Shown here: positions 1-64,000 of the stretch, one piece after another
Position numbering within the stretch: the first letter of the stretch is position 1
Layout: each line of letters starts with the position of its first letter
Assembly (NCBI GenBank): GCA_944368155.1
Contig: CALVWW010000004.1
Location: 62,001-126,000 of the forward strand
Origin: an uncultured Clostridia bacterium
Lineage (GTDB): Bacteria; Bacillota; Clostridia; Christensenellales; Borkfalkiaceae
Reading direction: 5' to 3'
Length of the DNA stretch: 64,000 nucleotides
Position numbers and translations under genes: made by a program
Notes under the pieces: generated by a model
Told to the model about the DNA's origin: nothing
The model's database searches: none
Seen by the model: the letters and a program-made list of their open reading frames with translations, nothing else

Positions 1-1547
1 CCGCGATTGAAAGGGCAAAGGCGCTGCTTGAGCAAGGCGCGGCGCTCGCCATAGTAAGCAATGAAGGCGAACGCACATTTTTTGAACGCGGAGTAAAGTC
101 GCTCACCTCGCTTGGCGAGGACGACAGGCGCATTTTGCGCGACGCGGCGGTGGCAGACAAGATTGTGGGCAAGGCTGCGGCGTACCTGATGATTGCAGGC
201 GGCGTGAGGCAAGTTTACGCCGAAATTTTAAGCCGGAGCGGCGCCGACGCGTTCGAAAAATTCAACGTTGAATACAGTTGCGGCACACTTGTGCCGCAGA
301 TTATAAACCGCGCGGGCACGGGCCCCTGCCCCATGGAGCAGACGGTTAAATACATAACCGACCCCGCCGCGGCGGAACAGGCAATACGGCGCACGCAAAA
401 TGTGCTGCGCGTGCGCGCTGAAGGAGGAAATTGCATGAAAAAACTTGGCTTCGGCATGATGCGTCTCCCGCTTTTGAGCGGCAGCCAGAAGGATATAGAT
501 TTTGAACAGGTAAACAGGATGGTCGACGAATTCCTCGCCCGCGGATTTGAATACTTCGACACGGCGTGGATGTATCACGAGCACACAAGCGAAATCGTGG
601 CGCGCGAGTGCCTTGTAAAGCGCTACCCGCGCGAGGTGTTCAAGCTCGCCACAAAACTGCCTGCCTTCTCTTTGAGCAGGGCTGAGGAAATGCAGACCAC
701 GTTCGACAGGCAGTGCGAAAAGTGCGGAGTGGACTACTTCGACTATTACCTTATCCACAACATAAACGCCGAAAATTACCGCAACAATGTGCAGAAGTTC
801 GACGTGTTCGGGTTCGTGAAAAAGCTGAAGGAGCAGGGCAGGATAAGGCACTACGGCTTTTCCTTCCACGACACCGCCGACGTTTTGGACAGGGTGCTGA
901 CCGACCACCCCGACGCAGAATTTGTGCAATTACAGATAAATTACCTCGACTGGGACAGCGAAAAGGTTCAGTCGGGCAAGTGCTGGGAAGTTGCCCGGAA
1001 GCACGGCAAGCCCGTAATCGTAATGGAACCCGTGAAGGGCGGTACTCTTGCCAATGTGCCGCCGCAGGCCGAGGGACTGTTCAAGGCAATGGAGCCAGAA
1101 ATGAGCGTGCCCAGCTGGGCGATACGCTTTGCCGCAGGACTGGACGGGGTGTTCATGGTACTCTCGGGCATGTCGAGCATAGAGCAGCTCGAGGACAATA
1201 CCTCATTTATGGCAGACTTCAGACCGCTGAACGAACAGGAGCAGCTCACCGTTGCCAAGGCGGCCGGCGTTATAAAGGGCACCGGTACCATTGCGTGCAC
1301 GGCGTGCAGATACTGCACGGAAAATTGCCCGATGAATATACCCATACCCGATTATTTCTCCGCGTACAACGGCGACATACTCGACGGCGGGAAAGATTTT
1401 GCTAAGCACGGCGCGCAGTACTCGGCGTTTGCCGAGGGGCACGGAAAGGCTTCGGAATGCGTGAAATGCGGCGCATGCGAAGGACACTGCCCCCAGCACC
1501 TCGACATAAGAGGGTTGCTTGAAAAAGTTGCCGCAAAGTTCGAATAA
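1..1547 (+). CDS. DUF1893 domain joined to 4Fe-4S aldo/keto reductase (5' partial)
   Basis: The reading frame is open from base 3 to a stop at 1547. The first ~144 codons form a nearly complete DUF1893 domain (deaminase-like fold of unknown function), recognised by ADKIVGKAAAYL and INRAGTGPCPME. From the ATG at 435 the protein is a COG1453-type oxidoreductase: an aldo/keto reductase barrel (FDTAWMYH, LATKLP and LIHN carry the usual Asp/Tyr, Lys and His), then two cysteine clusters (CTACRYCTENCP, CVKCGACEGHCP) typical of bound 4Fe-4S centres. A strong ribosome site AAGGAGG lies 7 nt before ATG 435, so the reductase may also be made alone. No stop separates the two domains; a TGA sits in the neighbouring frame just before that ribosome site. 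The substrate is unknown. The true start lies left of the window. Confidence 0.85.
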   Translation, partial: AIERAKALLEQGAALAIVSNEGERTFFERGVKSLTSLGEDDRRILRDAAVADKIVGKAAAYLMIAGGVRQVYAEILSRSGADAFEKFNVEYSCGTLVPQIINRAGTGPCPMEQTVKYITDPAAAEQAIRRTQNVLRVRAEGGNCMKKLGFGMMRLPLLSGSQKDIDFEQVNRMVDEFLARGFEYFDTAWMYHEHTSEIVARECLVKRYPREVFKLATKLPAFSLSRAEEMQTTFDRQCEKCGVDYFDYYLIHNINAENYRNNVQKFDVFGFVKKLKEQGRIRHYGFSFHDTADVLDRVLTDHPDAEFVQLQINYLDWDSEKVQSGKCWEVARKHGKPVIVMEPVKGGTLANVPPQAEGLFKAMEPEMSVPSWAIRFAAGLDGVFMVLSGMSSIEQLEDNTSFMADFRPLNEQEQLTVAKAAGVIKGTGTIACTACRYCTENCPMNIPIPDYFSAYNGDILDGGKDFAKHGAQYSAFAEGHGKASECVKCGACEGHCPQHLDIRGLLEKVAAKFE

Positions 1548-1635
1548 AACTCCGCACCCATCGTTTTCCTGCATACGGAATTGTTTTTTAATAATATCTG
1601 CGGCATATACCGGCTCATTTAAGGCAATAATATCG

Positions 1636-1667
1636 GCGGCGGGGCGCAACAAATTGCGCCCCGCCGC
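1636..1667. terminator. Perfect 14-bp GC-rich hairpin
   Basis: Arms GCGGCGGGGCGCAA and TTGCGCCCCGCCGC around a CAAA loop, between the convergent reductase and rplL genes. There is no clear T-run on either side, so it may be a processing or barrier hairpin rather than a classical terminator. Confidence 0.5.
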
Positions 1668-1686
1668 TTAAAATTGAACAACACGC

Positions 1687-1721
1687 AAAAAAGCGGACAG
1701 GCAAAACCTGTCCGCTTTTTT
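1687..1721. terminator. Bidirectional rho-independent terminator after rplL
   Basis: The stem GCGGACAGG / CCTGTCCGC is flanked by A6 on the left and T6 on the right, so it can stop transcription from either side. It lies 26 bp past the rplL stop and also ends the reductase transcript. Confidence 0.85.
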
Positions 1722-1747
1722 GCTTTCTTAGCTTTTTAATTCTTAAA

Positions 1748-2128
1748 TTATTCCATAGCAGCGGTAGCGCCTGCAGCCTTGAGGTCGGCAACAATCTTCT
1801 CTGCCTCTTCCTTGGCTACGTTCTCCTTGAGCACGCCACCCTTTTCAACTGCTGCCTTAGCCTCTACAAGGCCGAGACCGGTGAAGCCGCGTACAACCTT
1901 GATAACGTCAATCTTCTTGGCGCCAACGTCCTTGAGAACTACGTTGAACTCGGTCTTCTCTTCAGCTGCGGGAGCGGCTGCTGCTGCGCCTGCTGCGGGA
2001 GCGGCTGCAACTGCTACGGGTGCGGCTGCGGATACGCCGAACTTCTCCTCAAGGGCCTTTACGAGCTCGTTGAGCTCAAGCACGGTCATGTTGCTTATTT
2101 CATCGATAAACTTATTGATATCTGCCAT
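1748..2128 (-). CDS. rplL: 50S ribosomal protein L7/L12
   Basis: 126 residues, the normal length. The N-terminal dimerisation helix ([20 protein letters not shown]) is followed by an Ala/Pro-rich hinge (residues ~37-55) and the C-terminal factor-binding domain with EKTEFNVVL and [17 protein letters not shown]7/L12 forms the mobile stalk that recruits elongation factors and binds ribosomes through L10. It is second in the rplJ-rplL operon, with a GGAGG site before the ATG. Unusually, rpoB does not follow: the gene ends in a terminator facing a convergent oxidoreductase. Confidence 0.98.
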
Positions 2129-2246
2129 TTTTAAATTCCTCCGATTATTTTTTATGGATATCTGCCCGCGATTTAAGGCTTGGGCGCGCCTTTTGCCCGG
2201 TTATGCGGCGGGGCGGAGCCGTGTTTCCCGCTTTAAGCGGAAAGGT

Positions 2247-2768
2247 TTACGCTTTTCCCTCCGCAACTCTTGCAAGCACGCGAACGATACCCGAAACAAG
2301 GTTATTAAGCACACCTGCGAAGTTTGAAAGGGGCGCCTGCATGGAGCCGAGCATCTTGGCAACGAGCTCCTCTTTGGAAGGCATGGTAGCAAGAGCTTCC
2401 ACACCCTTCTTGTCAACGTAAGCATTGTCCACGAAAGCGCACTTCAACACTATCTTTGTGTCGTAGTCTTTGGCGGCCTTGGTCATGAGCTTGGCGGCGG
2501 TTACTTCGTCCGCGCTGAAAGCTATAGCCGTGGGACCGTTCAAAGCTTCGTCGAACTGGGTGTAACCCATGTCGTTGAAAGCCTTTCTTACCAGCGTGTT
2601 CTTGTAGACCTTGTACTCGCAACCCGCTTCCCTGCACTTGTTCCTGAGTTCAGAAACTTCGGCAACGGTGAGCTTGTTGTAGTCTACGAAAACTACCGAT
2701 TTGGACGCCTTGATTTTAGAGGTTATCTCTTCGACAACCAGCTTCTTGGCTTCGAAATTAGCTGACAA
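2247..2768 (-). CDS. rplJ: 50S ribosomal protein L10
   Basis: 173 residues. The N-terminal rRNA-binding part (VVFVDYNKLTVAEVSELRNKCREAG, YKVYKNTLVRKAF) is followed by the C-terminal helix that carries L7/L12 dimers. Translation appears to start at a TTG (2766-2768), 8 nt after AGGAGG; no in-frame ATG fits the conserved N-terminus as well. It is first in the rplJ-rplL operon, behind a sigma-A promoter, an L10 leader motif and an attenuator-like hairpin. The L10-L7/L12 complex is therefore expected to repress its own synthesis, as in other Firmicutes. Confidence 0.97.
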   Translation of the reverse strand: MSANFEAKKLVVEEITSKIKASKSVVFVDYNKLTVAEVSELRNKCREAGCEYKVYKNTLVRKAFNDMGYTQFDEALNGPTAIAFSADEVTAAKLMTKAAKDYDTKIVLKCAFVDNAYVDKKGVEALATMPSKEELVAKMLGSMQAPLSNFAGVLNNLVSGIVRVLARVAEGKA

Positions 2769-2798
2769 TCTTCGTACCTCCTTTAAGAAATTAAAAAG

Positions 2799-2822
2799 CC
2801 CTTACGCCGCACGGCATAAGGA
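2799..2822 (-). terminator. Attenuator hairpin in rplJ leader
   Basis: On the minus strand CCTTATGCCG and CGGCGTAAGG form a 10-bp stem (one G-U pair) followed by GCTTTTTAA, between the L10 leader motif and the rplJ ribosome site. This fits the terminator half of an L10 autoregulatory attenuator. Confidence 0.7.
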
Positions 2823-2870
2823 CATCAAAAAAGAATAATTCTTTTTGGGGAAATCTTTTTTAAACCTTAA

Positions 2871-2918
2871 CACCTCGGCAGGGTATTTAAGCGAATTTAT
2901 CGCGCCTGCTGTCTGCGG
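2871..2918 (-). ncRNA. Ribosomal protein L10 leader
   Basis: On the minus strand the segment reads GCAGACAGCAGG ... CCTGCCGAGGT. This is the paired AGCAGG/CCTGC core of the Firmicutes L10 leader, to which the L10-L7/L12 complex binds. It begins about 21 nt below the promoter -10 box and about 100 nt above the rplJ start. Confidence 0.85.
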
Positions 2919-2938
2919 CATCTTTGTTTTGCGTTGAT

Positions 2939-2967
2939 ATTATATTGAATAATTAAAGGTTTGTCAA
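2939..2967 (-). promoter_or_regulatory. Sigma-A promoter of rplJ-rplL
   Basis: On the minus strand TTGACA, a 17-nt spacer, then TATAAT: a perfect consensus promoter, as expected for a ribosomal protein operon. Confidence 0.9.
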
Positions 2968-3007
2968 TTAATTTTTCGTGCTATCACGAAAAAAATTTCT
3001 ATTTTTT

Positions 3008-3039
3008 AGGGTGCGCGCGGTTTTCCCCGCGCGCACCCT
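3008..3039. terminator. 13-bp GC-rich hairpin downstream of queD-like gene
   Basis: AGGGTGCGCGCGG and CCGCGCGCACCCT pair perfectly around a 6-nt loop, 28 bp past the stop of the QueD-like gene. An A-rich stretch follows on the minus strand, so termination there would be imperfect. A weaker hairpin (CGTG/CACG with T and A runs) follows at about 2972-2994. Confidence 0.5.
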
Positions 3040-3067
3040 GCGCTTTAAATTTGAAAATAATTAAATT

Positions 3068-3634
3068 TTACTGCTTTTTATAGCCGCACTTGGGGCACAC
3101 GCCCTTTTCGTTTAAGGCTATGCCGCAGAGCGGGCAGCGCTCGATATTGTTGTGCGTTTGGAACTCGGCCGAGCCGGCGTTTACGCCGCTGGTGAAAGTA
3201 ATTTTTGCAATATTAAGCTTGTCTTTTAATAGGTCATACACTATCTTTATCATGCCCTCCACCGTCATCGTCTCCTTGGTCACCACAAGGCGGCAGTCGG
3301 GATAGGCCGTGGCGAGCTCTGTTTTAAAGGCCGTGCCCTTCATCTTGTTCTGCGGCGCGCCGTTTTTTATGCCCTGCTCTTCATACACCTTTAATATGGC
3401 GGGAAGAAGAGGGTCGTCCTCGCGCAGGATGAGCGCGTGGTCGAAGTTCTTTAACACGTCCCACGCCGTCTTTTTTATCTCGTTGCAGGGAAATACCATG
3501 TTTACGCCCGGCTCTATGCTGTCCTCCACCTCTATGGTGAGCACGCCCGTGTGGCCGTGCAGATACTGCGCCTCCCCCTTGAAGCCGTAAAATCTGTGCG
3601 CATACTGTAAGTCGAGTGTTGTGATGCTTCTCAT
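3068..3634 (-). CDS. QueD-like 6-pyruvoyl-tetrahydropterin synthase family protein with C-terminal zinc ribbon
   Basis: 188 residues from the ATG at 3634 (MRSITTLDLQYAHRF), preceded by GGGAG; an upstream in-frame ATG would give 15 unconserved residues. The T-fold core has the zinc-binding histidines (YAHRF and LHGHTG), as in QueD/PTPS, which make 6-carboxy-tetrahydropterin for queuosine. The Cys usually found three residues before LHGH is Ala here (AQYLHGH), so the usual catalytic residue is missing. The last ~25 residues form a two-CxxC zinc ribbon (CPLCGIALNEKGVCPKCGYKK). No other queuosine gene is nearby. It may have a different reaction; the exact role is uncertain. Confidence 0.75.
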   Translation of the reverse strand: MRSITTLDLQYAHRFYGFKGEAQYLHGHTGVLTIEVEDSIEPGVNMVFPCNEIKKTAWDVLKNFDHALILREDDPLLPAILKVYEEQGIKNGAPQNKMKGTAFKTELATAYPDCRLVVTKETMTVEGMIKIVYDLLKDKLNIAKITFTSGVNAGSAEFQTHNNIERCPLCGIALNEKGVCPKCGYKKQ

Positions 3635-3717
3635 AAATACTCCCAAAAATACGTTTTGATTTAGCAGGCTGCCCCGCACGCATTTTCAATCTCTTATTGA
3701 GATTTATTCTTGATATA

Positions 3718-3746
3718 ATATTAACACACAAATTATCTTTTGTCAA
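3718..3746 (-). promoter_or_regulatory. Sigma-A promoter of queD-like gene, flanked by inverted repeats
   Basis: On the minus strand TTGACA, a 17-nt spacer, TAATAT. Two palindromes frame it: TTATT-CTC-AATAA at 3750-3762, directly above the -35 box, and AATCTC-TTATT-GAGATT at 3688-3704, below the -10 box. The layout suggests a repressor operator; Fur/Zur-family boxes are similar in style, but the match is only suggestive. Confidence 0.7.
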
Positions 3747-3785
3747 TATTTATTCTCAATAATATTAAATTTTTATGCAGTCCGC

Positions 3786-3817
3786 ATAAAAAAGAGCTGC
3801 GTACAGCTGCAGCTCTT
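3786..3817 (-). terminator. Terminator of the DUF5071 gene
   Basis: A 9-bp stem AAGAGCTGC / GCAGCTCTT is followed by T6 on the minus strand, 9 bp past the stop at 3826. Confidence 0.8.
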
Positions 3818-3825
3818 AAACGGGG

Positions 3826-4329
3826 TTATCTGTAATTTTCAAGTTCGACGAGCAGGGCCTGCATGCCGTAAATTTTGTCGAACTCCTTCCAATTGTCGTC
3901 GTCGAGGTAGTCGACGAGCTCCTGCACGTATGTGCTGTTTGGGAAAAAGCATAACAGCAGCCATTCAAACCAAATTACATCGCGCTCCGAACGGGCTCGC
4001 TCCACCGCGCGAATTACCGCCGGTTTGAACTCGTTGAAGTGTGCCTTCACAAACTGTATAATGGCGTAGCTGCCCGGCCAGTTGATATCCTGCAACCAAA
4101 TGAGCATATCGTCTGCCACGTCGGCAACGCGCGGCAAGCCGCGGGCACACAGCACCTCGGCAAAGCTCTGCCAGTAGCGCTTGCCGAAGCCGCCCTCATT
4201 CCCAAAAAACTGTTGCAGAAAAAAGCTGTTGGGAAGGCCGCCCTTTGCAAAATAATTAACGGCGCACACCCTCCTCTTCTGCCCGTATAAAGTTAAATCT
4301 TCAATTTTTAAATTTCCGCGATAACTCAT
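3826..4329 (-). CDS. DUF5071-like protein
   Basis: 167 residues, soluble, no signal peptide. The segment DDMLIWLQDINWPGSYAI resembles the core of DUF5071 proteins, small alpha-helical repeat-like domains of unknown function. The start codon lies 3 nt after the stop of the 394-residue gene upstream, so the two are translationally coupled and probably act together. A terminator follows. The pair sits between rplA and a QueD-like gene, positions normally empty in this ribosomal cluster, which suggests insertion. The function is unknown. Confidence 0.65.
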   Translation of the reverse strand: MSYRGNLKIEDLTLYGQKRRVCAVNYFAKGGLPNSFFLQQFFGNEGGFGKRYWQSFAEVLCARGLPRVADVADDMLIWLQDINWPGSYAIIQFVKAHFNEFKPAVIRAVERARSERDVIWFEWLLLCFFPNSTYVQELVDYLDDDNWKEFDKIYGMQALLVELENYR

Positions 4330-4332
4330 AAC

Positions 4333-5517
4333 TCAAATTATACCCTTGCGGGGGGCGGTTACCTCGTTGCACAACCCCTCGTGCGAGCTGCAGGAGAGTT
4401 TGATATACCCGCCCTTATACAGCGCCAAATCTTCCAAAAGGCCCGTAAAGCAGTCGGTATCGGGGTATTCGGCAAGCCACGCCCACGTCTTTTCGTTCAG
4501 CTCAAACACGAAGTGACAGCGCAAGACGCCGCTGCTCGTGCAATGGTGGAAAAACGAGGGCAAGACCTTTATTAAATACGGTTTGATTGCGGCATATTCG
4601 CCCGTCAATGTCTCCTCGGGCGGGGTCGTGCCCACGGCCTTGGCCAGCTCAACTTTCGCCACACACATGCCCAGCTCGAGCGCGAACGCCCAGAACGTAC
4701 AGAGATATTCGGGCACGCCGTCGGGCCTGGGGACTTTTTTATATTTTTCGGGGCCGTTCGGCATGAGCTCCCACTTCCTGCCGACGGGGATATACTTCCC
4801 TTTAAAACTTTCCCAAAGGGCGTTGAAATCGGGATATTCCCGCCTCTTTTCGTCGGAGAAACCGTCGTACACCCGTTTACACCGCTCAGCGGATATTCCT
4901 TCATATACGTCGAGCGCGTGCGCCGCCTGTTCTTCCGAGAGCCGCCAGTCCTCCTTCCATATTGCGGTGAGCGAAAAGCTGTCGCAATCGGCAAATTTTT
5001 TGAGAACGTATTCCATATCTCTGCAACAAAATTCTGTGTCGGGCGGGGTGGCGGTGAACTCGTACAGCGTGCCGCATTCAAATATAATGTCGTTGCCGCC
5101 CGTAATCAGCCACTCGTCCGCTTTAATCTCCTGCCGCTTCACCTCTTTGGGCGGCATTTCCCTGCCCTGCCACAGCTTTATGATATACACCTTGCCGCCG
5201 TTTAACACAATGGAAGTAATACTGTCCTTGAGCCACCGCAGAATCTCCAAGAGCGTGCGGGCGGTCTTGGAGCCGTAAATCTTTTCGTACCGCGTTTCGT
5301 AGTCCAGCCCCAAAGTGGTTTTGATTGAGTATATGTGGCACCCTTTTAAGATTTTTTGCACGCCCGTGGCGAGTTCGTCTGGCGAGAGATTTTCCTCGAA
5401 AAATATGCTGTCGTTATACAGCATGTCGTCCTCTTCCATGCGCGGAAGGTGATATTTCAGTTTTACTTCGGTATGGACGAACGGCTTTGTCGTGCCGAGA
5501 AAGTAAACTTCACTCAT
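4333..5517 (-). CDS. Hypothetical soluble protein, 394 residues
   Basis: I do not recognise this family. It has no signal peptide or membrane segment and is rich in aromatic residues and Cys. The ends look like separate lobes: an N-terminal alpha/beta part (residues 1-180, with LEILRWLKDSITSIVLNGGKVY) and a C-terminal part (275-394, FWAFALELGMCVAKVELAKAV and a Trp-rich WAWLAEYPDTDCF). It starts at an ATG behind AAGGAGG and has its own consensus promoter. The DUF5071 gene follows after 3 nt. As a two-gene cassette inside a ribosomal cluster it looks acquired, but nothing in it indicates a specific role. Confidence 0.7.
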   Translation of the reverse strand: MSEVYFLGTTKPFVHTEVKLKYHLPRMEEDDMLYNDSIFFEENLSPDELATGVQKILKGCHIYSIKTTLGLDYETRYEKIYGSKTARTLLEILRWLKDSITSIVLNGGKVYIIKLWQGREMPPKEVKRQEIKADEWLITGGNDIIFECGTLYEFTATPPDTEFCCRDMEYVLKKFADCDSFSLTAIWKEDWRLSEEQAAHALDVYEGISAERCKRVYDGFSDEKRREYPDFNALWESFKGKYIPVGRKWELMPNGPEKYKKVPRPDGVPEYLCTFWAFALELGMCVAKVELAKAVGTTPPEETLTGEYAAIKPYLIKVLPSFFHHCTSSGVLRCHFVFELNEKTWAWLAEYPDTDCFTGLLEDLALYKGGYIKLSCSSHEGLCNEVTAPRKGII

Positions 5518-5556
5518 AATTCATATCCTCCTTATTGCTCATATTCTCCGTTTTTA

Positions 5557-5585
5557 AGTTTACGCCATATATGCACGTTTGTCAA
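5557..5585 (-). promoter_or_regulatory. Sigma-A promoter of the 394-residue gene
   Basis: On the minus strand TTGACA, a 17-nt spacer, TAAACT, about 40 nt above the start codon. Confidence 0.75.
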
Positions 5586-5595
5586 GGGTGAAAAA

Positions 5596-5661
5596 CAGCC
5601 GCGGAATTTGCGCCTGCAAATTCCGCGGCTGTAAAAAAGGCAAGCCGAGCGGCTTGCCTTT
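5596..5661 (-). terminator. Two tandem terminator hairpins
   Basis: 5596-5631 is a perfect 16-bp stem (CAGCCGCGGAATTTGC and its complement) followed by T5 on the minus strand. 5636-5661 is an AAAGGCAAGCCG / CGGCTTGCCTTT hairpin with a T-run. Together with a third copy at 5875-5901 they insulate the rplA transcript from the cassette below. Confidence 0.75.
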
Positions 5662-5751
5662 AAAAATTCTACTTTATTATATTAAGCTGGTTAAAACTTC
5701 AGAGAAGCGAGCAATATATCCCCACCATACACCGCACATAGTAACCCCGTA

Positions 5752-5869
5752 GTTGCGAGCAGTACGAGGAGCGTGCGGAAGTCGTGAGGGAGCTTACTTA
5801 GAGGTAAGTGACTGAACGAAGCCGTAAGCGCGACAAAGTAATGCGAAGTAAATACGGAGTTTGGCGGAG
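5752..5869 (+). repeat. Element C copy 1
   Basis: About 118 bp of the dispersed family that starts near GCGAGCAGTACGAGG, passes GCGGAAGTCGTGAGG and ends near GCGAAG. The central hairpin is CTTAC (5793-5797) / GTAAG (5804-5808), flanked by GAG and TGAC. This copy lies between two GGCAAGCC terminator hairpins downstream of rplA. I see no gene in 5662-5874. Confidence 0.8.
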
Positions 5870-5874
5870 TAAAA

Positions 5875-5901
5875 AAGGCAAGCCAAACGGCTTGCCTTTT
5901 T
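5875..5901. terminator. rplA terminator
   Basis: AAAAAAGGCAAGCC and GGCTTGCCTTTTTT pair around a 3-nt loop, 19 bp past the rplA stop. A and T runs on both sides make it bidirectional. It repeats the hairpin at 5636-5661 with only loop-proximal changes. Confidence 0.8.
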
Positions 5902-5919
5902 TATATTATAATCTTGAAA

Positions 5920-6609
5920 TCAACCCTTGTTATAGTTAACCCTCACACCGGGGCCCATCGTAGAGGTAAGCGTTACGCTCTTGATGTACTGACCCTTTGC
6001 AGCCGAGGGCTTAGCCTTAACTATTGCATCCATGAGGGCATTGAAGTTTTCGGTAATCTTTTCTGCGCCGAAAGACTTTTTGCCGATGGGGCAATGGATG
6101 ATAGCCGTTTTATCAAGACGGTATTCAACTTTACCTGCCTTAACTTCCTGAACGGCCTTGGCCACGTCCATGGTAACGGTGCCCGACTTGGGGTTGGGCA
6201 TCAGGCCCTTGGGACCGAGGATACGACCGATACGGCCGACAACGCCCATCATGTCGGGGGTGGTAATCATAACGTCGAAATCAAACCAGTTTTCCTGCTG
6301 TATGCGCTGGATGATTTCCTCTGCGCCGACGATATCTGCGCCTGCCGCTGCAGCTGCGTCTGCTCTTTCACCCTTGGCAACAACAAGAACCTTCTTGGTT
6401 TTACCTGTGCCGTTGGGAAGAACGAGCACGCCGCGCACCTGCTGGTCGGCCTGACGGGGGTCAACGCCGAGGCGGATGTGAAGTTCTATAGTTTCGTCAA
6501 ACTTTGCCTTTGCGGTGGAAAGGGTAAGGTTTACCGCTTCGGCCACGTCGTATGCCTTGGAATGCTCGTAAGATTTAACGCTCTCTGCGTATTTCTTGCC
6601 AACTTTCAT
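5920..6609 (-). CDS. rplA: 50S ribosomal protein L1
   Basis: 229 residues, the normal length. Family motifs are present: [26 protein letters not shown] near the N-terminus, [20 protein letters not shown] in the middle and a conserved C-terminus ([12 protein letters not shown]). L1 forms the E-site stalk of the 50S subunit and in many bacteria represses its own operon. It follows rplK after an 83-bp gap that carries its own L1-type leader hairpin. The GGAGG site precedes an ATG. rplJ is not the next gene: a QueD-like gene and a two-gene cassette intervene. Confidence 0.98.
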
Positions 6610-6624
6610 TATTAAAATCCTCCG

Positions 6625-6679
6625 TGTGGTACTTGCGAGGGGTTCGACTTTTTTTGGTTTTTGGTCCCCTCTCCCACAA
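6625..6679 (-). ncRNA. Putative L1-binding leader of rplA
   Basis: On the minus strand GTGGGAGAGGGG ... CCCCTCGCAAGTACCAC forms a stem with GAGGGG/CCCCTC inside and GTGG/CCAC outside, ending next to the rplA ribosome site. The same layout occurs before rplK, so both probably carry the L1 autoregulatory site. The assignment is by similarity of the two copies and location. Confidence 0.6.
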
Positions 6680-6692
6680 ATTCAAGTTGCGC

Positions 6693-7118
6693 TTATTCTT
6701 CTACGGTAACGCCCATAGAGCGCGCGGTGCCCTTTACCATGCTGATAGCCGCCTCTAAGGTGGAGCAGTTCAAATCGGGCAACTTGGTCTTTGCAATCTC
6801 TTCAACCTGAGCCTTGGTAAGCTGGCCTACTTTGTCCCTGTTGGGGCGGGCGCTTGCCGTGTCTATGCCGAGCGCCTTTTTAACGAGCACGGGCGTAGGG
6901 GGCGTTTTGAGGATGAATGTAAAGCTTCTGTCCTGATAGATGGTAACTACGCAGGGAATTATAAGGCCGGCCTTATCGGCAGTTTTGGCGTTGAATTCCT
7001 TGGTGAAACCGGGAATGTTGATGCCGTGGGGGCCGAGGGTGGAACCTACGGGGGGCGCAGGAGTGGCCTTGCCGGCAGGAAGCTGCAATTTTACTACAGC
7101 GGTGATTTTCTTTGCCAT
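6693..7118 (-). CDS. rplK: 50S ribosomal protein L11
   Basis: 141 residues, standard length. It begins [23 protein letters not shown], has [12 protein letters not shown] and ends with the rRNA-binding domain ([21 protein letters not shown]). L11 sits in the GTPase-associated centre of the 50S subunit. It is followed by rplA. Upstream, 605 bp of repeat elements separate it from nusG, unusual because these genes are normally nearly adjacent. Confidence 0.98.
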
Positions 7119-7136
7119 AAATGAAAAATCCTCCTA

Positions 7137-7191
7137 TGTGGTGATAGCGAACCGTGCCATAAAAAAGTGTATTTAGCGCGTTCTCCCACAA
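7137..7191 (-). ncRNA. Putative L1-binding leader of rplK
   Basis: On the minus strand GTGGGAGAAC ... GTTCGCTATCACCACA pairs GTGG with CCAC and GAAC with GTTC, just above the rplK ribosome site. It is the counterpart of the hairpin before rplA (shared GTGGGAG and GC-A-ACCAC), consistent with feedback control by L1. Confidence 0.6.
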
Positions 7192-7199
7192 AAATAAAT

Positions 7200-7370
7200 T
7201 CACAAATTTTTTCGGCTTGCGCGCCATAAAAATTTTGTGAGTTTAAGAAACCAAGTTTCTCTGGCGGCATTGCTGTTGCCCTCACTTATAGAAATGCCGC
7301 CATTCACTTCCGGTGAGCTCGCTTACGCGACTAATTGGGTCTTGCTGACGGCGGGAAACCCGCCTTGCAA
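7200..7370 (+). repeat. Element B copy 1 (multi-hairpin repeat)
   Basis: Successive hairpins: TCACAAA.../TTTGTGA (7200-7240), AGAAAC-CAA-GTTTCT (7246-7260), TGGCGGCATT/AATGCCGCCA (7262-7271 with 7293-7302), TCAC-TTCC-GGTGA (7304-7316) and GGCGGG-AAA-CCCGCC (7350-7364). The order recurs at 45246 and 48711 with compensated base changes. The 5' hairpin ends next to the L1-type leader of rplK. Confidence 0.75.
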
Positions 7371-7390
7371 ACGAACATTATTTGATGTGT

Positions 7391-7494
7391 TCACGAAAAA
7401 TCTTTTGCTTCGCAAAATCTTTTTCCGTGAGTTTTATAATAAGGTCGCAAAAACGCTTAACGGCCGAACTAAATTCGTCCTTGCATTTTTCGAC
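7391..7494 (+). repeat. Element A copy 1 (two-hairpin repeat)
   Basis: Hairpin A1 is TCACGAAAAATCTTTTGC / GCAAAATCTTTTTCCGTGA (7391-7430). Hairpin A2 (7444-7494) is a degenerate form of the GGCCGAA-CTAAA-TTC two-tier stem inside GTCG/CGAC. An AT-rich stretch without any gene (7495-7600) follows and includes a partial element C-like segment. Confidence 0.75.
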
Positions 7495-7607
7495 ATTATT
7501 TATTTGGAAAATATTTATAAACCCGTTAAAACTTTATAGAAGCAGGCCGAAACCAGCGGTTAAAACGCTTTTCAGATGCGAGCAAGACGCACAGTCTGAT
7601 AAAACTT

Positions 7608-7720
7608 TATAGAAGCGAGTAGAACGAGGAGCGCGTGCGGAAGTCGTGAAGGAGCTTACTTAGAGGTAAGTAACTGAACGAAGCCGTAAGCGCGACAAAG
7701 TTATACGACGCTTATATGAA
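7608..7720 (+). repeat. Element C copy 2
   Basis: About 113 bp, ending 4 bp from the nusG stop codon. It has the core GCGGAAGTCGTGAAGGAG, the CTTAC/GTAAG hairpin and GAAGCCGTAAGCGCGAC, nearly identical to copies 1 and 5. Confidence 0.85.
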
Positions 7721-7723
7721 GTT

Positions 7724-8266
7724 TTAACCTTCAGGGGTTTCAATCTTCTTAATCTGTATATACTCCACTTCCACGTCGGTATTGCGGCCGAAAAGCTCTA
7801 CGTTTACAAGCGCCTTCTGGGCGGTATCGTTCAGCTCCTTAACAGTGCCCTCGAAACCCTCAAGGGGGCCTGCGTCGATGCTCACCCTGTCGCCTACGGC
7901 GAAGTCGGCATTTACAGCCACTTCTTCAAGGCGCATCTTGCGTATCTCCGCCTCCTTCATGGGGATGGGTCTGCCCTGCGGGCCGACAAAACCGGTCACG
8001 CCGCGGGTATTGGTGACCCAATACCACAGCTGGTTGGAATATATCATCTTTATAAAGACATAACAAGGCAACAGCTTGCGCTCAACAAGTTTGCGCTTGC
8101 CGTTTTTCTCCTCGATAGTCGTCTCCATGGGAATCTTCACGTCGAATATCTGCGACTGAAGATTGTTGTTTTCGATAAGCCTTTCAAGGCTGTCCTTCAC
8201 CATGGCCTCGTAGCCCGAATAGGTATGAAGGATATACCAGCAAGGCTGCTGAGCGGTATTCTCCAT
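7724..8266 (-). CDS. nusG: Transcription termination/antitermination factor NusG
   Basis: 180 residues. The N-terminal NGN domain (CWYILHTYSGYEAMVKDSLERLIE, LLPCYVFIKM, TRGVTGFVGPQGRPIPM) binds RNA polymerase; the C-terminal KOW domain (VGDRVSIDAGPLEGFEGTVKELN) contacts Rho or ribosomal protein S10. The gene starts 6 nt after the secE stop, as in the usual rpmG-secE-nusG operon. Its stop is followed within 4 bp by a dispersed element C copy, then 600 bp of repeats before rplK. Confidence 0.97.
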   Translation of the reverse strand: MENTAQQPCWYILHTYSGYEAMVKDSLERLIENNNLQSQIFDVKIPMETTIEEKNGKRKLVERKLLPCYVFIKMIYSNQLWYWVTNTRGVTGFVGPQGRPIPMKEAEIRKMRLEEVAVNADFAVGDRVSIDAGPLEGFEGTVKELNDTAQKALVNVELFGRNTDVEVEYIQIKKIETPEG

Positions 8267-8272
8267 AGATTT

Positions 8273-8506
8273 TTATGCTCCGATGCCGGTGATGAGCCTT
8301 AAAAGAGCCTCAAGGCCGAAATTGATGCCCGTTACCACCACAAGGAATGCAAGAACTACCACCAGAACTACGCCTGTGGACTTTAATACCTTGGGGAATG
8401 TGGGCCAAGTAACTCTTTTGAGCTCAGAGAAAGTCTCCTTGAGTTTTCTGCCCATGCGGACGAAAATATTGGGCTTTTTAACGTCGCCTTTATTTGATGC
8501 TGCCAT
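8273..8506 (-). CDS. secE: Preprotein translocase subunit SecE
   Basis: 77 residues with a single membrane segment (VVLVVVLAFLVVVTGINFGLEAL, residues ~46-68) after the conserved amphipathic segment FSELKRVTWPTFPKVLKST. SecE clamps SecY in the translocon. The lysine-rich N-terminus (KPNIFVRMGRKLKET) faces the cytosol. It lies between rpmG and nusG as in most bacteria, with a GAGG site before the ATG. No tRNA-Trp is seen in the 75-bp gap to rpmG, where many Firmicutes have one. Confidence 0.95.
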   Translation of the reverse strand: MAASNKGDVKKPNIFVRMGRKLKETFSELKRVTWPTFPKVLKSTGVVLVVVLAFLVVVTGINFGLEALLRLITGIGA

Positions 8507-8581
8507 AAAATTAACCTCTTGAATCAGACGCCGGAGCCGGCGCCTTAAGTGCGCAGAAGCCGCGCCGTTAAATGACGGGCC

Positions 8582-8746
8582 TTACTTGGTCTCTTTGTGG
8601 TCGGTGTGCTTTTTGCAGAAGGGGCAGTACTTCGAAATGGTAAGCCTGTCGGGGTCGTTACGCTTATTCTTATAACTGTCGTAATTCCTGTGCTTGCACT
8701 CGGTGCACTCCAAGGTTATTTTGGCTCTCACTGATGCCTTCTTCAT
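8582..8746 (-). CDS. rpmG: 50S ribosomal protein L33, zinc-binding form
   Basis: 54 residues from the ATG at 8746 ([16 protein letters not shown]); an upstream in-frame start would add 27 residues and is rejected because the consensus promoter overlaps that stretch. Two CxxC pairs (CTEC and CPFC) mark the zinc-binding C+ paralogue. L33 is a small 50S protein near the E site. It heads the rpmG-secE-nusG operon, with a GGAG ribosome site. Confidence 0.95.
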
Positions 8747-8798
8747 TGTAGAAAAACTCCGTACAAAAAAATTACACCCCTTCAAGGAATGTGCGAAA

Positions 8799-8827
8799 AT
8801 TTTAGCACATAAAAGGGGCGCTGTCAA
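8799..8827 (-). promoter_or_regulatory. Sigma-A promoter of rpmG-secE-nusG
   Basis: On the minus strand TTGACA, a 17-nt spacer, TAAAAT, about 52 nt above the rpmG start. Confidence 0.9.
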
Positions 8828-8936
8828 TCAAAAAAGGCGGTTTTAAAAAAATTTTGCCCGTTTATTTGACATTTTATATATAATAGTAAAGCATTTGCGG
8901 CGCAGACACAATATATTGTGGAGCTGTGCAGGCAAT

Positions 8937-9476
8937 TTACTTTTCGTATACCTTTCGCGAGAGGATACCTATGTAGGGCAGGTTGCGGTATTTACTTGCA
9001 TAGTCGAGGCCGTAGCCGACTACAAACTCGTCGGGGATATCGAATCCGACATAGTCGGCGGTAATATTTGCCTGCCTGCGCGAAGGTTTATTGAGTATGC
9101 AACACGTCTTTACCGAAAGGGCACCCTCTTTTAAAAGGCGCTCTTTAACAGCCTTTAAAGTGTGGCCGGTATCTATTATATCCTCGGCTATGAGAATATG
9201 CTTGCCCGCGGCCGTAAAATCCTTGGAATATGAAACCCAGACATCTCCCTGAGGGGTAGTTGCATCCTTATAGGACGACGCCTCTATGAAGGAAAGCTCG
9301 AGAGGAATATCTATCGCCCTTATCAAATCGGCGCAGAACACGGCGCCGCCGCGCAATACTCCCATCACAACAAAATCTTTGCCTTCATACTCCCGCGAAA
9401 GCTGCCTGCCCAATTCTGCCACCCTGCTTTTTATCTGCTCTTCGGTGAAAAGTACTCTCTCTATAACTTTATCCAT
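8937..9476 (-). CDS. hpt: Hypoxanthine phosphoribosyltransferase
   Basis: 179 residues, normal for the family. The PRPP-binding loop is ILIAEDIIDTGHTL (residues ~96-109), the purine-binding region DYVGFDIPDEFVVGYGLDYASKYRNLPYIG is near the C-terminus, and VVMGVLRGGAVFCADL forms the N-terminal strand-loop. The enzyme salvages hypoxanthine and guanine to IMP and GMP. The start has a GGGAG site. It follows the secB-like gene by 92 bp and may share its promoter. Confidence 0.95.
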   Translation of the reverse strand: MDKVIERVLFTEEQIKSRVAELGRQLSREYEGKDFVVMGVLRGGAVFCADLIRAIDIPLELSFIEASSYKDATTPQGDVWVSYSKDFTAAGKHILIAEDIIDTGHTLKAVKERLLKEGALSVKTCCILNKPSRRQANITADYVGFDIPDEFVVGYGLDYASKYRNLPYIGILSRKVYEK

Positions 9477-9568
9477 GGTAACTCCCGGCCCGCACGGGGC
9501 AAAATTATTTTAAAATACGGCAGGCGGCATAGCGCGCCGCCCGCCGCAGACCGTTCATCCGGCGGTAA

Positions 9569-10012
9569 TCAGTTGAGTTTGTTCTCTCCGCCGACAGAAA
9601 AAGCGTAAACATCCCTGTCTTCGGGGAAGATGGGGCCGTTGATTACGGGCAGATTAAGCGGCGCAACATAAGCCGAAGCCGTGAGGTTGGTTACCGCCGC
9701 ACGCAGATAGGGGAAGAGCATATTGGTGGCCTCGATGACGAAATCTCTCTCCTGCTCGCCGCCGGAAGCCAAATCTTCCACCTCGAAAGTGCCTACGAGA
9801 GTAACGTTGATATTGAAGGGCTTGGGCTCCGCCTCGGTGCTCTCCACTTTTAAAGAAAGGGCGATGAACATCAGCTTATCGTTATCCTTCACCTTTCTGA
9901 CCTGACGGGAAAACTGCGGTTTGATGTCTAAACGGGCGTTGGGCTCGAGCCTTACCCTGTTCATTTTGAAGGAAAGTTCTTCGGCTCCCACGCCTCTGAA
10001 ATTGATTTTCAT
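9569..10012 (-). CDS. secB: SecB-type protein-export chaperone
   Basis: 147 residues, matching the length and fold signature of SecB (PF02556). The C-terminal half contains the conserved helix and loop LFPYLRAAVTNLTASAYVAPLNLPVING, preceded by beta-strands KLMFIALSLKVEST and FNINVTLVGTFEVED. SecB tetramers hold preproteins unfolded for SecA. SecB is typical of Proteobacteria and sporadic in Clostridia, so this may be a SecB-like general chaperone rather than a true export factor. The ribosome site is GAGGAG. It is followed by hpt. Confidence 0.8.
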   Translation of the reverse strand: MKINFRGVGAEELSFKMNRVRLEPNARLDIKPQFSRQVRKVKDNDKLMFIALSLKVESTEAEPKPFNINVTLVGTFEVEDLASGGEQERDFVIEATNMLFPYLRAAVTNLTASAYVAPLNLPVINGPIFPEDRDVYAFSVGGENKLN

Positions 10013-10058
10013 TGTAAATATCTCCTCAAATCATTTTTTATAGGTGTCAACCATTTAT

Positions 10059-10086
10059 ATTTTAAACCAAAAAGGCCCGGCGGCAA
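10059..10086 (-). promoter_or_regulatory. Probable promoter of secB-hpt
   Basis: On the minus strand TTGCCG, a 16-nt spacer, TAAAAT, about 45 nt above the secB start. The spacer is one nucleotide short, so confidence is moderate. Apart from the promoters I see nothing in 10013-10200. Confidence 0.45.
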
Positions 10087-10200
10087 ACAGATTTGAGGCA
10101 TATTTTTTAAAATTTGGAAATTTTTTATCATCTGCACGCGCGGCAGAGCATTCACAGCCGGCCCCGCCACAAAAAAGCCGACGCATTTTGCGGCAAAGAC

Positions 10201-10229
10201 TTGAAAAACGGCGGCATTTATAATATAAT
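10201..10229 (+). promoter_or_regulatory. Promoter giving a near-leaderless transcript
   Basis: TTGAAA, a 17-nt spacer, TATAAT. The expected transcription start, about 7 nt below the -10 box, falls on the in-frame GTG at 10236. No Shine-Dalgarno site is present before that GTG or the ATG at 10251. Confidence 0.75.
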
Positions 10230-10235
10230 AGGCGC

Positions 10236-12047
10236 GTGAGACCTGTAGATATGGGCAGTTTGCGTAAACTGCTTTTAAAATGTGAAAAACCTTCGCGCTA
10301 TACCGGCGGAGAATACGGCGCCCCGAACCCCGAATGGGGCGCGGGCGGATTCAACTTCTGCATGTGCTTCCCCGACCTGTATGAAGTGGGCATGAGCAAT
10401 CTGGGCATAAAGATTGTTGCGCAGTCGTTTGAAGAGCGCGGCATGTGCGCCGACTTCTGCTTTGCGCCCGCGCACGACTTCGGCAACGGGCTGAAAGAGC
10501 TCGGCGTGCCCCTCTATTCGCTCGCCCTAAAGGCGCCGCTTGCCGACTTCGATATGCTCGGCTTTTCCCTTCAGTATGAACTGAGTTACACAAATGTGCT
10601 GTATATGCTTGAACTTGCGGGCATACCGCTCACGCGCGAAGAGAGAAAGGGCGGAAAGTATCCCCTGATTGCCGCCGGCGGGCCCTGCGCGGTAAACCCC
10701 GAGCCGCTTGCCGACTTCTTCGACATATTTTTTATAGGCGACGGCGAGAGCGTCGACGCCGACGTCGCGGAAATTTTTGTGCAATGCGGCGGAGCAACGG
10801 AACAGTTTTATAGTAAAATAAGCAAACTCGACGGCGTATATGTACCGGCGCTCACCGCGCCCGAATACGACGCTCAGGGCAGGCTGTGCGCATTCGCCGG
10901 CGTAAGCAGGGTAAAAAGATCGCTTATAGAAGAGCTTGATTCGGCCATATTCCCCACCCGAATAGCCGTTGCCAACTGTGAGAGCGTACACGACAGGGCT
11001 GTTCTGGAGGTTATGCGGGGTTGTTACCGCGGGTGCAGGTTCTGCCAGGCCGGCTTTATCTACCGCCCCGTGCGCAAGCGCTCTGTAAGCACGCTCACGG
11101 AGCAGGCCTGCGCGCTGATTGCAAATACCGGCTTCGGCGAAGTCAGCCTGAATTCCCTCTCCACGGGCGACTACGGAAGGCTTCCCGAGCTTTTAAAGAG
11201 CCTTAAAGGCGCGCTTCCGCCCGAGATAACCCTCGCCCTGCCTTCGCTGAGAGTGGACAGCTTCGAAGGGGAATTTGCCCGCGACTCGCGCAAGACATCG
11301 CTGACGTTTGCGCCCGAGGCCGGCACGCAGCGGCTGCGCGACGTAATAAACAAGGATATAACCGAGGAAGAGATATTGCGCGCGGCCGAAAACGCATTCA
11401 ACGCGGGATATTCGGCGGTGAAACTGTATTTTATGATAGGCCTGCCGACGGAAACCGATGAAGATTTGCAGGGAATCTGCGATATATGCGATAAAATACG
11501 CGCAATTTACGGACGGCAAAAGAGGGCGAAGGCGCTGAGAATTTCCGTCTCCGCAGCAACATTCGTTCCAAAGCCGTTCACCCCCTTCCAATGGGAGAGG
11601 CAGATAGGCGAGGAAGAAGTGAAATATAAGCAGAACTACCTCATAAAGCACCTGCCGCGCGGCGTAAAGTTCAGCTGGAGCGCATACTATCCGTCCCTGC
11701 TGGAGGCAGTACTGGCGCGCGGCGACAGAAGCCTTGGGGAAGTGGTGCTCGCCGCCTATAAAAACGGCTGCACGTTCGACGGCTGGGACAACCTGTTCAA
11801 CGAGCAAGGATGGAAAAAAGCCTTCAATGATTGCGGCATACATGCAGAGCAATTTGTTCAGGAAAGAGCTGAAGACGAGCTTTTGCCCTGGGACTTTATA
11901 GACATGATGATAGACAAAAAGTTTTTGCTCTCCGAACGGGAAAAGGCGCTTGCGGGAAAAGTTACCGGGAGCTGTCTTTCCGGCTGCAAGGCGTGCGGCA
12001 TACAGAAACACTGCCCTGCCGCAAGGGGTGAATATGATTGCGTTTAA
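10236..12047 (+). CDS. TIGR03960 family B12-binding-like radical SAM protein
   Basis: 603 residues from the GTG at 10236; ATG 10251 (MGSLRKLLLKCEKPSRYTGG) matches the family N-terminus and is the alternative. The GTG sits at the predicted transcription start, so translation is probably leaderless. Domains: an N-terminal cobalamin-binding-like domain (FCMCFPDLYEVGMSNLG, GFSLQYELSYTNVLYML), a radical SAM core with CYRGCRFC (residues ~263-270) and LTFAPEAGTQRLRDVINK, and a C-terminal Cys cluster (CLSGCKACGIQKHC). The molecular role is unknown. The family is almost always followed by a DUF2344 protein and RNase G, as here, suggesting an RNA or ribosome-linked function. Confidence 0.93.
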   Translation: MRPVDMGSLRKLLLKCEKPSRYTGGEYGAPNPEWGAGGFNFCMCFPDLYEVGMSNLGIKIVAQSFEERGMCADFCFAPAHDFGNGLKELGVPLYSLALKAPLADFDMLGFSLQYELSYTNVLYMLELAGIPLTREERKGGKYPLIAAGGPCAVNPEPLADFFDIFFIGDGESVDADVAEIFVQCGGATEQFYSKISKLDGVYVPALTAPEYDAQGRLCAFAGVSRVKRSLIEELDSAIFPTRIAVANCESVHDRAVLEVMRGCYRGCRFCQAGFIYRPVRKRSVSTLTEQACALIANTGFGEVSLNSLSTGDYGRLPELLKSLKGALPPEITLALPSLRVDSFEGEFARDSRKTSLTFAPEAGTQRLRDVINKDITEEEILRAAENAFNAGYSAVKLYFMIGLPTETDEDLQGICDICDKIRAIYGRQKRAKALRISVSAATFVPKPFTPFQWERQIGEEEVKYKQNYLIKHLPRGVKFSWSAYYPSLLEAVLARGDRSLGEVVLAAYKNGCTFDGWDNLFNEQGWKKAFNDCGIHAEQFVQERAEDELLPWDFIDMMIDKKFLLSEREKALAGKVTGSCLSGCKACGIQKHCPAARGEYDCV

Positions 12048-12624
12048 ATACACCAAGACCGACGGCGCGGAATACATTTCGCACCTCGACCTTTTAAGGC
12101 ACATAGACCGCACTTTAAGGCGCGCCGGCATAGAGGTGGAATACAGCCAGGGCTTCCACAGGCACCCGAGAATTTTTATGGGCAACCCGCTTGCCCTCGG
12201 CGTGCGCTCCATAAGCGAATTCTGCGCCGTAGATACAAAATTCGACGGCGACTTTATGTGTGAATTCAACTCCCGCTCGCCGGACGGGGTTAAGTGCCTT
12301 GCGGCAAAGATTACGGATATAAACCCCAACTTCGCCGAGAGCATTACTGCCTGCAGTTATGAAACTGAGGGCATAAACGCCTTCGACCCCGGGCTTGTCC
12401 TTGAGCGGGAAAAGATAATCATAACCGACCTGCGCGGACGCACGGTAGATATCCGTCCGAGGATATGCGCCGTTGAATGGCAGAATAAAAAACTTAATTT
12501 TACTCTGCACTGCGGAGAAAACAACCTGCGCCCCGACCTGTTCTGCAACTTTTTATCTGATGCGTTCGGCGGCGAGGCGGCATACATACTCAAGACCGGG
12601 AGTTTCGGCGACGGGGTATTTTAA
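12034..12624 (+). CDS. TIGR03936/DUF2344 family protein
   Basis: 196 residues from the ATG at 12034, which overlaps the end of the radical SAM gene by 14 nt and follows AAGGGG. The family signature is clear: YISHLDLLRHIDRTLRRAGIEVEYSQGFHRHPRI and GNPLALGVRSISEF. In many genomes this domain is fused to the preceding radical SAM protein, so the two act together. The function is unknown. An alternative longer start inside the upstream gene has no ribosome site. Confidence 0.92.
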   Translation: MIAFKYTKTDGAEYISHLDLLRHIDRTLRRAGIEVEYSQGFHRHPRIFMGNPLALGVRSISEFCAVDTKFDGDFMCEFNSRSPDGVKCLAAKITDINPNFAESITACSYETEGINAFDPGLVLEREKIIITDLRGRTVDIRPRICAVEWQNKKLNFTLHCGENNLRPDLFCNFLSDAFGGEAAYILKTGSFGDGVF

Positions 12625-12687
12625 AATAAAAATTAAAATTCTATAATATCTGATATGCGGGCGGAAAAACCCGCATCCCGATGAACA

Positions 12688-14157
12688 ATGGCTAAAAAGA
12701 CTATATATTTCAACAAAATGTGCGGAATATGGGTGACGGCGGTCACCGAAGACGGAAAACTTATCGACTGCCACTTCTCCGCAGACGACGGAGCGCCCGC
12801 TGTCGGAGATATCTACAAGGGCAGGATAGTTAATATACTCGAGGGCATGCAGGCGGCTTTTGTTGACTGCGGACTGGAACGCAACTGCTACCTCTCTGCC
12901 GAGGACCTTGCATACGGCAACAGCAAGGGACTTTCCGCCCTTAAGGAGGGCGACGAAGTGATGGTGCAGATTGTGAAAACGCCCTGCGGCAAGAAGGGTG
13001 CAAAGGTGAGCCAGAAGCTCTCTTTTGTCGGCAAGGCGCTGATATATCTGCCCGACACCGATTTTGTGGGGATTTCGCACCGCATAGAGGACGACGAACT
13101 GCGCGAAAGCCTTATATTTGCGGCAAAACGCGCAAAAAGAAAGAATGAGGGGCTTGTAATACGCAACTCCGCCCCGTTCTGCAGGTATGAACAGATTTCG
13201 GCCGAGCTTGCATTCTTGCGCAAGATATACGAGCGGACGGCCGCAGCTTACAGGCGGGCGAAGACGGGAACGCAGATTTTTGCCGACTTCTCCATGCCCG
13301 TACGCGTTATGCGCGACTTTAATGAATATGACGTCGAAAAGATAGTTATAGGCAATACCGGCCAGTTTGACCAAATCGAAGAGTTGCTTAAAATTATGCC
13401 GGGCGGCAAAAAGATTAAACTTGAACTTTATTCCGGCGGACGCGATATGTTTGAGCAAGCCGGTATTCTTTCGCAGATAGAGGAGGCGAGTTCGCCGCGC
13501 GTGGAGCTTGAGGGCGGCGCATACCTTGTGATAGAGCGCACCGAGGCGCTCACGTCTATCGACGTAAACACAGGAAGATTCACAGGCGGCGACAGTCTTG
13601 AATACACAGTATATCAGACCAACCTTGCCGCCGCACGCGAGATAGCAAGGCAGGTTGCATTGAGAAACATCGGCGGGCTGTTCGTGTGCGACTTTATCGA
13701 CATGGCCGAGCACCCGCACAGGAGGGCCATCTGCGACGAGCTCGAAAAGGCGCTGAAAGCTGACAGGGCGCCCTATAAGGTATTGCCTATGTCTGACTTC
13801 GGTCTGGTTGAATTCACGCGCAAGCGCACTGGGGCCGAGCTCAATTCTTTTGTGCTCAAATCTTGCCCGGTATGCGGCTACGGCGAAGACTATTCAGATA
13901 ATTTTTATGCCATGCTTGTCGCCGCGGGTGCAATGAAGGTCTTAGACGGGGGCGCGGCCGCCTGCGTGGTCGAACTCAGACCCGAAGCCGCAGAGGCGCT
14001 TAAAAAAATGCGCGCTCCGTTTGAGGATATACAGAGCAAATTCCCCTCCGCGCGCGTATATCTCAAATCCGACGGCGCCAAGAAGGGGCGCGAGATTTTT
14101 TGCCGCGGGGAAAAGGCAGATTTTGCCATATCAAATGACCTGATTGAGCTGTTATAA
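12688..14157 (+). CDS. rng: Ribonuclease G/E family endoribonuclease
   Basis: 489 residues, RNase G size. The N-terminal S1 RNA-binding domain (GDIYKGRIVNILEGMQAAFVDCG) is followed by the 5'-sensor/RNase H-like region and the DNase I-like catalytic site with Mg-binding aspartates in TSIDVNTGRFTGG and VCDFIDM, then the Zn-link CPVCGYG. It cleaves single-stranded RNA and matures rRNA. No clear ribosome site precedes the ATG; a 4-codon frame (12681-12695) starts 7 nt earlier and overlaps the start, and a small GCGGG/CCCGC hairpin lies just above. A 14-18-bp GC terminator follows the stop. Confidence 0.95.
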   Translation: MAKKTIYFNKMCGIWVTAVTEDGKLIDCHFSADDGAPAVGDIYKGRIVNILEGMQAAFVDCGLERNCYLSAEDLAYGNSKGLSALKEGDEVMVQIVKTPCGKKGAKVSQKLSFVGKALIYLPDTDFVGISHRIEDDELRESLIFAAKRAKRKNEGLVIRNSAPFCRYEQISAELAFLRKIYERTAAAYRRAKTGTQIFADFSMPVRVMRDFNEYDVEKIVIGNTGQFDQIEELLKIMPGGKKIKLELYSGGRDMFEQAGILSQIEEASSPRVELEGGAYLVIERTEALTSIDVNTGRFTGGDSLEYTVYQTNLAAAREIARQVALRNIGGLFVCDFIDMAEHPHRRAICDELEKALKADRAPYKVLPMSDFGLVEFTRKRTGAELNSFVLKSCPVCGYGEDYSDNFYAMLVAAGAMKVLDGGAAACVVELRPEAAEALKKMRAPFEDIQSKFPSARVYLKSDGAKKGREIFCRGEKADFAISNDLIELL

Positions 14158-14171
14158 TTATCAAATACAGA

Positions 14172-14218
14172 GCGCGGAAGGCGCGGCGGAATTTTACCGC
14201 CGCGCCTTCCGCGCCTTT
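14172..14218 (+). terminator. rng terminator
   Basis: An 18-bp stem starting GCGCGGAAGGCGCGGCGG, 7-nt loop, then CTTTT, 14 bp past the stop of rng. Confidence 0.85.
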
Positions 14219-14260
14219 TGAATGAGATTATATGCGGCATATCACCGCGTCAATTAAAAA

Positions 14261-14698
14261 TCAGAGATATTTTTTAAGCTTGCGTTCGAACCCCTCTTCG
14301 AGAGCAATCAGGTTTTCAAGCAGCTCCCTTATCTCCCCGTCCATTTCGCCCGCGTCGGTGAGCGTGGTTTTGAGGCTGGTAATTCCCGTCACCGTGCCCT
14401 TTATCATCATCTGGGCTATATGCTGGGAAGAGTTATCGGCCGCAGTGTTCATCTTTATTGCCGACCACATCATAGCCTTCTTTATGGGGTTCGGCTCCTT
14501 TATCTCCATATTGAATTTTTGCGCAAGCCCCGCCGCCCTGCCGGCAATCTGTTCGTACTCCTCATGCTCGCGCATGACCTCCTCTTTTATGCCCACGTCG
14601 TCTATCTCGGGCAGAATATCGGAAATAGACTGCAATGCAAGCTGGGCGTTGCGGTAAATTTCGGCGAGCACCTCGCTGTCGCTCTTACTCTTTTCCAT
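14261..14698 (-). CDS. Conserved alpha-helical Clostridia protein (ferritin-like four-helix type)
   Basis: 145 residues, almost entirely helical and highly charged. The pattern LAEIYRNAQLALQSISDILPEI ... EYEQIAGRAAGLAQ ... NTAADNSSQHIAQMMIKGTVTGI ... NLIALEEGFERKLKKYL matches a small family widespread in Clostridia that looks like an antiparallel four-helix bundle. No metal-ligand pattern is clear, so a ferritin function is not claimed. It is a single gene on the minus strand with a GGAGG site, inserted with its neighbours between rng and rplU. Confidence 0.6.
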   Translation of the reverse strand: MEKSKSDSEVLAEIYRNAQLALQSISDILPEIDDVGIKEEVMREHEEYEQIAGRAAGLAQKFNMEIKEPNPIKKAMMWSAIKMNTAADNSSQHIAQMMIKGTVTGITSLKTTLTDAGEMDGEIRELLENLIALEEGFERKLKKYL

Positions 14699-14823
14699 AC
14701 GTCCTCCTTTTTATCAGTATGAGCAGGACGCGGAAAAAATAATCAACAAAAGTAATCTGAAAACTATAATCTGCCGCCGCGCCTTTAAAAAGTGCGGCGG
14801 CAGATTATAAATATCCGGAATAA

Positions 14824-15486
14824 TTATTCCCACTCAAAATTTTCCCTTCCTGCACCGACTTCGAAGTGGTATTTTGCTATGCCGAGGTCTGTTTTCGTAT
14901 AGAACCCCCCTCCCGATTTGGCGCGCACGCCGCGGCCGTTTAAAATAAACTTGAATTTCTGCTGATTCATTGCAGTGGGAGCAAGCAACGCCGCCTCTAC
15001 TCCCCTTAAAAACCACTCGGGAGCGTTCTGCGCTTCGCTGACCTGCGCGGCCGGCTTGCTCTTATGCGCGGCTCCGTCCGTAGCTCCGTAGCCTATGGCC
15101 AGCACACAGACGAGTTTTTCGCCCTTGCCGACGGAAAACGCCGATTTTACTTTTTTATAGGTGAGCGCCACCCAGCAGGTATTCAGCCCGAGGGTCTGGG
15201 CAAACAGCGCCAGCCTTTCGCCGAAATAGCCTGTGCGCTCCTGTAAATCGTCCGTTTTTTTACCGACGAGCGCGACATAATTCTTCACTCCCGAGAACTT
15301 GCCGTAATGCGCCATCATTCCGCCGAATGCTCTCTCTTCGTCCGTGACGAGCTGAAAATTCAAATTGCCCTCCGCGTTGCAGGCAGCTATCTCACTCCGC
15401 AGTTTTTCGCACAAATCTGCGGCTATAGGTTTATCGAGATAACTGCGCACCGAGTGCCTTTTTTGCATTGCTTCGATGATATCCAT
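14824..15486 (-). CDS. Nitroreductase family protein (TM1586 type)
   Basis: 220 residues. MQKRHSVRSYLDKPI at the N-terminus is the FMN-binding signature; FGERLALFAQTLGLNTCWVALTY and LAPTAMNQQKFKFIL are typical of the nitroreductase half that packs on FMN. The family reduces nitro-compounds or quinones, or dehalogenates, using NAD(P)H; the physiological substrate is unknown. A MarR-type regulator is transcribed in the same direction 88 bp upstream and may control it. The GAGGAG site fits the ATG. Confidence 0.88.
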   Translation of the reverse strand: MDIIEAMQKRHSVRSYLDKPIAADLCEKLRSEIAACNAEGNLNFQLVTDEERAFGGMMAHYGKFSGVKNYVALVGKKTDDLQERTGYFGERLALFAQTLGLNTCWVALTYKKVKSAFSVGKGEKLVCVLAIGYGATDGAAHKSKPAAQVSEAQNAPEWFLRGVEAALLAPTAMNQQKFKFILNGRGVRAKSGGGFYTKTDLGIAKYHFEVGAGRENFEWE

Positions 15487-15574
15487 GGATGAATTCTCCT
15501 CACATATTGATTTTAAGCTTTAAAAATAATTAACGGCATTGTATATTTTATTTAAATACCGACTGCCCGCCTTT

Positions 15575-15985
15575 TCAACCGAACAATTTTTTGGCTGTCG
15601 CTATAAAGCGGGCAGCCTCTTCAGGTTCAAGCTTTCTGAGCGCAGTTTCCGCAAAGGAATATACCTTATATTCACGTTCTTCGAGCACCTTCAGCCCCTG
15701 CTGAGTGAGGCTGAGCGCTACTTTTCGCCCGTCGCCCTGCACCTTAGCATACTGCAAATATTTTTTCCCCGCGAGCGCTTTGATGAGAGCGGCCACCCGC
15801 GCCGTCGAGACGTTCATCTTTACTGCAAGTTCGCCGGCAAGCATCGGCGAAATATTGTCGCGCAGTATTCTGAGCGCTACAAACTCGCCCCTGTACCCGG
15901 ATTCTATCAGCTCTATCGCCTGCTGCCCGCCCTTGCCGGCAAGCGACATACAAAGCTCTTTAGCCATCAGGTAATAATCATGCAT
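15575..15985 (-). CDS. MarR family transcriptional regulator
   Basis: 136 residues. The winged-helix core is ISPMLAGELAVKMNVSTARVAALIKALAGKKYLQYAKVQGDGRKVALSLTQQGLKVLEE, a standard MarR DNA-binding domain with the wing DGRKVALSLT. Start ATG 15985 has GAGGGG 7 nt before it. The gene has a consensus promoter with a CTAA-CACTA-TTAG palindrome just below the -10 box, probably its own operator. It probably represses itself and the nitroreductase downstream. Confidence 0.88.
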   Translation of the reverse strand: MHDYYLMAKELCMSLAGKGGQQAIELIESGYRGEFVALRILRDNISPMLAGELAVKMNVSTARVAALIKALAGKKYLQYAKVQGDGRKVALSLTQQGLKVLEEREYKVYSFAETALRKLEPEEAARFIATAKKLFG

Positions 15986-16003
15986 GCCGGCCCCCTCAAA
16001 TAT

Positions 16004-16016
16004 CTAATAGTGTTAG
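16004..16016. promoter_or_regulatory. Candidate MarR operator
   Basis: CTAA-TAGTG-TTAG inverted repeat directly below the -10 box of the marR-like gene, in the usual place for autorepression. Confidence 0.5.
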
Positions 16017-16020
16017 TTAT

Positions 16021-16049
16021 ATTATACCTGATAATTTTTATCCGGTCAA
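16021..16049 (-). promoter_or_regulatory. Promoter of the MarR-type gene
   Basis: On the minus strand TTGACC, a 17-nt spacer, TATAAT. Confidence 0.85.
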
Positions 16050-16137
16050 ACGATGTATGTGAAATTGCAATGAAAACACAGCTTCGAATCTGCGTGTACA
16101 TAATTATAAAAAATTGCCTGATAATCCGGCAATTTGC

Positions 16138-16166
16138 TTGACTAAAAGAGCGCCGTATGGTAAAGT
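16138..16166 (+). promoter_or_regulatory. Promoter of rplU-rpmA
   Basis: TTGACT, a 17-nt spacer, TAAAGT. An AAATTGCC/GGCAATTT hairpin (16111-16135) lies just above and may separate this promoter from the divergent MarR gene. Confidence 0.8.
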
Positions 16167-16173
16167 AATCTAC

Positions 16174-16199
16174 GAGCCGCTCGGGACGGGCTCTTTTTT
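16174..16199 (+). terminator. Attenuator-like hairpin in rplU leader
   Basis: GAGCC / GGCTC stem with a 10-nt loop followed by T6, only ~8 nt below the -10 box and ~90 nt above rplU. It looks like a ribosomal protein L21-type leader terminator; the rest of the leader does not match a consensus I can recall. Confidence 0.5.
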
Positions 16200-16287
16200 A
16201 AGTGCCAAAATTTTTTAATGGCCGCCCGCGACGCTTCTGTTTTGCGCGCAAATTCCCGGCGAGACTGGTTTGAGGAGGCATTTTTAA

Positions 16288-16662
16288 ATGTACGCTATTT
16301 TTGAAAACGGCAGCAAGCAGTACAGAGTTAGCGAAGGCGACACCGTTAAGCTTGAAAAGCTGAACGCAAACGTAGGCGATACCGTAGAATTCCCCGTGGT
16401 TTTAGTTGCAGACGAAAAGGGTATTCAGGTTGGCGCCGAAGTTGAAAACACCAAAGTGACCGCAACAGTGGTTGCTCAGGGCAAGGCCAAGAAAATTATC
16501 GTATTCAAGTACAAGGCCAAGAAGAACGAACGCAAAAAGCAGGGCCACAGGCAACCCTTCACCGAAGTGAAGGTAACCGGCATCGGCGCAGCCAAGAAGG
16601 CGGCCAAGGCAAAGAAGTCAAAGGCTGAAGAAGCTCCCGCAGAGGAAGCTAAAGCCGAGTAA
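16288..16662 (+). CDS. rplU: 50S ribosomal protein L21
   Basis: 124 residues. [34 protein letters not shown] and [21 protein letters not shown] are the L21 signatures. The C-terminal ~20 residues form a Lys/Ala/Glu-rich tail, longer than in E. coli but common in Clostridia. L21 binds 23S rRNA near L20. The ribosome site is GAGGAGG. rpmA starts 21 nt after the stop, leaving no room for the ysxB/prp gene that separates them in most Firmicutes. Confidence 0.97.
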
Positions 16663-16683
16663 GTTTAAGAGGAGGCAAAAGAG

Positions 16684-16959
16684 ATGTTACTTTTCAATTT
16701 ATTTGCGCATAAAAAAGGTACCGGCTCCTCGCACAACGGTCGCGACAGCGAGGCAAAGCGCCTTGGCGTTAAGCGCTCCGACGGGCAGTTCGTGCTTGCG
16801 GGCAACATTCTGGTGAGACAGCGCGGAACCAAGTTCCACCCCGGCAATAACGTGGGCATAGGCAAGGACGACACGCTGTTCGCACTCATCGACGGCAACG
16901 TTAAATTTGAGCGCGTAGGCAAGGATGGCAAGCAGGTTTCCGTTTACGCGGCCGAGTAA
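16684..16959 (+). CDS. rpmA: 50S ribosomal protein L27, shortened N-terminal extension
   Basis: 91 residues: [23 protein letters not shown] then [13 protein letters not shown], typical L27, whose N-terminus reaches the peptidyl transferase centre. Most Firmicutes L27 proteins begin with an extension ending LQFF, cut off by the protease Prp. Here the start is [11 protein letters not shown]: two residues of the cleavage motif are missing, and the prp gene normally next to rpmA is absent. The extension may be uncut or removed differently. GAGGAGG precedes the ATG. Confidence 0.97.
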
Positions 16960-16979
16960 GTCAATTCAATAAGATTTTT

Positions 16980-17013
16980 AAAGGCGTGCTCCGCATCTTT
17001 CGGGCGCGCCTTT
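16980..17013 (+). terminator. rplU-rpmA terminator
   Basis: AAAGGCGTGC / GCGCGCCTTT, one G-U pair, followed by TTTATT, 20 bp past the rpmA stop. Confidence 0.75.
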
Positions 17014-17044
17014 ATTCATGCCTTCCACCTCGCAATAAACGTCC

Positions 17045-17073
17045 TTGCTTTTTGCGAAGAAATGGGATATAAT
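17045..17073 (+). promoter_or_regulatory. Promoter of the GNAT gene
   Basis: TTGCTT, a 17-nt spacer, TATAAT, 28 nt above the chosen start. Confidence 0.75.
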
Positions 17074-17100
17074 ATACTTAAGAATATCCAAGGAGATTTT

Positions 17101-17592
17101 ATGATACGCGTTTTTCCGCTGAACGATAAGTATGCCGAAAGTTTTGCAAAGATGTTCTGCGACTACTACGACGAGCTGGGTTGCGACGAGGACGGCGAAC
17201 ATCTTGTGCGCGAATATATTCTTCCCGACCTTTTGGCGGGACTTTTAAAAGTCGACCTCATAGAAGACGACGGCTCTCTGTGCGGTTTCTGTATATACCA
17301 GATAGACGAGCCGGGGAACGAGTGGAATTTTAAGGACGGCTGGGGCGACATCCGTGAGATTTATATCACCATGCAGAAGCGCGGAAAAGGCCTTGGCAAG
17401 TTTCTTTTATATACCGCCGAAATGCGGCTGAAAGAGGCGGGGGCAATGGATATTTACGCCCTCCCCGATGAAGATTCCGCCGGCTTTTTCGCGGCGTGCG
17501 GATATGAACTTTCGGACGAGGTCTGCGCGGAACTGGGCTGCAACGTCTTTATAAAACAAGCTGCGAACGGTTGCGGACACTGCTCAAAGTGA
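17101..17592 (+). CDS. GNAT family N-acetyltransferase
   Basis: 163 residues from the ATG at 17101 (IRVFPLNDKYAESF), which has AAGGAGA before it; an upstream in-frame ATG lies within the promoter and is rejected. The acetyl-CoA binding motif is ITMQKRGKGLGKFLLYTAEMRLKEAG (R/Q-x-x-G-x-G/A), followed by IYALPDEDSAGFFAACGYE, the usual strand 4-helix 4 part. It probably acetylates a small amine or a protein; the substrate is unknown. The C-terminus has extra Cys residues (CNVF, NGCGHCSK). Confidence 0.8.
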   Translation: MIRVFPLNDKYAESFAKMFCDYYDELGCDEDGEHLVREYILPDLLAGLLKVDLIEDDGSLCGFCIYQIDEPGNEWNFKDGWGDIREIYITMQKRGKGLGKFLLYTAEMRLKEAGAMDIYALPDEDSAGFFAACGYELSDEVCAELGCNVFIKQAANGCGHCSK

Positions 17593-17693
17593 CAATTGCC
17601 TGCACATATACCCTTTTTACAGGCTTTGCTTTTAATCGCAGGCTTATACGACGATTGCCCCCGATATATGCTTGAAATAACAAGATTTTACAG

Positions 17694-17730
17694 AGGCCTG
17701 CCGCGCGCAGAATTGCGCGCGGCAGGCCTT
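17694..17730. terminator. GC-rich terminator hairpin
   Basis: AGGCCTGCCGCGCGCA and its perfect complement around GAA, followed by TTGTTT, after the GNAT gene. Confidence 0.65.
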
Positions 17731-17737
17731 TGTTTCC

Positions 17738-17779
17738 GCCATATTGAGGGGGCAATTCAAATTGCCCCCTCAATATGGC
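17738..17779. terminator. Perfect 19-bp hairpin between convergent genes
   Basis: GCCATATTGAGGGGGCAAT pairs perfectly with its complement around TCAA. It lies between the GNAT gene and the convergent methyltransferase and may be a second terminator. No T-run adjoins it. Confidence 0.5.
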
Positions 17780-17822
17780 ATAATTATTTAAATTTTAAAA
17801 TTGGCATGCATATATGCCGCAA

Positions 17823-18575
17823 CTAACGCACTTTTATTGCCTTCACCCTTATGCGGACGTAATCAATATACCACTCGCCGTCCTTATACAATACGGGGCG
17901 TAAGGTCTGCTCTGCCTCCGCGATAATATCCTCACGTTCCTCTTCGGGCACGCACGAGAAAGGCGCTTTGAGAAATGTTAAAATCCAGTTCTTAAGCCCT
18001 TCCTCCCCATCCTGACGCGTGGGACGGGGGAAAAGCGTGCAATACACCGGCATGAGCCCGTGGCGCTCCAGAACGGGCGAAAATTCGCCCACTGACTGGA
18101 AGTTGAATGTGCGCGCATATTTTTTGCCGTGCGCACGGAAAATATTTTCAAGCGCGCCATGCACGGCTTCGGCACATCCCTTGCCCCCGAATTCACACAC
18201 CAGTTCGCCGCCCGCCCGCAGGTTGCGCGCAAGATTTGCAGCCAGCGCTTCGGTATCGTCAATCCAGTGAAAAACAGCATTTGAAAATATGCCGTCGGCA
18301 GGCTCGGCGAGCCTGAACTGTGTTGCATCGGCGCATATAAACGATATTTCGGGCGCATTGCATTTTGCAAGTTCTATCATCTGAGGCGAGGCGTCTATGC
18401 CGCAGACATTATATCCCGCGCTTTTCAGCTCCTTTGTCAGAACTGCGCTGCCGCACCCGACGTCGGCCACGAGCGCGCCCTTCGGCAGCGTGAACAAATT
18501 TAAAAGCTCCTCGCCGTACTTATACACAAAAGAAAAATTTTTGTGGTAATCCCCCGCATTCCATTCTATATTCAT
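17823..18575 (-). CDS. Class I SAM-dependent methyltransferase
   Basis: 250 residues. Motif I is LVADVGCGSAVLTKEL (residues ~35-50), followed by motif II VCGIDASPQMIELA and GIFSNAVFHWIDD, the pattern seen in trans-aconitate methyltransferase-like enzymes. The substrate cannot be read from the sequence. It starts at an ATG behind AGGAGG and is divergent from an AraC-type regulator, with only about 19 bp between their -35 boxes; the regulator may control it. Confidence 0.85.
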   Translation of the reverse strand: MNIEWNAGDYHKNFSFVYKYGEELLNLFTLPKGALVADVGCGSAVLTKELKSAGYNVCGIDASPQMIELAKCNAPEISFICADATQFRLAEPADGIFSNAVFHWIDDTEALAANLARNLRAGGELVCEFGGKGCAEAVHGALENIFRAHGKKYARTFNFQSVGEFSPVLERHGLMPVYCTLFPRPTRQDGEEGLKNWILTFLKAPFSCVPEEEREDIIAEAEQTLRPVLYKDGEWYIDYVRIRVKAIKVR

Positions 18576-18623
18576 AGAACTTTACCTCCTATGTTTTCGG
18601 TATTGCATGCATTTTCTTCAATA

Positions 18624-18652
18624 ATTATAGCATTTCTATCGGCCTTAAGCAA
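18624..18652 (-). promoter_or_regulatory. Promoter of the methyltransferase gene
   Basis: On the minus strand TTGCTT, a 17-nt spacer, TATAAT. TGCATGCA palindromes lie on both sides (18604 and 18658), in the spacer shared with the divergent AraC gene. Confidence 0.8.
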
Positions 18653-18670
18653 CTTTCTGCATGCATGATA

Positions 18671-18699
18671 TAGACAAAACGGATATTTTATGGTATTAT
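18671..18699 (+). promoter_or_regulatory. Promoter of the AraC gene, leaderless layout
   Basis: TAGACA, a 17-nt spacer, TATTAT. The -10 box ends 7 nt before the ATG at 18706, so the transcript probably starts at the start codon. Confidence 0.7.
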
Positions 18700-18705
18700 A
18701 CAGAT

Positions 18706-19452
18706 ATGAACGACATTGTTTTTGCGGGGCGGGATGAGCGAAAGGTACGCGAACTGCAATCGAAAAGAAGATACTGGCACATAATCAGATGCAGCGGCCG
18801 CGGTGAAATAAAAAGCGCCAAAGGCGATACTGGTTTTACCCGCGGCGACATCGTGATAATACCCCCGCTTACCTTATTTGAGCGCACGGGCGCGGGGCCG
18901 AACGATATGCACATATTCATGGAGGGCACGGCGTTGCCCTTCAAGTCCCCCGTTTCACTGAATGAAGAGAGCGGCGGAGGATTTGCACATGTTTTTGCGC
19001 AGGCGGAGAACTATTTCGGGCGCATGGGCAAAGACGGAGGAGAAAGGTATGCGGCGGTTGTAAATGCGCTCGGCGAACTATTGGTCAGCTATATTGTGGC
19101 TCTGGCAGAAAGACCCGCACATCCGCCCGTAGTTGAGAGCGTGAGAGCGGATATTGAAGCAAACATCAGCAACTCAACCTATGCACTCGACGCGTCTATC
19201 AAAGCGCTTCCGCTCAATTACGACTATGTGCGCAAACTATTCAAGAGCGAGATGGGCACGACCCCGCACGAATACCTGATATCGGCGAGAATGGAATTGG
19301 CCGCGCAATTGCTTTTAAGCGGCATGAGCAACCAGTACAGCCGTTACAGCATAGCGCAAGTTGCTGAGATGTGCGGATTTGCAGAGCCGCTTTATTTTTC
19401 ACGCGTGTTTAAAAAGCACTTCGGCGTGCCGCCCTCTGAATATGGCAAATGA
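18706..19452 (+). CDS. AraC family transcriptional regulator
   Basis: 248 residues from the ATG at 18706; an earlier in-frame ATG (18661) lies above the -35 box and is rejected. The N-terminal half is a cupin-like sensor domain (FTRGDIVIIPPLTLFERTG). The C-terminal ~100 residues hold the two helix-turn-helix units: DASIKALPLNYDYVRKLFKSEMGTTPHEYL and SIAQVAEMCGFAEPLYFSRVFKKHFGVPPSEY. It reads towards the pectin cluster but is convergent with it. It could control the divergent methyltransferase or the sugar genes; the sequence does not decide. No ribosome site; translation is probably leaderless. Confidence 0.85.
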   Translation: MNDIVFAGRDERKVRELQSKRRYWHIIRCSGRGEIKSAKGDTGFTRGDIVIIPPLTLFERTGAGPNDMHIFMEGTALPFKSPVSLNEESGGGFAHVFAQAENYFGRMGKDGGERYAAVVNALGELLVSYIVALAERPAHPPVVESVRADIEANISNSTYALDASIKALPLNYDYVRKLFKSEMGTTPHEYLISARMELAAQLLLSGMSNQYSRYSIAQVAEMCGFAEPLYFSRVFKKHFGVPPSEYGK

Positions 19453-19525
19453 GCCGCACATATGGCCGATTTAACCGAGTACAAATAAAGCATACAGCCA
19501 ACAAATCCGGTGTGTGTCCGATTTT

Positions 19526-19621
19526 GGCGGGCGCCGCGCAAAAGTTTTTGCGCGGCGCCCGCCCTTTACACTGCTTATACACAGACGGGAACCGCCGCGC
19601 GCAAAACATTGCGCGCGGCGG
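19526..19621. terminator. Two strong hairpins between convergent genes
   Basis: 19526-19563 is a perfect 18-bp stem (GGCGGGCGCCGCGCAAAA and its complement, 2-nt loop). 19592-19621 is a 13-bp stem (CCGCCGCGCGCAA). They lie between the AraC gene and the convergent end of the pectin operon. Neither has a long T-run outside, but the T4/A4 near the loop is a style repeated through this genome. Confidence 0.6.
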
Positions 19622-19670
19622 CCCTATAAGGATTACGAAAAAGAGAAAAATACAAGCAAGTTGTATAATC

Positions 19671-20804
19671 TTATTTAATTTGCATCAGCTCGGTATAAGC
19701 CATTACGAAGGGGCCTGTGCCCTTTGCGTCGTTTTCGACAACGGGTTCCGAGATATAGTACTCAAAAGTACCGTCGCGCCGGCGGTTATTCTCAGGACCG
19801 AGGCCAGCAACGAGACAAATACCGCCGAGATTGAGCTTGCCTTCGGTTTCGGTGAGATATTTGTTGCATATGCCGTTGAAAACTCCCTCTCCCACCTTTG
19901 CAAAGCGCTTGTCGATTATGCCGAGACGGGCGCCCTTCATCATAGCATACGAAATCATTGCGCTGCCCGAAGTCTCAAGATAGTTGCCCTCGCGGCCAAT
20001 TTGGTCGACCACCTGATAGAACATGTGGCCTTCCTTGTCTATGTACTGCTCCAACCCTTCGATAGTCTCTTTGAAGATTGCAACGAGTTTCGCCTTTAAG
20101 TCCTCATGGCCTACGAAGTAGCCGATTGCGTCGACAAGACCCACAGTATACCAGCCGACGGAGCGCAGCCAGAAACTCTTTGAAAGCCCGGTCGTCTTAT
20201 CGGCCCAGAAGGCCTCTTTAGACCAGTCCCAGCCGTGATAGTAGAGGCGCTTTTGCTTGTCGTACATATTGTCGTACACGCTCTGGAACTGCCCTACTAT
20301 GTCGGAATAGTTTTTACAATTGTTGAATTCACTCTCATAGCGGGTATAGAACACCTGCGCCATATAGAGGCCGTCCAGCCACACCTGGTTGGGATAAATC
20401 TTCTTGTGCCAGAAGTTGCCCGTGCCCGTGCGCGGCTGACCTTTTATCTGTTCATACAGCAGGTCTGCAGCCTTTCTGTATTTTTCCTTACCGGTCTCGC
20501 GGTATAAATCAAAGAGTATACGCCCCTCGTTTATATTGTCGAGATTGTAAGTCTCAAGCTCATAACCGCGGATAGAACCGTCATCGAACACATAGTAGTC
20601 GACAAATTTATCTATAAAATCGATATACTTTTTATTGCCCGTCTGCTGATAAATTGAATAGAGCGAATTCATCATGCAACCGTCGATATAGTTCCATGCA
20701 GGCGCCTTTCCGTGCCTTATATTCTCGATATTCCATATGGGCGCTTCCGGCGTTGTGTCCTCTATGAGACGGTCGATATACCTGTCAATAACAGAATAGT
20801 CCAT
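19671..20804 (-). CDS. GH105 unsaturated rhamnogalacturonyl/glucuronyl hydrolase
   Basis: 377 residues, full length for the YteR/YesR family (an alpha6/alpha6 barrel). The catalytic aspartate lies in NQVWLDGLYMAQVFYTRYE, and ARNYIDG-like NYIDGCMMNSLYSIY, FWLRSVGWYTVGLVDAIGYF and YLETSGSAMISYAMMKGARLG are other hallmarks. The enzyme removes 4,5-unsaturated galacturonate from the ends of pectic disaccharides made by lyases. No signal peptide, so it acts on imported oligosaccharides. It is last in the minus-strand pectin operon, 18 bp after GH28. GGGGGA precedes the ATG. Confidence 0.93.
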   Translation of the reverse strand: MDYSVIDRYIDRLIEDTTPEAPIWNIENIRHGKAPAWNYIDGCMMNSLYSIYQQTGNKKYIDFIDKFVDYYVFDDGSIRGYELETYNLDNINEGRILFDLYRETGKEKYRKAADLLYEQIKGQPRTGTGNFWHKKIYPNQVWLDGLYMAQVFYTRYESEFNNCKNYSDIVGQFQSVYDNMYDKQKRLYYHGWDWSKEAFWADKTTGLSKSFWLRSVGWYTVGLVDAIGYFVGHEDLKAKLVAIFKETIEGLEQYIDKEGHMFYQVVDQIGREGNYLETSGSAMISYAMMKGARLGIIDKRFAKVGEGVFNGICNKYLTETEGKLNLGGICLVAGLGPENNRRRDGTFEYYISEPVVENDAKGTGPFVMAYTELMQIK

Positions 20805-20822
20805 GTCTTTCCCCCGTTAAAA

Positions 20823-22364
20823 TTATTCGATTATGAGCTCGCCGCAGTTCTTTTCAATAATATGGTCGCCCTCGACGCCCTCGAAAGTTACGTTTTTGAG
20901 CACAACTTTCTTCACATTGTCGATATAAAGGCCCTCTTTGCAGTAATCGCGGCAGAATTCAAGCATGGCAGGCTTAAAGGGCTTGGCGTCCTTCTTGAAG
21001 CCGAAGTGTACGTTTTCGAGCGTTATCTCGCCGATAGGCTGTTCAACAAGCCCGTCGAAGTATCCGCACATGCACTCGCAGTCCTCGCAATCGATGTCCT
21101 TGAACAGGAATTTACCGATATAGGGAGTACCGTCGTCTACGGGGCGCATCTTGCGCGACCAAACAAATTCTGTATGCCCGTCGGGGTCACAGAAATAATA
21201 CATATTTACTACAAGCGGAGTGATAACATTCTCCATCTTGATGTTTTCGAATACTACGCCGTCAATTACGGCATCCTTGCCCCTGCCGCGGCGCGTCTTG
21301 ATTCTCAGGCCCCTGTCCGTATGCCTGAACAGGCACTGGCTGACAGTAAGGTTGGTTACGCCGCCCGACATTTCGCTGCCAAGCACAATCGCGCCGTGGC
21401 CGTCCTGGAAGAGGTTGTTGCGAAGCGTGTGGCGGTTTGCAGGCGTTTTATACGTCTTGCCCATGTATACCTTGCCCGACTTTACAGCGACGCAGTCGTC
21501 GCCCACGGAGAACGTACAGCCGACTATGTCGACCATGTCGCAGCTCTCGGGGTCGAGGCCGTCGGTATTGGGTCCGGTATATGGATTCTGAACCTTTACA
21601 TCGTAGAACGCCAGATTCTTGGAGAAGAAGGGATGCAGGTTCCATGCAGCGGAATTTTTGCAGGTAACGCCGTGGAATACTACATTTTCGCACTTATTCA
21701 AAAATACGAGGCGCGGACGGGCAACTTTTCTGCCCTTGGGCGTCGCCCACCATGTGGACTTATCCGCATTGCCGTTTATGGCGCCCTCTCCCACTATCTT
21801 TATGTTTTTCTGCCTGTATGCAGAGACAAACGACTGGTGGCAATCAAAGGGGTCACCCTCCCAGCTCGCAAGAATCTCCTCAGAACCGTCGGGATTAAAT
21901 GTGCGTGCGGGGATGTAGGGATAGTCTTCCTCCACCGTGCTGCCCAAAAGCTGAGCTCCCTTCTTGATTTCTAATGTTATGTCGCTCTTTAAGACTATGG
22001 GACGGACATAATAGCTGCCCTCTGTGAGCACTACGCGGCCGCCTGCGGGACAGCTGTCTATCGCCATTTGTACAAAATAGGTATCGTCGGTCTTGCCGTC
22101 ACCCTTTGCACCCAGGGCGCGGACATCTACGAGAGCCGTCTCAGCATCCGTTTTGAAACGGACGGAGCACTCATCGCAGGATACAGTCACTGTATACTCT
22201 GTCGCAGACTCAAGGTTAAAGACCGAAAACACATTTGTGTCGGCCTCGCCATATTTGACGCCGTTGACAAAAATTGTGTATTTGCCGTCGGGATGACGGA
22301 AGGGATTTGTGTTGTCGAATTCAAAGCATGCACTCGTCGATGACGAGAATAACTTTTTGAACAT
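20823..22364 (-). CDS. GH28 family polygalacturonase, cytosolic
   Basis: 513 residues. An N-terminal ~75-residue fibronectin-III-like domain (YTIFVNGVKYGEADTNVFSV, TEYTVTVSCDECSVRF) precedes the right-handed beta-helix. The catalytic motifs of GH28 are all present: NTDGLDPESC, GDDCVAVKSG, GHGAIVLGSEMSGG and RIKTRRGRG. It hydrolyses alpha-1,4-galacturonosyl bonds, probably from the ends of oligogalacturonides. It has no signal peptide, so it works after uptake. A GAGGAG site lies before the ATG; GH105 follows after 18 bp. Confidence 0.93.
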   Translation of the reverse strand: MFKKLFSSSTSACFEFDNTNPFRHPDGKYTIFVNGVKYGEADTNVFSVFNLESATEYTVTVSCDECSVRFKTDAETALVDVRALGAKGDGKTDDTYFVQMAIDSCPAGGRVVLTEGSYYVRPIVLKSDITLEIKKGAQLLGSTVEEDYPYIPARTFNPDGSEEILASWEGDPFDCHQSFVSAYRQKNIKIVGEGAINGNADKSTWWATPKGRKVARPRLVFLNKCENVVFHGVTCKNSAAWNLHPFFSKNLAFYDVKVQNPYTGPNTDGLDPESCDMVDIVGCTFSVGDDCVAVKSGKVYMGKTYKTPANRHTLRNNLFQDGHGAIVLGSEMSGGVTNLTVSQCLFRHTDRGLRIKTRRGRGKDAVIDGVVFENIKMENVITPLVVNMYYFCDPDGHTEFVWSRKMRPVDDGTPYIGKFLFKDIDCEDCECMCGYFDGLVEQPIGEITLENVHFGFKKDAKPFKPAMLEFCRDYCKEGLYIDNVKKVVLKNVTFEGVEGDHIIEKNCGELIIE

Positions 22365-22575
22365 AGACGCTCCTCTTATTTTATTACGGCACTGCGTGCC
22401 GTTTATTTTCAGTTAAAAACAAATTTATATCACCCGTATATATAAAATCTCAGGCGACACTGCTTTACAATCCGGTTATAACACCGTATAGGCAAAAGAA
22501 ACGGGAACACACGCAATTACCCATCACAAATATGTTGTCTCCTTTAACAAAATGAGGCAAGGCAACCGGTAACTG

Positions 22576-23322
22576 TTATACCCCCTCAATCTTTTGAGCT
22601 TTTTTCTCGCGTCTTTTGCGCACGGCCCGCTTTACCAAATAAACTATCAGATCCTTTACTCCTATAAATGCCATATCTACGACGAGACAGAACACACCGA
22701 ATAATAGCGGTTCTACGCCGGAAAACTCAGCAATATACAGGTCAATGAACATATATATATATCCAACTCCAAGGGTAACAACCAAATAGTACAGCGCGTT
22801 GGCGAAGAATGTCCAGAACTGCTTGAACGGGAACGGGAACATCATAAAATTGTTGAATTCCTTTTCATCCGATTCCATCATGCGGAAAATCGGATTTACA
22901 AAGCAGTCAACAAATATGCCCATCACAACGCCGCACACAATATAAAGCTGAACATCCTGTACCCAGTTATATGTGCCGTCGGAATTTGCAAAAGCGGTGC
23001 CCAGCCCCATAAGAACAAAATAACATACTGCGCCGAAAAACCAGAACTTAATGAATAATGCTCTTATCCAGTAAGGTATGCGCGAAAGTTTATCGCGTTT
23101 ATAGGGATTAAATTCCTTCTTTTTATTTTTATTGTCGGGAGTAACTTCGCCGGTGACTTCGGCAATATTCATCGACGGAAGTTCGGCAGTTGACGTATCA
23201 TTCTGCCCGTCTCCCCTCAATGCAGCAACGAGCTCGTCCATTTCTTTAGATTTCAAATCATAGAAATCTTCTATGGTCGTCTCTTTTTCCGGCTGCTTAT
23301 ACTTCTTATTCTTTTTAGACAT
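22576..23322 (-). CDS. Unknown membrane protein in the pectin operon (248 residues)
   Basis: I do not recognise the family. A charged cytosolic N-terminus (residues 1-80, Lys/Glu-rich) is followed by about five membrane segments (FWFFGAVCYFVLMGLGTAFA, VQLYIVCGVVMGIFVDCFV, FWTFFANALYYLVVTLGVGYIYMFI, GVEPLLFGVFCLVVDMAFIGV) and a basic C-terminus (KRAVRKRREKKAQK). It lies between the ABC ATPase group and GH28 in one direction, so a role in uptake or assembly of the importer is an inference from position only. No clear ribosome site. Confidence 0.6.
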   Translation of the reverse strand: MSKKNKKYKQPEKETTIEDFYDLKSKEMDELVAALRGDGQNDTSTAELPSMNIAEVTGEVTPDNKNKKKEFNPYKRDKLSRIPYWIRALFIKFWFFGAVCYFVLMGLGTAFANSDGTYNWVQDVQLYIVCGVVMGIFVDCFVNPIFRMMESDEKEFNNFMMFPFPFKQFWTFFANALYYLVVTLGVGYIYMFIDLYIAEFSGVEPLLFGVFCLVVDMAFIGVKDLIVYLVKRAVRKRREKKAQKIEGV

Positions 23323-23465
23323 TTACTTATCAGACGGGAAACCATATCCCGTGCCGCTTTTTGCGGCTGCGGCATAATGTGCTATGCCGCTTTTCCTCCA
23401 TATTTTCTTTATATATAATTCTGCTGCGAAAAATATTTAACAGAAATTTATACCGATAGTTTATT

Positions 23466-23495
23466 CAGCCGCCCCGCCGCAGGGCGGGGCGGCTG
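23466..23495. terminator. 13-bp GC-rich intergenic hairpin
   Basis: CAGCCGCCCCGCC pairs perfectly with GGCGGGGCGGCTG, in the 251-bp gap between two membrane protein genes of the pectin operon. A second hairpin, GCGGCATA/TATGCCGC, lies at about 23374-23395. They may trim or stabilise transcripts inside the operon. Confidence 0.45.
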
Positions 23496-23573
23496 ACTGT
23501 CTGTTTTGAAAAATAACCGACAAACAAAATTTGCCGGTTATTTTATTTTATTAAATTGCAATAAAAGCTTTAA

Positions 23574-24206
23574 TTATTCCGTCTCCTCGAGGTCGATAGC
23601 AACTTTCATCTCGCTCACGGTAGATTCTACTTCTTTTCTGGTGTTTATCTTCATAAGCAAAATCTTGAATACGGGAGTGAGCGCAAGAAGAACTGCAGAT
23701 ATACCAAGCATAACTATATGCGCCAAAAGAATATTTTCGGAACTATAATATTCAGCGGTAAGTGCCTCAGTAGCCTGAGTTATAACGTCCTGCAGTTCCA
23801 TGTAGCAAATAACATCAGTCAGAATCATTACGGCGAGGAAAACTGCCACAAGTACCAACATCACTACGCTGGGTTTTTTGCGCTTGGGGAATGCCTGCAT
23901 AAACAATACCAAAATAAGTATTGAAAACAGGAAAGTAACAAAGGAACAAAGCGCGCTCCACTCAAACAAGGAGTTAGTCTGGCCGGAATAGAGCATGCGG
24001 GCAATCGATGTATAAGCAATCATATACATAAGCGATGTTACTACGAACATGAAAAACGCTATATTGCTCGGACGGCGCTTTAAGTTAACTATCTTTTTAC
24101 GGAACCACTCTTTAAGGCCTGCAACAAAGCTTGCCCATGTTACCTTCTTTTTACCTTCTTCAGGCGGGGTTACTTCATTTATAACCATATTTTCATTATC
24201 AGTCAT
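23574..24206 (-). CDS. Unknown four-helix membrane protein (210 residues)
   Basis: No family recognised. Topology: a cytosolic N-terminal ~45 residues, four membrane segments (NIAFFMFVVTSLMYMIAYTSI, WSALCSFVTFLFSILILVLFMQ, PSVVMLVLVAVFLAVMILTDVICYM, ILLAHIVMLGISAVLLALTPV) and an acidic C-terminal tail. It starts 8 nt after the stop of the ABC ATPase at an ATG with AGGTGAGG before it; a GTG at 24218 is the alternative. The tight spacing implies the protein works with the ATPase. With the 209- and 199-residue proteins it makes a set of three similarly built small membrane proteins around that ATPase. Confidence 0.65.
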   Translation of the reverse strand: MTDNENMVINEVTPPEEGKKKVTWASFVAGLKEWFRKKIVNLKRRPSNIAFFMFVVTSLMYMIAYTSIARMLYSGQTNSLFEWSALCSFVTFLFSILILVLFMQAFPKRKKPSVVMLVLVAVFLAVMILTDVICYMELQDVITQATEALTAEYYSSENILLAHIVMLGISAVLLALTPVFKILLMKINTRKEVESTVSEMKVAIDLEETE

Positions 24207-24214
24207 ACTGCACC

Positions 24215-25282
24215 TCACCTTATAGCCTGCGTAGTCTCAACGTCGAAGAAATGCATTCTGTCGGGTTCAAAACCTATAGAAATTTCATCGCCGTACTTGT
24301 AGCTGCACCACTCTGCAAACTTGCAAACAACAATCTTCTTGCCGCCGACCTTGCCGTGCACAAGCGTGTTCATTCCGAGATTCTCATTATTTTCAACATC
24401 GAAAGTAACCGAACCGCCGCGCACAATATTTTCAGGACGAACGCCGAGAATTATATCTTTGCCGTCGTAATCTTTAAGAAGCTTGGTCTGCTCATCCGTC
24501 AGAGGATACTCAAAATGCTCGCATACAAACTTGTTGCCGTCAATTTTACCTTCGAACATATTCATGGGGGGAAGACCTATGAATGTGGCAACGAAGGTGT
24601 TTGCAGGGTACTCATAGAGCTCGATAGGCTTACCTATCTGCTGAACGTGACCCATAGACATGCACACGATTCTGTCGGCAAGAGTAAGAGCCTCGGTCTG
24701 GTCATGCGTTACGTAAATTATCGTAGCGTTGAGCTTTTTATGAAGGAGCATGAGCTCCCTTCTCATCGAACCGCGGAGCTGAGCGTCGAGGTTGGACAGA
24801 GGTTCGTCAAACAGGAAAACCTTGGGATTACGAACTATTGCTCGGCCCATGGCAACACGCTGGCGCTGACCGCCGGAGAGCTGCCTCGGCTTTTTGTTGA
24901 GCTGAGTTTTAAGGTCGAGAATTTCGGCAGCCGCCATAACCTTGCGGTGTATAATCTCCTTCTTCTCCTTTCTCAAGGTGAGGGAGAACGCCATGTTCTC
25001 GTAAATAGTCATGTGGCCGTACAGAGCATAGTTCTGGAACACCATCGCAATATCTCTGTCTTTAGGAGGAATACGGGTGCAGTCTTTGCCGTCGATGACA
25101 AGCTGACCTTTGGTTATATCCTCAAGACCCGCTACCATGCGGAGCGTTGTCGATTTACCGCAACCAGAGGGGCCTACCAGCACTATGAATTCACCGTCGT
25201 GTATGTCCATATCAAAGTCATACACGGCCTGAACTCCGCCGTCATAAATTTTATCGATATGTCTTAAATTAACTTCAGGCAT
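24215..25282 (-). CDS. ABC transporter ATP-binding protein, MsmK/UgpC type (first copy)
   Basis: 355 residues from the ATG at 25282 (PEVNLRHIDKIYDGG), with GGAGG before it; a longer frame extends into the upstream gene and is rejected. Walker A GPSGCGKST, signature LSGGQRQRVAMGRAI, Walker B VFLFDEPLSNLD, switch His in YVTHDQTEA, then a C-terminal TOBE-type domain. It energises import of oligosaccharides, here presumably via the LplB/LplC-like permeases encoded 5-6 kb upstream. It lies 1 nt after one small membrane protein and 8 nt before another. A dedicated ATPase inside an Lpl-type locus is uncommon. Confidence 0.93.
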   Translation of the reverse strand: MPEVNLRHIDKIYDGGVQAVYDFDMDIHDGEFIVLVGPSGCGKSTTLRMVAGLEDITKGQLVIDGKDCTRIPPKDRDIAMVFQNYALYGHMTIYENMAFSLTLRKEKKEIIHRKVMAAAEILDLKTQLNKKPRQLSGGQRQRVAMGRAIVRNPKVFLFDEPLSNLDAQLRGSMRRELMLLHKKLNATIIYVTHDQTEALTLADRIVCMSMGHVQQIGKPIELYEYPANTFVATFIGLPPMNMFEGKIDGNKFVCEHFEYPLTDEQTKLLKDYDGKDIILGVRPENIVRGGSVTFDVENNENLGMNTLVHGKVGGKKIVVCKFAEWCSYKYGDEISIGFEPDRMHFFDVETTQAIR

Positions 25283-25283
25283 T

Positions 25284-25913
25284 TTATACCTCCTGCACCT
25301 TGGTTTCGGAGGCTGCTGCCTCGTCCTTCGCATTAAGCTCAGCCAAAGCCTTGTCAACGGAAATCTCGCCGCTTTCAAGGTCTTTATTGAACTTCTCAAG
25401 CTGAACAGCTCTTACGTAACCTATTATTGCAGACGCAACAAGGCAGGCCACTGAAAGGGCAAGGTATATAATAAGAATTACAGAAAGCTCTACATTCCCG
25501 AGCGTCGCACCGAAGTAACGTACGCTTATCGTTGCCTGAGTTTCGAACAACATTTCACCGTTGAGCATGATATCGAGCGGGTATATGAATATACGCGCCA
25601 ACTGAATAACAGCTACAACAAGAAGCAAAATGCAGTACTTCTTATTATAAACTTTTACACCTTCAGATGCAAGGAATGTAGCCAGAAGAACAAACAGGTT
25701 AACCAATACGGAAAGACCTATGAGAACGTTTGCATAAGGCTGATAGTTAAGCCCGTAGAAGAGCATGAAGTATAAACAGTTTATAAATAAGCCAAGAAGA
25801 GCTAACCCTGAAGCAAGCTTATTGCGCTTGTAGCGATAAATATCTGTCTGAATAATATTTTCGCTGGTGTAGTCACGAATAAGTCCAAGGCGCTTACGTA
25901 AATTATCTAACAT
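25284..25913 (-). CDS. Unknown four-helix membrane protein (209 residues)
   Basis: No family recognised. The cytosolic N-terminus (LRKRLGLIRDYTSENIIQTDIYRYKRNK) precedes four membrane segments (SGLALLGLFINCLYFMLFYGL, VLIGLSVLVNLFVLLATFLAS, YCILLLVVAVIQLARIFIYPL, LSVILIIYLALSVACLVASAIIGYV) and an acidic coiled C-terminal tail of ~40 residues. Its ATG overlaps the stop of the preceding gene by 1 nt, and the ABC ATPase begins 1 nt after its stop, so the three are translated as a unit. Probably an accessory part of the importer; this is inference from coupling. Confidence 0.65.
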   Translation of the reverse strand: MLDNLRKRLGLIRDYTSENIIQTDIYRYKRNKLASGLALLGLFINCLYFMLFYGLNYQPYANVLIGLSVLVNLFVLLATFLASEGVKVYNKKYCILLLVVAVIQLARIFIYPLDIMLNGEMLFETQATISVRYFGATLGNVELSVILIIYLALSVACLVASAIIGYVRAVQLEKFNKDLESGEISVDKALAELNAKDEAAASETKVQEV

Positions 25914-26512
25914 TACGCTACCTCCTTAACCATTCCTGCTTGCAGAAGAGCTTTTTCACCCTTCATAAGCTTTACTTTCCAAATTAAGTTATAAATCAAT
26001 GCAGCGGCATTGGCAAAAACGATGACGCCAATAACATAGCCTATGAACCAAACAGTAGCATCGTCGCTATACTTTATAATCGGGCTATCCTGAGCCATCT
26101 GCCAATATGTACTCCACCAAACGTCGTTGATAAAGCTCATATGGCAAATAAGAGTAAGCACTATGATAAGCACGCCGAGAACCGCCGCAAAAGCTGCAGT
26201 TGCAATTATTGAAACATAATTGCTTATATAATAATTGCGCCTCTTGTTGCAGGCAGTTAAGTAAAGCACTGCAACGAGAACGATAAACACAATGCCGAGA
26301 ATGAGAAGCACCCAGTTGATACTCTGGCAAAGGTCATATGTATAGTTGCCGTTTATCGGCGAAGCTATACCCTTATAAGCGTTCACAGCATGTGTCAGCT
26401 GTGACATATCCACTATAGGAGTACAGAAAATAAGAGCATACACAATGCTGAGAGCGCTGACAACAAGCGTAACGAGCATGAGTATTTTTTGAAACCGCAT
26501 TTGAGTTTTCAT
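25913..26512 (-). CDS. Unknown four-helix membrane protein (199 residues)
   Basis: No family recognised. Four membrane segments are visible (ILMLVTLVVSALSIVYALIF, INWVLLILGIVFIVLVAVLYLT, IIATAAFAAVLGVLIIVLTLICHM, WFIGYVIGVIVFANAAALIYNLI) with an outside loop rich in Tyr/Trp/Asp between segments 3 and 4. It follows the solute-binding protein gene after a 144-bp gap with two hairpins and overlaps the next gene by 1 nt. It shares its layout, but no obvious sequence, with the 209- and 210-residue proteins. The role is unknown. Confidence 0.65.
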   Translation of the reverse strand: MKTQMRFQKILMLVTLVVSALSIVYALIFCTPIVDMSQLTHAVNAYKGIASPINGNYTYDLCQSINWVLLILGIVFIVLVAVLYLTACNKRRNYYISNYVSIIATAAFAAVLGVLIIVLTLICHMSFINDVWWSTYWQMAQDSPIIKYSDDATVWFIGYVIGVIVFANAAALIYNLIWKVKLMKGEKALLQAGMVKEVA

Positions 26513-26536
26513 ATCATTTCCCCAAATTTTTTTGCT

Positions 26537-26562
26537 GTGCGCCCGCCCTGAGACGGGCGCAC
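26537..26562. terminator. Intercistronic hairpin below the binding-protein gene (1)
   Basis: GTGCGCCCG / CGGGCGCAC. With the next hairpin it probably dampens read-through or protects the 3' end of the abundant binding-protein message, as seen in many sugar ABC operons. Confidence 0.55.
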
Positions 26563-26604
26563 CAACAAAAATGTGAATTTTTATGCTTGAATACGGGTGT
26601 TGAC

Positions 26605-26630
26605 TGTTGCGGCGGCAGTGCGCCGCAACA
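26605..26630. terminator. Intercistronic hairpin below the binding-protein gene (2)
   Basis: TGTTGCGGCG / CGCCGCAACA, a perfect 10-bp stem 27 bp past the stop of the binding protein; no T-run. Confidence 0.55.
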
Positions 26631-26656
26631 ATCTATTTAAGTTAACAGACTAAAAC

Positions 26657-29422
26657 TTATTCAGCAGTAGTAGTTTCCGCATAGATACGGGTAAGCTCTA
26701 TCCACTCATAGTAGAAGTCCTGCATATCTTCCCAAGCTGCCTTCATAAGGCTTTCGTATGTGCTCATACCGAAGTTCGAATCGAGCGCAGCAACTGCAGC
26801 AGCTGCGTCTGCAGGCACCTGCATCGTTGTAGAACCGTATGTCAGCGTAGCGTTGCCGCCGAGGCCATACCAAACGATGTCGTTTGAGAAGTTGGTTGTA
26901 GCACCGGAGTCACCAGAGAATACAGTGTCGGTAAGAAGTGCGTATGTGGTGGAAATGTGGTTTGCGGTGTTGCTGTCGTAAGGCAACGTGGTGGGAACGA
27001 TGGTGTACCATGTGTTGCCCTTATCGTTGTCGAGCTGCAGGTAAACGTGGCTGATAGTGCCGTTTACAAGGCTTGCAGCAACCTTATTTGCGCCCTCGAT
27101 ACCGATTTCAGGAGTGCCCTGATATTCGAAGGACTGAAGCTTGTTGCCCATGGGCTGAGCCGAACCGATAACGCCGCGGGCGTAGTTGGTGTAGCTACGC
27201 GCATAACCCCATGCCTCTAACGCGCCGGAAGCAAGAGTAGCGCCGTTTACGGTGTAACCGTAGTAGAAGTAGAGGTTACCGGTGGTCATGATGGGAACCT
27301 GCTCGCCCTTATAGAGGGTACCGGTATAGAGCTCATTATCAAAGAAGAAGTACTTATCAGCCCATTCATCCTTGATGTAGTACTCGCCGTCAACTATATC
27401 TGCATATCTCCAGTAGTCTGTAGGGTCAACTTCAGTTTCGGGAACTGCGTTGCCGTACCACCAGCCGTTATCGTTGGCGGTTACGGAATTGTTATCTTCG
27501 TCAACCACGCCGGTGTTGGTCGTTGACATCTGGCCGTAAGTCATAACTATCTGTCCGTCGTTGGAGAACATATAGTCGATTATGGAGAGAGCTGCCGAAA
27601 GCCTGTCGGGGTCATTAGCAACATTTTCATAAGGAATACCAAAGCCTGTATTCTTAACGGAACGCCAGGATTCAGTAAAGCGCATGTACTTGTAGTCACC
27701 GTCGTAATCATAAGAGATACCGTCGGCATTGGCTGCAGTAGATGTATTACCGTCATTCCACTTGGAAACGGGGGTGCTTATGGGCGCGAAGTTGTAACCT
27801 TCGGGAAGAACAGCAGCAACGCTGTCGTTGAGGCCCTGAAGAGCGAAACCGCCGTTTGCAGTCTGGGTCTGAACGTAGTCATAAATCATGAACACTACAG
27901 GGTCGCCTTCTTTATAGTAGCTGGTCGAACCGGAAGCATTCTGAGTACCGGTGTAGAGGAGACCCTCTTCAACCATGTCATGAAGGTTATCGAGAGCTTC
28001 CCACATTTCCGTACCGGTACGTGCATCATGAAGCTCACCTTCAGAATCGATGTAGGTGTTCAGATAACGGGAAGTAAGGCCGCGCACACCGTAAAGTTCG
28101 CCTGCAAGTGAGGTAAGGTCGTTCTGGCGCTGCGAGTTACCTTGACGGGCGGAAATAGCATACAGCCAGCCGTCGGTTATCTTATCGTTATCGTTGAGAG
28201 ATACTCTGTTGGTAACTATGCAACGGGAAAGAGCAACGAGAAGGTCAACGTCCCATGCTGCATTATAGCCGTTGAATACATCGGAGCGGGTCTCATAGAA
28301 AGAGTCGCCGTTTTCATCCTGATATGCTACGTCGATATATGCGCGGAGAATATCAAGGAGCTGAGCGCCGGTAACTGCGCCGGAAGTAGCGTTGATTGCC
28401 GCATTCTGCAGGTCAACGATGTTGCCGCTGGTAAGGCTTGAAGTGGTAACGCCTGCAGCCGTAAGCGCTGTATTGAGTGCGGAACCGCTCTGCTGAGCAG
28501 CTGCAAGAGCGTCGTCGTAGCTTACAGTCACTCTTACGATTTCAGAAGTATCTTCTTCGCTGGCAGTGGTCTCTACCCACCATTCACCTGTTGTGCCCAT
28601 GAAAGACTCAACGGAAGCTTTGGTACCGTCGATAGCATTGAAACGCTTGGTATCATCGGTAGAAGCCTTTGCCTGAGCCTGAGCTGCGAAAGTGGTATCG
28701 TCGCCTGCGTCGTCGTTATCGAGCAGCGCTACTACCCAGTGCTGGTTAGCAAGCTCGTACTTCTCGATATCGTCGTTACCGTCGAAGTAAGGAGCATAGT
28801 AGATGGCGCCTGTCTCCGTTGCGGAAGTGAGCGACATGTAAACTACGGGGTTATCTTCGAGGAACTTCTTGAAGTGAGGCATGTAGTCGAGATAGAGCGA
28901 GAGGTCAAGGAACGAGTTGTTGCCTGAACCTTCGTTAACTATCGAGGTCGAGTTGCCTGAAATCATGGTGTAGGTTCCGAGGAGTTTGTCGGTAACCGCC
29001 TGCGTGATTTGCTGCGAACTGGAGAGAGCGGTGAAAGAGTCGGTAATTTTGATGTTGAGCTCATCTTCCATCGTTGCCCATGCGGGCTTCATGTCGCCCT
29101 GTCTGTAGGTCTTGCCGTCGGGTAAGGTTACAGAAGCACCGGTTGCAATCTTATTCTCACGGAATGAGATTGTATAGTTCGAGTTCTGACCCATGTTTAG
29201 GCTTACTGCAGTACCTTCAGCATAGGTAAGGTTACCGTCTTTGTCGGTGCTGGGAGTAAGCAAATCCTGGCTTCTTCTCAGGGTGTGCGAGCTGCCGGTA
29301 GTACCACCACCACCGTCACTAGGGTCTTTGGTGTTGTCAACACAACCCGCCAGAGAAGTAACCATTGTAGCGGCGAGCACGAGGCTTACGACCGCTGTTG
29401 CAATTTTTTTGGTTTTACTCAT
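26657..29422 (-). CDS. Extracellular solute-binding lipoprotein of a pectin oligosaccharide ABC importer
   Basis: 921 residues. A lipoprotein signal peptide (ATAVVSLVLAATMVTSLAGC, lipobox LAGC, Cys27) is followed by a Gly/Ser/Thr linker and a large family-1-like binding domain (MKPAWATMEDELNIKITDSF, the LplA/YtcQ style). At 921 residues it is much longer than the usual 450-570. A Thr/Ser/Asp-rich insertion lies at residues ~240-370. It is surface-anchored and probably captures oligogalacturonides for the two permeases upstream. AAGGAGA precedes the ATG. A weak internal promoter (TTGCCT, 18 nt, TATAAA) may lie above it. Confidence 0.88.
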   Translation of the reverse strand: MSKTKKIATAVVSLVLAATMVTSLAGCVDNTKDPSDGGGGTTGSSHTLRRSQDLLTPSTDKDGNLTYAEGTAVSLNMGQNSNYTISFRENKIATGASVTLPDGKTYRQGDMKPAWATMEDELNIKITDSFTALSSSQQITQAVTDKLLGTYTMISGNSTSIVNEGSGNNSFLDLSLYLDYMPHFKKFLEDNPVVYMSLTSATETGAIYYAPYFDGNDDIEKYELANQHWVVALLDNDDAGDDTTFAAQAQAKASTDDTKRFNAIDGTKASVESFMGTTGEWWVETTASEEDTSEIVRVTVSYDDALAAAQQSGSALNTALTAAGVTTSSLTSGNIVDLQNAAINATSGAVTGAQLLDILRAYIDVAYQDENGDSFYETRSDVFNGYNAAWDVDLLVALSRCIVTNRVSLNDNDKITDGWLYAISARQGNSQRQNDLTSLAGELYGVRGLTSRYLNTYIDSEGELHDARTGTEMWEALDNLHDMVEEGLLYTGTQNASGSTSYYKEGDPVVFMIYDYVQTQTANGGFALQGLNDSVAAVLPEGYNFAPISTPVSKWNDGNTSTAANADGISYDYDGDYKYMRFTESWRSVKNTGFGIPYENVANDPDRLSAALSIIDYMFSNDGQIVMTYGQMSTTNTGVVDEDNNSVTANDNGWWYGNAVPETEVDPTDYWRYADIVDGEYYIKDEWADKYFFFDNELYTGTLYKGEQVPIMTTGNLYFYYGYTVNGATLASGALEAWGYARSYTNYARGVIGSAQPMGNKLQSFEYQGTPEIGIEGANKVAASLVNGTISHVYLQLDNDKGNTWYTIVPTTLPYDSNTANHISTTYALLTDTVFSGDSGATTNFSNDIVWYGLGGNATLTYGSTTMQVPADAAAAVAALDSNFGMSTYESLMKAAWEDMQDFYYEWIELTRIYAETTTAE

Positions 29423-29544
29423 ACTTTTCTCCTTATAATTTTTAAAATATATAAACCCGAGAAACCATTTGAGGTTTATATTTATTTAAGTGATGTACAG
29501 GCAACCGGAAAAACTTTTATACGGTTGCAAGAGGCAGCAGAAAA

Positions 29545-30537
29545 TTATTCCTTTACGCCGCCCATATTTACGCCCTTCGCGAAGTACTTCTGAATGAAGG
29601 GATATATAACAAGAATAGGGATAACCGAGCAAACAACTATCGCATAAGCGCACGCAGTTGCTGAAAGGTCACCGTACTGTCCCTGCCACAAAGCCTGGGT
29701 ATACTCCCAATCCTGAGGAGCAGGGCTGATTATCTGGGTATATGTTTCGAGGAAGTTACGCAGATACACCTGAACGGGCCACGAATAAGCCTGACCGGAT
29801 GCCTCTGTACCCAAAACACGCATTGCCCAGAAGTAGCCGTTCCAACGGGAGATACCGAAGAAGAGCGCCACTGTTGCGATTGTTGCCTTGCTCATGGGAA
29901 TATATACCTTGGTAAGGACCTGAATTTCGGTTGCACCGTCTATCCTTGCCGCCTCTTCGATTTCGGCGGGTACGCCTTCGAAAGAGTTACGAAGAAGGAT
30001 TATATTGGTCGCATTCATACCCATGGCGATAACTATAAGCCACTTGCCGTCGATCGAGGTCTGCCACGAACCGGGGTCCATACCGGCTATGCTTGCGAAA
30101 ACTTCACCGGTCGTAACATAGTTGGAATATGTAGCAACAACGCCGGCCGTGAACCACATGGTGAAAACTAAGAAGAAGTTCCAGCCGCGGCGGCCCATTA
30201 TACGCTTCTTGGAAAGGGCATATGCGCCGAGAATTGAATAGAACAGCGACCATATGGTGCCGAAGAAGGTCATGAACAACGTGTTTGCGTAGGCAATCCA
30301 GAATTCAGTTTCTGTAAACGCCCACATGAACGCTTCGCCGGTAAAGCCGAAGTGAACGTTGCCGCTCTCGCCTATAAGGGGCCAGAGCACGATGCCTTGT
30401 TCTATGCCTGCGGCCGAGCTGAAAGATGAACCGAGTGCATACAGGAAGGGATATACGCAGATTACCGCGAAGAATATCAGGAGAACATATGCTACGATTT
30501 TGAATATGAGCTCCGATACTTCCATTTTACGTTTCAT
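29545..30537 (-). CDS. ABC importer permease, LplC/YcjP type
   Basis: 330 residues, about six membrane segments (VAYVLLIFFAVICVYPFLYALG at the N-terminus). The cytosolic coupling motif EAARIDGATEIQVLTKVYIPMSKATIATVALFF is the EAA loop that contacts the ATPase. It pairs with the LplB-type permease encoded 15 bp upstream to form the channel for oligosaccharides delivered by the 921-residue lipoprotein. AAGGAGG precedes the ATG. Confidence 0.92.
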   Translation of the reverse strand: MKRKMEVSELIFKIVAYVLLIFFAVICVYPFLYALGSSFSSAAGIEQGIVLWPLIGESGNVHFGFTGEAFMWAFTETEFWIAYANTLFMTFFGTIWSLFYSILGAYALSKKRIMGRRGWNFFLVFTMWFTAGVVATYSNYVTTGEVFASIAGMDPGSWQTSIDGKWLIVIAMGMNATNIILLRNSFEGVPAEIEEAARIDGATEIQVLTKVYIPMSKATIATVALFFGISRWNGYFWAMRVLGTEASGQAYSWPVQVYLRNFLETYTQIISPAPQDWEYTQALWQGQYGDLSATACAYAIVVCSVIPILVIYPFIQKYFAKGVNMGGVKE

Positions 30538-30552
30538 ACAGCCTGTCCCTCC

Positions 30553-31632
30553 TTAATACAGCGATACATCGGTCGCCTTGCGGCTTACCATGTTCGAGCC
30601 TATAACGAGGCACATGCCGATGAGGTTGTTGAGCATTTCGCCCGACATAGCCACGCCTTCTGCCGCCTGCCTGCTGCTCCAGTAGTTCGCCCATACGGAA
30701 ACGGTTGAGCCGACCGCATAGTTGGGTTTTGTGGCCGTAGCCGAACCCTGGGTAACGAACAGGAATACCTTTTCATAAGATACGTTGAGCAGCGAGCCTA
30801 TCTTCATTATAAGCATGATTACTACAGTCGATAAGATACTCGGGATAACTACGTATCTCATCTGCTGCATCTTGCCCGCGCCGTCAATCTGCGCCGCCTC
30901 GTATGATGTAGGCGAAACAGCGATAATTGCCGCGAAGAATACTATACTGTCGTAGCCGGCGTGTTCCCACAGGTCAGAGACGATGTATATCGCCCTGAAG
31001 TACTGCGTACTGTTAACAAGACCGCTCTGCGCTTCAGTATAGATGTTACTGCCTTCGCCGCCGCTTATCGCAATCAACAGCTGAGCCAGCGGACCGTTTG
31101 CCGTATTACCGCCGCACAGAGTTATTGCCAGCGAGGAAATAACAACTATCGACATGAATTTGGGCAGATATACGCACACCTGAACGACGCTGCGCACGAT
31201 ATTCGAGCGAATCTCATTGAAGAAGAGCGCCAGAATAATAGGCAGCGGGAAGCCGAACAGCAGGCCGTAGAACGCCAGGATGAACGTATTGCGGAACGAC
31301 TGCCAGAAGTCAATGAAGTATGTACTATCTGCATTGAACAACTGCGCAAAGTTTCCTAACCCATACCAGCCGCGTTCAGCAGGGTCGGTCGCCGTAGTGG
31401 CGTCTTTGAATACCGAGAGAAGCTCATACATGGGAGCGTATCTCCAAAGGAGATAAACTATCAGCATGGGGATGAGCATCAGGTAAAGGCGCCAGTCGGT
31501 CAAAAGTTTGAAACCGATTTCCTTCCACCGCGTCTTTTCGACTTCATCCCTTACCTGTTGATCGGGCGACACCGAATAAGTCCCCGTCTCCTCGTCGTAG
31601 GTAAGGAAATCATCGCACTTGAGTTTGAACAT
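30553..31632 (-). CDS. ABC importer permease, LplB/YteP type
   Basis: 359 residues from the ATG at 31632, which has GGAGGG before it; an in-frame ATG four codons earlier is the alternative. The N-terminal ~45 residues are cytosolic and unusually long (LTYDEETGTYSVSPDQQVRDEV). Six membrane segments follow, with the EAA motif YEAAQIDGAGKMQQMRYVVIPSILSTVVIMLIM. It is first in the transporter operon. A 21-bp palindrome lies 12 bp above its ribosome site. Confidence 0.92.
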   Translation of the reverse strand: MFKLKCDDFLTYDEETGTYSVSPDQQVRDEVEKTRWKEIGFKLLTDWRLYLMLIPMLIVYLLWRYAPMYELLSVFKDATTATDPAERGWYGLGNFAQLFNADSTYFIDFWQSFRNTFILAFYGLLFGFPLPIILALFFNEIRSNIVRSVVQVCVYLPKFMSIVVISSLAITLCGGNTANGPLAQLLIAISGGEGSNIYTEAQSGLVNSTQYFRAIYIVSDLWEHAGYDSIVFFAAIIAVSPTSYEAAQIDGAGKMQQMRYVVIPSILSTVVIMLIMKIGSLLNVSYEKVFLFVTQGSATATKPNYAVGSTVSVWANYWSSRQAAEGVAMSGEMLNNLIGMCLVIGSNMVSRKATDVSLY

Positions 31633-31644
31633 AAATCCCTCCAT

Positions 31645-31941
31645 ACCACTTAAAAAAGATTTTTAAGTAAATATTTTATATCCACAGTTCTTCCGACTCC
31701 GCCTCGTGTCAAGCGGTTTTAACGGTTTTCCCCCATTGCCCTCCGCGCGTTGAACGCACGGAAAGGCGCTTTCACCGATGATTTACTTAAAATTTATGCC
31801 GTTTGCCCGACAATTTAAGCTTCACCGGCTTCTACGCCACGGTGTGCAGAATGAGCTGCGTTTAACATATTTATTTGTACCGGATATTTCAGCCGCGCCT
31901 TCATGACGTGAATGCGCCGGACGCAAGCCGCATAATCAATT
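31645..31941. other. Leader region of the pectin importer operon
   Basis: No gene seen. It contains a perfect 21-bp palindrome ACTTAAAAA-AGA-TTTTTAAGT (31648-31668). On the minus strand there is an AT-rich GGATATAAAAT -10-like box without a good -35 box at 16-18 nt; a TTGACA lies too far above (26 nt). This is what an activator-dependent promoter could look like. Confidence 0.5.
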
Positions 31942-32664
31942 TTATTTTCCGCCGAACATGTCGTCACCCTTTTTATTAAGGGCGCGCAATGCGTCTTCGT
32001 CTATTTCCACGGGATTCTCGCCGAACGTGTCGGCCTTCATCCTCTCCTGACGCTCCTTGTCCAGCCTTATCAGATAAGCGCGCTGATTTTCGAGCATCCC
32101 TTCAAGCTTGCGCATGACGAGCAAAATAACAATACCCATTGCCAGCGACAGCAGTTCCGACGGGCCTGCTATAAAACTCAGGAGAGCCGAACCGACATCG
32201 ACGCCGAAGCAGATACTTACGACGGCCCTGCCGATTTCAAGTGCCAGCCAGCCGCATAACACATAGAGAATGGTGAACCCCCAGTGCCCGGCAATGCGCT
32301 TATACCCCATAAAATGTACCATGAGATAGGCAAGTCCGATGCAGGCGCTGCCGAGACAATATGTGAGGAAGTATTGAAGAGCCACCCCGTCGTAGGCGCC
32401 GCCGGCGCTTAAAACAGCCAGCAGACAATAAACCAGTCCGTCCAAAACGGCATAGAACATTCCGTACCAGTTCCATCTTATCATTACGAGAAGAGAAACG
32501 GGAACTGCCAATGAGAAAAAGAAATTGCTTAAGTCGTCTGCAAACCATTCGGTGAAGGCAAAGAAGCTTATCAGGTCGAACGCAACCAGTATCGCGGCAA
32601 AAATCAGAAGGTCTGTGGCACGGTATCTGCCGAATGAAATTATCCTTGAACCATTTTTACGCAT
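31942..32664 (-). CDS. Unknown membrane protein, ECF S-component-like (240 residues)
   Basis: About six membrane segments (LLIFAAILVAFDLISFFAF, FFFSLAVPVSLLVMIRWNW, VALQYFLTYCLGSACIGLAYLMV, WGFTILYVLCGWLALEIGRAVVS, ELLSLAMGIVILLVMRKL) and a charged cytosolic C-terminal tail of ~50 residues. The pattern recalls substrate-binding S components of ECF transporters, but the match is weak. It has its own consensus promoter, divergent from the pectin methylesterase gene, and precedes the importer operon by ~310 bp. Role in uptake inferred from position. Confidence 0.55.
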   Translation of the reverse strand: MRKNGSRIISFGRYRATDLLIFAAILVAFDLISFFAFTEWFADDLSNFFFSLAVPVSLLVMIRWNWYGMFYAVLDGLVYCLLAVLSAGGAYDGVALQYFLTYCLGSACIGLAYLMVHFMGYKRIAGHWGFTILYVLCGWLALEIGRAVVSICFGVDVGSALLSFIAGPSELLSLAMGIVILLVMRKLEGMLENQRAYLIRLDKERQERMKADTFGENPVEIDEDALRALNKKGDDMFGGK

Positions 32665-32727
32665 GTTTTAATGTTGCAAACAAAATATTACCGCATAATA
32701 TGTTATGATTTCACATTTAGCTTACTC

Positions 32728-32756
32728 ATTATAACATAGCAATTTTTAAAATGCAA
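32728..32756 (-). promoter_or_regulatory. Promoter of the 240-residue membrane protein
   Basis: On the minus strand TTGCAT, a 17-nt spacer, TATAAT. It lies back to back with the CE8 promoter; a shared regulator could act on the ~12 bp between them. Confidence 0.8.
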
Positions 32757-32768
32757 TACCTTTTTTAA

Positions 32769-32797
32769 TTGTTTCACAAAAAAAATTGTGATAAAAT
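32769..32797 (+). promoter_or_regulatory. Promoter of the pectin methylesterase gene
   Basis: TTGTTT, a 17-nt spacer, TAAAAT. The spacer holds TTTCACAA ... TTGTGA, an inverted repeat in the style of a catabolite or sugar-regulator site. Confidence 0.65.
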
Positions 32798-32835
32798 CAT
32801 ATCAGCAGGCCCCATGAGGCCGCAAGGAGGTTTTT

Positions 32836-33801
32836 ATGACGGAAATACGCGTGACTCCGTCCGACAATTTGCAGCAGATATTGGACAATCTTGCCTCCCC
32901 CGCCACCATATATTTAGGCGAGGGCGTCTACAGGCAGAAAATAAAGATTTCCCGCCCCGACGTGAAGATTGTGGGGGAGAAATGTGAAACAACTATAGTC
33001 ACATGGGACGATTATGCGCGCAAAACGCATGCCGACGGCATGCAGTACACCACTTTCCGCACATATACCGTGTGTGTGACGGGTGAAAATGTGAGGCTTG
33101 AAAACTTCACTATCGTAAATTCCAACAAGGACCCTAAACAGGCCGGGCAGTGCGTCGCCCTGTCTGTAAACGCCAAGACCTTTTCGGCGACGGGAATGAA
33201 GCTTGTTTCCATGCAGGACACGCTCTTTCTGGCGCCGTTCCCCGACGACCTTGTAGTGCGCTATGCAGGGATAACGGACGAGGGCTACTATGACGGATTT
33301 GTCCCGCGCGACGAACTGTTTATGGAAGGGAGCGCGCTGCATTATTTCAAAAACTGTGAAATATGCGGCACAGTAGACTTTATATTCGGCTGTTCGGAGG
33401 CATACTTTGAAAAATGCCGCCTCGTATCGCTATACGACGGCAGGGACGCGGCATATATAGCTGCGCCGGCGCACTCTTTGAAGCAGGAGCGGGGTTTCTG
33501 CTTTTACGACTGCGACCTGATAAGCCGCGGCGCGGCCGAAAACAGCGTCTGCCTTGCGCGGCCCTGGCGCGACTTCGGCATGAGCGTATTTATTAATTGC
33601 CGCGCCGGAAACCACATAGCTCCCGCGCTTTTCGACCGCTGGAATGATACCTACCGCTACAAAACCGCACGCTTTGCCTACGGAGGAATGACTTTTGCAC
33701 AGACCCCCGCGCCTGTAAGCTGGTGCCGGGAACTGACTGCAGACCAAGTAAGGGAGTATTCTATATTGTGCGCGCACGCGCGCGAGAAATTCGGGCTGTA
33801 G
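32836..33801 (+). CDS. CE8 family pectin methylesterase, cytosolic
   Basis: 321 residues. The beta-helix pectinesterase signatures are present: QDTLFLAPF (oxyanion Gln and first Asp region), GTVDFIFGCSEAYFEKC (catalytic Asp) and ARPWRDFGMSVF (substrate Arg/Trp). It removes methanol from methyl-esterified galacturonate. It has no signal peptide, so it demethylates imported oligomers before GH28 and GH105 act. AAGGAGG precedes the ATG. It is divergent from the importer operon and alone in its transcript, ended by a terminator. Confidence 0.92.
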   Translation: MTEIRVTPSDNLQQILDNLASPATIYLGEGVYRQKIKISRPDVKIVGEKCETTIVTWDDYARKTHADGMQYTTFRTYTVCVTGENVRLENFTIVNSNKDPKQAGQCVALSVNAKTFSATGMKLVSMQDTLFLAPFPDDLVVRYAGITDEGYYDGFVPRDELFMEGSALHYFKNCEICGTVDFIFGCSEAYFEKCRLVSLYDGRDAAYIAAPAHSLKQERGFCFYDCDLISRGAAENSVCLARPWRDFGMSVFINCRAGNHIAPALFDRWNDTYRYKTARFAYGGMTFAQTPAPVSWCRELTADQVREYSILCAHAREKFGL

Positions 33802-33849
33802 CCCCTCGCGATACCAAGCACATTATATACTACGACCAATACTACGACT

Positions 33850-33877
33850 AAAAGCCGCGCGAAACAGCGCGGCTTTT
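33850..33877 (+). terminator. Terminator of the CE8 gene
   Basis: AAAAGCCGCGC / GCGCGGCTTTT around a 5-6-nt loop, 48 bp past the stop. Between here and 34028 I see no gene, only short CATATATGCC-type motifs. Confidence 0.85.
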
Positions 33878-34028
33878 GTATTATCATATATATTTATGGA
33901 AACTTGCACCCGCGCGACGGACAACCGGCATATACTCCTTTACCGTTTCGGCGCACGCATTGATTTAACTCTGCGTTTCAGCGGCTGAAAAACTTCAATT
34001 GCCCCGCATATATGCCGCATTTAACGGC

Positions 34029-34067
34029 AAAAAAAGCGGCCCGCAGGTTGTTGCCTGCGGGCCGCTT
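34029..34067 (-). terminator. Terminator of the YitT gene
   Basis: AAGCGGCCCGCAGG / CCTGCGGGCCGCTT, 14 bp, with T7 on the minus strand. Confidence 0.85.
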
Positions 34068-34085
34068 ACATGCAATCATACAGCC

Positions 34086-35012
34086 TCAGAGCTCATCCGA
34101 ATCGGGAGAGATATAGCCCTCTCCGTAAATTTCCTTTGCCGAGGAGACAATCATGAACGCTTCCCTGTCCTCCTCACGGACAATATCCCTCAGACGGGGA
34201 TAGACGACGGGCTTAACCACGCATAAAAGCACCTTTTTGAGGTTGCCCGAATATGCGCCTTCAGCGTCGATAAACGTTGCGCCGGCGTCGAGTTCCTTCA
34301 GCACCCTCGTGCTTATGCGCCGTGCAGGCTCTTCGGCGGAGATGACAAAGACCATCTTTGCAGAATTGCCGCCGTAGAGCACCCAGTCGAACACAACAGT
34401 AAATACGACAATGGATATCACGGTATAGAAAAGCACTTCGAGAGTATTTTCACGATAGGCAAACACCGAGCATGCAACTATAATCAAATCGGTGACCATG
34501 GTTATTATGCCGGTGCTGACATGACGAAACTTTTTGCGCAGCACCTTGATGGGGATATCCGTGCCGCCCGAAGAGGATCCGCATCTGAAAATCAATCCCA
34601 TGCCGAGGCCGTATATGGCTCCGCCGGTGACGGCATTTATGAGAAAATTGCCTGTAAACGGCAACAATTCTTTGCCGTATGCCTCGGGTATCCAGTCGAA
34701 AAAGGCGCGCTCCAGCAGCCACATAAATAGCGACGACAGAGCGATAACATACAGCGTAGACAGGAAAAAATCACGCCCGAACACCTTCCAGCCCCATAAA
34801 AGCAGGGGAACATTGAGAATAAACGCCGTGATACCCGTGCTGAAATCTGACACTTCGTTTACTATGAGCGCTATACCGGTAACGCCTCCGCCGGCAAGGC
34901 CTCCCGCCTGAAGAAAGAGTATTACGCCGACGGCGTACATTACGCATCCAATTGTTATTAAAGAATAACGTTTTGCATAGTTTTTTAATAAAAGCTTTTT
35001 TTCTCTGTTCAT
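34086..35012 (-). CDS. YitT family (DUF161/DUF2179) membrane protein
   Basis: 308 residues. Five to six membrane segments (LITIGCVMYAVGVILFLQAGGLAGGGVTGIALIV, FGRDFFLSTLYVIALSSLFMWLL, GGAIYGLGMGLIFRCGSSSGGTDI, VSTGIITMVTDLIIVACSVF) precede the cytosolic DUF2179 domain (residues ~225-300). The glycine-rich GGGVTG and GSSSGGTD motifs are conserved in the family, whose transport function is not known. A consensus promoter ends 8 nt before the ATG with no Shine-Dalgarno site, so the message is nearly leaderless. It interrupts the sugar genes and has no evident link to pectin. Confidence 0.9.
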   Translation of the reverse strand: MNREKKLLLKNYAKRYSLITIGCVMYAVGVILFLQAGGLAGGGVTGIALIVNEVSDFSTGITAFILNVPLLLWGWKVFGRDFFLSTLYVIALSSLFMWLLERAFFDWIPEAYGKELLPFTGNFLINAVTGGAIYGLGMGLIFRCGSSSGGTDIPIKVLRKKFRHVSTGIITMVTDLIIVACSVFAYRENTLEVLFYTVISIVVFTVVFDWVLYGGNSAKMVFVISAEEPARRISTRVLKELDAGATFIDAEGAYSGNLKKVLLCVVKPVVYPRLRDIVREEDREAFMIVSSAKEIYGEGYISPDSDEL

Positions 35013-35020
35013 ACACCTAT

Positions 35021-35049
35021 ATTTTATATTTCATGCGGCATTTAGTCAA
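35021..35049 (-). promoter_or_regulatory. Promoter of yitT-like gene, near-leaderless
   Basis: On the minus strand TTGACT, a 17-nt spacer, TAAAAT, then only 8 nt to the ATG. Confidence 0.75.
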
Positions 35050-35228
35050 CCCCGTTTCGGCACATCGGCAAAATTTTTAGATTGCTCCGCGCATATCTCA
35101 CGGCGCGGCGCCCGCAAGGCGGCGGCATGTAATTACCCCGCATATATGCCGTAATTAACACAAAAATGTGCCCGCAGATTTTCTGCGGGCATACTGATTT
35201 TTTACCTTATTGTATCCCTCCATAACGA

Positions 35229-35283
35229 CCTCGGAGATGCGAGCAGAGCGAGGCGCGCGCGGAAATTTAAAAAATTGACGTGC
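35229..35283 (+). repeat. Element C fragment (copy 6)
   Basis: CTCGGAGATGCGAGCAGAGC ... GCGCGCGGAA matches the first ~45 bp of element C and then diverges. 35050-35228 holds a TGCCCGCAG/CTGCGGGCA hairpin (35169-35191) and a CATATATGCC motif, no gene. Confidence 0.6.
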
Positions 35284-35327
35284 ACAAGGCGATTTTAGTT
35301 CGCCGCTTACGCGCGTTCGCCTCGTGC

Positions 35328-35397
35328 CTCGTCGGTCGGCTCCGCGACGCCTCACGCTGATGCTCGTCGGTCGGCTCCGCGACGCCTCACGCTGATG
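35328..35397. repeat. Two tandem 35-bp direct repeats
   Basis: The unit starting CTCGTCGGTCGGCTCCGCGA occurs at 35328 and again at 35363 without change. It lies inside the repeat-rich gap upstream of yitT; a recent slip-strand duplication is the simplest reading. Confidence 0.85.
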
Positions 35398-35400
35398 CTC

Positions 35401-35606
35401 GGCATGTCGCGGTCTCTACGCGGCACACGAACAGCGGGTATCCGCTGTTCTATGAAAAGTGCCGCTCGTCCCAATTTGTCACGAAGCGCCGGAGGCGAAT
35501 TGCCGCGCTTATATATCCGCGGCCCTTAAAAATCGCGGCAAGAGGAACTTAGTTCCTCAAACTCACGAAAAATGCCGCACAGCGACCTGTGCGGCATTTT
35601 TGTGAA
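35401..35606 (-). repeat. Element B copy 4, doubling as uxaC terminator
   Basis: Read on the minus strand: hairpin TCACAAAAATGCCGCACAG/complement (35563-35605; T5 follows on the minus strand, so it can terminate uxaC), GAGGAAC-TAA-GTTCCTC (35542-35558), TTGCCGCG/CGCGGCAA (about 35500-35541), CGCC/GGCG (near 35487-35498) and AACAGCGG/CCGCTGTT (35430-35449). The order matches element B elsewhere, in reverse orientation. Confidence 0.75.
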
Positions 35607-35615
35607 CACGATCAA

Positions 35616-37034
35616 TTATTCATCGAAGCCGAAGTAAGAAGCGGCGTTATTGTAGCACACATCCTCAACTATCTTGCCCAGAACGTCGAGCTGGGAAGCA
35701 GGATACTGTCCGTTTTCCACAAGATTGCCGAGCATGTTGCACAGCAACCTTCTGTAGAGCTCGTGACGGGGATACGAGAGGAACGAGCGGCTGTCGGTGA
35801 GCATTCCGACAGACTGCGCTACAAGGCCCACCTGCATGAGCGTTTCAAGATTCTGCTTCATCCCGTCAATCTGGTCAAGGAACCACCATGCGGTGCCGAC
35901 CTGCACGCGGCCCTTTACGCCTTCCTTCTGGAAGCAGCCGGCAAGTACGGTTAAAGCATAGTTGTCGCGGGGGTTGAGGCAGTAGAGAATGGTCTTGGGC
36001 AGAGCATCCTGAATATCGAGCGCGCCGAGGAGTGCGGAAAGCTTTTCCATATATACGGCATCCTCTATGGCGTCGAAACCTGTGTCGGGGCCAATCTTTT
36101 CAAGCATGCTCTTGGAGTTATTTCTAAGCGCGCCTATGTGGTACTGCTGTACCCAGCCGTGCTTGGCATACTGTTTGCCGAGGAAGAGAAGGATATAGCC
36201 TTTGTATTTGTCCTGCTCCTCTTCAGAGACGGGTTCATTCTTCATACCCTTTAAGAATACGGCATTGGCCTCTTCATAAGTTGCGGGCGCATAGTGAACT
36301 ACGTCGAGAGCATGGTCGGATACGCGCGAACCCATTTCATGGAAGAAATCAATTCTGTCTGCAAGCGCGTTGCACAAATCTTCGAGGGTAGCTATGGGCT
36401 TGCCCCAGACGCCCGCCAGCTGATTTACCCATGATGCGAACCACGAAAGCTCTACATTTATGGCCTTGTCGGGACGGAACGCAGGGCGGACCTTAACTTT
36501 TAAGGTCTTGTCCTCCGCCATCTTCTTGTGCCACTCGAGGCTGTCGACAGGGTCGTCGGTCGTGCACACCGTTTTAACGTTGAACTTATACATCATCTCG
36601 CGCGCGGTGAGCGTTTCAAGCTTTTCGTTGGCCTCTTTCCATATCTTTTCGGCGTTCTCGGGACAGATGACGTCCTTTATGCCGAAATAGCGCTGCATCT
36701 CGAGGTGGGACCAGAGATAAAGAGGATTGCCAACAAAATAAGGCATGGACTCGACAAACTGCATATATTTCTTGTAATCGTCGTCGGGGCCGGAGATAGA
36801 ATCTTCTTCATATCCCCTTGCACGGAGGGCGCGCCACTTGTAGTGGTCGCCGAATCTGTCGCCTGCGCCCAGCCATACTTCTGTGAGATTGCGGAACTTT
36901 TTATCCTCGTAAATCTCCTTCGGAGGGAGATGGCAATGATAGTCGATTATGGGCATGTCTTCCGCATGCTCGTGATACAGCTTTCTGGCCGTTTCTGTTT
37001 CCAGCAGAAAATCTTTATCCATAAAATCTTTCAT
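35616..37034 (-). CDS. uxaC: Glucuronate/galacturonate isomerase
   Basis: 472 residues, the normal length. The metal-binding IDYHCHLPP motif at residues ~30-38, LTEVWLGAGDRFGDHYKWRALRARG and the C-terminal TDSRSFLSYPRHELYRRLL are UxaC signatures. It converts D-galacturonate to D-tagaturonate, the first intracellular step of galacturonate breakdown. Its ATG overlaps the uxaA stop by 1 nt, completing a tight uxaB-uxaA-uxaC operon. A strong hairpin with T5 follows. Confidence 0.97.
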   Translation of the reverse strand: MKDFMDKDFLLETETARKLYHEHAEDMPIIDYHCHLPPKEIYEDKKFRNLTEVWLGAGDRFGDHYKWRALRARGYEEDSISGPDDDYKKYMQFVESMPYFVGNPLYLWSHLEMQRYFGIKDVICPENAEKIWKEANEKLETLTAREMMYKFNVKTVCTTDDPVDSLEWHKKMAEDKTLKVKVRPAFRPDKAINVELSWFASWVNQLAGVWGKPIATLEDLCNALADRIDFFHEMGSRVSDHALDVVHYAPATYEEANAVFLKGMKNEPVSEEEQDKYKGYILLFLGKQYAKHGWVQQYHIGALRNNSKSMLEKIGPDTGFDAIEDAVYMEKLSALLGALDIQDALPKTILYCLNPRDNYALTVLAGCFQKEGVKGRVQVGTAWWFLDQIDGMKQNLETLMQVGLVAQSVGMLTDSRSFLSYPRHELYRRLLCNMLGNLVENGQYPASQLDVLGKIVEDVCYNNAASYFGFDE

Positions 37035-38506
37035 TATAAAGTAACTCCTGTTTTGAAAATAGCAAGTTCGCGAGTGTTGTTGATTTCATTTTTAGCGGGC
37101 TTGCCGTTTACCGTATCGACAACTAGGTCGATGAGCTTTTCAAGCTGTGTATCGAAGTCGGTATCGAGCACAGCGCCTGCATTGAAGTCAATCCAGTTGG
37201 ACTTTTTGGCCGCAAGCTCGTTGTTGGTCGCAATTTTTAATGTGGGAACAAAGCCGCCGAAGGGCGTGCCGCGGCCCGTCGTGAAGAGCACGAGATGGCA
37301 GCCCGCCGCGCCGAGATTTGTTACGGCAACCATGTCGTTGCCGGGACCGTTGAGAAGGTTGAGACCTTTTGCCGTAACATAGCCGTCGTCGAATACGACA
37401 TCCTGCACGGCGGAAGAGCCGGACTTCTGTGTGCAGCCCAAAGATTTATCCTCAAGCGTGGTTATTCCTCCCGCTTTGTTGCCCGGCGAAGGATTTTCGT
37501 AAACCACCTGACCGTTGCGCCTGAAGTAATCTTTGAAGTCGTTGATAAGCTTTACAACCTTTTCGAACGTCTCTTCGTCCTTGGCTCTGTTCATGAGCTT
37601 CTGCTCTGCACCGAACATTTCGGGAACTTCGGTGAGTACCGTAGTGCCGCCGCAGGCCACTATATAGTCGGAGAAGAGTCCGACAAGCGGATTGGCGGTG
37701 ATGCCGGAAAGGCCGTCGGAGCCGCCGCACTTTAAGCCGACTTTGAGGCAGGACATATCCTTTTCCACCCTCTTATCGTTCTTTATGACGTCGGCAATGC
37801 TCTTTACCAGAGCGACGCCCGCGGCAATCTCATCCTCCTCATCCTGGCAGATAAGGAATTTTATGCGGTCTTCGTCCACGGGACCGAGCCCCTCTTTGAA
37901 GGGACCCATCTGGTTGTTTTCACAGCCGAGACCTATCACCAGCACGCCGCCAGCATTGGGATGACGCACCATCTTCTGCAGTATGAGCTTGGTCCTCTCG
38001 TGGTCGTCGCCGAGCTGCGAGCAACCGTAGGGGTGCGTGAACACATAGATTCCGTCGAACCCCTCAACTCCGTACTGCTCTTTGAAGGTATCGGCAATGA
38101 GCTTTGCCTGGCCGTTTACGCAGCCTACGGTGGGAATTATCCACAGTTCATTGCGTATGCCGACATTTCCGTCTGCCCTCTCGTAGACGTTTATCTTGCG
38201 GGGTGTCACCTTTTTTACGGGGCATTCCGTTTTGTTATACGTATATTCGAGGTTCTCCGAAAGGTTGGTATGGACATTGTGCGTGTGCACATGGCAACCT
38301 GCGGGGATATCGGCGGTGGCATAGGCTATGCTCGAGCCGTATTTGATTATTTCTTCGCCCTTTTTTATGTCGCGCAAGGCAAACTTGTGCCCCTTCGTTA
38401 TGTCTTCTGCGAGGGTAACACCTTCGTGCACTTCACCCTTCTTCAAATCGCGGAGCGCAACGGCGACATTATCGAGCTTGTTGATTATAATAGTAGATTT
38501 AGCCAT
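37034..38506 (-). CDS. uxaA: Altronate dehydratase
   Basis: 490 residues: the N-terminal SAF-like domain (LDNVAVALRDLKKGEVHEGVTLAEDI, HVHTHNVHTNL) joined to the C-terminal catalytic domain (RADGNVGIRNELWIIPTVGCVNGQAKL, GLKCGGSDGLSGITANPLVG, FTTGRGTPFGGFVPTLKIATN). It dehydrates D-altronate to 2-keto-3-deoxygluconate using Fe2+. The start overlaps the end of uxaB by 8 nt and the stop overlaps uxaC by 1 nt, so all three are coupled. Confidence 0.97.
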   Translation of the reverse strand: MAKSTIIINKLDNVAVALRDLKKGEVHEGVTLAEDITKGHKFALRDIKKGEEIIKYGSSIAYATADIPAGCHVHTHNVHTNLSENLEYTYNKTECPVKKVTPRKINVYERADGNVGIRNELWIIPTVGCVNGQAKLIADTFKEQYGVEGFDGIYVFTHPYGCSQLGDDHERTKLILQKMVRHPNAGGVLVIGLGCENNQMGPFKEGLGPVDEDRIKFLICQDEEDEIAAGVALVKSIADVIKNDKRVEKDMSCLKVGLKCGGSDGLSGITANPLVGLFSDYIVACGGTTVLTEVPEMFGAEQKLMNRAKDEETFEKVVKLINDFKDYFRRNGQVVYENPSPGNKAGGITTLEDKSLGCTQKSGSSAVQDVVFDDGYVTAKGLNLLNGPGNDMVAVTNLGAAGCHLVLFTTGRGTPFGGFVPTLKIATNNELAAKKSNWIDFNAGAVLDTDFDTQLEKLIDLVVDTVNGKPAKNEINNTRELAIFKTGVTL

Positions 38507-39947
38507 TTACAAACCTTTCTACGGCGTCTCTCATGCCGTTCTTATCCATGTCTTCAAGGCGGCTTGCAACCTTTGCGGCGATGTCGGGATGAATGGTGTT
38601 CATATCCATATCCCACGCCTCGTCCCATGCAAGCACTTTCTTTGCCATTGCGAGGTAGTCGCCGTCGAATTCAGCCCAGAGCCTGTGCCAGAATGCAAGA
38701 TAGTTGGGGTCGTCTTTGAGAGCAATCTCCTGCTCGCCCCTCTTGCCCTTGTGGAACTCAATTATAGCCGCGAACGAGAATATGAGGTGCTCGGGAAGTT
38801 TTCCGAAGATGCGAACATAGTCCAAAAGGGTGGGAAGAAGCCTCGTCTTGAACTTAGTTGTGGAGTTGAGCGCGATAGACATGAGCTCATGCCTGATGAA
38901 GGGGTTCTGATAGCGCTCGATAACGCTGTTGGCAAACGCCGTCATCTGGTCCTGAGGCAAATCTATCGTGGGATTAACTTCCTCGAAGATAAAGTCGCGC
39001 ACATATTTCCCTATCGTAGGGTCGGCCATGGATTCGCCCACGGTGTCTATTCCGCAGAGGTAGGAAACAGGAACGAGAGCGGTATGCGAACCGTTCAGAA
39101 TCTTTACCTTGCGCTGCTTATAAGGCTTTATATCGTCGGCAAAAATAACATTGAGGCCCGTGGAATCGGCGGGAAGCACCTTCTGAACGAAAGGTTCCTT
39201 TTTTAATACCCAGAGATGGAATATTTCGCCCTTTACCACATTGTTGTCGATATAGCCCGTCTCCTCCTGAATGGCGGAAATTTCCGCCTTGGGATAACCG
39301 GGAACGATTCGGTCGACAAGCGTTGAAGTAAAGTGGTTTGCCGTCTGCATCCACTCTATGAACTTTTCGTCCATATTGTTTACTTTGGCAAGCTCGGTAA
39401 GCACTCTGTAAAGTTCGTCGCCGTTGTTATCGATAAGCTCGCAGGGAACGATGGCAAGGCCCTTGCTGCTGTCGCCGCCGAATTTATCGTACCTGCGCTT
39501 TAAGAGGGCAAGAAGCTTGCCGGGGAAGGACTTGGGGCACACGGTGAAATCGGTATCGGTCGTGTCGAGCGCGATGCCGGCCTCGGTCGTGTTGGATATT
39601 ATTATCTGAAGGTCCTCACTCTCAGCATAGCGAAGGAATTTTTCATAATCGGTGAAGGGATTGACGCAGTCGCCGATTACATCGATTATCTCGCTCTTTT
39701 TTACTCTCTCGCCCTTATCGATACCCTCAAGGCGCACGGTGTAGAGTCCGTCCTGAACTGCGAGCTCTTTTACCCTGCCCAAAGGCATGGGCTGCACGAC
39801 AACCACATTGGCGTCGATTGCGCCCTTATCGTTGAGGTCCTGCAGTATCCATTCGACAAATGCGCGCAGGAAATTGCCTTCGCCGAACTGCATAATCTTA
39901 ATCTTTCTTTCGGGCTTGCTGTGAATTTTTTTGCTAAGCTGTTCCAT
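38499..39947 (-). CDS. uxaB: Tagaturonate reductase
   Basis: 482 residues from the ATG at 39947 (EQLSKKIHSKPERKIKIMQFGEGNFLRAFVEWI), preceded by GAGGTG; a longer frame upstream lacks conservation. The Rossmann GEGNFLRAFV motif binds NAD; the polyol dehydrogenase active site is KVKILNGSHTALVP with the usual Lys, Asn and His. It reduces D-tagaturonate to D-altronate. First in the uxaBAC operon. No clear sigma-A promoter is seen within 60 bp above. Confidence 0.95.
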   Translation of the reverse strand: MEQLSKKIHSKPERKIKIMQFGEGNFLRAFVEWILQDLNDKGAIDANVVVVQPMPLGRVKELAVQDGLYTVRLEGIDKGERVKKSEIIDVIGDCVNPFTDYEKFLRYAESEDLQIIISNTTEAGIALDTTDTDFTVCPKSFPGKLLALLKRRYDKFGGDSSKGLAIVPCELIDNNGDELYRVLTELAKVNNMDEKFIEWMQTANHFTSTLVDRIVPGYPKAEISAIQEETGYIDNNVVKGEIFHLWVLKKEPFVQKVLPADSTGLNVIFADDIKPYKQRKVKILNGSHTALVPVSYLCGIDTVGESMADPTIGKYVRDFIFEEVNPTIDLPQDQMTAFANSVIERYQNPFIRHELMSIALNSTTKFKTRLLPTLLDYVRIFGKLPEHLIFSFAAIIEFHKGKRGEQEIALKDDPNYLAFWHRLWAEFDGDYLAMAKKVLAWDEAWDMDMNTIHPDIAAKVASRLEDMDKNGMRDAVERFVNG

Positions 39948-40110
39948 ATATTTAAAGCACCTCAAAAAATGTTTTATATCTAAAGTAGTATTTGCGCTTA
40001 TTGTTGTTTTTTGCGGCATGAACAGAGGAAGTCAGCGCGGTGGCCCGCGCGTTAAGGCTTACTCTGCGGCTCATAAAAATCTACGCATTGAAAATTTCAG
40101 AAATACTCAT

Positions 40111-40216
40111 GCCGAAAAAGCGCAAGGCGGAATTTACTTTCGCCGTTAAGCGCTTTTACGACCTTTTATCTCCCTCACGGAAAAAGATTTTGCCGCAGGC
40201 AAAAGATTTTTCGTGA
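40111..40216 (-). repeat. Element A copy 2 (reverse orientation)
   Basis: Minus-strand order: hairpin TCACGAAAAATCTTTTGCC/GGCAAAATCTTTTTCCGTGA (40175-40216), then the two-tier stem inside GTCG/CGGC with outer arms AAAGCGC/GCGCTTT and inner GGCG/CGCC (40111-40162). It lies 3 bp from the stop of the second ABC ATPase gene. 39948-40110 contains no gene. Confidence 0.8.
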
Positions 40217-40218
40217 AC

Positions 40219-41334
40219 TCAATGGCGTACTATATCGCTTTCAACCGCAAGTTCGGTCTCCTTATCGTACAGATAAGCAGCCTTGAAGGGCACTACGAAA
40301 TCGCACTCTGCGCCCCTTGCAGGAGTATCGTGAGGGTTGACCTTGAGAATGGTGTTTTTACCGTCTACCGTAGCATATACGTTGGTAACGTCGCCGAGAA
40401 GTTCGGTGAGCTCTACGGTTGAGGTGAAGGTATACCCTTCGGGCGCCTTTTCACCCTCCTTCACAAGTTCAATGCCCTCGGGTCTGAACGCAAACACAAC
40501 TTCCTTACCCTCGAGAGATTCAACGTCTTTGACTATGGGAGCTATGTCGAGAGCATTCTCATCATCTCCTTCGATAACAAGCTTGCCGTTTTCAACCTTG
40601 CCGTTGAGGAAGTTCATGGGAGGCTCGCCTATGAAACCTGCAACAAAGAGGTTGCGGGGATAGAAATAAAGTTCGAAAGGCGTGCCCACCTGCTGAACCA
40701 CGCCGAGCTTCATAACGACTATCCTGTCGGACATGGTCATAGCTTCGGTCTGGTCATGGGTAACGTAAATAGTGGTCGCTCCGATGCCGCGGTGAATCTG
40801 CTTGATTTCCGAACGCATGGTAACGCGCTGCTTTGCGTCGAGGTTGGAGAGAGGCTCGTCCATAAGGAAGATATTAACCTTTCTTATAAGCGCACGGCCT
40901 ACCGCAACACGCTGCTGCTGACCGCCGGAGAGCTGACGGGGGAACCTTTCGAGATAGTCGGTAAGACCGAGAATCTTTGCGGTTGCCTGAACCTTTTCCT
41001 CGATTATGTCGGCGTCGATACCCTCGAGCATGAGGCCGAAAGCAAGGTTTTCATACACAGTAAGATGAGGATAGAGCGCGTACGACTGGAATACCATCGC
41101 TATGCCTCTCTCCTTGGAGGTCATCTGATTGGCAAGCTTGCCGTCTATGTAGAACTCACCGGAGGAGATTTCCTCAAGGCCGGCAATCATACGAAGAGTT
41201 GTCGACTTACCGCAACCGGATGAACCTACGAGGCAGATGAATTCGCCGTCGTTGATTTCAAGGTTGAAGTCGTGTACGGCGTGGAAGCCGTTCGGATAAA
41301 CTTTGTTTACGTCTTTTAAGATAAGATGTGACAT
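40219..41334 (-). CDS. ABC transporter ATP-binding protein, MsmK/UgpC type (second copy)
   Basis: 371 residues. Walker A GSSGCGKST, signature LSGGQQQRVAVGRAL, Walker B IFLMDEPLSNLD, YVTHDQTEAMTMSDRI, then a C-terminal MalK-like TOBE region. It resembles the ATPase at 24215 but is clearly a separate gene with a different C-terminus. No permease or binding protein adjoins it. MsmK-type ATPases often serve several importers, so this may be the general one and the other the pectin-specific one. Only AAAAA-rich sequence precedes the ATG, so the ribosome site is weak. Confidence 0.93.
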   Translation of the reverse strand: MSHLILKDVNKVYPNGFHAVHDFNLEINDGEFICLVGSSGCGKSTTLRMIAGLEEISSGEFYIDGKLANQMTSKERGIAMVFQSYALYPHLTVYENLAFGLMLEGIDADIIEEKVQATAKILGLTDYLERFPRQLSGGQQQRVAVGRALIRKVNIFLMDEPLSNLDAKQRVTMRSEIKQIHRGIGATTIYVTHDQTEAMTMSDRIVVMKLGVVQQVGTPFELYFYPRNLFVAGFIGEPPMNFLNGKVENGKLVIEGDDENALDIAPIVKDVESLEGKEVVFAFRPEGIELVKEGEKAPEGYTFTSTVELTELLGDVTNVYATVDGKNTILKVNPHDTPARGAECDFVVPFKAAYLYDKETELAVESDIVRH

Positions 41335-41362
41335 TTTTTTATTTTCCCCTATATATTAAAGT

Positions 41363-41465
41363 TCACGCAAATCTTTTTGCTTCGCAAAAATCTTTGCCGT
41401 GAGGTTTTATTTTGTCGAGGAAGTACTTAACGGCTGAACTAAATTCAGCCTTGTACTTCCTCGGC
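41363..41465 (+). repeat. Element A copy 3
   Basis: Hairpin TCACGCAAATCTTTTTGC/GCAAAAATCTTTGCCGTGA (41363-41402), then GTCGAGGAAGTAC/GTACTTCCTCGGC (outer) and GGCTGAA/TTCAGCC (inner) at 41414-41465. All stems are intact, with bases different from other copies. Confidence 0.85.
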
Positions 41466-41493
41466 ATTACTGATTTAGAAATGAGCGACCTAT

Positions 41494-41580
41494 ATAAATG
41501 CCGCCATTCACTTCCGGTGAGCTCGCTTTCGCGACAAATTGGGTCGCGCTTATCGGCGAACTAAATTCGCCTTGCGCACG
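41494..41580 (+). repeat. Element B copy 5 (5'-truncated)
   Basis: Starts at AATGCCGCCATTCACTTCC, the second half of hairpin 3, then TCAC-TTCC-GGTGA, GCGACAAATTGGGTCGCGC and hairpin 6 as GGCGAA-CTAAA-TTCGCC (41555-41571). In copies 1-3 hairpin 6 is GGCGGG-AAA-CCCGCC. Confidence 0.75.
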
Positions 41581-41627
41581 ATTTATTTAGAATAAATTCT
41601 GACCTTGTTAAAAGTTCATCAACCCTT

Positions 41628-41806
41628 GGAGATACGAGCAGTACGATGCGTGCAGAAGTCGTGAACCCGCCCCATAATGGTCTCGGAGATGCGAGCAAGA
41701 CAAGGAAGGCGAGCATTTGCGACGGGGAGCGTACACTGACGTACGTGACCCGAGAAAAGCGGAGCCTGACACAGTATTGCGAAGCATATACGAGGCCAAG
41801 CGGACT
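41628..41806 (+). repeat. Element C copy 3, one fragment plus one full unit
   Basis: 41628-41662 is a fragment ending GCAGAAGTCGTGAA; 41682-41806 is a full unit with the hairpin CGTAC (41730-41734) / GTACG (41741-41745). It ends 8 bp from the kduI stop. Confidence 0.8.
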
Positions 41807-41813
41807 AAATTAC

Positions 41814-42683
41814 TTAGCGCAGGTCCTTTGTGGCGATATTGTCCATATCGTCATATGTCTGGTTCTCACCGCACATACCCCAGATAAAGGTGTAGTTCAT
41901 GGTGCCCACGCCCGTGTGGATTGACCAGCTGGGAGAGATGACCGCCTGCTCGTTGTGCATTACTATGTGCCTTGTCTCCTGAGGGGTGCCCATGAGGTGG
42001 AACACGGCTTCGGTTTCGGGAAGCTCGAAGTACATATATACTTCCATGCGCCTTTCATGCGTGTGGCTGGGAAGCGTATTCCACGAACTGCCTACGTCGA
42101 GTTCGGTCATGCCCATTGAAAGCTGGCAACTCTTGCATACGTCGCCGATTATGAACTGGTTGATAGTGCGCTTATTCATGCCCTCTACAGTGCCGAGATG
42201 ACGCTGAACACAGTATGCCGTGCCTTCGGGTGCGGGAACGCCCTCCACAGGCTTGGTTATCTTTACCGTGGGATACGTCTTGTGCGCGGGGCTTGAATTG
42301 AGATAAAATTTAGCAGGATTTGAAGGGTCGTTTGAAGCAAAGGTAACTTCCTTCGTGCCCATACCGATATAGATACCCTCTTTAAAGCCGATGTTATACA
42401 CCTTGCCGTCGAGAGTTATAGTGCCGGCGCCGCCGATATTGATAACGCCCATTTCGCGCCTTTCAAGAAAAAAGTTTGTAGCAAGTTCCTTGAAAGTGCC
42501 GAGAGAGAGTTTCTCGTTTACGGGCATTGCGCCGCCTGCGATTATTCTGTCCTGATGGGAATAAGTCAGAAGAATATCATCTTCGGCAAAGAGTTTTTCT
42601 ATTAAATATTTTTCCCTGAGTTCCTTGGTATCGTAATGCTTGGAATCGTCGGGATGATTTGCATATCTTACATCAAATTTCAT
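41814..42683 (-). CDS. kduI: 5-dehydro-4-deoxy-D-glucuronate isomerase
   Basis: 289 residues, full length. The bicupin KduI signatures include [53 protein letters not shown] (metal-binding His/Glu) and [21 protein letters not shown]. It isomerises 5-keto-4-deoxyuronate, the product released by GH105 from unsaturated oligomers, to 3-deoxy-glycero-2,5-hexodiulosonate. KduD, encoded at 46933, does the next step. The ribosome site is GGAGG, with an element A hairpin ending 13 bp above the ATG. Confidence 0.97.
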
Positions 42684-42695
42684 AAGACCTCCGTC

Positions 42696-42780
42696 TCGTC
42701 GAAAATCTTTTGCCTTGCAAAATCTTTTCGACGAATTTTGATTTTGGTCGTAATACGGCTTAACGGCCGAACTAAATTCT
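42696..42780 (+). repeat. Element A copy 4 (3'-truncated)
   Basis: Hairpin TCGTCGAAAATCTTTTGC/GCAAAATCTTTTCGACGA is perfect (42696-42734) with TCGTCG/CGACGA replacing TCACGG/CCGTGA. Then only the left half of the two-tier stem, to CTAAATTC. Confidence 0.8.
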
Positions 42781-43205
42781 TCTCATGCGTCGATTTGCGG
42801 GTTGCCGCCGCATTCGGTCACCGCTCGGGCAGAAACATATGCCCTCGCTCATCTCGCAGCGCATAAACAGTGGATATCCACTGTTTATAGAATTGCTCAG
42901 CTCGTCCTTGCCGCATTTCGGCATTATTTATCTTTAATACGTTTCACGAAATTCTCGCGCAGGCTGCGCGAGAGCTTTGCCCGCTGCTCTGCCGAGGTTC
43001 CCGAAGGGAAACGGCAGATGCGCAGGTATGCGCAAATCGGGTCCTGCTGCGGCGTCATAATTCATTTTGAATTTATTGCGGTAAAAAGTTGCACCTTGCA
43101 AAATTCTTTACGCGCGGGCTAACGCGCTTAATTTTGCTGCGGGAAAACCTGCTTGCGCACATTATTTATTTTGAAATAAATCTTCACTTTATTATTCGCT
43201 TGGAT
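42781..43205. repeat. Repeat-mosaic region without genes
   Basis: It contains a perfect 24-bp palindrome centred on TGGATATCCA (42864-42887), matching the AACAGCGG hairpin of element B copy 4 with compensated bases. It also holds a TCGCGCAG/CTGCGCGA hairpin (about 42955-42973) and segments shared with 48808-48890 (GCGCAGGTATGCGCAAATCG). No open frame is convincing. Confidence 0.6.
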
Positions 43206-43210
43206 AACCC

Positions 43211-43336
43211 TCGAAGATGCGAGCAGTACGAGGCGTGTGCGGAAGCCGTGAGGGAGTTTACAAAGACGTAAATGACCGAACGGAACCGTAAACACAACAA
43301 AGTAATGCGAAGCATATGCGAGGGAAAGCGGAGCCA
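43211..43336 (+). repeat. Element C copy 4
   Basis: A full unit with hairpin TTTAC (43257-43261) / GTAAA (43268-43272), ending GCGAGGGAAAGCGGAGCC 7 bp from the stop of the next minus-strand gene. Confidence 0.85.
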
Positions 43337-43342
43337 CTAAAT

Positions 43343-44185
43343 TTAGCGGACAGCCTCCCACTTGTTGCGGATAAACTCCACGCAGGGGACGATATTCTCG
43401 CCGGTGGTGCCTTCAAGCACCAGATAGGCGTCTTTATCATAAGCCTTTATGCGGGATAAAATAGCGTCGAAATCAAAGACGCCCTGCCCGGGAGGAACCT
43501 GCTTTACCTTACCGTCTTCAAACACATAGTCCTTTATGTGGAACACGCGTATCTTGCCCGCAAACGCCTCTAACCCCTCGTCTAAAATCTCGAGGTAACG
43601 CTCGTGATTGGAGGCGTCGAGGTAGTTGTATATGTCGAAGATGATCTGCACGTTGGGCATATTTATGATGTCGACGGCGCGCTTTAACGTTTTCACATCG
43701 TAGCAGCAGTGCCCCGCGGCTCCCTCCATTCCGATATTTACACCCAACTTTTCGGCGTATTCCGCGAGGCCGCGGAAAGTCATAACCACCCTGCCGAAAG
43801 CCTCGGGCGTGCGGTTTTTGGGGTTATACGTCCACTTGTCGTCGTTGAACGAGCCCGTCTCCGAGCCGACGATATCGCAGCCGAGGTTTTTGCAGTACGT
43901 TAAATACTCCTTGAATACGGCTATGCCGTTTTCAACCTTTTCGGGATTGGAGTGGACGGGGTTGAAGTATGCGCCGATGAGCGCCACGTCTATGCCCGCC
44001 TCTTTAAGGGCCGCCCCTATGGCAGCCGAATTTTCTTCATTCAGCTGCCCGGGTGCATATTTCAGCTCGTCCATAAACTTATATGCAACGAGTTGAACGG
44101 CGGATATGCCGCAGTCATTGCATTTTTTTATGGCGGGCTCAAGCCCCTTTACGCCGAGGTCGTGCGTGCGGAAAGCTATCTTCAT
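43343..44185 (-). CDS. Sugar phosphate isomerase/epimerase-like TIM barrel protein
   Basis: 280 residues, AP-endonuclease-2 superfamily. Typical segments are MKIAFRTHDLGVKGLEPAIKKCNDCGISAVQL, VALIGAYFNPVH, GVNIGMEGAAGHCCYDVKTLKRAVD (Glu and His metal ligands), IIFDIYNYLD and IRVFHIKDYVFEDGK. Members isomerise or epimerise keto-sugars, or dehydrate inositol derivatives. The gene follows kdgK with a 1-nt overlap, so it probably handles a uronate-derived sugar; the exact reaction cannot be told. An element C copy follows its stop. Confidence 0.82.
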   Translation of the reverse strand: MKIAFRTHDLGVKGLEPAIKKCNDCGISAVQLVAYKFMDELKYAPGQLNEENSAAIGAALKEAGIDVALIGAYFNPVHSNPEKVENGIAVFKEYLTYCKNLGCDIVGSETGSFNDDKWTYNPKNRTPEAFGRVVMTFRGLAEYAEKLGVNIGMEGAAGHCCYDVKTLKRAVDIINMPNVQIIFDIYNYLDASNHERYLEILDEGLEAFAGKIRVFHIKDYVFEDGKVKQVPPGQGVFDFDAILSRIKAYDKDAYLVLEGTTGENIVPCVEFIRNKWEAVR

Positions 44186-45216
44186 TATCTCTGAACGCGG
44201 CCGCTGCCGTCGCCGCCGGCAAGAGCTTCAACTTCCTTGCGGGAAACAAGGTTGAAGTCGCCGGGGATGGTGTGCTTGAGCGCAGACGCGGCAACGCCGA
44301 ACTCGAGCGCAGCCTTGAAATCTTTATCGTCAAGGAAGCCGGTGATAACGCCGCCGGCAAAGCTGTCGCCGCCGCCTACGCGGTCAACGATGGGAGAAAT
44401 TCTGTACTCTCTGGAGTGATAGAATTCACCAGTGGTGCCGTTATATATGCATGCCGACCAGCCGTTGTCGGAAGCCGAATGGCTTACGCGGAGGGAAGAT
44501 ATGGCATACTTGAAGTTGAACTTTGCAACCATCTGCTCGAATATCGACTTGTAGCCGTCGAGGTTGAGCTTGCCGGAAGTTACGTCGGTGGAAGCGGGCT
44601 TGAAGCCGAGAACAAGTTCTGCGTCCTCTTCGTTGCCGATGCAAACGTCGACATACTTCATGAGGCCGGTCATAACCTTCTGGGCCTTTTCGCTCGACCA
44701 GAGCTTTTTGCGGAAGTTGAGGTCGACAGATACGGTAACGCCGTGCTTTTTGGCAGCCTTTAACGCCTCTTCGGTAAGAACTGCGGCGCTGTCGGATACG
44801 GCGGGAGTGATGCCGGTGAAGTGGAACCAGTCAGCGCCCTCGAAGATTGCGTCGAAGTCGAAATCGGCGGCCGTGGCCGTAGTTATGGAGGAATGAGCCC
44901 TGTCGTAAACTACCTTGGAGGGTCTCATAGCCGAGCCTGTTTCAAGGTAATAGATACCGAGCCTTTCGCCGCAACGCGCGATGTGGTCGGTCTCAACGCC
45001 GTACTTTCTGAGTGCGGCAATTGCGCAGTCGCCCAGCTCATTTGCGGGAAGAGCTGTTACAAACTCTGCCTTATGGCCGTAGTTGGCGCAAGATACAGCA
45101 ACGTTAGCTTCGCCGCCGCCGTAGTTGATGTCGAACTCGTCGGCCTGGATGAACTTCTCGTTGTTGGGAGTTGAGAGGCGAAGCATGATTTCGCCCATGG
45201 TTACAATCTTCTTCAT
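44185..45216 (-). CDS. kdgK: 2-keto-3-deoxygluconate kinase
   Basis: 343 residues from the ATG at 45216 (KKIVTMGEIMLRLSTPNNEKF), preceded by AAGGAG; earlier in-frame codons fall in a repeat element. PfkB family: GGGEANVAVSCANYG in the N-terminal lid region and the catalytic RVGGGDSFAGGVITGFLD near the C-terminus. It phosphorylates KDG, the common product of the UxaA and KduD branches, to KDPG. The stop overlaps the isomerase-like gene by 1 nt. Confidence 0.93.
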   Translation of the reverse strand: MKKIVTMGEIMLRLSTPNNEKFIQADEFDINYGGGEANVAVSCANYGHKAEFVTALPANELGDCAIAALRKYGVETDHIARCGERLGIYYLETGSAMRPSKVVYDRAHSSITTATAADFDFDAIFEGADWFHFTGITPAVSDSAAVLTEEALKAAKKHGVTVSVDLNFRKKLWSSEKAQKVMTGLMKYVDVCIGNEEDAELVLGFKPASTDVTSGKLNLDGYKSIFEQMVAKFNFKYAISSLRVSHSASDNGWSACIYNGTTGEFYHSREYRISPIVDRVGGGDSFAGGVITGFLDDKDFKAALEFGVAASALKHTIPGDFNLVSRKEVEALAGGDGSGRVQR

Positions 45217-45245
45217 AAAAAATTTTCTCCTTGAATATATCATAT

Positions 45246-45420
45246 TCACGAATTTTTCGCGCGGGCCGCGCACGAAAAATTCCGTGAGTTTAAGAAACCA
45301 AGTTTCTTTGGCGGTATTTTTAAGCGCCCACCATTATAGAAATGCCGCCATTCACTTCCGGTGAGCCCGCTTGCGCGGCAAATTGTGTCGCGCTATCGGC
45401 GGGAAACCCGCCTTGCGCAA
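45246..45420 (+). repeat. Element B copy 2
   Basis: Hairpins in order: TCACGAATTTTTCGCGCG/CGCGC...CGTGA (45246-45287), AGAAAC-CAA-GTTTCT, GGCGGTATTT/AAATGCCGCC (G-U pair), TTCAC-TTCC-GGTGA, GGCGGG-AAA-CCCGCC. It starts 29 bp above the kdgK start codon, leaving room for its ribosome site. Confidence 0.8.
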
Positions 45421-45475
45421 AATAATTATTTTAGAATAAATTTTTATCTTATTTATAAAAGCCCATAAATGGTTC

Positions 45476-45596
45476 ATAGAAGCAAGTAAGACAAGGAGCG
45501 CGCGGAAGTCGTGAAGGAGCTTACTTAGAGGTAAGTGACTGAACGAAGCCGTAAGCGCGACAACGTATTACGCCGCTTATATGAAGCCGTAGCGGA
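45476..45596 (+). repeat. Element C copy 5
   Basis: A full unit, hairpin CTTAC/GTAAG, ending 1 bp from the kdgA stop codon. Nearly identical to copy 2 through GAAGTCGTGAAGGAGC and GAAGCCGTAAGCGCGAC. Confidence 0.85.
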
Positions 45597-45597
45597 C

Positions 45598-46590
45598 TTA
45601 CTTGCGTTTTACTAAATGCACGGCGAAGCCGCCGAACTGGTCCTTGAGATACGCCACATTCATTTCGCCGGTGGCCTTGTCGTACTTGAAAGAGCTTTCG
45701 TCAGGCTCGAAACCGCGCATCTTCAGCTGATATACCGCGCGCTTTACAGAGTTTGTGGCGATTGCTATGTGGCCGTTGTCGCCCTTGAAGGGAGATTTCA
45801 TCATCTCCATGTAAGTGGAGGCGAATACCGAGCTGTTGCCCACCTTTTTCTTGAAGCCGAAAGCTGCCTCGAACTTATCGGCAACGGCTTCGGCCTCCTC
45901 GGGATTTGCACAGTTGAGCCCGACGTGAACCATCTCGAAACCGAGCATTTTGTCGATAGCCTCCTTGCAAAGGCGGGTTATTTCGTCCCAGTTCTCCTCT
46001 GCAAGCGCCTTGGCGGGTACTATCCAGCTGCCGCCGCAGCATACGATTTTATTGTAGGAAAGATAGTTGTTGAGGTTGTCCGCCGAAACTCCCCCTGTGG
46101 GCATGAAGCGCATGTTCTGATAGGGGCCGCACACACTCTTTATGTACGCAAGGCCTCCGGCCTGCTCTGCAGGGAAGAACTTTACAAAATCCAGCCCGAG
46201 TTCCAGAGCCTGCTCAATCTCGCTCGCGGAAGACAAACCGGGGGCGAAGGGTATGCCGTTTTCAAGGCAGTGCTTCACCACCTTGGGATTGAGGCCGGGA
46301 GCCACGCAGAATTTTGCGCCCGCAGCATACGCCGCGTCGGCCTGTTCGCACGTTAAAACGGTGCCTGCGCCGACCATCATGTCGGGATACGCCTTTACCA
46401 TGCGTGCGATGACTTCATCCGCACCCTTGGCACGGAAAGTAACTTCCGCACAGTTTATGCCGCCGTCGCGCAGCGCCTTTGCAAGCTTTTCGGCGTTTTC
46501 AACCTTGTCGAGCTTGATGACGGGCACGATGCCGATGTTTGAAAATTCTTCGACCACGGCGTCAATTTTTGCTTTTACGTTTTCAGCCAT
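45598..46590 (-). CDS. kdgA: KDPG aldolase fused to a VOC (glyoxalase-like) domain
   Basis: 330 residues from the ATG at 46590 (AENVKAKIDAVVEEF), preceded by GGGAGAG. Residues 1-~210 are a class I KDPG/KHG aldolase: Glu in AEVTFRAKG, VGAGTVLTCEQ, Schiff-base Lys in DFVKFFPAE and FMPTGGVSADNLNNYL. Residues ~220-330 (FEMVHVGLNCANPEEAEAVADKF, GHIAIATNSVKRAVYQLKMRGFEP, KDQFGGFAVHLVKR) are a VOC-fold domain. The aldolase splits KDPG to pyruvate and glyceraldehyde-3-phosphate. The VOC domain's role is unknown. It has a consensus promoter. Confidence 0.93.
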   Translation of the reverse strand: MAENVKAKIDAVVEEFSNIGIVPVIKLDKVENAEKLAKALRDGGINCAEVTFRAKGADEVIARMVKAYPDMMVGAGTVLTCEQADAAYAAGAKFCVAPGLNPKVVKHCLENGIPFAPGLSSASEIEQALELGLDFVKFFPAEQAGGLAYIKSVCGPYQNMRFMPTGGVSADNLNNYLSYNKIVCCGGSWIVPAKALAEENWDEITRLCKEAIDKMLGFEMVHVGLNCANPEEAEAVADKFEAAFGFKKKVGNSSVFASTYMEMMKSPFKGDNGHIAIATNSVKRAVYQLKMRGFEPDESSFKYDKATGEMNVAYLKDQFGGFAVHLVKRK

Positions 46591-46674
46591 AATTAACTCT
46601 CCCTTTTTGTTCCGCGGCAACAGCTTGCAGGCTGTTTATGTGCCGCAGTCACATTATTATAATCGTACATAACA

Positions 46675-46703
46675 ATTATAGTTTCACCGCGCGCGCATGT
46701 AAA
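46675..46703 (-). promoter_or_regulatory. Promoter of the kdgA-kdgK region
   Basis: On the minus strand TTTACA, a 17-nt spacer, TATAAT, about 85 nt above kdgA. A second TATAAT-like box lies 25 nt below. Between here and 46845 there is a GC palindrome (about 46760-46797, CGCGCGCGGGTGCGCG and its complement) and no gene. Confidence 0.7.
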
Positions 46704-46845
46704 TATACAAAACGGATATAAAGATACATTATTCGGTTATCAAATGTAAGAATTTTGTAAAACGCGCGCGGGTGCGCGTATTGCGCGCCCGCGCGCGGTA
46801 AAAGACGGATAAATTTCAGCGTGGCATGTTTAAAATTATGCCGAA

Positions 46846-46883
46846 AAAAACACAGCCCGAGGTGAATCCGGGTCTGTGTTTTT
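46846..46883 (-). terminator. kduD terminator
   Basis: AAAAACACAG / CTGTGTTTTT with CCCG/CGGG nearer the loop, T7 on the minus strand, 49 bp past the kduD stop. Confidence 0.8.
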
Positions 46884-46932
46884 AGACGATATTGAAACCT
46901 CGGCGAAAAGAGAGCCTTTCGCCGGCATAATC

Positions 46933-47685
46933 TTATCTGCCCAGCCAGCCGCCGTCTACCGCGAGCGTGAAGCCGTTTACATAGTCCGACGCCGCCGAAG
47001 CGAGGAACACGGCCGCGCCCTCGAGGTCGGCGGGCGTACCCCAGCGGCCCGCTGGAATGCGCGCAAGGATATCCGCCGAACGCTCTTCGTCCTGACGGAG
47101 CTGCTGCGTGTTGTTGGTAGCCATATATCCGGGTGCAATGCCGTTTACATTGATACCGTACTTGGCCCATTCGTTGGCGAGCGTCATGGTTATGCCGCGT
47201 ATGGCCGATTTGGACGCCGTGTACGAAGGAACCCTTATGCCGCCCTGATAGGAGAGCATGGAGGCGATATTTATTATCTTGCCGCCGCTGCCCTGCTTTA
47301 AAAATTGCTTTGCGACAGCCTGGGTGAGGAAGAATACCGTCTTTAAATTGACGGCGAGTACGGTGTCCCAATTCTCTTCTGAGAACTCAATGGAATCCTG
47401 CCTTTTGATTATGCCTGCATTGTTGACGAGTATATCTATTCTGCCGAACTGTTCAACGGTGCCTTCCACCACCTGCGGAATGACGTCGCAAGAGCTTAAA
47501 TCGGCAATAATGTTGTGGAAATCGTCGCCGAGCATTTCTTTGGTTTCGGTGCTGGGGCGGCGGGACACACCCACCACCTTTGCGCCCGCCTCTACAAAGG
47601 CGCGGCTTATGCCCTGTCCGAGACCGGTATTACTGCCCGTTACGATGGCAACTTTGCCCTTTAAGCTGAACTGGTCCAAAATCAT
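46933..47685 (-). CDS. kduD: 2-deoxy-D-gluconate 3-dehydrogenase / 2-keto-3-deoxygluconate oxidoreductase
   Basis: 250 residues, a classic short-chain dehydrogenase: TGSNTGLGQGISRAF (cofactor), NNAGIIKRQDSIEFSEENWD, catalytic SYTASKSAIRG and GYMATNNTQQLRQDEERS, the family-specific loop of KduD. It reduces 3-deoxy-glycero-2,5-hexodiulosonate from KduI to 2-keto-3-deoxygluconate, joining the unsaturated branch to KdgK. A good -10 box (TATAAT) and GGGGGA site lie upstream; the -35 box is weak. It is alone in its transcript. Confidence 0.93.
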   Translation of the reverse strand: MILDQFSLKGKVAIVTGSNTGLGQGISRAFVEAGAKVVGVSRRPSTETKEMLGDDFHNIIADLSSCDVIPQVVEGTVEQFGRIDILVNNAGIIKRQDSIEFSEENWDTVLAVNLKTVFFLTQAVAKQFLKQGSGGKIINIASMLSYQGGIRVPSYTASKSAIRGITMTLANEWAKYGINVNGIAPGYMATNNTQQLRQDEERSADILARIPAGRWGTPADLEGAAVFLASAASDYVNGFTLAVDGGWLGR

Positions 47686-47779
47686 TTGTCATATCCCCCT
47701 TTTGCTAAAATTTTTACTGCCATTATATGGTAACACCTTTTTTTTAAATTTTCAAGGTCTTTTTCAAAATTGTAACAAA

Positions 47780-47818
47780 AAATGCCCTGCCGCAATGTTT
47801 TTGCTCCGCAGGGCATTT
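47780..47818 (-). terminator. Terminator of the deacetylase gene
   Basis: AAATGCCCTGC / GCAGGGCATTT, 17-nt loop, T6 on the minus strand, 16 bp past the stop at 47835. Confidence 0.75.
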
Positions 47819-47834
47819 CCGCAAATTGCACAAT

Positions 47835-48695
47835 TCAGTTTTCGGGCACTTCGAAGAGCACTGTTTCTCCGCTTCCTATCCTGTAAATTCTGCCGCGAAT
47901 CTCCAGCCATACCGGGCGGTGCGAAGGGTTATACACCCTCTCGCCGTCCAGCGAATAAACGAGGCTTTCAAAGCACTTCACATAGTCGTATATGTCGCCG
48001 TTTGTAGCCGCCCATATGCCGCCCTCTTCCGACACCCGGCGGCATACGTTCTCAATGACGTCCCAGTTATCATTGTCGTCGAATTCGTAGGCGTGGCCCC
48101 ATATATAGAACAGCCACGGCTCGCGGTTCTTGAACTCTTCGGAGGGAGCGCCTGCAAGGAACTTATCTGTAAGCTCTCCAAGGCAGGGCTCGGTGTGATG
48201 CACTGTAGGGTTCAGATGAAGCCAGTCCGAGGGGAGCGCAAAGCAATGGGTAGACACCGTCGTTCGGGCATACAGCACCCCCAGCGCCTTTAAAGCGGCG
48301 GCCGTTTCGTCGTTTACGCCGCTGTAGGCATAGGCCATGCCGTTTACTATGCAGCCGAATTTTTCTTCGAGATACGCCCGGTTATCGGCGACTTCCTTTA
48401 TTGCGAGAGGTACGGGGACTTTGCCCAAAAAAATGTGGCGCGCGCCGTGAAGCGCGACCTCATGTCCGCTGTTTCTGAACGCGGCTATCGTCTCCTCCTC
48501 ATTCATGCGGTTATGCCACTGTTGCGCGTCGAAGAGCTTGCTGTTGAGATTGAAAGTGCCCTTAAGGCCGTATTTATCCAATATGGACATCAGCTTTTTG
48601 TCGGCCGCGACGCCGTCGTCATAGCTGAAAGTTATTGCCTTCTCCCTTCCTTCGGGAAAGCGCATATAGCGCTCGTGATACATTTGAATAAACAT
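47835..48695 (-). CDS. NodB-type polysaccharide deacetylase, cytosolic
   Basis: 286 residues. The metal site is in place: AITFSYDDGVAADKKLM (two Asp) and HEVALHGARH (H-x3-H), with YAYSGVNDETAAALKALG and FYIWGHAYEFDDND near the C-terminal motifs. Enzymes of this fold remove N- or O-acetyl groups from sugars. With no signal peptide and a position in the pectin cluster, it may strip acetyl groups from imported pectic oligomers; that is inference. The start has AAGGAG; an element B hairpin ends about 57 bp upstream and begins 16 bp above the ATG. Confidence 0.83.
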   Translation of the reverse strand: MFIQMYHERYMRFPEGREKAITFSYDDGVAADKKLMSILDKYGLKGTFNLNSKLFDAQQWHNRMNEEETIAAFRNSGHEVALHGARHIFLGKVPVPLAIKEVADNRAYLEEKFGCIVNGMAYAYSGVNDETAAALKALGVLYARTTVSTHCFALPSDWLHLNPTVHHTEPCLGELTDKFLAGAPSEEFKNREPWLFYIWGHAYEFDDNDNWDVIENVCRRVSEEGGIWAATNGDIYDYVKCFESLVYSLDGERVYNPSHRPVWLEIRGRIYRIGSGETVLFEVPEN

Positions 48696-48710
48696 AAAAC
48701 GCTCCTTGAT

Positions 48711-48885
48711 TCACAAAAATTTCGCGCGGGCCGCGCACTAAATTTTTCGTGAGTTTGAGGGGCTCTGCCCCTCTTGCCACGATTCTCAGGGCCCTCAATT
48801 ATGTAATCGTGGCAATTCACCCCGCTCAGGCGCAGGTATGCGCAAATCGAAGCCTGCTGCGGCGGGAAACCCGCCTTGCGCACAA
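48711..48885 (+). repeat. Element B copy 3
   Basis: Hairpins: TCACAAAAATTTCGCGCGG/complement (48711-48752), GAGGGGC-TCT-GCCCCTC (48757-48773), TTGCCACGATT/AATCGTGGCAA (48774-48815) and GGCGGG-AAA-CCCGCC (48861-48875). The second and third stems differ from copies 1 and 2 on both arms. Confidence 0.8.
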
Positions 48886-48896
48886 ATTACTTTGTT

Positions 48897-49000
48897 TCGC
48901 CGCAATCTTTTTGCAGAGCAAAAATCTTTCGGCGAGATTTATTCTTTTGTCGTAAAAACACTTAACGGCCGAACTAAATTCGGCCTTGTGTTTTTTCGGC
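48897..49000 (+). repeat. Element A copy 5
   Basis: Hairpin TCGCCGCAATCTTTTTGC/GCAAAAATCTTTCGGCGA (48897-48935), then GTCGTAAAAACAC/GTGTTTTTTCGGC around GGCCGAA-CTAAA-TTCGGCC (48949-49000). Confidence 0.85.
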
Positions 49001-49097
49001 GCAATTTTTTATATTTTCGCATAATTTTTTATATATGCAAAATTTGGGCAACCTGCTTGCGCTGCAAACTGGGTCGCGCTAACGCGTGGAAACCCTG

Positions 49098-49166
49098 CTT
49101 GCGCACAAATTACTTTGTTTCGCCGCAATCTTTTTGCAGAGCAAAAATCTTTCGGCGGGATTTATT
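49098..49166 (+). repeat. Near-exact direct repeat of 48875-48943, with element A hairpin only (copy 6)
   Basis: About 69 bp from CTTGCGCACAAATTAC to GATTTATT is repeated 223 bp from its first occurrence with one base change. It contains the TCGCCGC...CTTTCGGCG hairpin (49120-49158) without the two-tier stem. 49001-49097 holds further element B-like fragments and no gene. Confidence 0.85.
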
Positions 49167-49188
49167 TATCGCAGACTATTATAACACT

Positions 49189-49218
49189 AAAGCGCGCCGC
49201 ATGTAAAGGGCGCGCTTT
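49189..49218. terminator. Hairpin below the first MATE gene
   Basis: AAAGCGCGCC / GGCGCGCTTT around a 10-nt loop, directly after the stop at 49224. No T-run on the minus side. Confidence 0.5.
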
Positions 49219-49223
49219 AAATT

Positions 49224-50783
49224 TTATTTTACCGCATACTTTTTTGCATGACTGTTTACGTATGGGGTATACTCAATCTTTTTGCCGCGCGAAGTGCGCT
49301 GCCTGAGCGCATGGCGGCTCATTCTGTCGGCCGCGTCCTCGGCGAGCAGTCCCGAAGCTTTCTTCCAGCGGCCCGTGAGCAGACGGGAAACAAAGAGTAT
49401 TGAGCGCACCACCCAGTCGGAACACATGCCTATCCAATAACCCATGGCGCCAAATTCGAATTTGAAACCGAAAGTATCAGTCAGCCATGCGCTGAGCGCG
49501 TCGTCGGTAAATAAAAAGCAAAGACCTACGCGCACGATTATCATGGAGGATATTGCCGCCCACATGACGTACCTTACATCTGAAGTGGCCTTGAGTATTC
49601 CGGGCGTTGTAAACGACAGCGGATATGTTACAAACTGGAAAGCAAGGCAGAAATACAGACAACGCAGTGCTACAGGATAGGCTGCATCAGGATATTCCCA
49701 AAGATATATGAGCCAGTGGCTTGTGCCCATGATTATCGCAACGGCAACGGCGTTGGCTATAAATGAAATGATGAACATTCTCTTTATGTAGAATTTTACG
49801 CAGTTTTCGTCGCCCGTGCCGACTGCCTGCCCTATTACGGTAAGCGCAGAAGTACCTATACCGCCTCCGACCATAGAGGCTATATTATTCAGGCTGTTGG
49901 CAATCGTGTTTGCATTGGCCTGGATATTTACATATTTGCCGGAAACTTCGTCGAACACCTGATAGCAGCCCGCATTTACAAATGTGTTCGTCATGAGCTT
50001 TCCGAGCTGGAAGAGGCAGCTCTCTATGCCGCTGGGAATGGCGATGAAGAGAATGCGCCTGACCATTCTGGCTTCGAACTTGAATTTTGTGAACAGCTTT
50101 ACCGTTAGCACGTTTTTATCCGACATGAGAAGGACGCGCATATATATAGCAGGTATGGCCCTTGCAATGAGCGTTGCGAGAGCGGCACCCTCCACTCCCA
50201 TATCAAGGCCCCATATAAACGCGGCGTTGAGTCCAATATTTACTACACAGCTTATGCCTGCGCTTGTCATGGTTACAATGCTCTTGCGCTGAGCCCTTAA
50301 AAGGGCGGCGCTGCCGTTAAAAATACCTATGAGCGGGAAGGATGCCGCGGTTATGTAGAAATAAGTGCGTTGCAACTCCATTACGTCCGATTCAACATCG
50401 GGGTAGAAGAGCTGAAGGATATAGGGATTGAGTGCAAGGCACAGACCCGCTATCAGGGTAGAAAAGCATAGAACTATGACGAGCATATGCTTTGCACTCT
50501 TTTTTGCGTCCTCTATATTGCGCGCGCCGAGATACTGCGACGTTATAATAGTACCGCCCGTGGCAAAGGCCGAAAACAACTGTATTACAAGGTTGTTTAT
50601 GTAATCGACGTTGCCCACGGCATTGCTGGCATGACCGAGCGAATCTATAGACGAAACCATTATGCCGTCGAACATGCCGAGCGAGGTAGAAAAAATATTT
50701 TCGATTACGATGGGCGCAATCAGCCACAAAAGCTGTTTGCCAGTAAAAAGCGTATATTTCTTCTTTGTTTTTACCGTCTGCAC
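49224..50783 (-). CDS. MATE family efflux transporter (first copy)
   Basis: 519 residues, twelve predicted membrane segments in two repeats. N-terminal FTGKQLLWLIAPIVIENIFSTSLGMFDGIMVS and AVGNVDYINNLVIQLFSAFATGGTIITSQYLGA are MATE hallmarks. It probably exports drugs or cationic metabolites with Na+ or H+. It starts at a GTG 7 nt after GGAGGG. A ~60-residue basic C-terminal tail (SRHALRQRTSRGKKIEYTP) is longer than usual. No regulatory partner is evident. Confidence 0.9.
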   Translation of the reverse strand: MQTVKTKKKYTLFTGKQLLWLIAPIVIENIFSTSLGMFDGIMVSSIDSLGHASNAVGNVDYINNLVIQLFSAFATGGTIITSQYLGARNIEDAKKSAKHMLVIVLCFSTLIAGLCLALNPYILQLFYPDVESDVMELQRTYFYITAASFPLIGIFNGSAALLRAQRKSIVTMTSAGISCVVNIGLNAAFIWGLDMGVEGAALATLIARAIPAIYMRVLLMSDKNVLTVKLFTKFKFEARMVRRILFIAIPSGIESCLFQLGKLMTNTFVNAGCYQVFDEVSGKYVNIQANANTIANSLNNIASMVGGGIGTSALTVIGQAVGTGDENCVKFYIKRMFIISFIANAVAVAIIMGTSHWLIYLWEYPDAAYPVALRCLYFCLAFQFVTYPLSFTTPGILKATSDVRYVMWAAISSMIIVRVGLCFLFTDDALSAWLTDTFGFKFEFGAMGYWIGMCSDWVVRSILFVSRLLTGRWKKASGLLAEDAADRMSRHALRQRTSRGKKIEYTPYVNSHAKKYAVK

Positions 50784-50912
50784 TGGTATTCCCTCCGCGC
50801 GCTCTATGCGCTCTCTCCGATTTGCTTAAATATTCTACAACAGATTTTTGCGATTTTCTACCGCTTTACGCGCTGAAATTGGATAAAAGTACTGATTTTT
50901 CAACACAAAAAA

Positions 50913-50938
50913 GCGCCCGCCGTAAATCTGGCGGGCGC
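50913..50938 (-). terminator. Terminator of the AraC gene
   Basis: GCGCCCGCC / GGCGGGCGC with T6 on the minus strand, 36 bp past the stop. Confidence 0.85.
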
Positions 50939-50974
50939 AACATTTTTAAAAGCGGCAAAAATTATAAGATTAAT

Positions 50975-51811
50975 TTATTTTCTGTATCTTGAAGGCGTTA
51001 CCCCGTACTTCTTTTTAAAAGCGTCTTTAAAATAGTTTCCGTCGGAAAAACCGCAGCGGAGCGCGATATCTGTCACCGAATCGGACGTGGAGAGAAGCTC
51101 GAGCGCGGCATGCTGCAGGCGTATGAACACGAGATATTCGTGCACCCCTATGCCCGCCGCTTCCCTGAATTTACGGCTGAGATAGTTGGGGCTGTAACCT
51201 GCCGCCGCGGCAATATCGGCGGTGGTTATTTCCTCCATATAGTTGAAGTCGATGAACTGGGCCGCCTTAACTATGGGGGCGTCGGTGGTGTGTATGGCCT
51301 CCGGCAGGTCATGCAAAAAGGTGCATTCGCGCGCGCACAGCAGCAGAAATTCCTGCAAAAGCAGTTCGAGCATCATCTCCGAACGCTCGTCGTCTATCTT
51401 GTTCTCGCGCGCCATGCGCTCTATATGCGCCACAATCTGGCCGCGGTAGGCTTCCGGCACCTGAAATACGCGAACGCGGCCGAAAAAATTTTCCTTTTCG
51501 GGCAGGAGCGGCAACACGCTGTCGTATACGTCCCCCGTACGGAAGAATACATTATGCCTTTTGCATGCGCCGAAGGGATAGCGCGTATAGTGAAACACCT
51601 GCGGCGGAATGAGGAGAAAGTCGCCGGCATGCAAATCATACACATTGTTGCCCACAAAAAAGCTGCATGCACCGCTCTCGATGAAAAAGAGCTCGCAATA
51701 CGGGTGGCAATGGGGCGCCGCCATTACAAAGCCCTTTTGCCTGACGCTGCTTTCGGCATAAATTCTTTCAATCTTTTCGTTGGATATGCGGATAAATCTC
51801 GCCTTTGCCAT
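50975..51811 (-). CDS. AraC family regulator with cupin sensor domain
   Basis: 278 residues. The N-terminal cupin (MAAPHCHPYCELFFIESGACSFFVGNNVYDLHAGDFLLIPPQVFHYTRYPFG) senses a sugar or small ligand. The C-terminal two-part helix-turn-helix is ITTADIAAAAGYSPNYLSRKFREAAGIGVHEYL and SVTDIALRCGFSDGNYFKDAFKKKYGVTPSRYR. It is the closest AraC-type regulator to the uronate genes and a candidate activator of them, though it lies in a transcript with a GNAT and a small kinase gene. Confidence 0.88.
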   Translation of the reverse strand: MAKARFIRISNEKIERIYAESSVRQKGFVMAAPHCHPYCELFFIESGACSFFVGNNVYDLHAGDFLLIPPQVFHYTRYPFGACKRHNVFFRTGDVYDSVLPLLPEKENFFGRVRVFQVPEAYRGQIVAHIERMARENKIDDERSEMMLELLLQEFLLLCARECTFLHDLPEAIHTTDAPIVKAAQFIDFNYMEEITTADIAAAAGYSPNYLSRKFREAAGIGVHEYLVFIRLQHAALELLSTSDSVTDIALRCGFSDGNYFKDAFKKKYGVTPSRYRK

Positions 51812-51839
51812 AGTAAGTCCTCACGCAGGGCGCACGATA

Positions 51840-52340
51840 TCAGGCCCTGCTCCGCCGTAAAACGACGGCAAAATTTTGTATTTCCACGCCGCGGCGAACT
51901 ACTGTCTGCGGCGTTATCACACTATATCCGCGCGCGGCGAAAAAAGGCAGTGCAGTTTTGGATACATCGGCATATATGTCGCCTTTAACCGCCAGCTCAA
52001 GACAGTCGCATATCTTTGCGGCAGCTCCGCGGCGCATAAAACCGGGCGCGGTGTAGAGCATATCGAGGTAGCCGTCGCCAGCGCGCAGCTGCCTTTTACC
52101 GCAGCTCAGCCCGCTGTTTTCCGCACACTGAAGTATATTCCCGAACGCAAGCACAGCGCCGCCCTCTTCGGCAACCAAAGTCAGACTGTTTTCAAAGCGC
52201 GCATGCCAGCCCGAAAAATCTGCGCTCTTCCAGGCGGAGAGCTGCTCGGGCGAATAGTCGCCGCACGCCGCGCTCACCGAACATTCAAAAATTTCTATTA
52301 TGCGCGGCAAATCCTGCGCGCGGTACTGTCTTACGACCAT
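51840..52340 (-). CDS. GNAT family N-acetyltransferase (PA4866/YafP-like)
   Basis: 166 residues. It starts VVRQYRAQDLPRIIEIFECSV, and the acetyl-CoA loop is YTAPGFMRRGAAAKICDCLELAV, followed by ADVSKTALPFFAARGYSVI, the normal order of motifs A and B. Its substrate is unknown. It lies 27 bp after the kinase-like gene and 28 bp before the AraC gene, so the three probably share a transcript. AGGAG lies 9 nt before the ATG. Confidence 0.82.
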   Translation of the reverse strand: MVVRQYRAQDLPRIIEIFECSVSAACGDYSPEQLSAWKSADFSGWHARFENSLTLVAEEGGAVLAFGNILQCAENSGLSCGKRQLRAGDGYLDMLYTAPGFMRRGAAAKICDCLELAVKGDIYADVSKTALPFFAARGYSVITPQTVVRRGVEIQNFAVVLRRSRA

Positions 52341-52367
52341 GGGTCAACGCTCCTGAAAGACAAACTC

Positions 52368-52862
52368 TCACAAATCGGAGATTATTTTTGCCACTTCCGC
52401 GGGCTTAAGCCCGTCTGTTTCCACTTTGGCGGTTGCGAGACCGGCATAGAGCGGCAGATAGGAAAGGGCGCGTTGCTTGACACCCCTTTCCATCGCGCCG
52501 CGGCGCACGTCGCGCCCGATGCGCCTTGCAAGCGTGCGCGGGCGGCATATCAGCGATACGTTTATCAACCTGACATCCGAAAGGTCGAGCGCGGAGAGTA
52601 CAGCATCTATTATGTACTGCTCGTGCATCACCCAGCAGAAGATTATGTTTTTGAACTGCGGGCAGGCAAGAAAATTTGAAAGACAGGCAACTATATTGGA
52701 AATAACGCACTTTTTTGTATCGTCAGTAACGGCAAAGGGCTGCATGTCCCACAAGTTATCGCCGTCTAAAAGCACACTGTCGGGCAGAATAAATTTCAGC
52801 CTTTTCGCGACGGTCGTCTTGCCCACTCCCATCGCGCCGCCGATTAAATAGAGATTTTTCAT
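52368..52862 (-). CDS. Small P-loop kinase-like protein
   Basis: 164 residues from the ATG at 52862; GGAG lies 6 nt before it, and the ATG one codon upstream is the alternative. Walker A is LIGGAMGVGKTTVAKRL; LDGDNLWDMQPF resembles the nucleoside or shikimate kinase substrate region; ICRPRTLARRIGRDVRRGAMERGV forms the Arg-rich lid. Similar proteins phosphorylate nucleosides, antibiotics or small metabolites; the substrate is unknown. First gene of a kinase-GNAT-AraC transcript. Confidence 0.7.
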   Translation of the reverse strand: MKNLYLIGGAMGVGKTTVAKRLKFILPDSVLLDGDNLWDMQPFAVTDDTKKCVISNIVACLSNFLACPQFKNIIFCWVMHEQYIIDAVLSALDLSDVRLINVSLICRPRTLARRIGRDVRRGAMERGVKQRALSYLPLYAGLATAKVETDGLKPAEVAKIISDL

Positions 52863-52925
52863 CATTTGCTCCGGATATATTATAGCGCAATACGTCGTCT
52901 TTTGCAACCATGAAAATAAAATAGT

Positions 52926-52959
52926 GCGGCGGGCGGCCGCAGAGACGGCCGCCCGCCGC
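52926..52959 (-). terminator. Terminator of the second MATE gene
   Basis: GCGGCGGGCGGCCG pairs perfectly with its complement around CAGAGA; on the minus strand ACTATTTTATTTT follows. Confidence 0.75.
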
Positions 52960-53003
52960 ATAATCACCAGGTTAAAATAAATTTCTTAAGGACGGGGCAC
53001 ATT

Positions 53004-54392
53004 TCATTCTCTTATGCTTTCCCCGGCGGCGTTCGCACGCTTTTCGCGGCGAAGTTTTTTAAGGCAGGGGATATTTAAATAAAATGCAAGCGCCACGCCC
53101 GCGCCCAGCGTCCAGCCGATGGCCCATGCCCAGCCCACGCCGGCAAAACCGAGGGGCCCCGTCAGAATAAATACCAGCGCCACACGCAGTATAAGGTCGG
53201 TAAATGTGCTTATAGTGAAACCGAGGTTGCCGCCGGAGCCGCGCACAGCGTCGTCCGCCACAACCTTTACGTTGACGACGAGGAAGAATGGCGCGACAAT
53301 AGTCACATACTGCGCGCCGCTCTCTATTGCGAGCGCGGTGTCGCCCTCGGCCGACATGAACAGCCCGACGAGCGGTTCGGCAAATATCACGCACACTGCA
53401 ACGAACACCGCCGTCATTATCGTGGAGATAACCAGCGCCGCGCGGAAACCTTCGCGTATGCGCGCATACTTACCCGCGCCGTAGCATTGAGAGACGAAGT
53501 TGGTCAGCCCGTTTGCACACGTGCAGAAGCAGGTGGTACAGAACACTATCAGCTTTACGCCGGCGGTGAAGCCGTCGGTAATTCCCAGCCCCTGGACGTT
53601 TGCAAGCTCGTTTATACGTATCTGAATGACGAGGTTGCCTACCGACACAAAGCTGTTCTGAAGCATGACGGGCAACGCAAGTATGAGCAGAGTCTTTAAG
53701 ACAGCGGGGACGAAAATATGCGGTTTTTCTTCACATTCAAGGCGCAGTATACGCCTGAGCACAAAAACAAGGGTGAGTATGCAGGCCGCACTCTGCGCGA
53801 TAAAGGTGGCCCACGCCACGCCCGCAACTCCCCACGGCCCCACCATGACGATGTCGAGCACAATATTGCTGACCGAAGAGATTACGAGAAATATAAACGG
53901 CGTGCGGCTGTCGCCCAAGGCAGAAAATATACCTGTGCCGAGGTTGTAAATAATGAGAAAGGGCAGGCCGAAATAGTAGATATTGAGGTAGGTCACGCTT
54001 TCGTCGAGCGCCTCGGCGGGCGTTTTGAGCGCGGCGAGAAGAGGCTCGCAGCTTAAAACACCCACAATCAGAAGAATGACCGAAAGCGCCGCGAAGGAAA
54101 TAAGCGCCGTAAATACGGCCGTTTTTACACCCGAATTGTTTTTCGCGCCGAAAAGACGGGAGACGAGCACCGCACAGCCCGCATTTGCGCCGAGAGCAAC
54201 AGCCATGAGGATATTGACTATTGAATTGGACGCACCGATTGCCGTGAGCGCCGTTTCACCCGCAAATTTGCCGGCGATAACCGTGTCGGCAAGAGTGTAA
54301 AGCTGTTGAAATACAGCACTGCCGAAGAGGGGCAATATGTAAATAAGCAGCACCTTAAAGGGCTTGCCTACAGTTAAATCGGTGTTTTTCAT
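53004..54392 (-). CDS. MATE family efflux transporter (second copy)
   Basis: 462 residues from the ATG at 54392 (KNTDLTVGKPFKVLLIYILPLFGSAVFQQLYTLADTVIAGKF), preceded by GCGGAG. Twelve membrane segments. TALTAIGASNSIVNILMAVALGANAGCAVLVSRLFGA is the family's conserved first-repeat region. It is only distantly similar to the copy at 49224. An element A copy ends 14 bp above the start codon. Substrate unknown. Confidence 0.92.
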   Translation of the reverse strand: MKNTDLTVGKPFKVLLIYILPLFGSAVFQQLYTLADTVIAGKFAGETALTAIGASNSIVNILMAVALGANAGCAVLVSRLFGAKNNSGVKTAVFTALISFAALSVILLIVGVLSCEPLLAALKTPAEALDESVTYLNIYYFGLPFLIIYNLGTGIFSALGDSRTPFIFLVISSVSNIVLDIVMVGPWGVAGVAWATFIAQSAACILTLVFVLRRILRLECEEKPHIFVPAVLKTLLILALPVMLQNSFVSVGNLVIQIRINELANVQGLGITDGFTAGVKLIVFCTTCFCTCANGLTNFVSQCYGAGKYARIREGFRAALVISTIMTAVFVAVCVIFAEPLVGLFMSAEGDTALAIESGAQYVTIVAPFFLVVNVKVVADDAVRGSGGNLGFTISTFTDLILRVALVFILTGPLGFAGVGWAWAIGWTLGAGVALAFYLNIPCLKKLRREKRANAAGESIRE

Positions 54393-54405
54393 AATAACTC
54401 CGCAT

Positions 54406-54507
54406 TCACGGAAAATCTTTTGCCTGCGGCAAAATCTTTTCCCGTGAGATATTCTGTCGTAAAAGCGCTTATCGGGCAAACTGAATTTGCCCTTGCGCTT
54501 TTTCGGC
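54406..54507 (+). repeat. Element A copy 7
   Basis: Hairpin TCACGGAAAATCTTTTGCC/GGCAAAATCTTTTCCCGTGA (54406-54447), then GTCGTAAAAGCGC/GCGCTTTTTCGGC around GGGCAAA-CTGAA-TTTGCCC (54456-54507). 54508-54700 holds AT-rich fragments of the same mosaic and no gene. Confidence 0.85.
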
Positions 54508-54705
54508 GATATTATTTTTTAAATGTGTTGCGGCAAAAATTTTTTGCTTGCAAAACTCTTACGCTCGCGCCGGCTCGCTGAGTTTTACTGCGGAAAACTT
54601 TGACGGTAACGAATTATATCACCGCCCCCTGCAGTTGTAAAGCAACTGCAATAAATTTTTTACCGATATTTTTATACTTAATTTCCCTCTCCTTTATAAA
54701 ACGCT

Positions 54706-54733
54706 GCGGGTGCGCAAAATTTTGCGCACCCGC
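54706..54733. terminator. Loop-less 28-bp palindrome below the 66-residue gene
   Basis: GCGGGTGCGCAAAA and TTTTGCGCACCCGC abut, followed by CTTTTT on the plus strand. It lies 21 bp past the stop at 54755. Confidence 0.55.
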
Positions 54734-54754
54734 CTTTTTACGTAAAGAAATAAA

Positions 54755-54955
54755 TCATAATTCGGTTGCGGAAAGAATAAATTTTTGCCCGTTGAAAAAT
54801 TCAATTTGCAGACCGCCGCCGCACATATTTGTCTTTCCGAGAAAATAATCTTCTATCAGCGGCCGCAGTTCCTCCGCAATAGCCGAAGCCGTAATTTTGT
54901 CTTCGTGAGCGGCGGCATAAACCGCCTGGAAGTTTTCTTCGCAAATGTTCTTCAT
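54755..54955 (-). CDS. Small hypothetical protein divergent from an XRE regulator
   Basis: 66 residues, soluble, with a good AAGGAGA site before its ATG. I do not recognise the family. It has an N-terminal helical part (NICEENFQAVYAAAHEDKITASAIAEEL) and a C-terminal strand part (GGGLQIEFFNGQKFILSATE). It is divergent from the XRE-type gene across a 142-bp spacer with an inverted TTTAGCTG motif, which suggests the regulator controls it. Confidence 0.6.
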   Translation of the reverse strand: MKNICEENFQAVYAAAHEDKITASAIAEELRPLIEDYFLGKTNMCGGGLQIEFFNGQKFILSATEL

Positions 54956-55008
54956 AATAAAAATCTCCTTGATATTTTTTCTTAAGAGCGCTCATTGAAT
55001 GTATTTAT

Positions 55009-55037
55009 ATTTTAACAGCTAAACAAGAATAATTCAA
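55009..55037 (-). promoter_or_regulatory. Promoter of the 66-residue gene
   Basis: On the minus strand TTGAAT, a 17-nt spacer, TAAAAT; the spacer contains one arm of the inverted repeat described at 55016-55059. Confidence 0.7.
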
Positions 55038-55059
55038 GAAAATTATGTTTATTTAGCTG
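55016..55059. promoter_or_regulatory. Candidate XRE operator
   Basis: CAGCTAAA (55016-55023) and TTTAGCTG (55052-55059) form an 8-bp inverted repeat spaced by 28 bp. One arm lies in the promoter of the 66-residue gene and the other by the likely -35 region of the XRE gene. Confidence 0.5.
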
Positions 55060-55097
55060 ATAATTTTTTGTAATAAAAGGTCTTTGTTTGGAGAATT

Positions 55098-55532
55098 ATG
55101 TCGAATTTTTCAGAACGGCTTTCAGAGCTTATGTTTGACGAAGGGTTAAACATGACACAGCTTGGAGAAAAACTTGGTTGCGGCGAAGCGGCAGTCAGCA
55201 GATACTGCGCGGGCGAAGCGTTGCCGACCTATGAATTTTTAATAAAAATAGCCGATTATTTTAACGTAACCTGCGATTTTGTATTGGGACTTGAGGACGA
55301 AAGCAAGGCAACAGTTTTTGCCTCGCCTCCTCCATTTGCAGAACAGTTTAAAAAGGTCTGCGAAGAAAACAAAATATCGCGCTATAAACTTCATAGAAAG
55401 ACGGGAATAGCCGAATCTGTAATGCGGTATTGGGCGCAGGGAAAAACAAAGCCGTCTGTTCCCAATCTGATACTTCTCGCCGGAAAGGGATTTGGCTGTA
55501 CAGTCGATTTCCTCGTGGGCAGGGAGCTTTGA
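55098..55532 (+). CDS. XRE family regulator with two helix-turn-helix units
   Basis: 144 residues. Residues 5-65 form a classic HTH_3 domain (LSELMFDEGLNMTQLGEKLGCGEAAVSRYCAGEALPTYEFLIKIADYFNVTCDFVLGL). Residues ~85-144 repeat the pattern (FKKVCEENKISRYKLHRKTGIAESVMRYWAQGKTKPSVPNLILLA), so the protein is a tandem duplication of the fold. It probably binds an inverted repeat in the divergent promoter region. GGAG precedes the ATG; a terminator follows. Confidence 0.85.
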   Translation: MSNFSERLSELMFDEGLNMTQLGEKLGCGEAAVSRYCAGEALPTYEFLIKIADYFNVTCDFVLGLEDESKATVFASPPPFAEQFKKVCEENKISRYKLHRKTGIAESVMRYWAQGKTKPSVPNLILLAGKGFGCTVDFLVGREL

Positions 55533-55550
55533 ACTTGCTTAAAAACAGCC

Positions 55551-55582
55551 GCGGAGCGCGCAAAAAATTTTGCGCGCTCCGC
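55551..55582 (+). terminator. Terminator of the XRE gene
   Basis: GCGGAGCGCGCAAAA and its perfect complement with a 2-nt loop, then TATTTTAT. In 55583-55859 I see only the clpB leader: no CIRCE or CtsR box, a weak TTTAAA-16-TATAAA promoter near 55721, and a GC-rich GCCGCC/GGCGGC hairpin above the ribosome site. Confidence 0.7.
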
Positions 55583-55859
55583 TATTTTATCAGCGGCAAT
55601 TTTTTTATTTAAAACCCAAAAACGCCGCTCAATTAAATGTTCTGTTTAAAAATTATTCCCTCCGCAGAGCTGCGCGGCGGGAAATTTTTATTTTTGAAAA
55701 TTACACCCCCTCTTTGTTGTTTAAATTGCCGCGGAATGAGTTATAAACAATATGTAAAAAAGATTTTACGCATAGTTTTGCCGCCGCGCCGCATTAAACG
55801 GCTTTGCGGACGCGGGCGGCGCATCTGTGCGGCAACGCCCCTTGAAGGAGGTCAAATTT

Positions 55860-58433
55860 ATGAACAGCAACCGATTCACTCAGAACAGTATTCAGGCAAT
55901 AAACAATTGCGAAAAGATTGCAAACGAATACGGCAATACCGAGATAATGCCGGTACACATACTCTTTGCCCTTCTGGACAAAGACGGACTCATTCCGCGC
56001 ATACTCTCCCGCCGCGGCGCCGACGTGGGCGGACTGACTTCGGCCGCAAAAGACGAGATTGAAAAACTGCCGAGAAGTTCCTCCCGCGGCAACGTTTTCC
56101 TCTCACCCGCGGCAAACCGCATTTTCAATAATTCAGAAAAACTTGCCGGGCGCATGAAGGACGATTATATTTCAGTCGAACACCTCTTTTTATCGCTGCT
56201 GGACGAAAACGATGAGGCATGCGAAAAGCTTTTCAAACGCTTCGGCATTACCAAAGACAGCTTTTTGATAGGACTTAAAGAGGTGCGCGGCAACACCAAC
56301 GTGACTACGGATAACCCCGAAGACACCTACGAAGCGCTGGAAAAATACGGCACCGACCTCACCGCCGCCGCAAAAAAGCACAAACTGGAGCCCGTTATAG
56401 GCCGCGACGAAGAGATACGAAATGTTATACGCATACTCTCGCGAAAGACCAAGAACAACCCCGTTTTAATAGGCGAACCGGGCGTGGGCAAGACGGCGAT
56501 TGCCGAAGGGCTTGCACAGCGAATAGTAAAGGGCGACGTGCCCGAGGGGCTGAAGGATAAAACGCTGTTTTCGCTCGATATGGGCGCGCTCATTGCGGGC
56601 GCGAAGTACCGCGGCGAATTTGAAGAGAGATTGAAGGCCGTTTTGCAGGAAGTAACAAAGAGCGAAGGCCGCATACTTTTATTCATAGACGAACTGCACA
56701 CGGTAGTCGGCGCGGGCAAGACAGACGGCGCCATGGACGCGGGCAATCTTTTAAAGCCGCTGCTTGCGCGCGGCGAACTGCACTGCATAGGAGCGACCAC
56801 TTTAGACGAATACAGAAAATATATCGAAAAAGACGCCGCGCTCGCCCGCCGCTTCCAGCCGGTTATGGTGGATGAGCCGACGGTCGAAGATACAATTTCC
56901 ATTCTGCGAGGACTTAAAGAGCGCTTTGAAATTTTTCACGGCGTGCGCATACACGACGACGCATTAGTTGCCGCCGCTACCCTTTCGAACCGCTATATTA
57001 CCGACCGTTTCCTTCCCGACAAGGCCATAGACCTCGTCGACGAGGCGGCGGCAATGATACGAACGGAGATAGATTCCATGCCCTCGGACATGGATGATTT
57101 GAACCGCAAAATACTTCAGCTTGAAGTTGAGGAAAAGGCTCTTTCGAAAGAGAAAGACAATATTTCCGAAGCGAGGCTGGAGGCGCTCAAAAAAGAGCTT
57201 GCCGAATACAAGGAGCGCTTTGCCGAAATGAAGGCAAAGTGGCAGGACGAAAAGCAGGCCATACAGAGCGAAAAGGAGCTTAAAGAGAAGGCCGACAGTT
57301 TAAAAGCTGAAATAGATTCTGCCACCAACAGCGGCGACTTCGAGCGCGCGGCGCGCCTCAGATACGGTGAACTGCCCGCCATTGAAAAGCAATTGGAAAA
57401 AGCCAAGGCGCAGAACGCCGGCAGAAAGGGCGACATATTGCAGGACGAAGTGACGGAAGAGCAGATTAACCAGATAATATCGCGCTGGACGGGTATACCA
57501 GTGGCAAGGTTAAAAGAGGGTGAGCGCGAAAAAATTCTGCACCTGCCCGAAGATTTGCACAAACGCGTAGTCGGCCAGAACGAGGCCGTTGAAAAGGTTT
57601 GCGATGCAATACTGCGTTCGCGCGCGGGAATATCCGACCCCAACAGGCCGATAGGCTCCTTCCTCTTCCTCGGCCCCACCGGCGTGGGCAAGACCGAACT
57701 TGCAAAGGCGCTCGCCGAAAACCTGTTCGACGACGAAAAAAACATCGTGCGCATAGATATGAGCGAATACATGGAAAAATTCTCAGTCTCCCGTCTTGTG
57801 GGCGCGCCTCCGGGATATGTGGGCTATGAAGAGGGCGGCACTTTGACCGAGGCCGTACGCAGAAAGCCCTATTCCATAGTGCTCTTCGACGAGATTGAAA
57901 AGGCTCACCCCGACGTGTTCAATATCCTGTTGCAGATACTCGACGACGGAAGGATAACCGACTCGCAGGGGCGCACGGTGGACTTTAAAAACACCATAAT
58001 AATTCTCACCTCCAACCTCGGCGCGACGGATATTACCGAGGGAATTGAGGGCGGTGAAATTTCGAAGGCTGCGCAGGACAGGGTTTACGCCATATTAAAG
58101 CAGGCTTTCCGCCCCGAATTTTTGAACAGGCTGGACGAAATAATATTGTTCAGGCCGCTCACCCGCGAGAATATCGGCGGCATTGTGAATATTCAGCTTA
58201 ACCGCCTTGCTGCAAGGCTGAAGGATGAAAATCTTGAGCTTGAAATAACTGCGGCGGCAAAGGACTACGTAGCCGAAAACGGGTACGACAACGTTTACGG
58301 CGCCCGCCCTTTGAAGAGATTTATACAGAAGAATATCGAAACACCCATTGCGCGGTATATCATTAGAAACAATCCCGAAGCGGGCACAAAGATAACTGTC
58401 GACGCGGGCAATGACGGCATAGTTTTAAAGTAA
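55860..58433 (+). CDS. clpB: ATP-dependent disaggregase ClpB
   Basis: 857 residues from the ATG at 55860, preceded by AAGGAGG. The N-domain has two Clp repeats ([27 protein letters not shown]). AAA1 has Walker A GEPGVGKT (residue ~200) and [34 protein letters not shown] coiled middle domain ([16 protein letters not shown] ... [17 protein letters not shown]) precedes AAA2 with [14 protein letters not shown] and [26 protein letters not shown]. ClpB resolves protein aggregates with DnaK. The M-domain distinguishes it from ClpC, although it lacks a UVR motif to suggest otherwise. It stands alone, with no dnaK nearby. Confidence 0.95.
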
Positions 58434-58484
58434 TTGGGCGGTATATATGCCCCGATTAAAGGGTATTTACAGGCAATTTAAAAC

Positions 58485-58520
58485 GGCCCCGGTGCGAAAA
58501 AATCGCATCGGGGCCTTAAT
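58485..58520 (+). terminator. clpB terminator
   Basis: GGCCCCGGTGCGA / TCGCATCGGGGCC, one G-U pair, A5 loop, then TTAATTTTATTT. Confidence 0.8.
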
Positions 58521-58542
58521 TTTATTTCGCCTTAAATATATA

Positions 58543-58588
58543 GTTCACAAAACTGCCGCGCAAGAATTTGTGCGGCAGTTTTGTGAAC
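58543..58588. terminator. 17-bp hairpin with TTCAC/GTGAA ends
   Basis: GTTCACAAAACTGCCGC and GCGGCAGTTTTGTGAAC pair perfectly. Its ends (TTCAC, GTGAA) match the first hairpin of elements A and B, and it adjoins element A copy 8, so it may be a further member. Confidence 0.65.
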
Positions 58589-58604
58589 TATTATAATTAT
58601 TAAT

Positions 58605-58711
58605 GCCGAAAAAAGATAAGGCGGGATTTACTCCCGCCGTTAAATCTTTTTACGACTTACCCTAAAACCTCACGGAAAAAGATTTTGGCATAGCCAAAAG
58701 ATTTTTCGTGA
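58605..58711 (-). repeat. Element A copy 8 (reverse orientation)
   Basis: Minus-strand order: TCACGAAAAATCTTTTGGC/GCCAAAATCTTTTTCCGTGA (58670-58711), then GTCGTAAAAAGAT/ATCTTTTTTCGGC around GGCGGGA-GTAAA-TCCCGCC (58605-58656). It ends 5 bp from the stop of the dehydrogenase gene. Confidence 0.85.
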
Positions 58712-58716
58712 ACCCT

Positions 58717-59517
58717 TTACTGCGGCTGTTTGCCGATATAGGCAAGTATGCCGCCGTCTACATAGAGTATATGGCCGTTGACTGCGTTGGACGCGTCGGA
58801 GGCAAGGAATACTGCGGGGCCTGCAAGCTCGTCCGCTTCTAACCAACGGCCTGCGGGAGTTTTTGCGCAGATAAAGCTGTCGAACGGGTGACGGGAGCCG
58901 TCGGGCTGACGCTCGCGAAGGGGCGCAGTCTGGGGAGTGGCGATATAGCCGGGGCCTATGGCGTTGCACTGAATGTTGTAACCGCCGTATTCCGAGCAGA
59001 TATTGCGGGTGAGCATCTTGAGGCCGCCCTTGGCTGCGGCATAGGCCGAAACGGTTTCACGGCCAAGCTCGCTCATCATAGAGCAGATGTTAATAATCTT
59101 GCCGTGGCCCTTTTTAATCATTGAAGGAAGGCATGCCTTTGCAACGATGAAAGGCGCGTTGAGGTCAACGTCGATTACCTGCCTGAAGTCAGCAGCGGAC
59201 ATCTCTATCATGGGTATGCGCTTGATTATGCCGGCGTTATTGACAAGGATATCTATCACGCCGACCTCTTCCTCTATCTTTTTAACGAGTTCCTGAACGG
59301 CAGGCTCGTCGCACACGTTGCACACGTAGCCATATGCCTTTATGCCGTCGGCCTCGTAGGCGGCAAGACCCTTATCAACGAGTTCCTGCTTCAAATCGCA
59401 GAAAGTGATTGTTGCGCCTGCCGCAGCAAGACCCTTTGCGATAGCATAGCCTATGCCGTAGGTGCCGCCGGTGACGAGGGCAACTTTGCCGTCGAGCCTG
59501 AAATCTTCCATTTTCAT
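58717..59517 (-). CDS. Short-chain dehydrogenase, gluconate 5-dehydrogenase/KduD-like
   Basis: 266 residues. Cofactor motif TGGTYGIGYAIAKGL, NNAGIIKRIPMIEMSAADF, catalytic SAYAAAKGGLKMLTRN and GYIATPQTAPLRERQPDGSRHPFDSFI, the loop seen in gluconate 5-dehydrogenase (IdnO) relatives. It interconverts a keto-gluconate or related uronate. It is related to kduD at 46933 but distinct, and sits apart from the pectin cluster beyond clpB. A consensus promoter and GGAG site are present. Confidence 0.88.
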   Translation of the reverse strand: MKMEDFRLDGKVALVTGGTYGIGYAIAKGLAAAGATITFCDLKQELVDKGLAAYEADGIKAYGYVCNVCDEPAVQELVKKIEEEVGVIDILVNNAGIIKRIPMIEMSAADFRQVIDVDLNAPFIVAKACLPSMIKKGHGKIINICSMMSELGRETVSAYAAAKGGLKMLTRNICSEYGGYNIQCNAIGPGYIATPQTAPLRERQPDGSRHPFDSFICAKTPAGRWLEADELAGPAVFLASDASNAVNGHILYVDGGILAYIGKQPQ

Positions 59518-59561
59518 AAGAATAGTTTTCTCCTTTTTTATTTTTATTGTTTACAACTATG

Positions 59562-59590
59562 ATTATAGCACATTATCACGCCAAATACAA
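59562..59590 (-). promoter_or_regulatory. Promoter of the second KduD-like gene
   Basis: On the minus strand TTGTAT, a 17-nt spacer, TATAAT. Confidence 0.8.
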
Positions 59591-59701
59591 CAACTGCGAC
59601 GCTTAAAAATTTTTGTATTTTTTGTGAAAAAGGTTTATATGCCGAATACCTTAAGTCTGTGCGCCGTCCTGCTCCCCCTTTCCGTCTATCCCGGGGGCAT
59701 A

Positions 59702-59741
59702 AAAAGCGCGCCGCGCACATTTACATGCGCGGCGCGCTTTT
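59702..59741. terminator. Terminator of the purine permease gene
   Basis: AAAAGCGCGCCGCGCA and TGCGCGGCGCGCTTTT pair perfectly (16 bp) around an 8-nt loop. T-runs on both strands; 16 bp past the stop at 59758. Confidence 0.85.
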
Positions 59742-59757
59742 AAAAATAAAACCAACT

Positions 59758-61389
59758 TTAAACGGAGCTTATGAGGAAGGTTACAAGGAAAATAACGCCT
59801 ATAATCCATGTCGCCACAGAAATCTGCTTTATCTTGCCGGTACATATTTTTACGAGCATAAAAGTGATTATGCCCATGCCTATGCCCTTGGAAATGGAGT
59901 AGCCGAGAAGCATTACCATGAACGTCATGAACGCAACGATTGCATCGGCCGCGTCGCTCCAGTCAACCTTGGTGACAGAGCTCATCATGAGCACGCCCAC
60001 CCAGATGAGAGCCGTTGCCGTTGCGCAACGGGGGATGAGCTGAGCTATGGGGCTTAAGAACATTGCCACGATAAAGCACAGGCCGGTGACAAGCGCCGTA
60101 AAGCCCGTCCTTCCCCCGGCGGCTACGCCTGATGAAGACTCAACGAAGGTGGTAACCGTCGAAGTGCCCGCAATTGCGCCGGTGCAGGTTGCAATCGCGT
60201 CGGCAAGCATCATCTTTTCCATGCGTATGGGGGTACCGTTTTCATCTAACAGATTGCCCTTTGAGCATGCGCCGTAAAGCGTGCCTATCGTGTCGAACAT
60301 ATCTATCATGCAAAGCGAAATGGCAGATGTGATTAAAACAACCACCAAAGTTCCGGCGTTATTGCTGCCGGTGTTCAGATAGTTATCGAAATTGAAACCT
60401 TCATAGAATACCGCGCCGACGGAATCTTTGCCACATGCGACGAACGCGCTGAAGGGGTTTTCGATACTCTCAAATTCATTGAACATGGCAGCGGCGGCGG
60501 CCACATTTGCGCCGTAAGCTATCGCAGCGAGAACATAATAGAGCACGGCCGAACCCAAAAGACCCCATAATATGGCGCCTTTAACGTTCTTTTTGGAGAG
60601 AATGGCAATGGCGATAACACCGAGTATGGCGACTATTGCGGGGAGCATGCCGCCGACCGTGCCGCCTTCATACGTCATAAATTCGCCCGAGCCGAGCACG
60701 TTGAAGGAGATGAAGCCCGTCAGTGTTCCGGGGTTCAGCGAGCCATCGGGGTTTACTGACGCAGTACTCACGATAATACCCGCCTGCTGCATGCCTATGA
60801 AGGCGATGAACAGACCTATGCCGACGGGAACGGCGTGGCGCACTGCCGCGGGAATAGCTTCGAAAATTTTCTTGCGCAGGCCGGTCACCGTGAGGAGCAG
60901 GAATACTACGCCGTCAAGCAAAACGAATACCATTGTGTTGGCATAGGTGAGACCTGTGGCAGAATCGAGCAACGTATATACGATGAACGCGTTTATACCC
61001 ATGCCTGAAGCCTGGGCGAGCGGCATTTTCGCAAGAAATGCCATGAGCATTGTGCCCACGATTGCGCCTATTGCAGTTGCTATATATGCGGCGCCGTAAG
61101 GGTATTCACTGCCGGCTGCACCCAAAGGCCCTTGGAACATTTCGGCGTTGACCATCAGTATATAGACCATCGCCATGAATGTAGTTACGCCCGCAACGAT
61201 TTCCGTGCGGTAGTTGGAGCCGCTCTTTGTTATGCCGAACCAGTTATCCACCTTGCCCCAGAAGCCCTTGCGGGGCTGAGGAGAAAGTTGCGACGAAGGC
61301 TGAGGTTCAGGCGCCGGCTGCACGGCGGACTCTTCGGTTGATTGCTCTGATATTGCCTGCTGCTCGGGCAAGCTCACATCTTCTGACAT
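59758..61389 (-). CDS. NCS2 family permease, AzgA-like guanine/hypoxanthine/adenine transporter
   Basis: 543 residues from the ATG at 61389, preceded by AGGAGG. The first ~60 residues are a Gln/Ser/Pro-rich cytosolic tail, longer than in relatives. Then come about 12-14 membrane segments: YRTEIVAGVTTFMAMVYILMVNAEMF, LPLAQASGMGINAFIVYTLL-like ASGMGINAFIVYTLL, AVPVGIGLFIAFIGMQQAGII and STVTTFVESSSGVAAGGRTGFTALVTG, the AzgA hallmark. It imports purine bases with protons and would feed Hpt (8937). No purine riboswitch core was found above it. Confidence 0.92.
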   Translation of the reverse strand: MSEDVSLPEQQAISEQSTEESAVQPAPEPQPSSQLSPQPRKGFWGKVDNWFGITKSGSNYRTEIVAGVTTFMAMVYILMVNAEMFQGPLGAAGSEYPYGAAYIATAIGAIVGTMLMAFLAKMPLAQASGMGINAFIVYTLLDSATGLTYANTMVFVLLDGVVFLLLTVTGLRKKIFEAIPAAVRHAVPVGIGLFIAFIGMQQAGIIVSTASVNPDGSLNPGTLTGFISFNVLGSGEFMTYEGGTVGGMLPAIVAILGVIAIAILSKKNVKGAILWGLLGSAVLYYVLAAIAYGANVAAAAAMFNEFESIENPFSAFVACGKDSVGAVFYEGFNFDNYLNTGSNNAGTLVVVLITSAISLCMIDMFDTIGTLYGACSKGNLLDENGTPIRMEKMMLADAIATCTGAIAGTSTVTTFVESSSGVAAGGRTGFTALVTGLCFIVAMFLSPIAQLIPRCATATALIWVGVLMMSSVTKVDWSDAADAIVAFMTFMVMLLGYSISKGIGMGIITFMLVKICTGKIKQISVATWIIGVIFLVTFLISSV

Positions 61390-61463
61390 AGTGACCTCCT
61401 GAAAAATACTTTCAAATGATGCAAACGGCACGAAAAAGTGCGGGTTATGCATATTGCACATAT

Positions 61464-61492
61464 ATTTTATCACGTTTTCACGAAAAGTTCAA
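61464..61492 (-). promoter_or_regulatory. Promoter of the purine permease gene
   Basis: On the minus strand TTGAAC, a 17-nt spacer, TAAAAT. Confidence 0.8.
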
Positions 61493-61525
61493 GATATATT
61501 TACGTCTACATAATTTTCAGTAAAA

Positions 61526-61852
61526 TTATTCGGTTTTACCTTTATTATTAGAAGCGGCTCTGGGCGGCATACCGTATTTTTCTCTTAACCGAGTAAAAAC
61601 CTCTTCGCCGGAAATGCCTTTACCCGCATCCACTTCTGCAAGTTCTTCATATATCTTAAAATACAAATCACAACGAGTCATCATTTCATCTGTAGGCAGC
61701 TTAACAGGAAACGGAATACTCTGAGTGTAAAAGACCTGATACAAGAAAATGTTCACGGCCTCATCTATCCTTAAACCCAAACCTTCAAGAACAGTTTCTG
61801 CTGCCTCAACTATACGCTTATCAACTTTAACAGTTAATTTCTTTTTTTCCAT
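61526..61852 (-). CDS. RelB/DinJ family antitoxin-like protein, no toxin partner
   Basis: 108 residues from the ATG at 61852. The ribbon-helix-helix start KKLTVKVDKRIVEAAETVLEGLGLRIDEAVNIFLYQVFYTQSIPFPVKLP is typical of RelB/DinJ. The C-terminal part (EELAEVDAGKGISGEEVFTRLREKYG) matches the toxin-wrapping segment. No RelE/YafQ gene follows: the next bases lead to the purine permease promoter. It has no good ribosome site and begins 10 nt after an orphan frame, so its translation may be coupled to that frame. It may be a remnant or a stand-alone regulator. Confidence 0.8.
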   Translation of the reverse strand: MEKKKLTVKVDKRIVEAAETVLEGLGLRIDEAVNIFLYQVFYTQSIPFPVKLPTDEMMTRCDLYFKIYEELAEVDAGKGISGEEVFTRLREKYGMPPRAASNNKGKTE

Positions 61853-61862
61853 AATCACGACT

Positions 61863-62072
61863 TTACTTAGGTAGCTCACCACAGACACATTCAAGCGCCA
61901 GATTAAAACCTATCTTAAAACCACGAGTAAACTCCTTTGAATAACACGACTTCCAACTTGAAATAAAGTCATCATAAGAACTGTACTCGCCATCTTCATG
62001 TAATAACTCATAATCACCGAAGTCAGAAATATCTCCTTTCGGAACTTTTATCCAATTTATATATTCACGGTT
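61863..62072 (-). pseudogene. Orphan reading frame without a start codon, between abiEii and relB-like gene
   Basis: Directly after the abiEii stop, the same frame stays open for 69 codons (NREYINWIKVPKGDISDFGDY ... KIGFNLALECVCGELPK). The composition is protein-like, with Trp, Tyr and Cys, but there is no ATG, GTG or TTG in frame. It may be the tail of a gene that lost its front, a segment made by read-through of the abiEii stop, or a gene using a rare start. No family recognised. Confidence 0.5.
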
Positions 62073-62933
62073 TTAAATATTCAAATTTTGAGTGATCTGC
62101 GTAAAGAAATCTCTGCTCCAGAAGTCTAACGAAGACTTATTTTTGATATAGGGTAAAACGTTCTCTTTGGCTGCATTGAAATCTATGGTAGCAAACCTAT
62201 CATCAAGAAGCCCTATAAGGCTATCCCTTGTAAGTTCAAAATCCTCGCCTATCGCGCCCGAATCCACAAGGCGGGCCTTGAGGTGCGGCAGATTTACGCC
62301 GGCATTGCGGGCGATGTAAAAAACATAGTCGTACAAGTCCCTGCCCTTCACCCTGTTCTTCCACGCACGGCACAAAACGGCGTGTATTTTACCCGCAAAA
62401 AGCGAAGGTAAATCATATAGCCTTACATTATACGGCGAGGGCATTAAACCATATTTATTTTCATAAGTAGCATAAGGCGGCGGATTGGTATCTACCTCGA
62501 ATTTAATCTTGATGACTTCCATTGGATGAAGCATAGTTGTGGGGGTATCGCCGTAAACGCTTAAAATATGCTCCTTTGTATTGCCCTTTAAAAAAGCCGA
62601 TTTTATATGAGAATCTGCCGTTTTGACCTTTTCTTCGACAGTAAAATTAAGTCCGACTGAATTGAGCTCATTTTGTAATACCGAAAAATACTTACTCAAA
62701 TCAAAGTTATTATCGGGTGCCGCAAGTGAAAAATCGAGGTCTTCGGAAAAACGGTCGAGGCCGTAAAAAATACGCAGCGCCGTTCCGCCATAGAAAGCCG
62801 CCGCCTTAAAGAACCCGGCACGCGAAAGCCCGCATAGAGCCACCTCCTGAACGACCTCCTTTAATGCGTTGCGCTCTTCCTCTAAGGTCTTTGCGTTGTA
62901 CCTTGCCATCATCTGTCCTAAAATCGAATTCAT
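62073..62933 (-). CDS. abiEii: AbiEii toxin (nucleotidyltransferase) of a type IV toxin-antitoxin system
   Basis: 286 residues, full length. The DNA polymerase-beta-like core is AAAFYGGTALRIFYGLDRFSEDLDFSL (G-G-T and D-x-D, residues ~45-71), followed by the conserved LYDLPSLFAGKIHAVLCRAWKNRVKGRDLYDYVFYIARNAGV (K-x3-R-x-K-D-x-Y-D). AbiEii-type enzymes add nucleotides to tRNAs or other RNAs and stop growth, often in phage defence. Its ATG overlaps the abiEi stop by 4 nt. Confidence 0.93.
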   Translation of the reverse strand: MNSILGQMMARYNAKTLEEERNALKEVVQEVALCGLSRAGFFKAAAFYGGTALRIFYGLDRFSEDLDFSLAAPDNNFDLSKYFSVLQNELNSVGLNFTVEEKVKTADSHIKSAFLKGNTKEHILSVYGDTPTTMLHPMEVIKIKFEVDTNPPPYATYENKYGLMPSPYNVRLYDLPSLFAGKIHAVLCRAWKNRVKGRDLYDYVFYIARNAGVNLPHLKARLVDSGAIGEDFELTRDSLIGLLDDRFATIDFNAAKENVLPYIKNKSSLDFWSRDFFTQITQNLNI

Positions 62934-63526
62934 TGCAAGTCTTCCTCTCTACTCAAATACTTTGCCAAAATTTTTAAATTATTGCATCCGTACAGCGGAG
63001 CAATGCAGCAAATGCTCTCAATATCCAGCGACATCAAGCCATTTTCGTCTATTCGCAAGTCATCAAACAGCAATTCCTTTAACGCCTTCATAGAACCTAC
63101 AGGCGGCAATGAATACAGCTTATCGCACAACGCCTTTTCAGGTGTGGCGATCTGATATGAATAACCGTTCTCCATACAGATGTTTACGCCCAGACTAAAT
63201 ACCGCCTTGGGCACATCACGATAAGTGTATAAGCCAAACGCATTTTGATAACGCTTTTTTCTGTTCTTACCAAACGTTGCACTTGTGTATGTTTTATAGA
63301 CGGCTTCGGGAATCAACGAATAAACAGCAAGCGCATAGTCGAAAGACAGATAGGACGGGCCGTAAATATAGCCGGCTAAATACTTGCCATCCGCATTTTT
63401 ATCCGTTTCATACAGGCCGCGGGATACTTGAGTCAGATTTCCCGCCTGTACTTCACGCCTTATTTTGCCAATAATGTCGGTATAGTCGCTATACTTTAAA
63501 GCCAGATCGTCAACCGTCAAAACCAT
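62930..63526 (-). CDS. abiEi: AbiEi antitoxin
   Basis: 198 residues from the ATG at 63526, preceded by GGAGG; an in-frame start four codons up is the alternative. The N-terminal winged-helix part (VDDLALKYSDYTDIIGKIRREVQAGNLTQVSRGLYETDK) binds DNA. YIYGPSYLSFDYALAVYSLIPEAVYKTYTSAT and YSYQIATPEKALCDKLYSLPPVGSMKALKELLFDDLRID are family signatures. AbiEi represses the operon and counters AbiEii without direct binding (type IV). An inverted repeat in the promoter overlaps its own ribosome site. Confidence 0.92.
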   Translation of the reverse strand: MVLTVDDLALKYSDYTDIIGKIRREVQAGNLTQVSRGLYETDKNADGKYLAGYIYGPSYLSFDYALAVYSLIPEAVYKTYTSATFGKNRKKRYQNAFGLYTYRDVPKAVFSLGVNICMENGYSYQIATPEKALCDKLYSLPPVGSMKALKELLFDDLRIDENGLMSLDIESICCIAPLYGCNNLKILAKYLSREEDLQ

Positions 63527-63529
63527 AAA

Positions 63530-63570
63530 TTCCTCCAAGTACTTTTATTATATCAAATTATTTGGAGGAA
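63530..63570. promoter_or_regulatory. Candidate AbiEi operator
   Basis: TTCCTCCAA (63530-63538) and TTGGAGGAA (63562-63570) form a perfect 9-bp inverted repeat flanking the -10 box. The inner arm contains the abiEi ribosome site. Confidence 0.6.
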
Positions 63571-63575
63571 ATCAA
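63547..63575 (-). promoter_or_regulatory. Promoter of abiEi-abiEii
   Basis: On the minus strand TTGATT, a 17-nt spacer, TATAAT. Confidence 0.85.
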
Positions 63576-63691
63576 GAATAATATAGAGTTATCTCACAGA
63601 AATATTTCGACTGAATTAGCTGCCAAAATCTGGAAAAATTCTATGATAAAAATAGCAAATGGCTGTAGTGTGTGCGCTTGGTAATAACAAG

Positions 63692-63727
63692 TCGCCCCCT
63701 CACGAAAAATTTTTCGTGAGGGGGCGA
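63692..63727. terminator. Perfect 36-bp palindrome
   Basis: TCGCCCCCTCACGAAAAA and its exact complement abut with no loop, 9 bp past the stop of the gene at the right edge. In RNA it would fold with a small forced loop at the A/T centre; it has the CACGAAAAA/TTTTTCGTG core seen in element A hairpins. Confidence 0.7.
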
Positions 63728-63736
63728 TATGTTTTA

Positions 63737-64000
63737 TTATTTTACTTCTTTAAATACCAGTTTGCACTTGGTGCCGTTTGCGTCGAGAGGCAGCAAAAAC
63801 CACGCCTCGTCGCCGTTGAGTTTGCATTCGCCGTAGTCCTTTACGTCCTTAATTACCACCGTTTCGCCCTGCACGCTGTAGGTGCCTTCGGCAGGCTTGC
63901 GCGAGCCCTTGCCGTAAGTTACCGTAACTTTGTCGCCGGCGCCGAATTCCACCGTCGAGCCCTTGCCGAACTCATCTGCCATTGCCAAAAAGAATATTGC
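63737..64000 (-). CDS. Hypothetical protein, 5' part outside the window
   Basis: The frame is open to the right edge (AIFFLAMADEFGKGSTVEFG ...), so at least 88 residues are seen and the start lies beyond 64000. The visible part is beta-strand rich (KVTVTYGKGSRKPAEGTYSVQGETVVIKDV, AWFLLPLDANGTKCKLVFKEV) and resembles the C-terminal half of small lipocalin-like or META-type domains that compare a value with a stored default; this is a weak resemblance. Function unknown. Confidence 0.6.
   Translation of the reverse strand, partial: AIFFLAMADEFGKGSTVEFGAGDKVTVTYGKGSRKPAEGTYSVQGETVVIKDVKDYGECKLNGDEAWFLLPLDANGTKCKLVFKEVK

Follow-up and report, generated by a model that had tools for sequence, protein, structure and literature searches.

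The window analysed here, a 64,000-nt stretch of DNA from a clostridial gut bacterium, carries between its genes a short two-hairpin repeat whose copies share a layout rather than an exact sequence. This raises the question of whether the repeat is a structured RNA kept by selection, a mobile insertion, or a palindrome whose arms are matched by the way in which they mutate. The initial annotation had listed eight copies of this repeat (element A) and quoted the sequences of their arms. The arm sequences are correct and all eight copies lie where they had been placed, with those at 40111 and 58605 reversed, but only six of the eight are complete (42695 and 49120 are partial). Coordinates are summarized in Table 1, together with those of a longer, related element B.

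Table 1. Element A copies and element B occurrences in the 64,000-nt window, with the gene context of each where it was noted.
Feature	Position	Strand	Structure and neighbouring elements	Gene context
Element B	7200..7383	+	Directly before the element A copy at 7390	Called start of gene 6693-7118 is 81 nt away
Element A, full copy	7390..7494	+	Hairpin 1 7390-7431, linker, hairpin 2 7444-7494, then AT-rich tail	
Element A, full copy	40111..40217	-	Hairpin 1 40174-40217, hairpin 2 40111-40162	Hairpin 1 begins 1 nt past the stop of gene 40219-41334
Element A, full copy	41362..41465	+	Hairpin 1 41362-41403, hairpin 2 41414-41465	27 nt upstream of gene 40219-41334
Element A, degenerate copy	42695..42794	+	Hairpin 1 42696-42734 intact; hairpin 2 broken, no closure	
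Element B	45245..45433	+	Longer; TTCAC-footed first hairpin; final hairpin resembling the inner portion of element A hairpin 2	
Element B	48709..48893	+	Before the element A copy at 48896	
Element A, full copy	48896..49000	+	Hairpin 1 48897-48935, hairpin 2 48949-49000; preceded by element B	
Element A, hairpin 1 alone	49120..49158	+	Second half of a local duplication (49088-49166 96% like 48865-48943)	
Element A, full copy	54405..54507	+	Hairpin 1 54405-54448, hairpin 2 54456-54507	Adjoins the ribosome-binding site of minus-strand gene 53004-54479 (by eye; called start too far upstream)
Element A, full copy	58605..58712	-	Hairpin 1 58669-58712, hairpin 2 58605-58656	Hairpin 1 begins 4 nt past the stop of gene 58717-59517

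Element A is about 105 nt long. Its first hairpin has a foot of the TTCACG/CGTGAG type and is joined by a short linker to a second hairpin, footed by GTCG/CGGC, after which comes an AT-rich tail of roughly 13-18 nt. In the six full window copies, 93.2% of 221 cells are standard pairs, two-sided changes occur at 12 of 37 pairs, and the covariation score was matched by none of 500 shuffles. The initial annotation had proposed a covariance-model search of this and related genomes followed by a covariation test, and both were carried out. The model gave 75 raw matches in the source genome at E<=0.1, antisense and weak ones included, and of 37 genomes sampled from the same genus (inferred to be Candidatus Coproplasma) 19 contained matches. 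Among 131 aligned matches from the source genome and its relatives, two-sided changes appear at 36 of the 37 pairs, in 661 cells compared to 169 in shuffles. Eight antisense or doubtful matches were then removed, which left 123 copies for the covariation, unpaired-base, wobble, shared-placement, motif, and identity analyses; for covariation, a further 15 that were identical, gappy, or at least 95% similar were dropped. Across the 108 non-redundant copies that remained, covariation exceeds a phylogeny-aware null at 20 of 37 pairs and at 0 of 5115 non-pairs, in a purpose-written, R-scape-like test (not R-scape itself) on an alignment fitted to the covariance model. Pairing and covariation thus bear out the initial description of a real intergenic two-hairpin repeat with compensating changes in its arms.

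Several unpaired bases are conserved as well, namely those of a TTAAC/TT internal loop (TTAAC 85-94%, TT 82-85%), a TAAA loop (80-98%), and an extruded C in hairpin 1 (79%), and a T.G pair is a conserved feature of both hairpin feet. Since the arms of each hairpin remain complementary though sequence differs between copies, these data suggest that shape, more than exact sequence, is preserved. Outside the feet (35 pairs, 3573 cells), G.U and A.C cells are equally rare (56 and 74, respectively), so the two strands look alike, and the earlier idea that a G-U pair at the GTCG/CGGC base hints at the transcribed strand fails. The L10 leader of this genus, used as an RNA control, has 24 G.U and 0 A.C in 8 pairs, a small sample in which a single pair accounts for 23 of the 24; a tRNA control comprised 3 tRNAs and was too small to use.

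The distribution of element A is narrow. Counts range from 0 to 52 matches per genome within the genus, one of 24 genomes from other families has a match, which is weak, and an order-wide search of 248 genomes found matches in six: the source, four of the same genus, and one weak match in another genus of the family. Element A is nearly confined to one genus. It had not been recognized as a named element, and Rfam agrees: at the gathering score the only match is the L10 leader (2783-2936), with no family for element A, and all others of the 24 matches at E<=5 fall below the gathering score. A pattern scan of IMG/VR returned 0 matches, phage and plasmid records contained none, and no description of element A was found among open-licence PubMed Central papers.

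Copies sit at stop codons and ribosome-binding sites, including between genes of ribosomal-protein operons, and occur in both orientations relative to the gene. Of 41 hairpin-1 ends in the source genome, 19 lie no more than 15 nt from a called gene, compared to 4 of 44 for the other end (Fisher p 1.7e-4). These values derive from 46 of the 75 raw matches, chosen by score and with overlapping antisense matches left out, of which 44 were analysed; these 44 include two later judged doubtful (C13:14336 and C20:10034), and genes were called with a purpose-written ORF script whose starts are uncertain. For adk, for example, the called start lies 4 nt from the C31:10162 copy, and the real distance is 67 nt. 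At the locus of the 41362 copy, C. stercoravium, C. stercoripullorum, and G002 each carry a copy displaced by no more than 3 nt, and G016 has a B-like left end there. At the S7 gene, five genomes (G005, G006, G014, G017, and G021) have a copy within 12 nt of the same place, which would also fit a functional cis element. A simple terminator scan flags the hairpin cores of some copies (e.g., 48967-48985 on the plus and 58638-58620 on the minus strand). A terminator role was set aside because, as judged by eye, a separate terminator-like hairpin comes after at least two of the copies (C18:8463 and C14:9011).

Comparison of orthologous spacers reveals both filled and empty sites. The secY-adk spacing is 2-46 nt (stop codon counted) in 13 of 32 sequences, and a complete element is present in two, G000 and C. 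stercoravium (this comparison has no G029 row). Between infA and rpmJ, 12 of 28 readable sequences have 23-49 nt, with five zero-length rows left out of the count, and a complete element is found in G000, G020, and G021. Near-identical copies also occur in unrelated surroundings. The G016 copy on contig C4 shares 98% identity over 106 nt with that on C20, while the 20 nt adjoining the element on the left are only 25% alike and likeness on the right is limited to the short AT-rich tail. G021 has such a pair as well, on C175 and C61, with 96% identity and unrelated flanks. Among the 42 copies compared in the source genome, no dispersed pair exceeds 0.89 identity, and closer pairs are neighbours. 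From the filled and empty sites together with the near-identical copies in unrelated flanks, element A is an insertion that has moved.

It is also one member of a mosaic of related hairpin elements between genes. The place of the element B at 7200-7383 is taken by element A in G002, G016, and G032, and at the locus of the 42695 copy C. stercoravium has an element B between the gene and the copy. At four loci, one species has an element B between the gene and A, in the position that A occupies in other species. A consensus fold of B from 20 full-length copies of 30 matches is incomplete. The sequence GAACTAAATTC occurs 5 times in the window vs. 0.08 expected, one of these (41558) inside an element B.

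We favour, with moderate confidence, the reading that element A is a small, non-autonomous, MITE- or CIR-like insertion element with a conserved fold, nearly restricted to one genus. The mobilizing enzyme would recognize the element when folded, either as single-stranded DNA or as a cruciform, in which case the arms need only stay complementary. Element A would insert where the spacer is short and AT-rich, at gene ends and ribosome-binding sites, with hairpin 1 facing the gene, and the related elements B and C would land in the same places, which would produce chains. After landing, element A probably persists as an intercistronic mRNA hairpin that is tolerated or mildly useful, and template switching may help to keep its arms matched. 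More tentatively, the A, B, and C types may constitute a shape-reading insertion system with shared folded ends and unpaired motifs, arriving serially at the same gene edges with hairpin 1 gene-ward and mobilized by an enzyme other than a Y1 transposase or an integron integrase. Integron integrases were above the cut-off in 0 of 37 genomes; weak matches occurred in 35 of the 37 and likewise in all 14 control genomes. Orientation relative to GC skew was unbiased (18 and 26, p 0.29), which counts against a replication-linked single-strand mechanism, as such a mechanism predicts a bias.

The initial annotation took arms that change together as the mark of selection on a folded structure. The arms do covary, but this is not proof by itself, as a polymerase switching template within a quasi-palindrome copies one arm into the other, and covariation would then not show selection on the fold. 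Such copying during replication has been described for RNA stems, in the account cited here (PMC8794818). That the arms are matched mainly by mutation of this kind is a possibility we hold only loosely, and it is compatible with mobility. Rare wobble intermediates without strand preference fit it, as do 16 non-independent same-locus comparisons, in which 104 differing pairs comprise 61 two-sided paired, 7 one-sided paired, and 36 unpaired in at least one copy; however, element-by-element replacement at a site would equally give multi-base jumps, and template switching would be expected to remove the TTAAC/TT internal loop, the extruded C, and the T.G feet too, and all of these are conserved. 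Somewhat less probable is a cis-acting RNA, with hairpins at the coding end or before the ribosome-binding site that stabilize or punctuate mRNA and are kept by selection. Positions at stop codons, at ribosome-binding sites, and within ribosomal-protein operons, as well as the shared S7 placement in five genomes, agree with such a role, but the patchy presence within the genus, the complete secY-adk element in so few sequences, the two orientations relative to the gene, and the lack of an excess of G.U over A.C, against the small L10 leader control, do not.

Among mobile elements, an ordinary MITE, mobilized through cut-and-paste transposition by a DDE enzyme, would be consistent with how long and how numerous the copies are, with their place between genes, and with the dispersed near-identical copies of G016 and G021, but we consider it unlikely given the lack of a clear terminal inverted repeat and of a target-site duplication. 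Both were sought in 122 of the 123 copies. For duplications of k = 2-5, no offset was above the shuffled 95% value, k = 6 equalled it, and k = 8 was seen in 2 of 122 copies; the mean ungapped terminal-repeat score was 5.48 vs. 4.85 (sd 0.09) for shuffled starts, a slight difference with AT-rich ends. Movement as a REP/REPIN element by a RAYT (Y1) transposase is very improbable. The GTCG motif at a hairpin foot and the extragenic palindromes recall that class, but this GTCG is paired to CGGC and is not a free GTAG or CGTC tag. No Y1 match was found in the source genome or in any of the four genomes richest in element matches (G000, G002, G016, and G021), though G016 and G021 hold near-identical copies. 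Within the genus, Y1 occurs in 11 of 37 genomes, 5 of 19 with element A and 6 of 18 without, which indicates no link, and no element A match was found around the 6 Y1 genes inspected out of 16 Y1 matches.

Beyond what was first noted, the analysis adds insertion at gene edges, near-confinement to one genus, and kinship with other hairpin elements. Element A offers a large natural set of hairpins with variable arms, fixed unpaired motifs, and filled and empty sites in many relatives, and such a set allows selection on a fold, structure-specific mobility, and template switching to be tested directly against one another. It also cautions that covariation by itself does not make an RNA gene.

Integron attC sites likewise conserve a fold while arm sequence varies and unpaired bases matter, and element A resembles them in that its fold is kept and its arms vary. 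The attC ends carry the motif RYYYAAC ... GTTRRRY; RYYYAAC followed by GTTRRRY is present in only 3 of 123 element A copies, and none of the 37 genomes has an integron integrase above the cut-off. REPs, as outlined in one report, are many-copy extragenic palindromes of 20-40 bp, often downstream of coding regions, with an unpaired GTAG or CGTC tag and a RAYT link for the GTAG type (PMC3733652). Element A differs from REP/REPIN in its length of about 105 nt, its paired foot, and the lack of a RAYT link. The Caulobacter CcrM-associated intergenic repeats (CIR) are described as small and strictly intergenic, with two long inverted repeats forming two arms and a linker, GANTC exposed in a loop, and properties conserved between the genera Caulobacter and Brucella (PMC2229807, PMC10969869). 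Element A shares with CIR the two hairpin arms, the linker, and the intergenic position, a likeness by description; GANTC occurs anywhere in only 5 of 123 copies. According to one of these accounts, repeat elements other than CIR fold by end-to-end pairing, and bacterial MITEs such as RUP are about 100-200 bp, non-autonomous, intergenic, and present in many copies, with terminal repeats and TA target sites in RUP (PMC2229807). Unlike RUP, element A forms two separate hairpins without a clear terminal repeat or duplication; like MITEs, it is short, multi-copy, and intergenic, with near-identical copies in unrelated flanks (in G016 and G021, not in the source genome).

Element A, the two-hairpin intergenic repeat, had been noted at eight places in the window, with arms that change together. 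All eight copies are present, six of them in full; hairpin 1 survives at 42695 but hairpin 2 is broken, and 49120 is hairpin 1 only, inside a local duplication. In the six full copies, 93.2% of the proposed structure is paired, both sides have changed at 12 of 37 pairs, and the covariation score was reached by none of 500 shuffles. Across 131 model matches (126 distinct), 93.4% of 4383 cells are paired, both-side changes occur at 36 of 37 pairs, and cells changed on both sides number 661 vs. a shuffle mean of 169 (slid controls, ≤127); this alignment leans towards the structure because it was fitted to the model. Covariation above phylogenetic expectation was borne out by a custom-written test with a phylogeny-aware null of R-scape type (not R-scape itself) on 108 non-redundant rows, in which 20 of 37 pairs reached E < 0.05, compared to 0 of 5115 non-pairs. 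All four pairs of the GTCG/CGGC foot, which hardly vary, are among the 17 that failed.

The unpaired parts are less variable than the arms. The internal loop has TTAAC at 85–94% per base opposite TT at 82–85%, the loop TAAA is conserved at 80–98%, and the extruded C in hairpin 1 at 79%. T.G is found at the two feet (67 of 108 cells at one, 75 of 106 at the other). The initial annotation took a G-U pair as a hint of the transcribed strand, but the counts outside the feet speak against it: of 3573 cells there, 56 are G.U and 74 A.C, which shows no preference for either strand. A ribosomal protein L10 leader (window 2783–2936, 81.7 bits) served as a small RNA control; its same-genus alignment gave 24 G.U and no A.C, a weak control, as its pairs number only 8 and one of them holds 23 of the 24 G.U.

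In the own genome (G000; 1.73 Mb, 31 contigs, the window being C4:62001-126000), a covariance model from the six full window copies (R1) gave 75 raw matches at E ≤ 0.1, some antisense or weak. At E ≤ 0.01, 20 of 61 genomes matched: 19 of the 37 in the genus (counting the own genome) and, weakly, 1 of the 24 belonging to other families. A second model (R2, 101 rows) matched 6 of 248 genomes in an order-wide sample, namely the own genome, four of the genus and one from another genus of the family; weak matches may escape here because scoring was limited to 15 candidates per genome. Public records with the loop pattern comprise 19 stretches from Candidatus Coproplasma stercoravium, C. stercoripullorum and uncultured Clostridia/Clostridiales, from which the genus is probably Candidatus Coproplasma. 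The initial annotation did not recognise a named element here; Rfam gave no match at gathering score, and no match was found in phage or plasmid records, or in IMG/VR by pattern scan. In G154 (locus L200), from another genus of the family, an A-like first hairpin lies flush with the secY stop codon, with B-like parts behind.

Filled and empty sites show that element A is an insertion. The secY-adk gap measures 2–46 nt from the secY stop codon in 13 of 32 sequences, while a complete A lies 4 nt past the stop in G000 and C. stercoravium; G016 has only A's second hairpin, and several other sequences carry different repeats. The infA-rpmJ gap is 23–49 nt in 12 of 28 readable sequences. Here A stands directly before the ribosome-binding site in G020 and G021, in G000 the longer element B takes that position and A follows, C. 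stercoravium carries B, and G016 has B plus remains of A.

The element has also moved. In G016, the C4 and C20 copies share 98% identity over 106 nt, and the one on C26 matches them at 96% (C20) and 94% (C4); their left flanks are 25–40% alike over the adjoining 20 nt, and their right flanks share a short AT tail before diverging or meeting other repeat modules. Three G021 copies (C175, C61, C168) are 93–96% identical, with only ~14 nt common on the right. These comparisons define the unit as roughly TTCACG to CGGC plus a 13–18 nt tail. The closest dispersed pair among 42 own-genome copies is 0.89 identical, so movement there is not recent. Two G015 loci are 98% alike over 200 bp, from 4 nt before the element to a further hairpin, which could also come from recombination between adjoining paralogous genes. 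A further hairpin module of arm-TTAAC-stem-arm design lies behind the tail of several copies (L115 ~8700-8822, L118 ~8290-8412, the G016 copies), and three-copy head-to-tail arrays of A occur at G000:C20:2253-2577, G002:C3:221388-221695, G002:C5:95482-95830 and G006:C44:3145-3468.

For gene context, 46 of the 75 own-genome matches were chosen by score and non-overlap (44 usable). A called gene lies ≤15 nt from the hairpin-1 end in 19 of 41 cases, against 4 of 44 for the opposite end (Fisher p = 1.7e-4); one of these four is a wrong start call. Short original spacers explain part of this closeness, but not the asymmetry. Where hairpin 1 is not at the gene, another element often lies between them. 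Chains with B on the gene side are visible across species at four loci: at three, B lies nearer the gene than A in G000, and A occupies that place in G002, G016 and G032, in G016 and G021, and in G020 and G021, respectively; at the fourth, C. stercoravium has B before A and G000 has A there. Upstream of gene 40219–41334, A sits at nearly the same base in G000, G002, C. stercoravium and C. stercoripullorum, as does a B-like left end in G016; at the S7 gene, A is placed alike, to within 12 nt, in five genomes. Element B has several hairpins whose arms change together, the first TTCAC-footed and the last often of TTAAC/TT type; none of its 30 matches in 448 kb of own DNA falls within called genes. 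By eye, repeat family C lies shortly past the secY stop codon in several relatives.

Further repeat elements in the window.
Feature	Position	Length and form
Element B	7200-7383	~175-200 nt
Element B	45245-45433	~175-200 nt
Element B	48709-48893	~175-200 nt
Repeat family C	5745-5869	~125 nt, one long hairpin
Repeat family C	7607-7731	~125 nt, one long hairpin
Repeat family C	43209-43333	~125 nt, one long hairpin
Repeat family C	45472-45596	~125 nt, one long hairpin

Same-locus copies (16 non-independent comparisons) differ at 104 pairs, of which 61 changed on both sides and still pair, 7 changed on one side and still pair, and 36 are unpaired in at least one copy. This pattern is compatible with selection and fast compensation, with element-by-element replacement, or with template switching as described in PMC8794818; the irregularities conserved within the structure speak against template switching as the full explanation.

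The own genome lacks a Y1 transposase; 11 of 37 genomes of the genus have one, with no relation to element A (5 of the 19 that carry A and 6 of the 18 that do not), and none of six Y1 loci examined has an element A match. No integron integrase reached the cut-off in the 37 genomes, and the A copies showed no target-site duplication, clear terminal repeat or strand bias. Element A is real, nearly confined to the genus, mobile and two-hairpin, with a conserved fold; we can only infer by what route it moves and in which form, DNA or RNA, its fold works. Its architecture comes closest to that of CIR elements, as described in PMC2229807 and PMC10969869, and its life-style to that of MITEs; the tested features do not allow it to be placed in either class.
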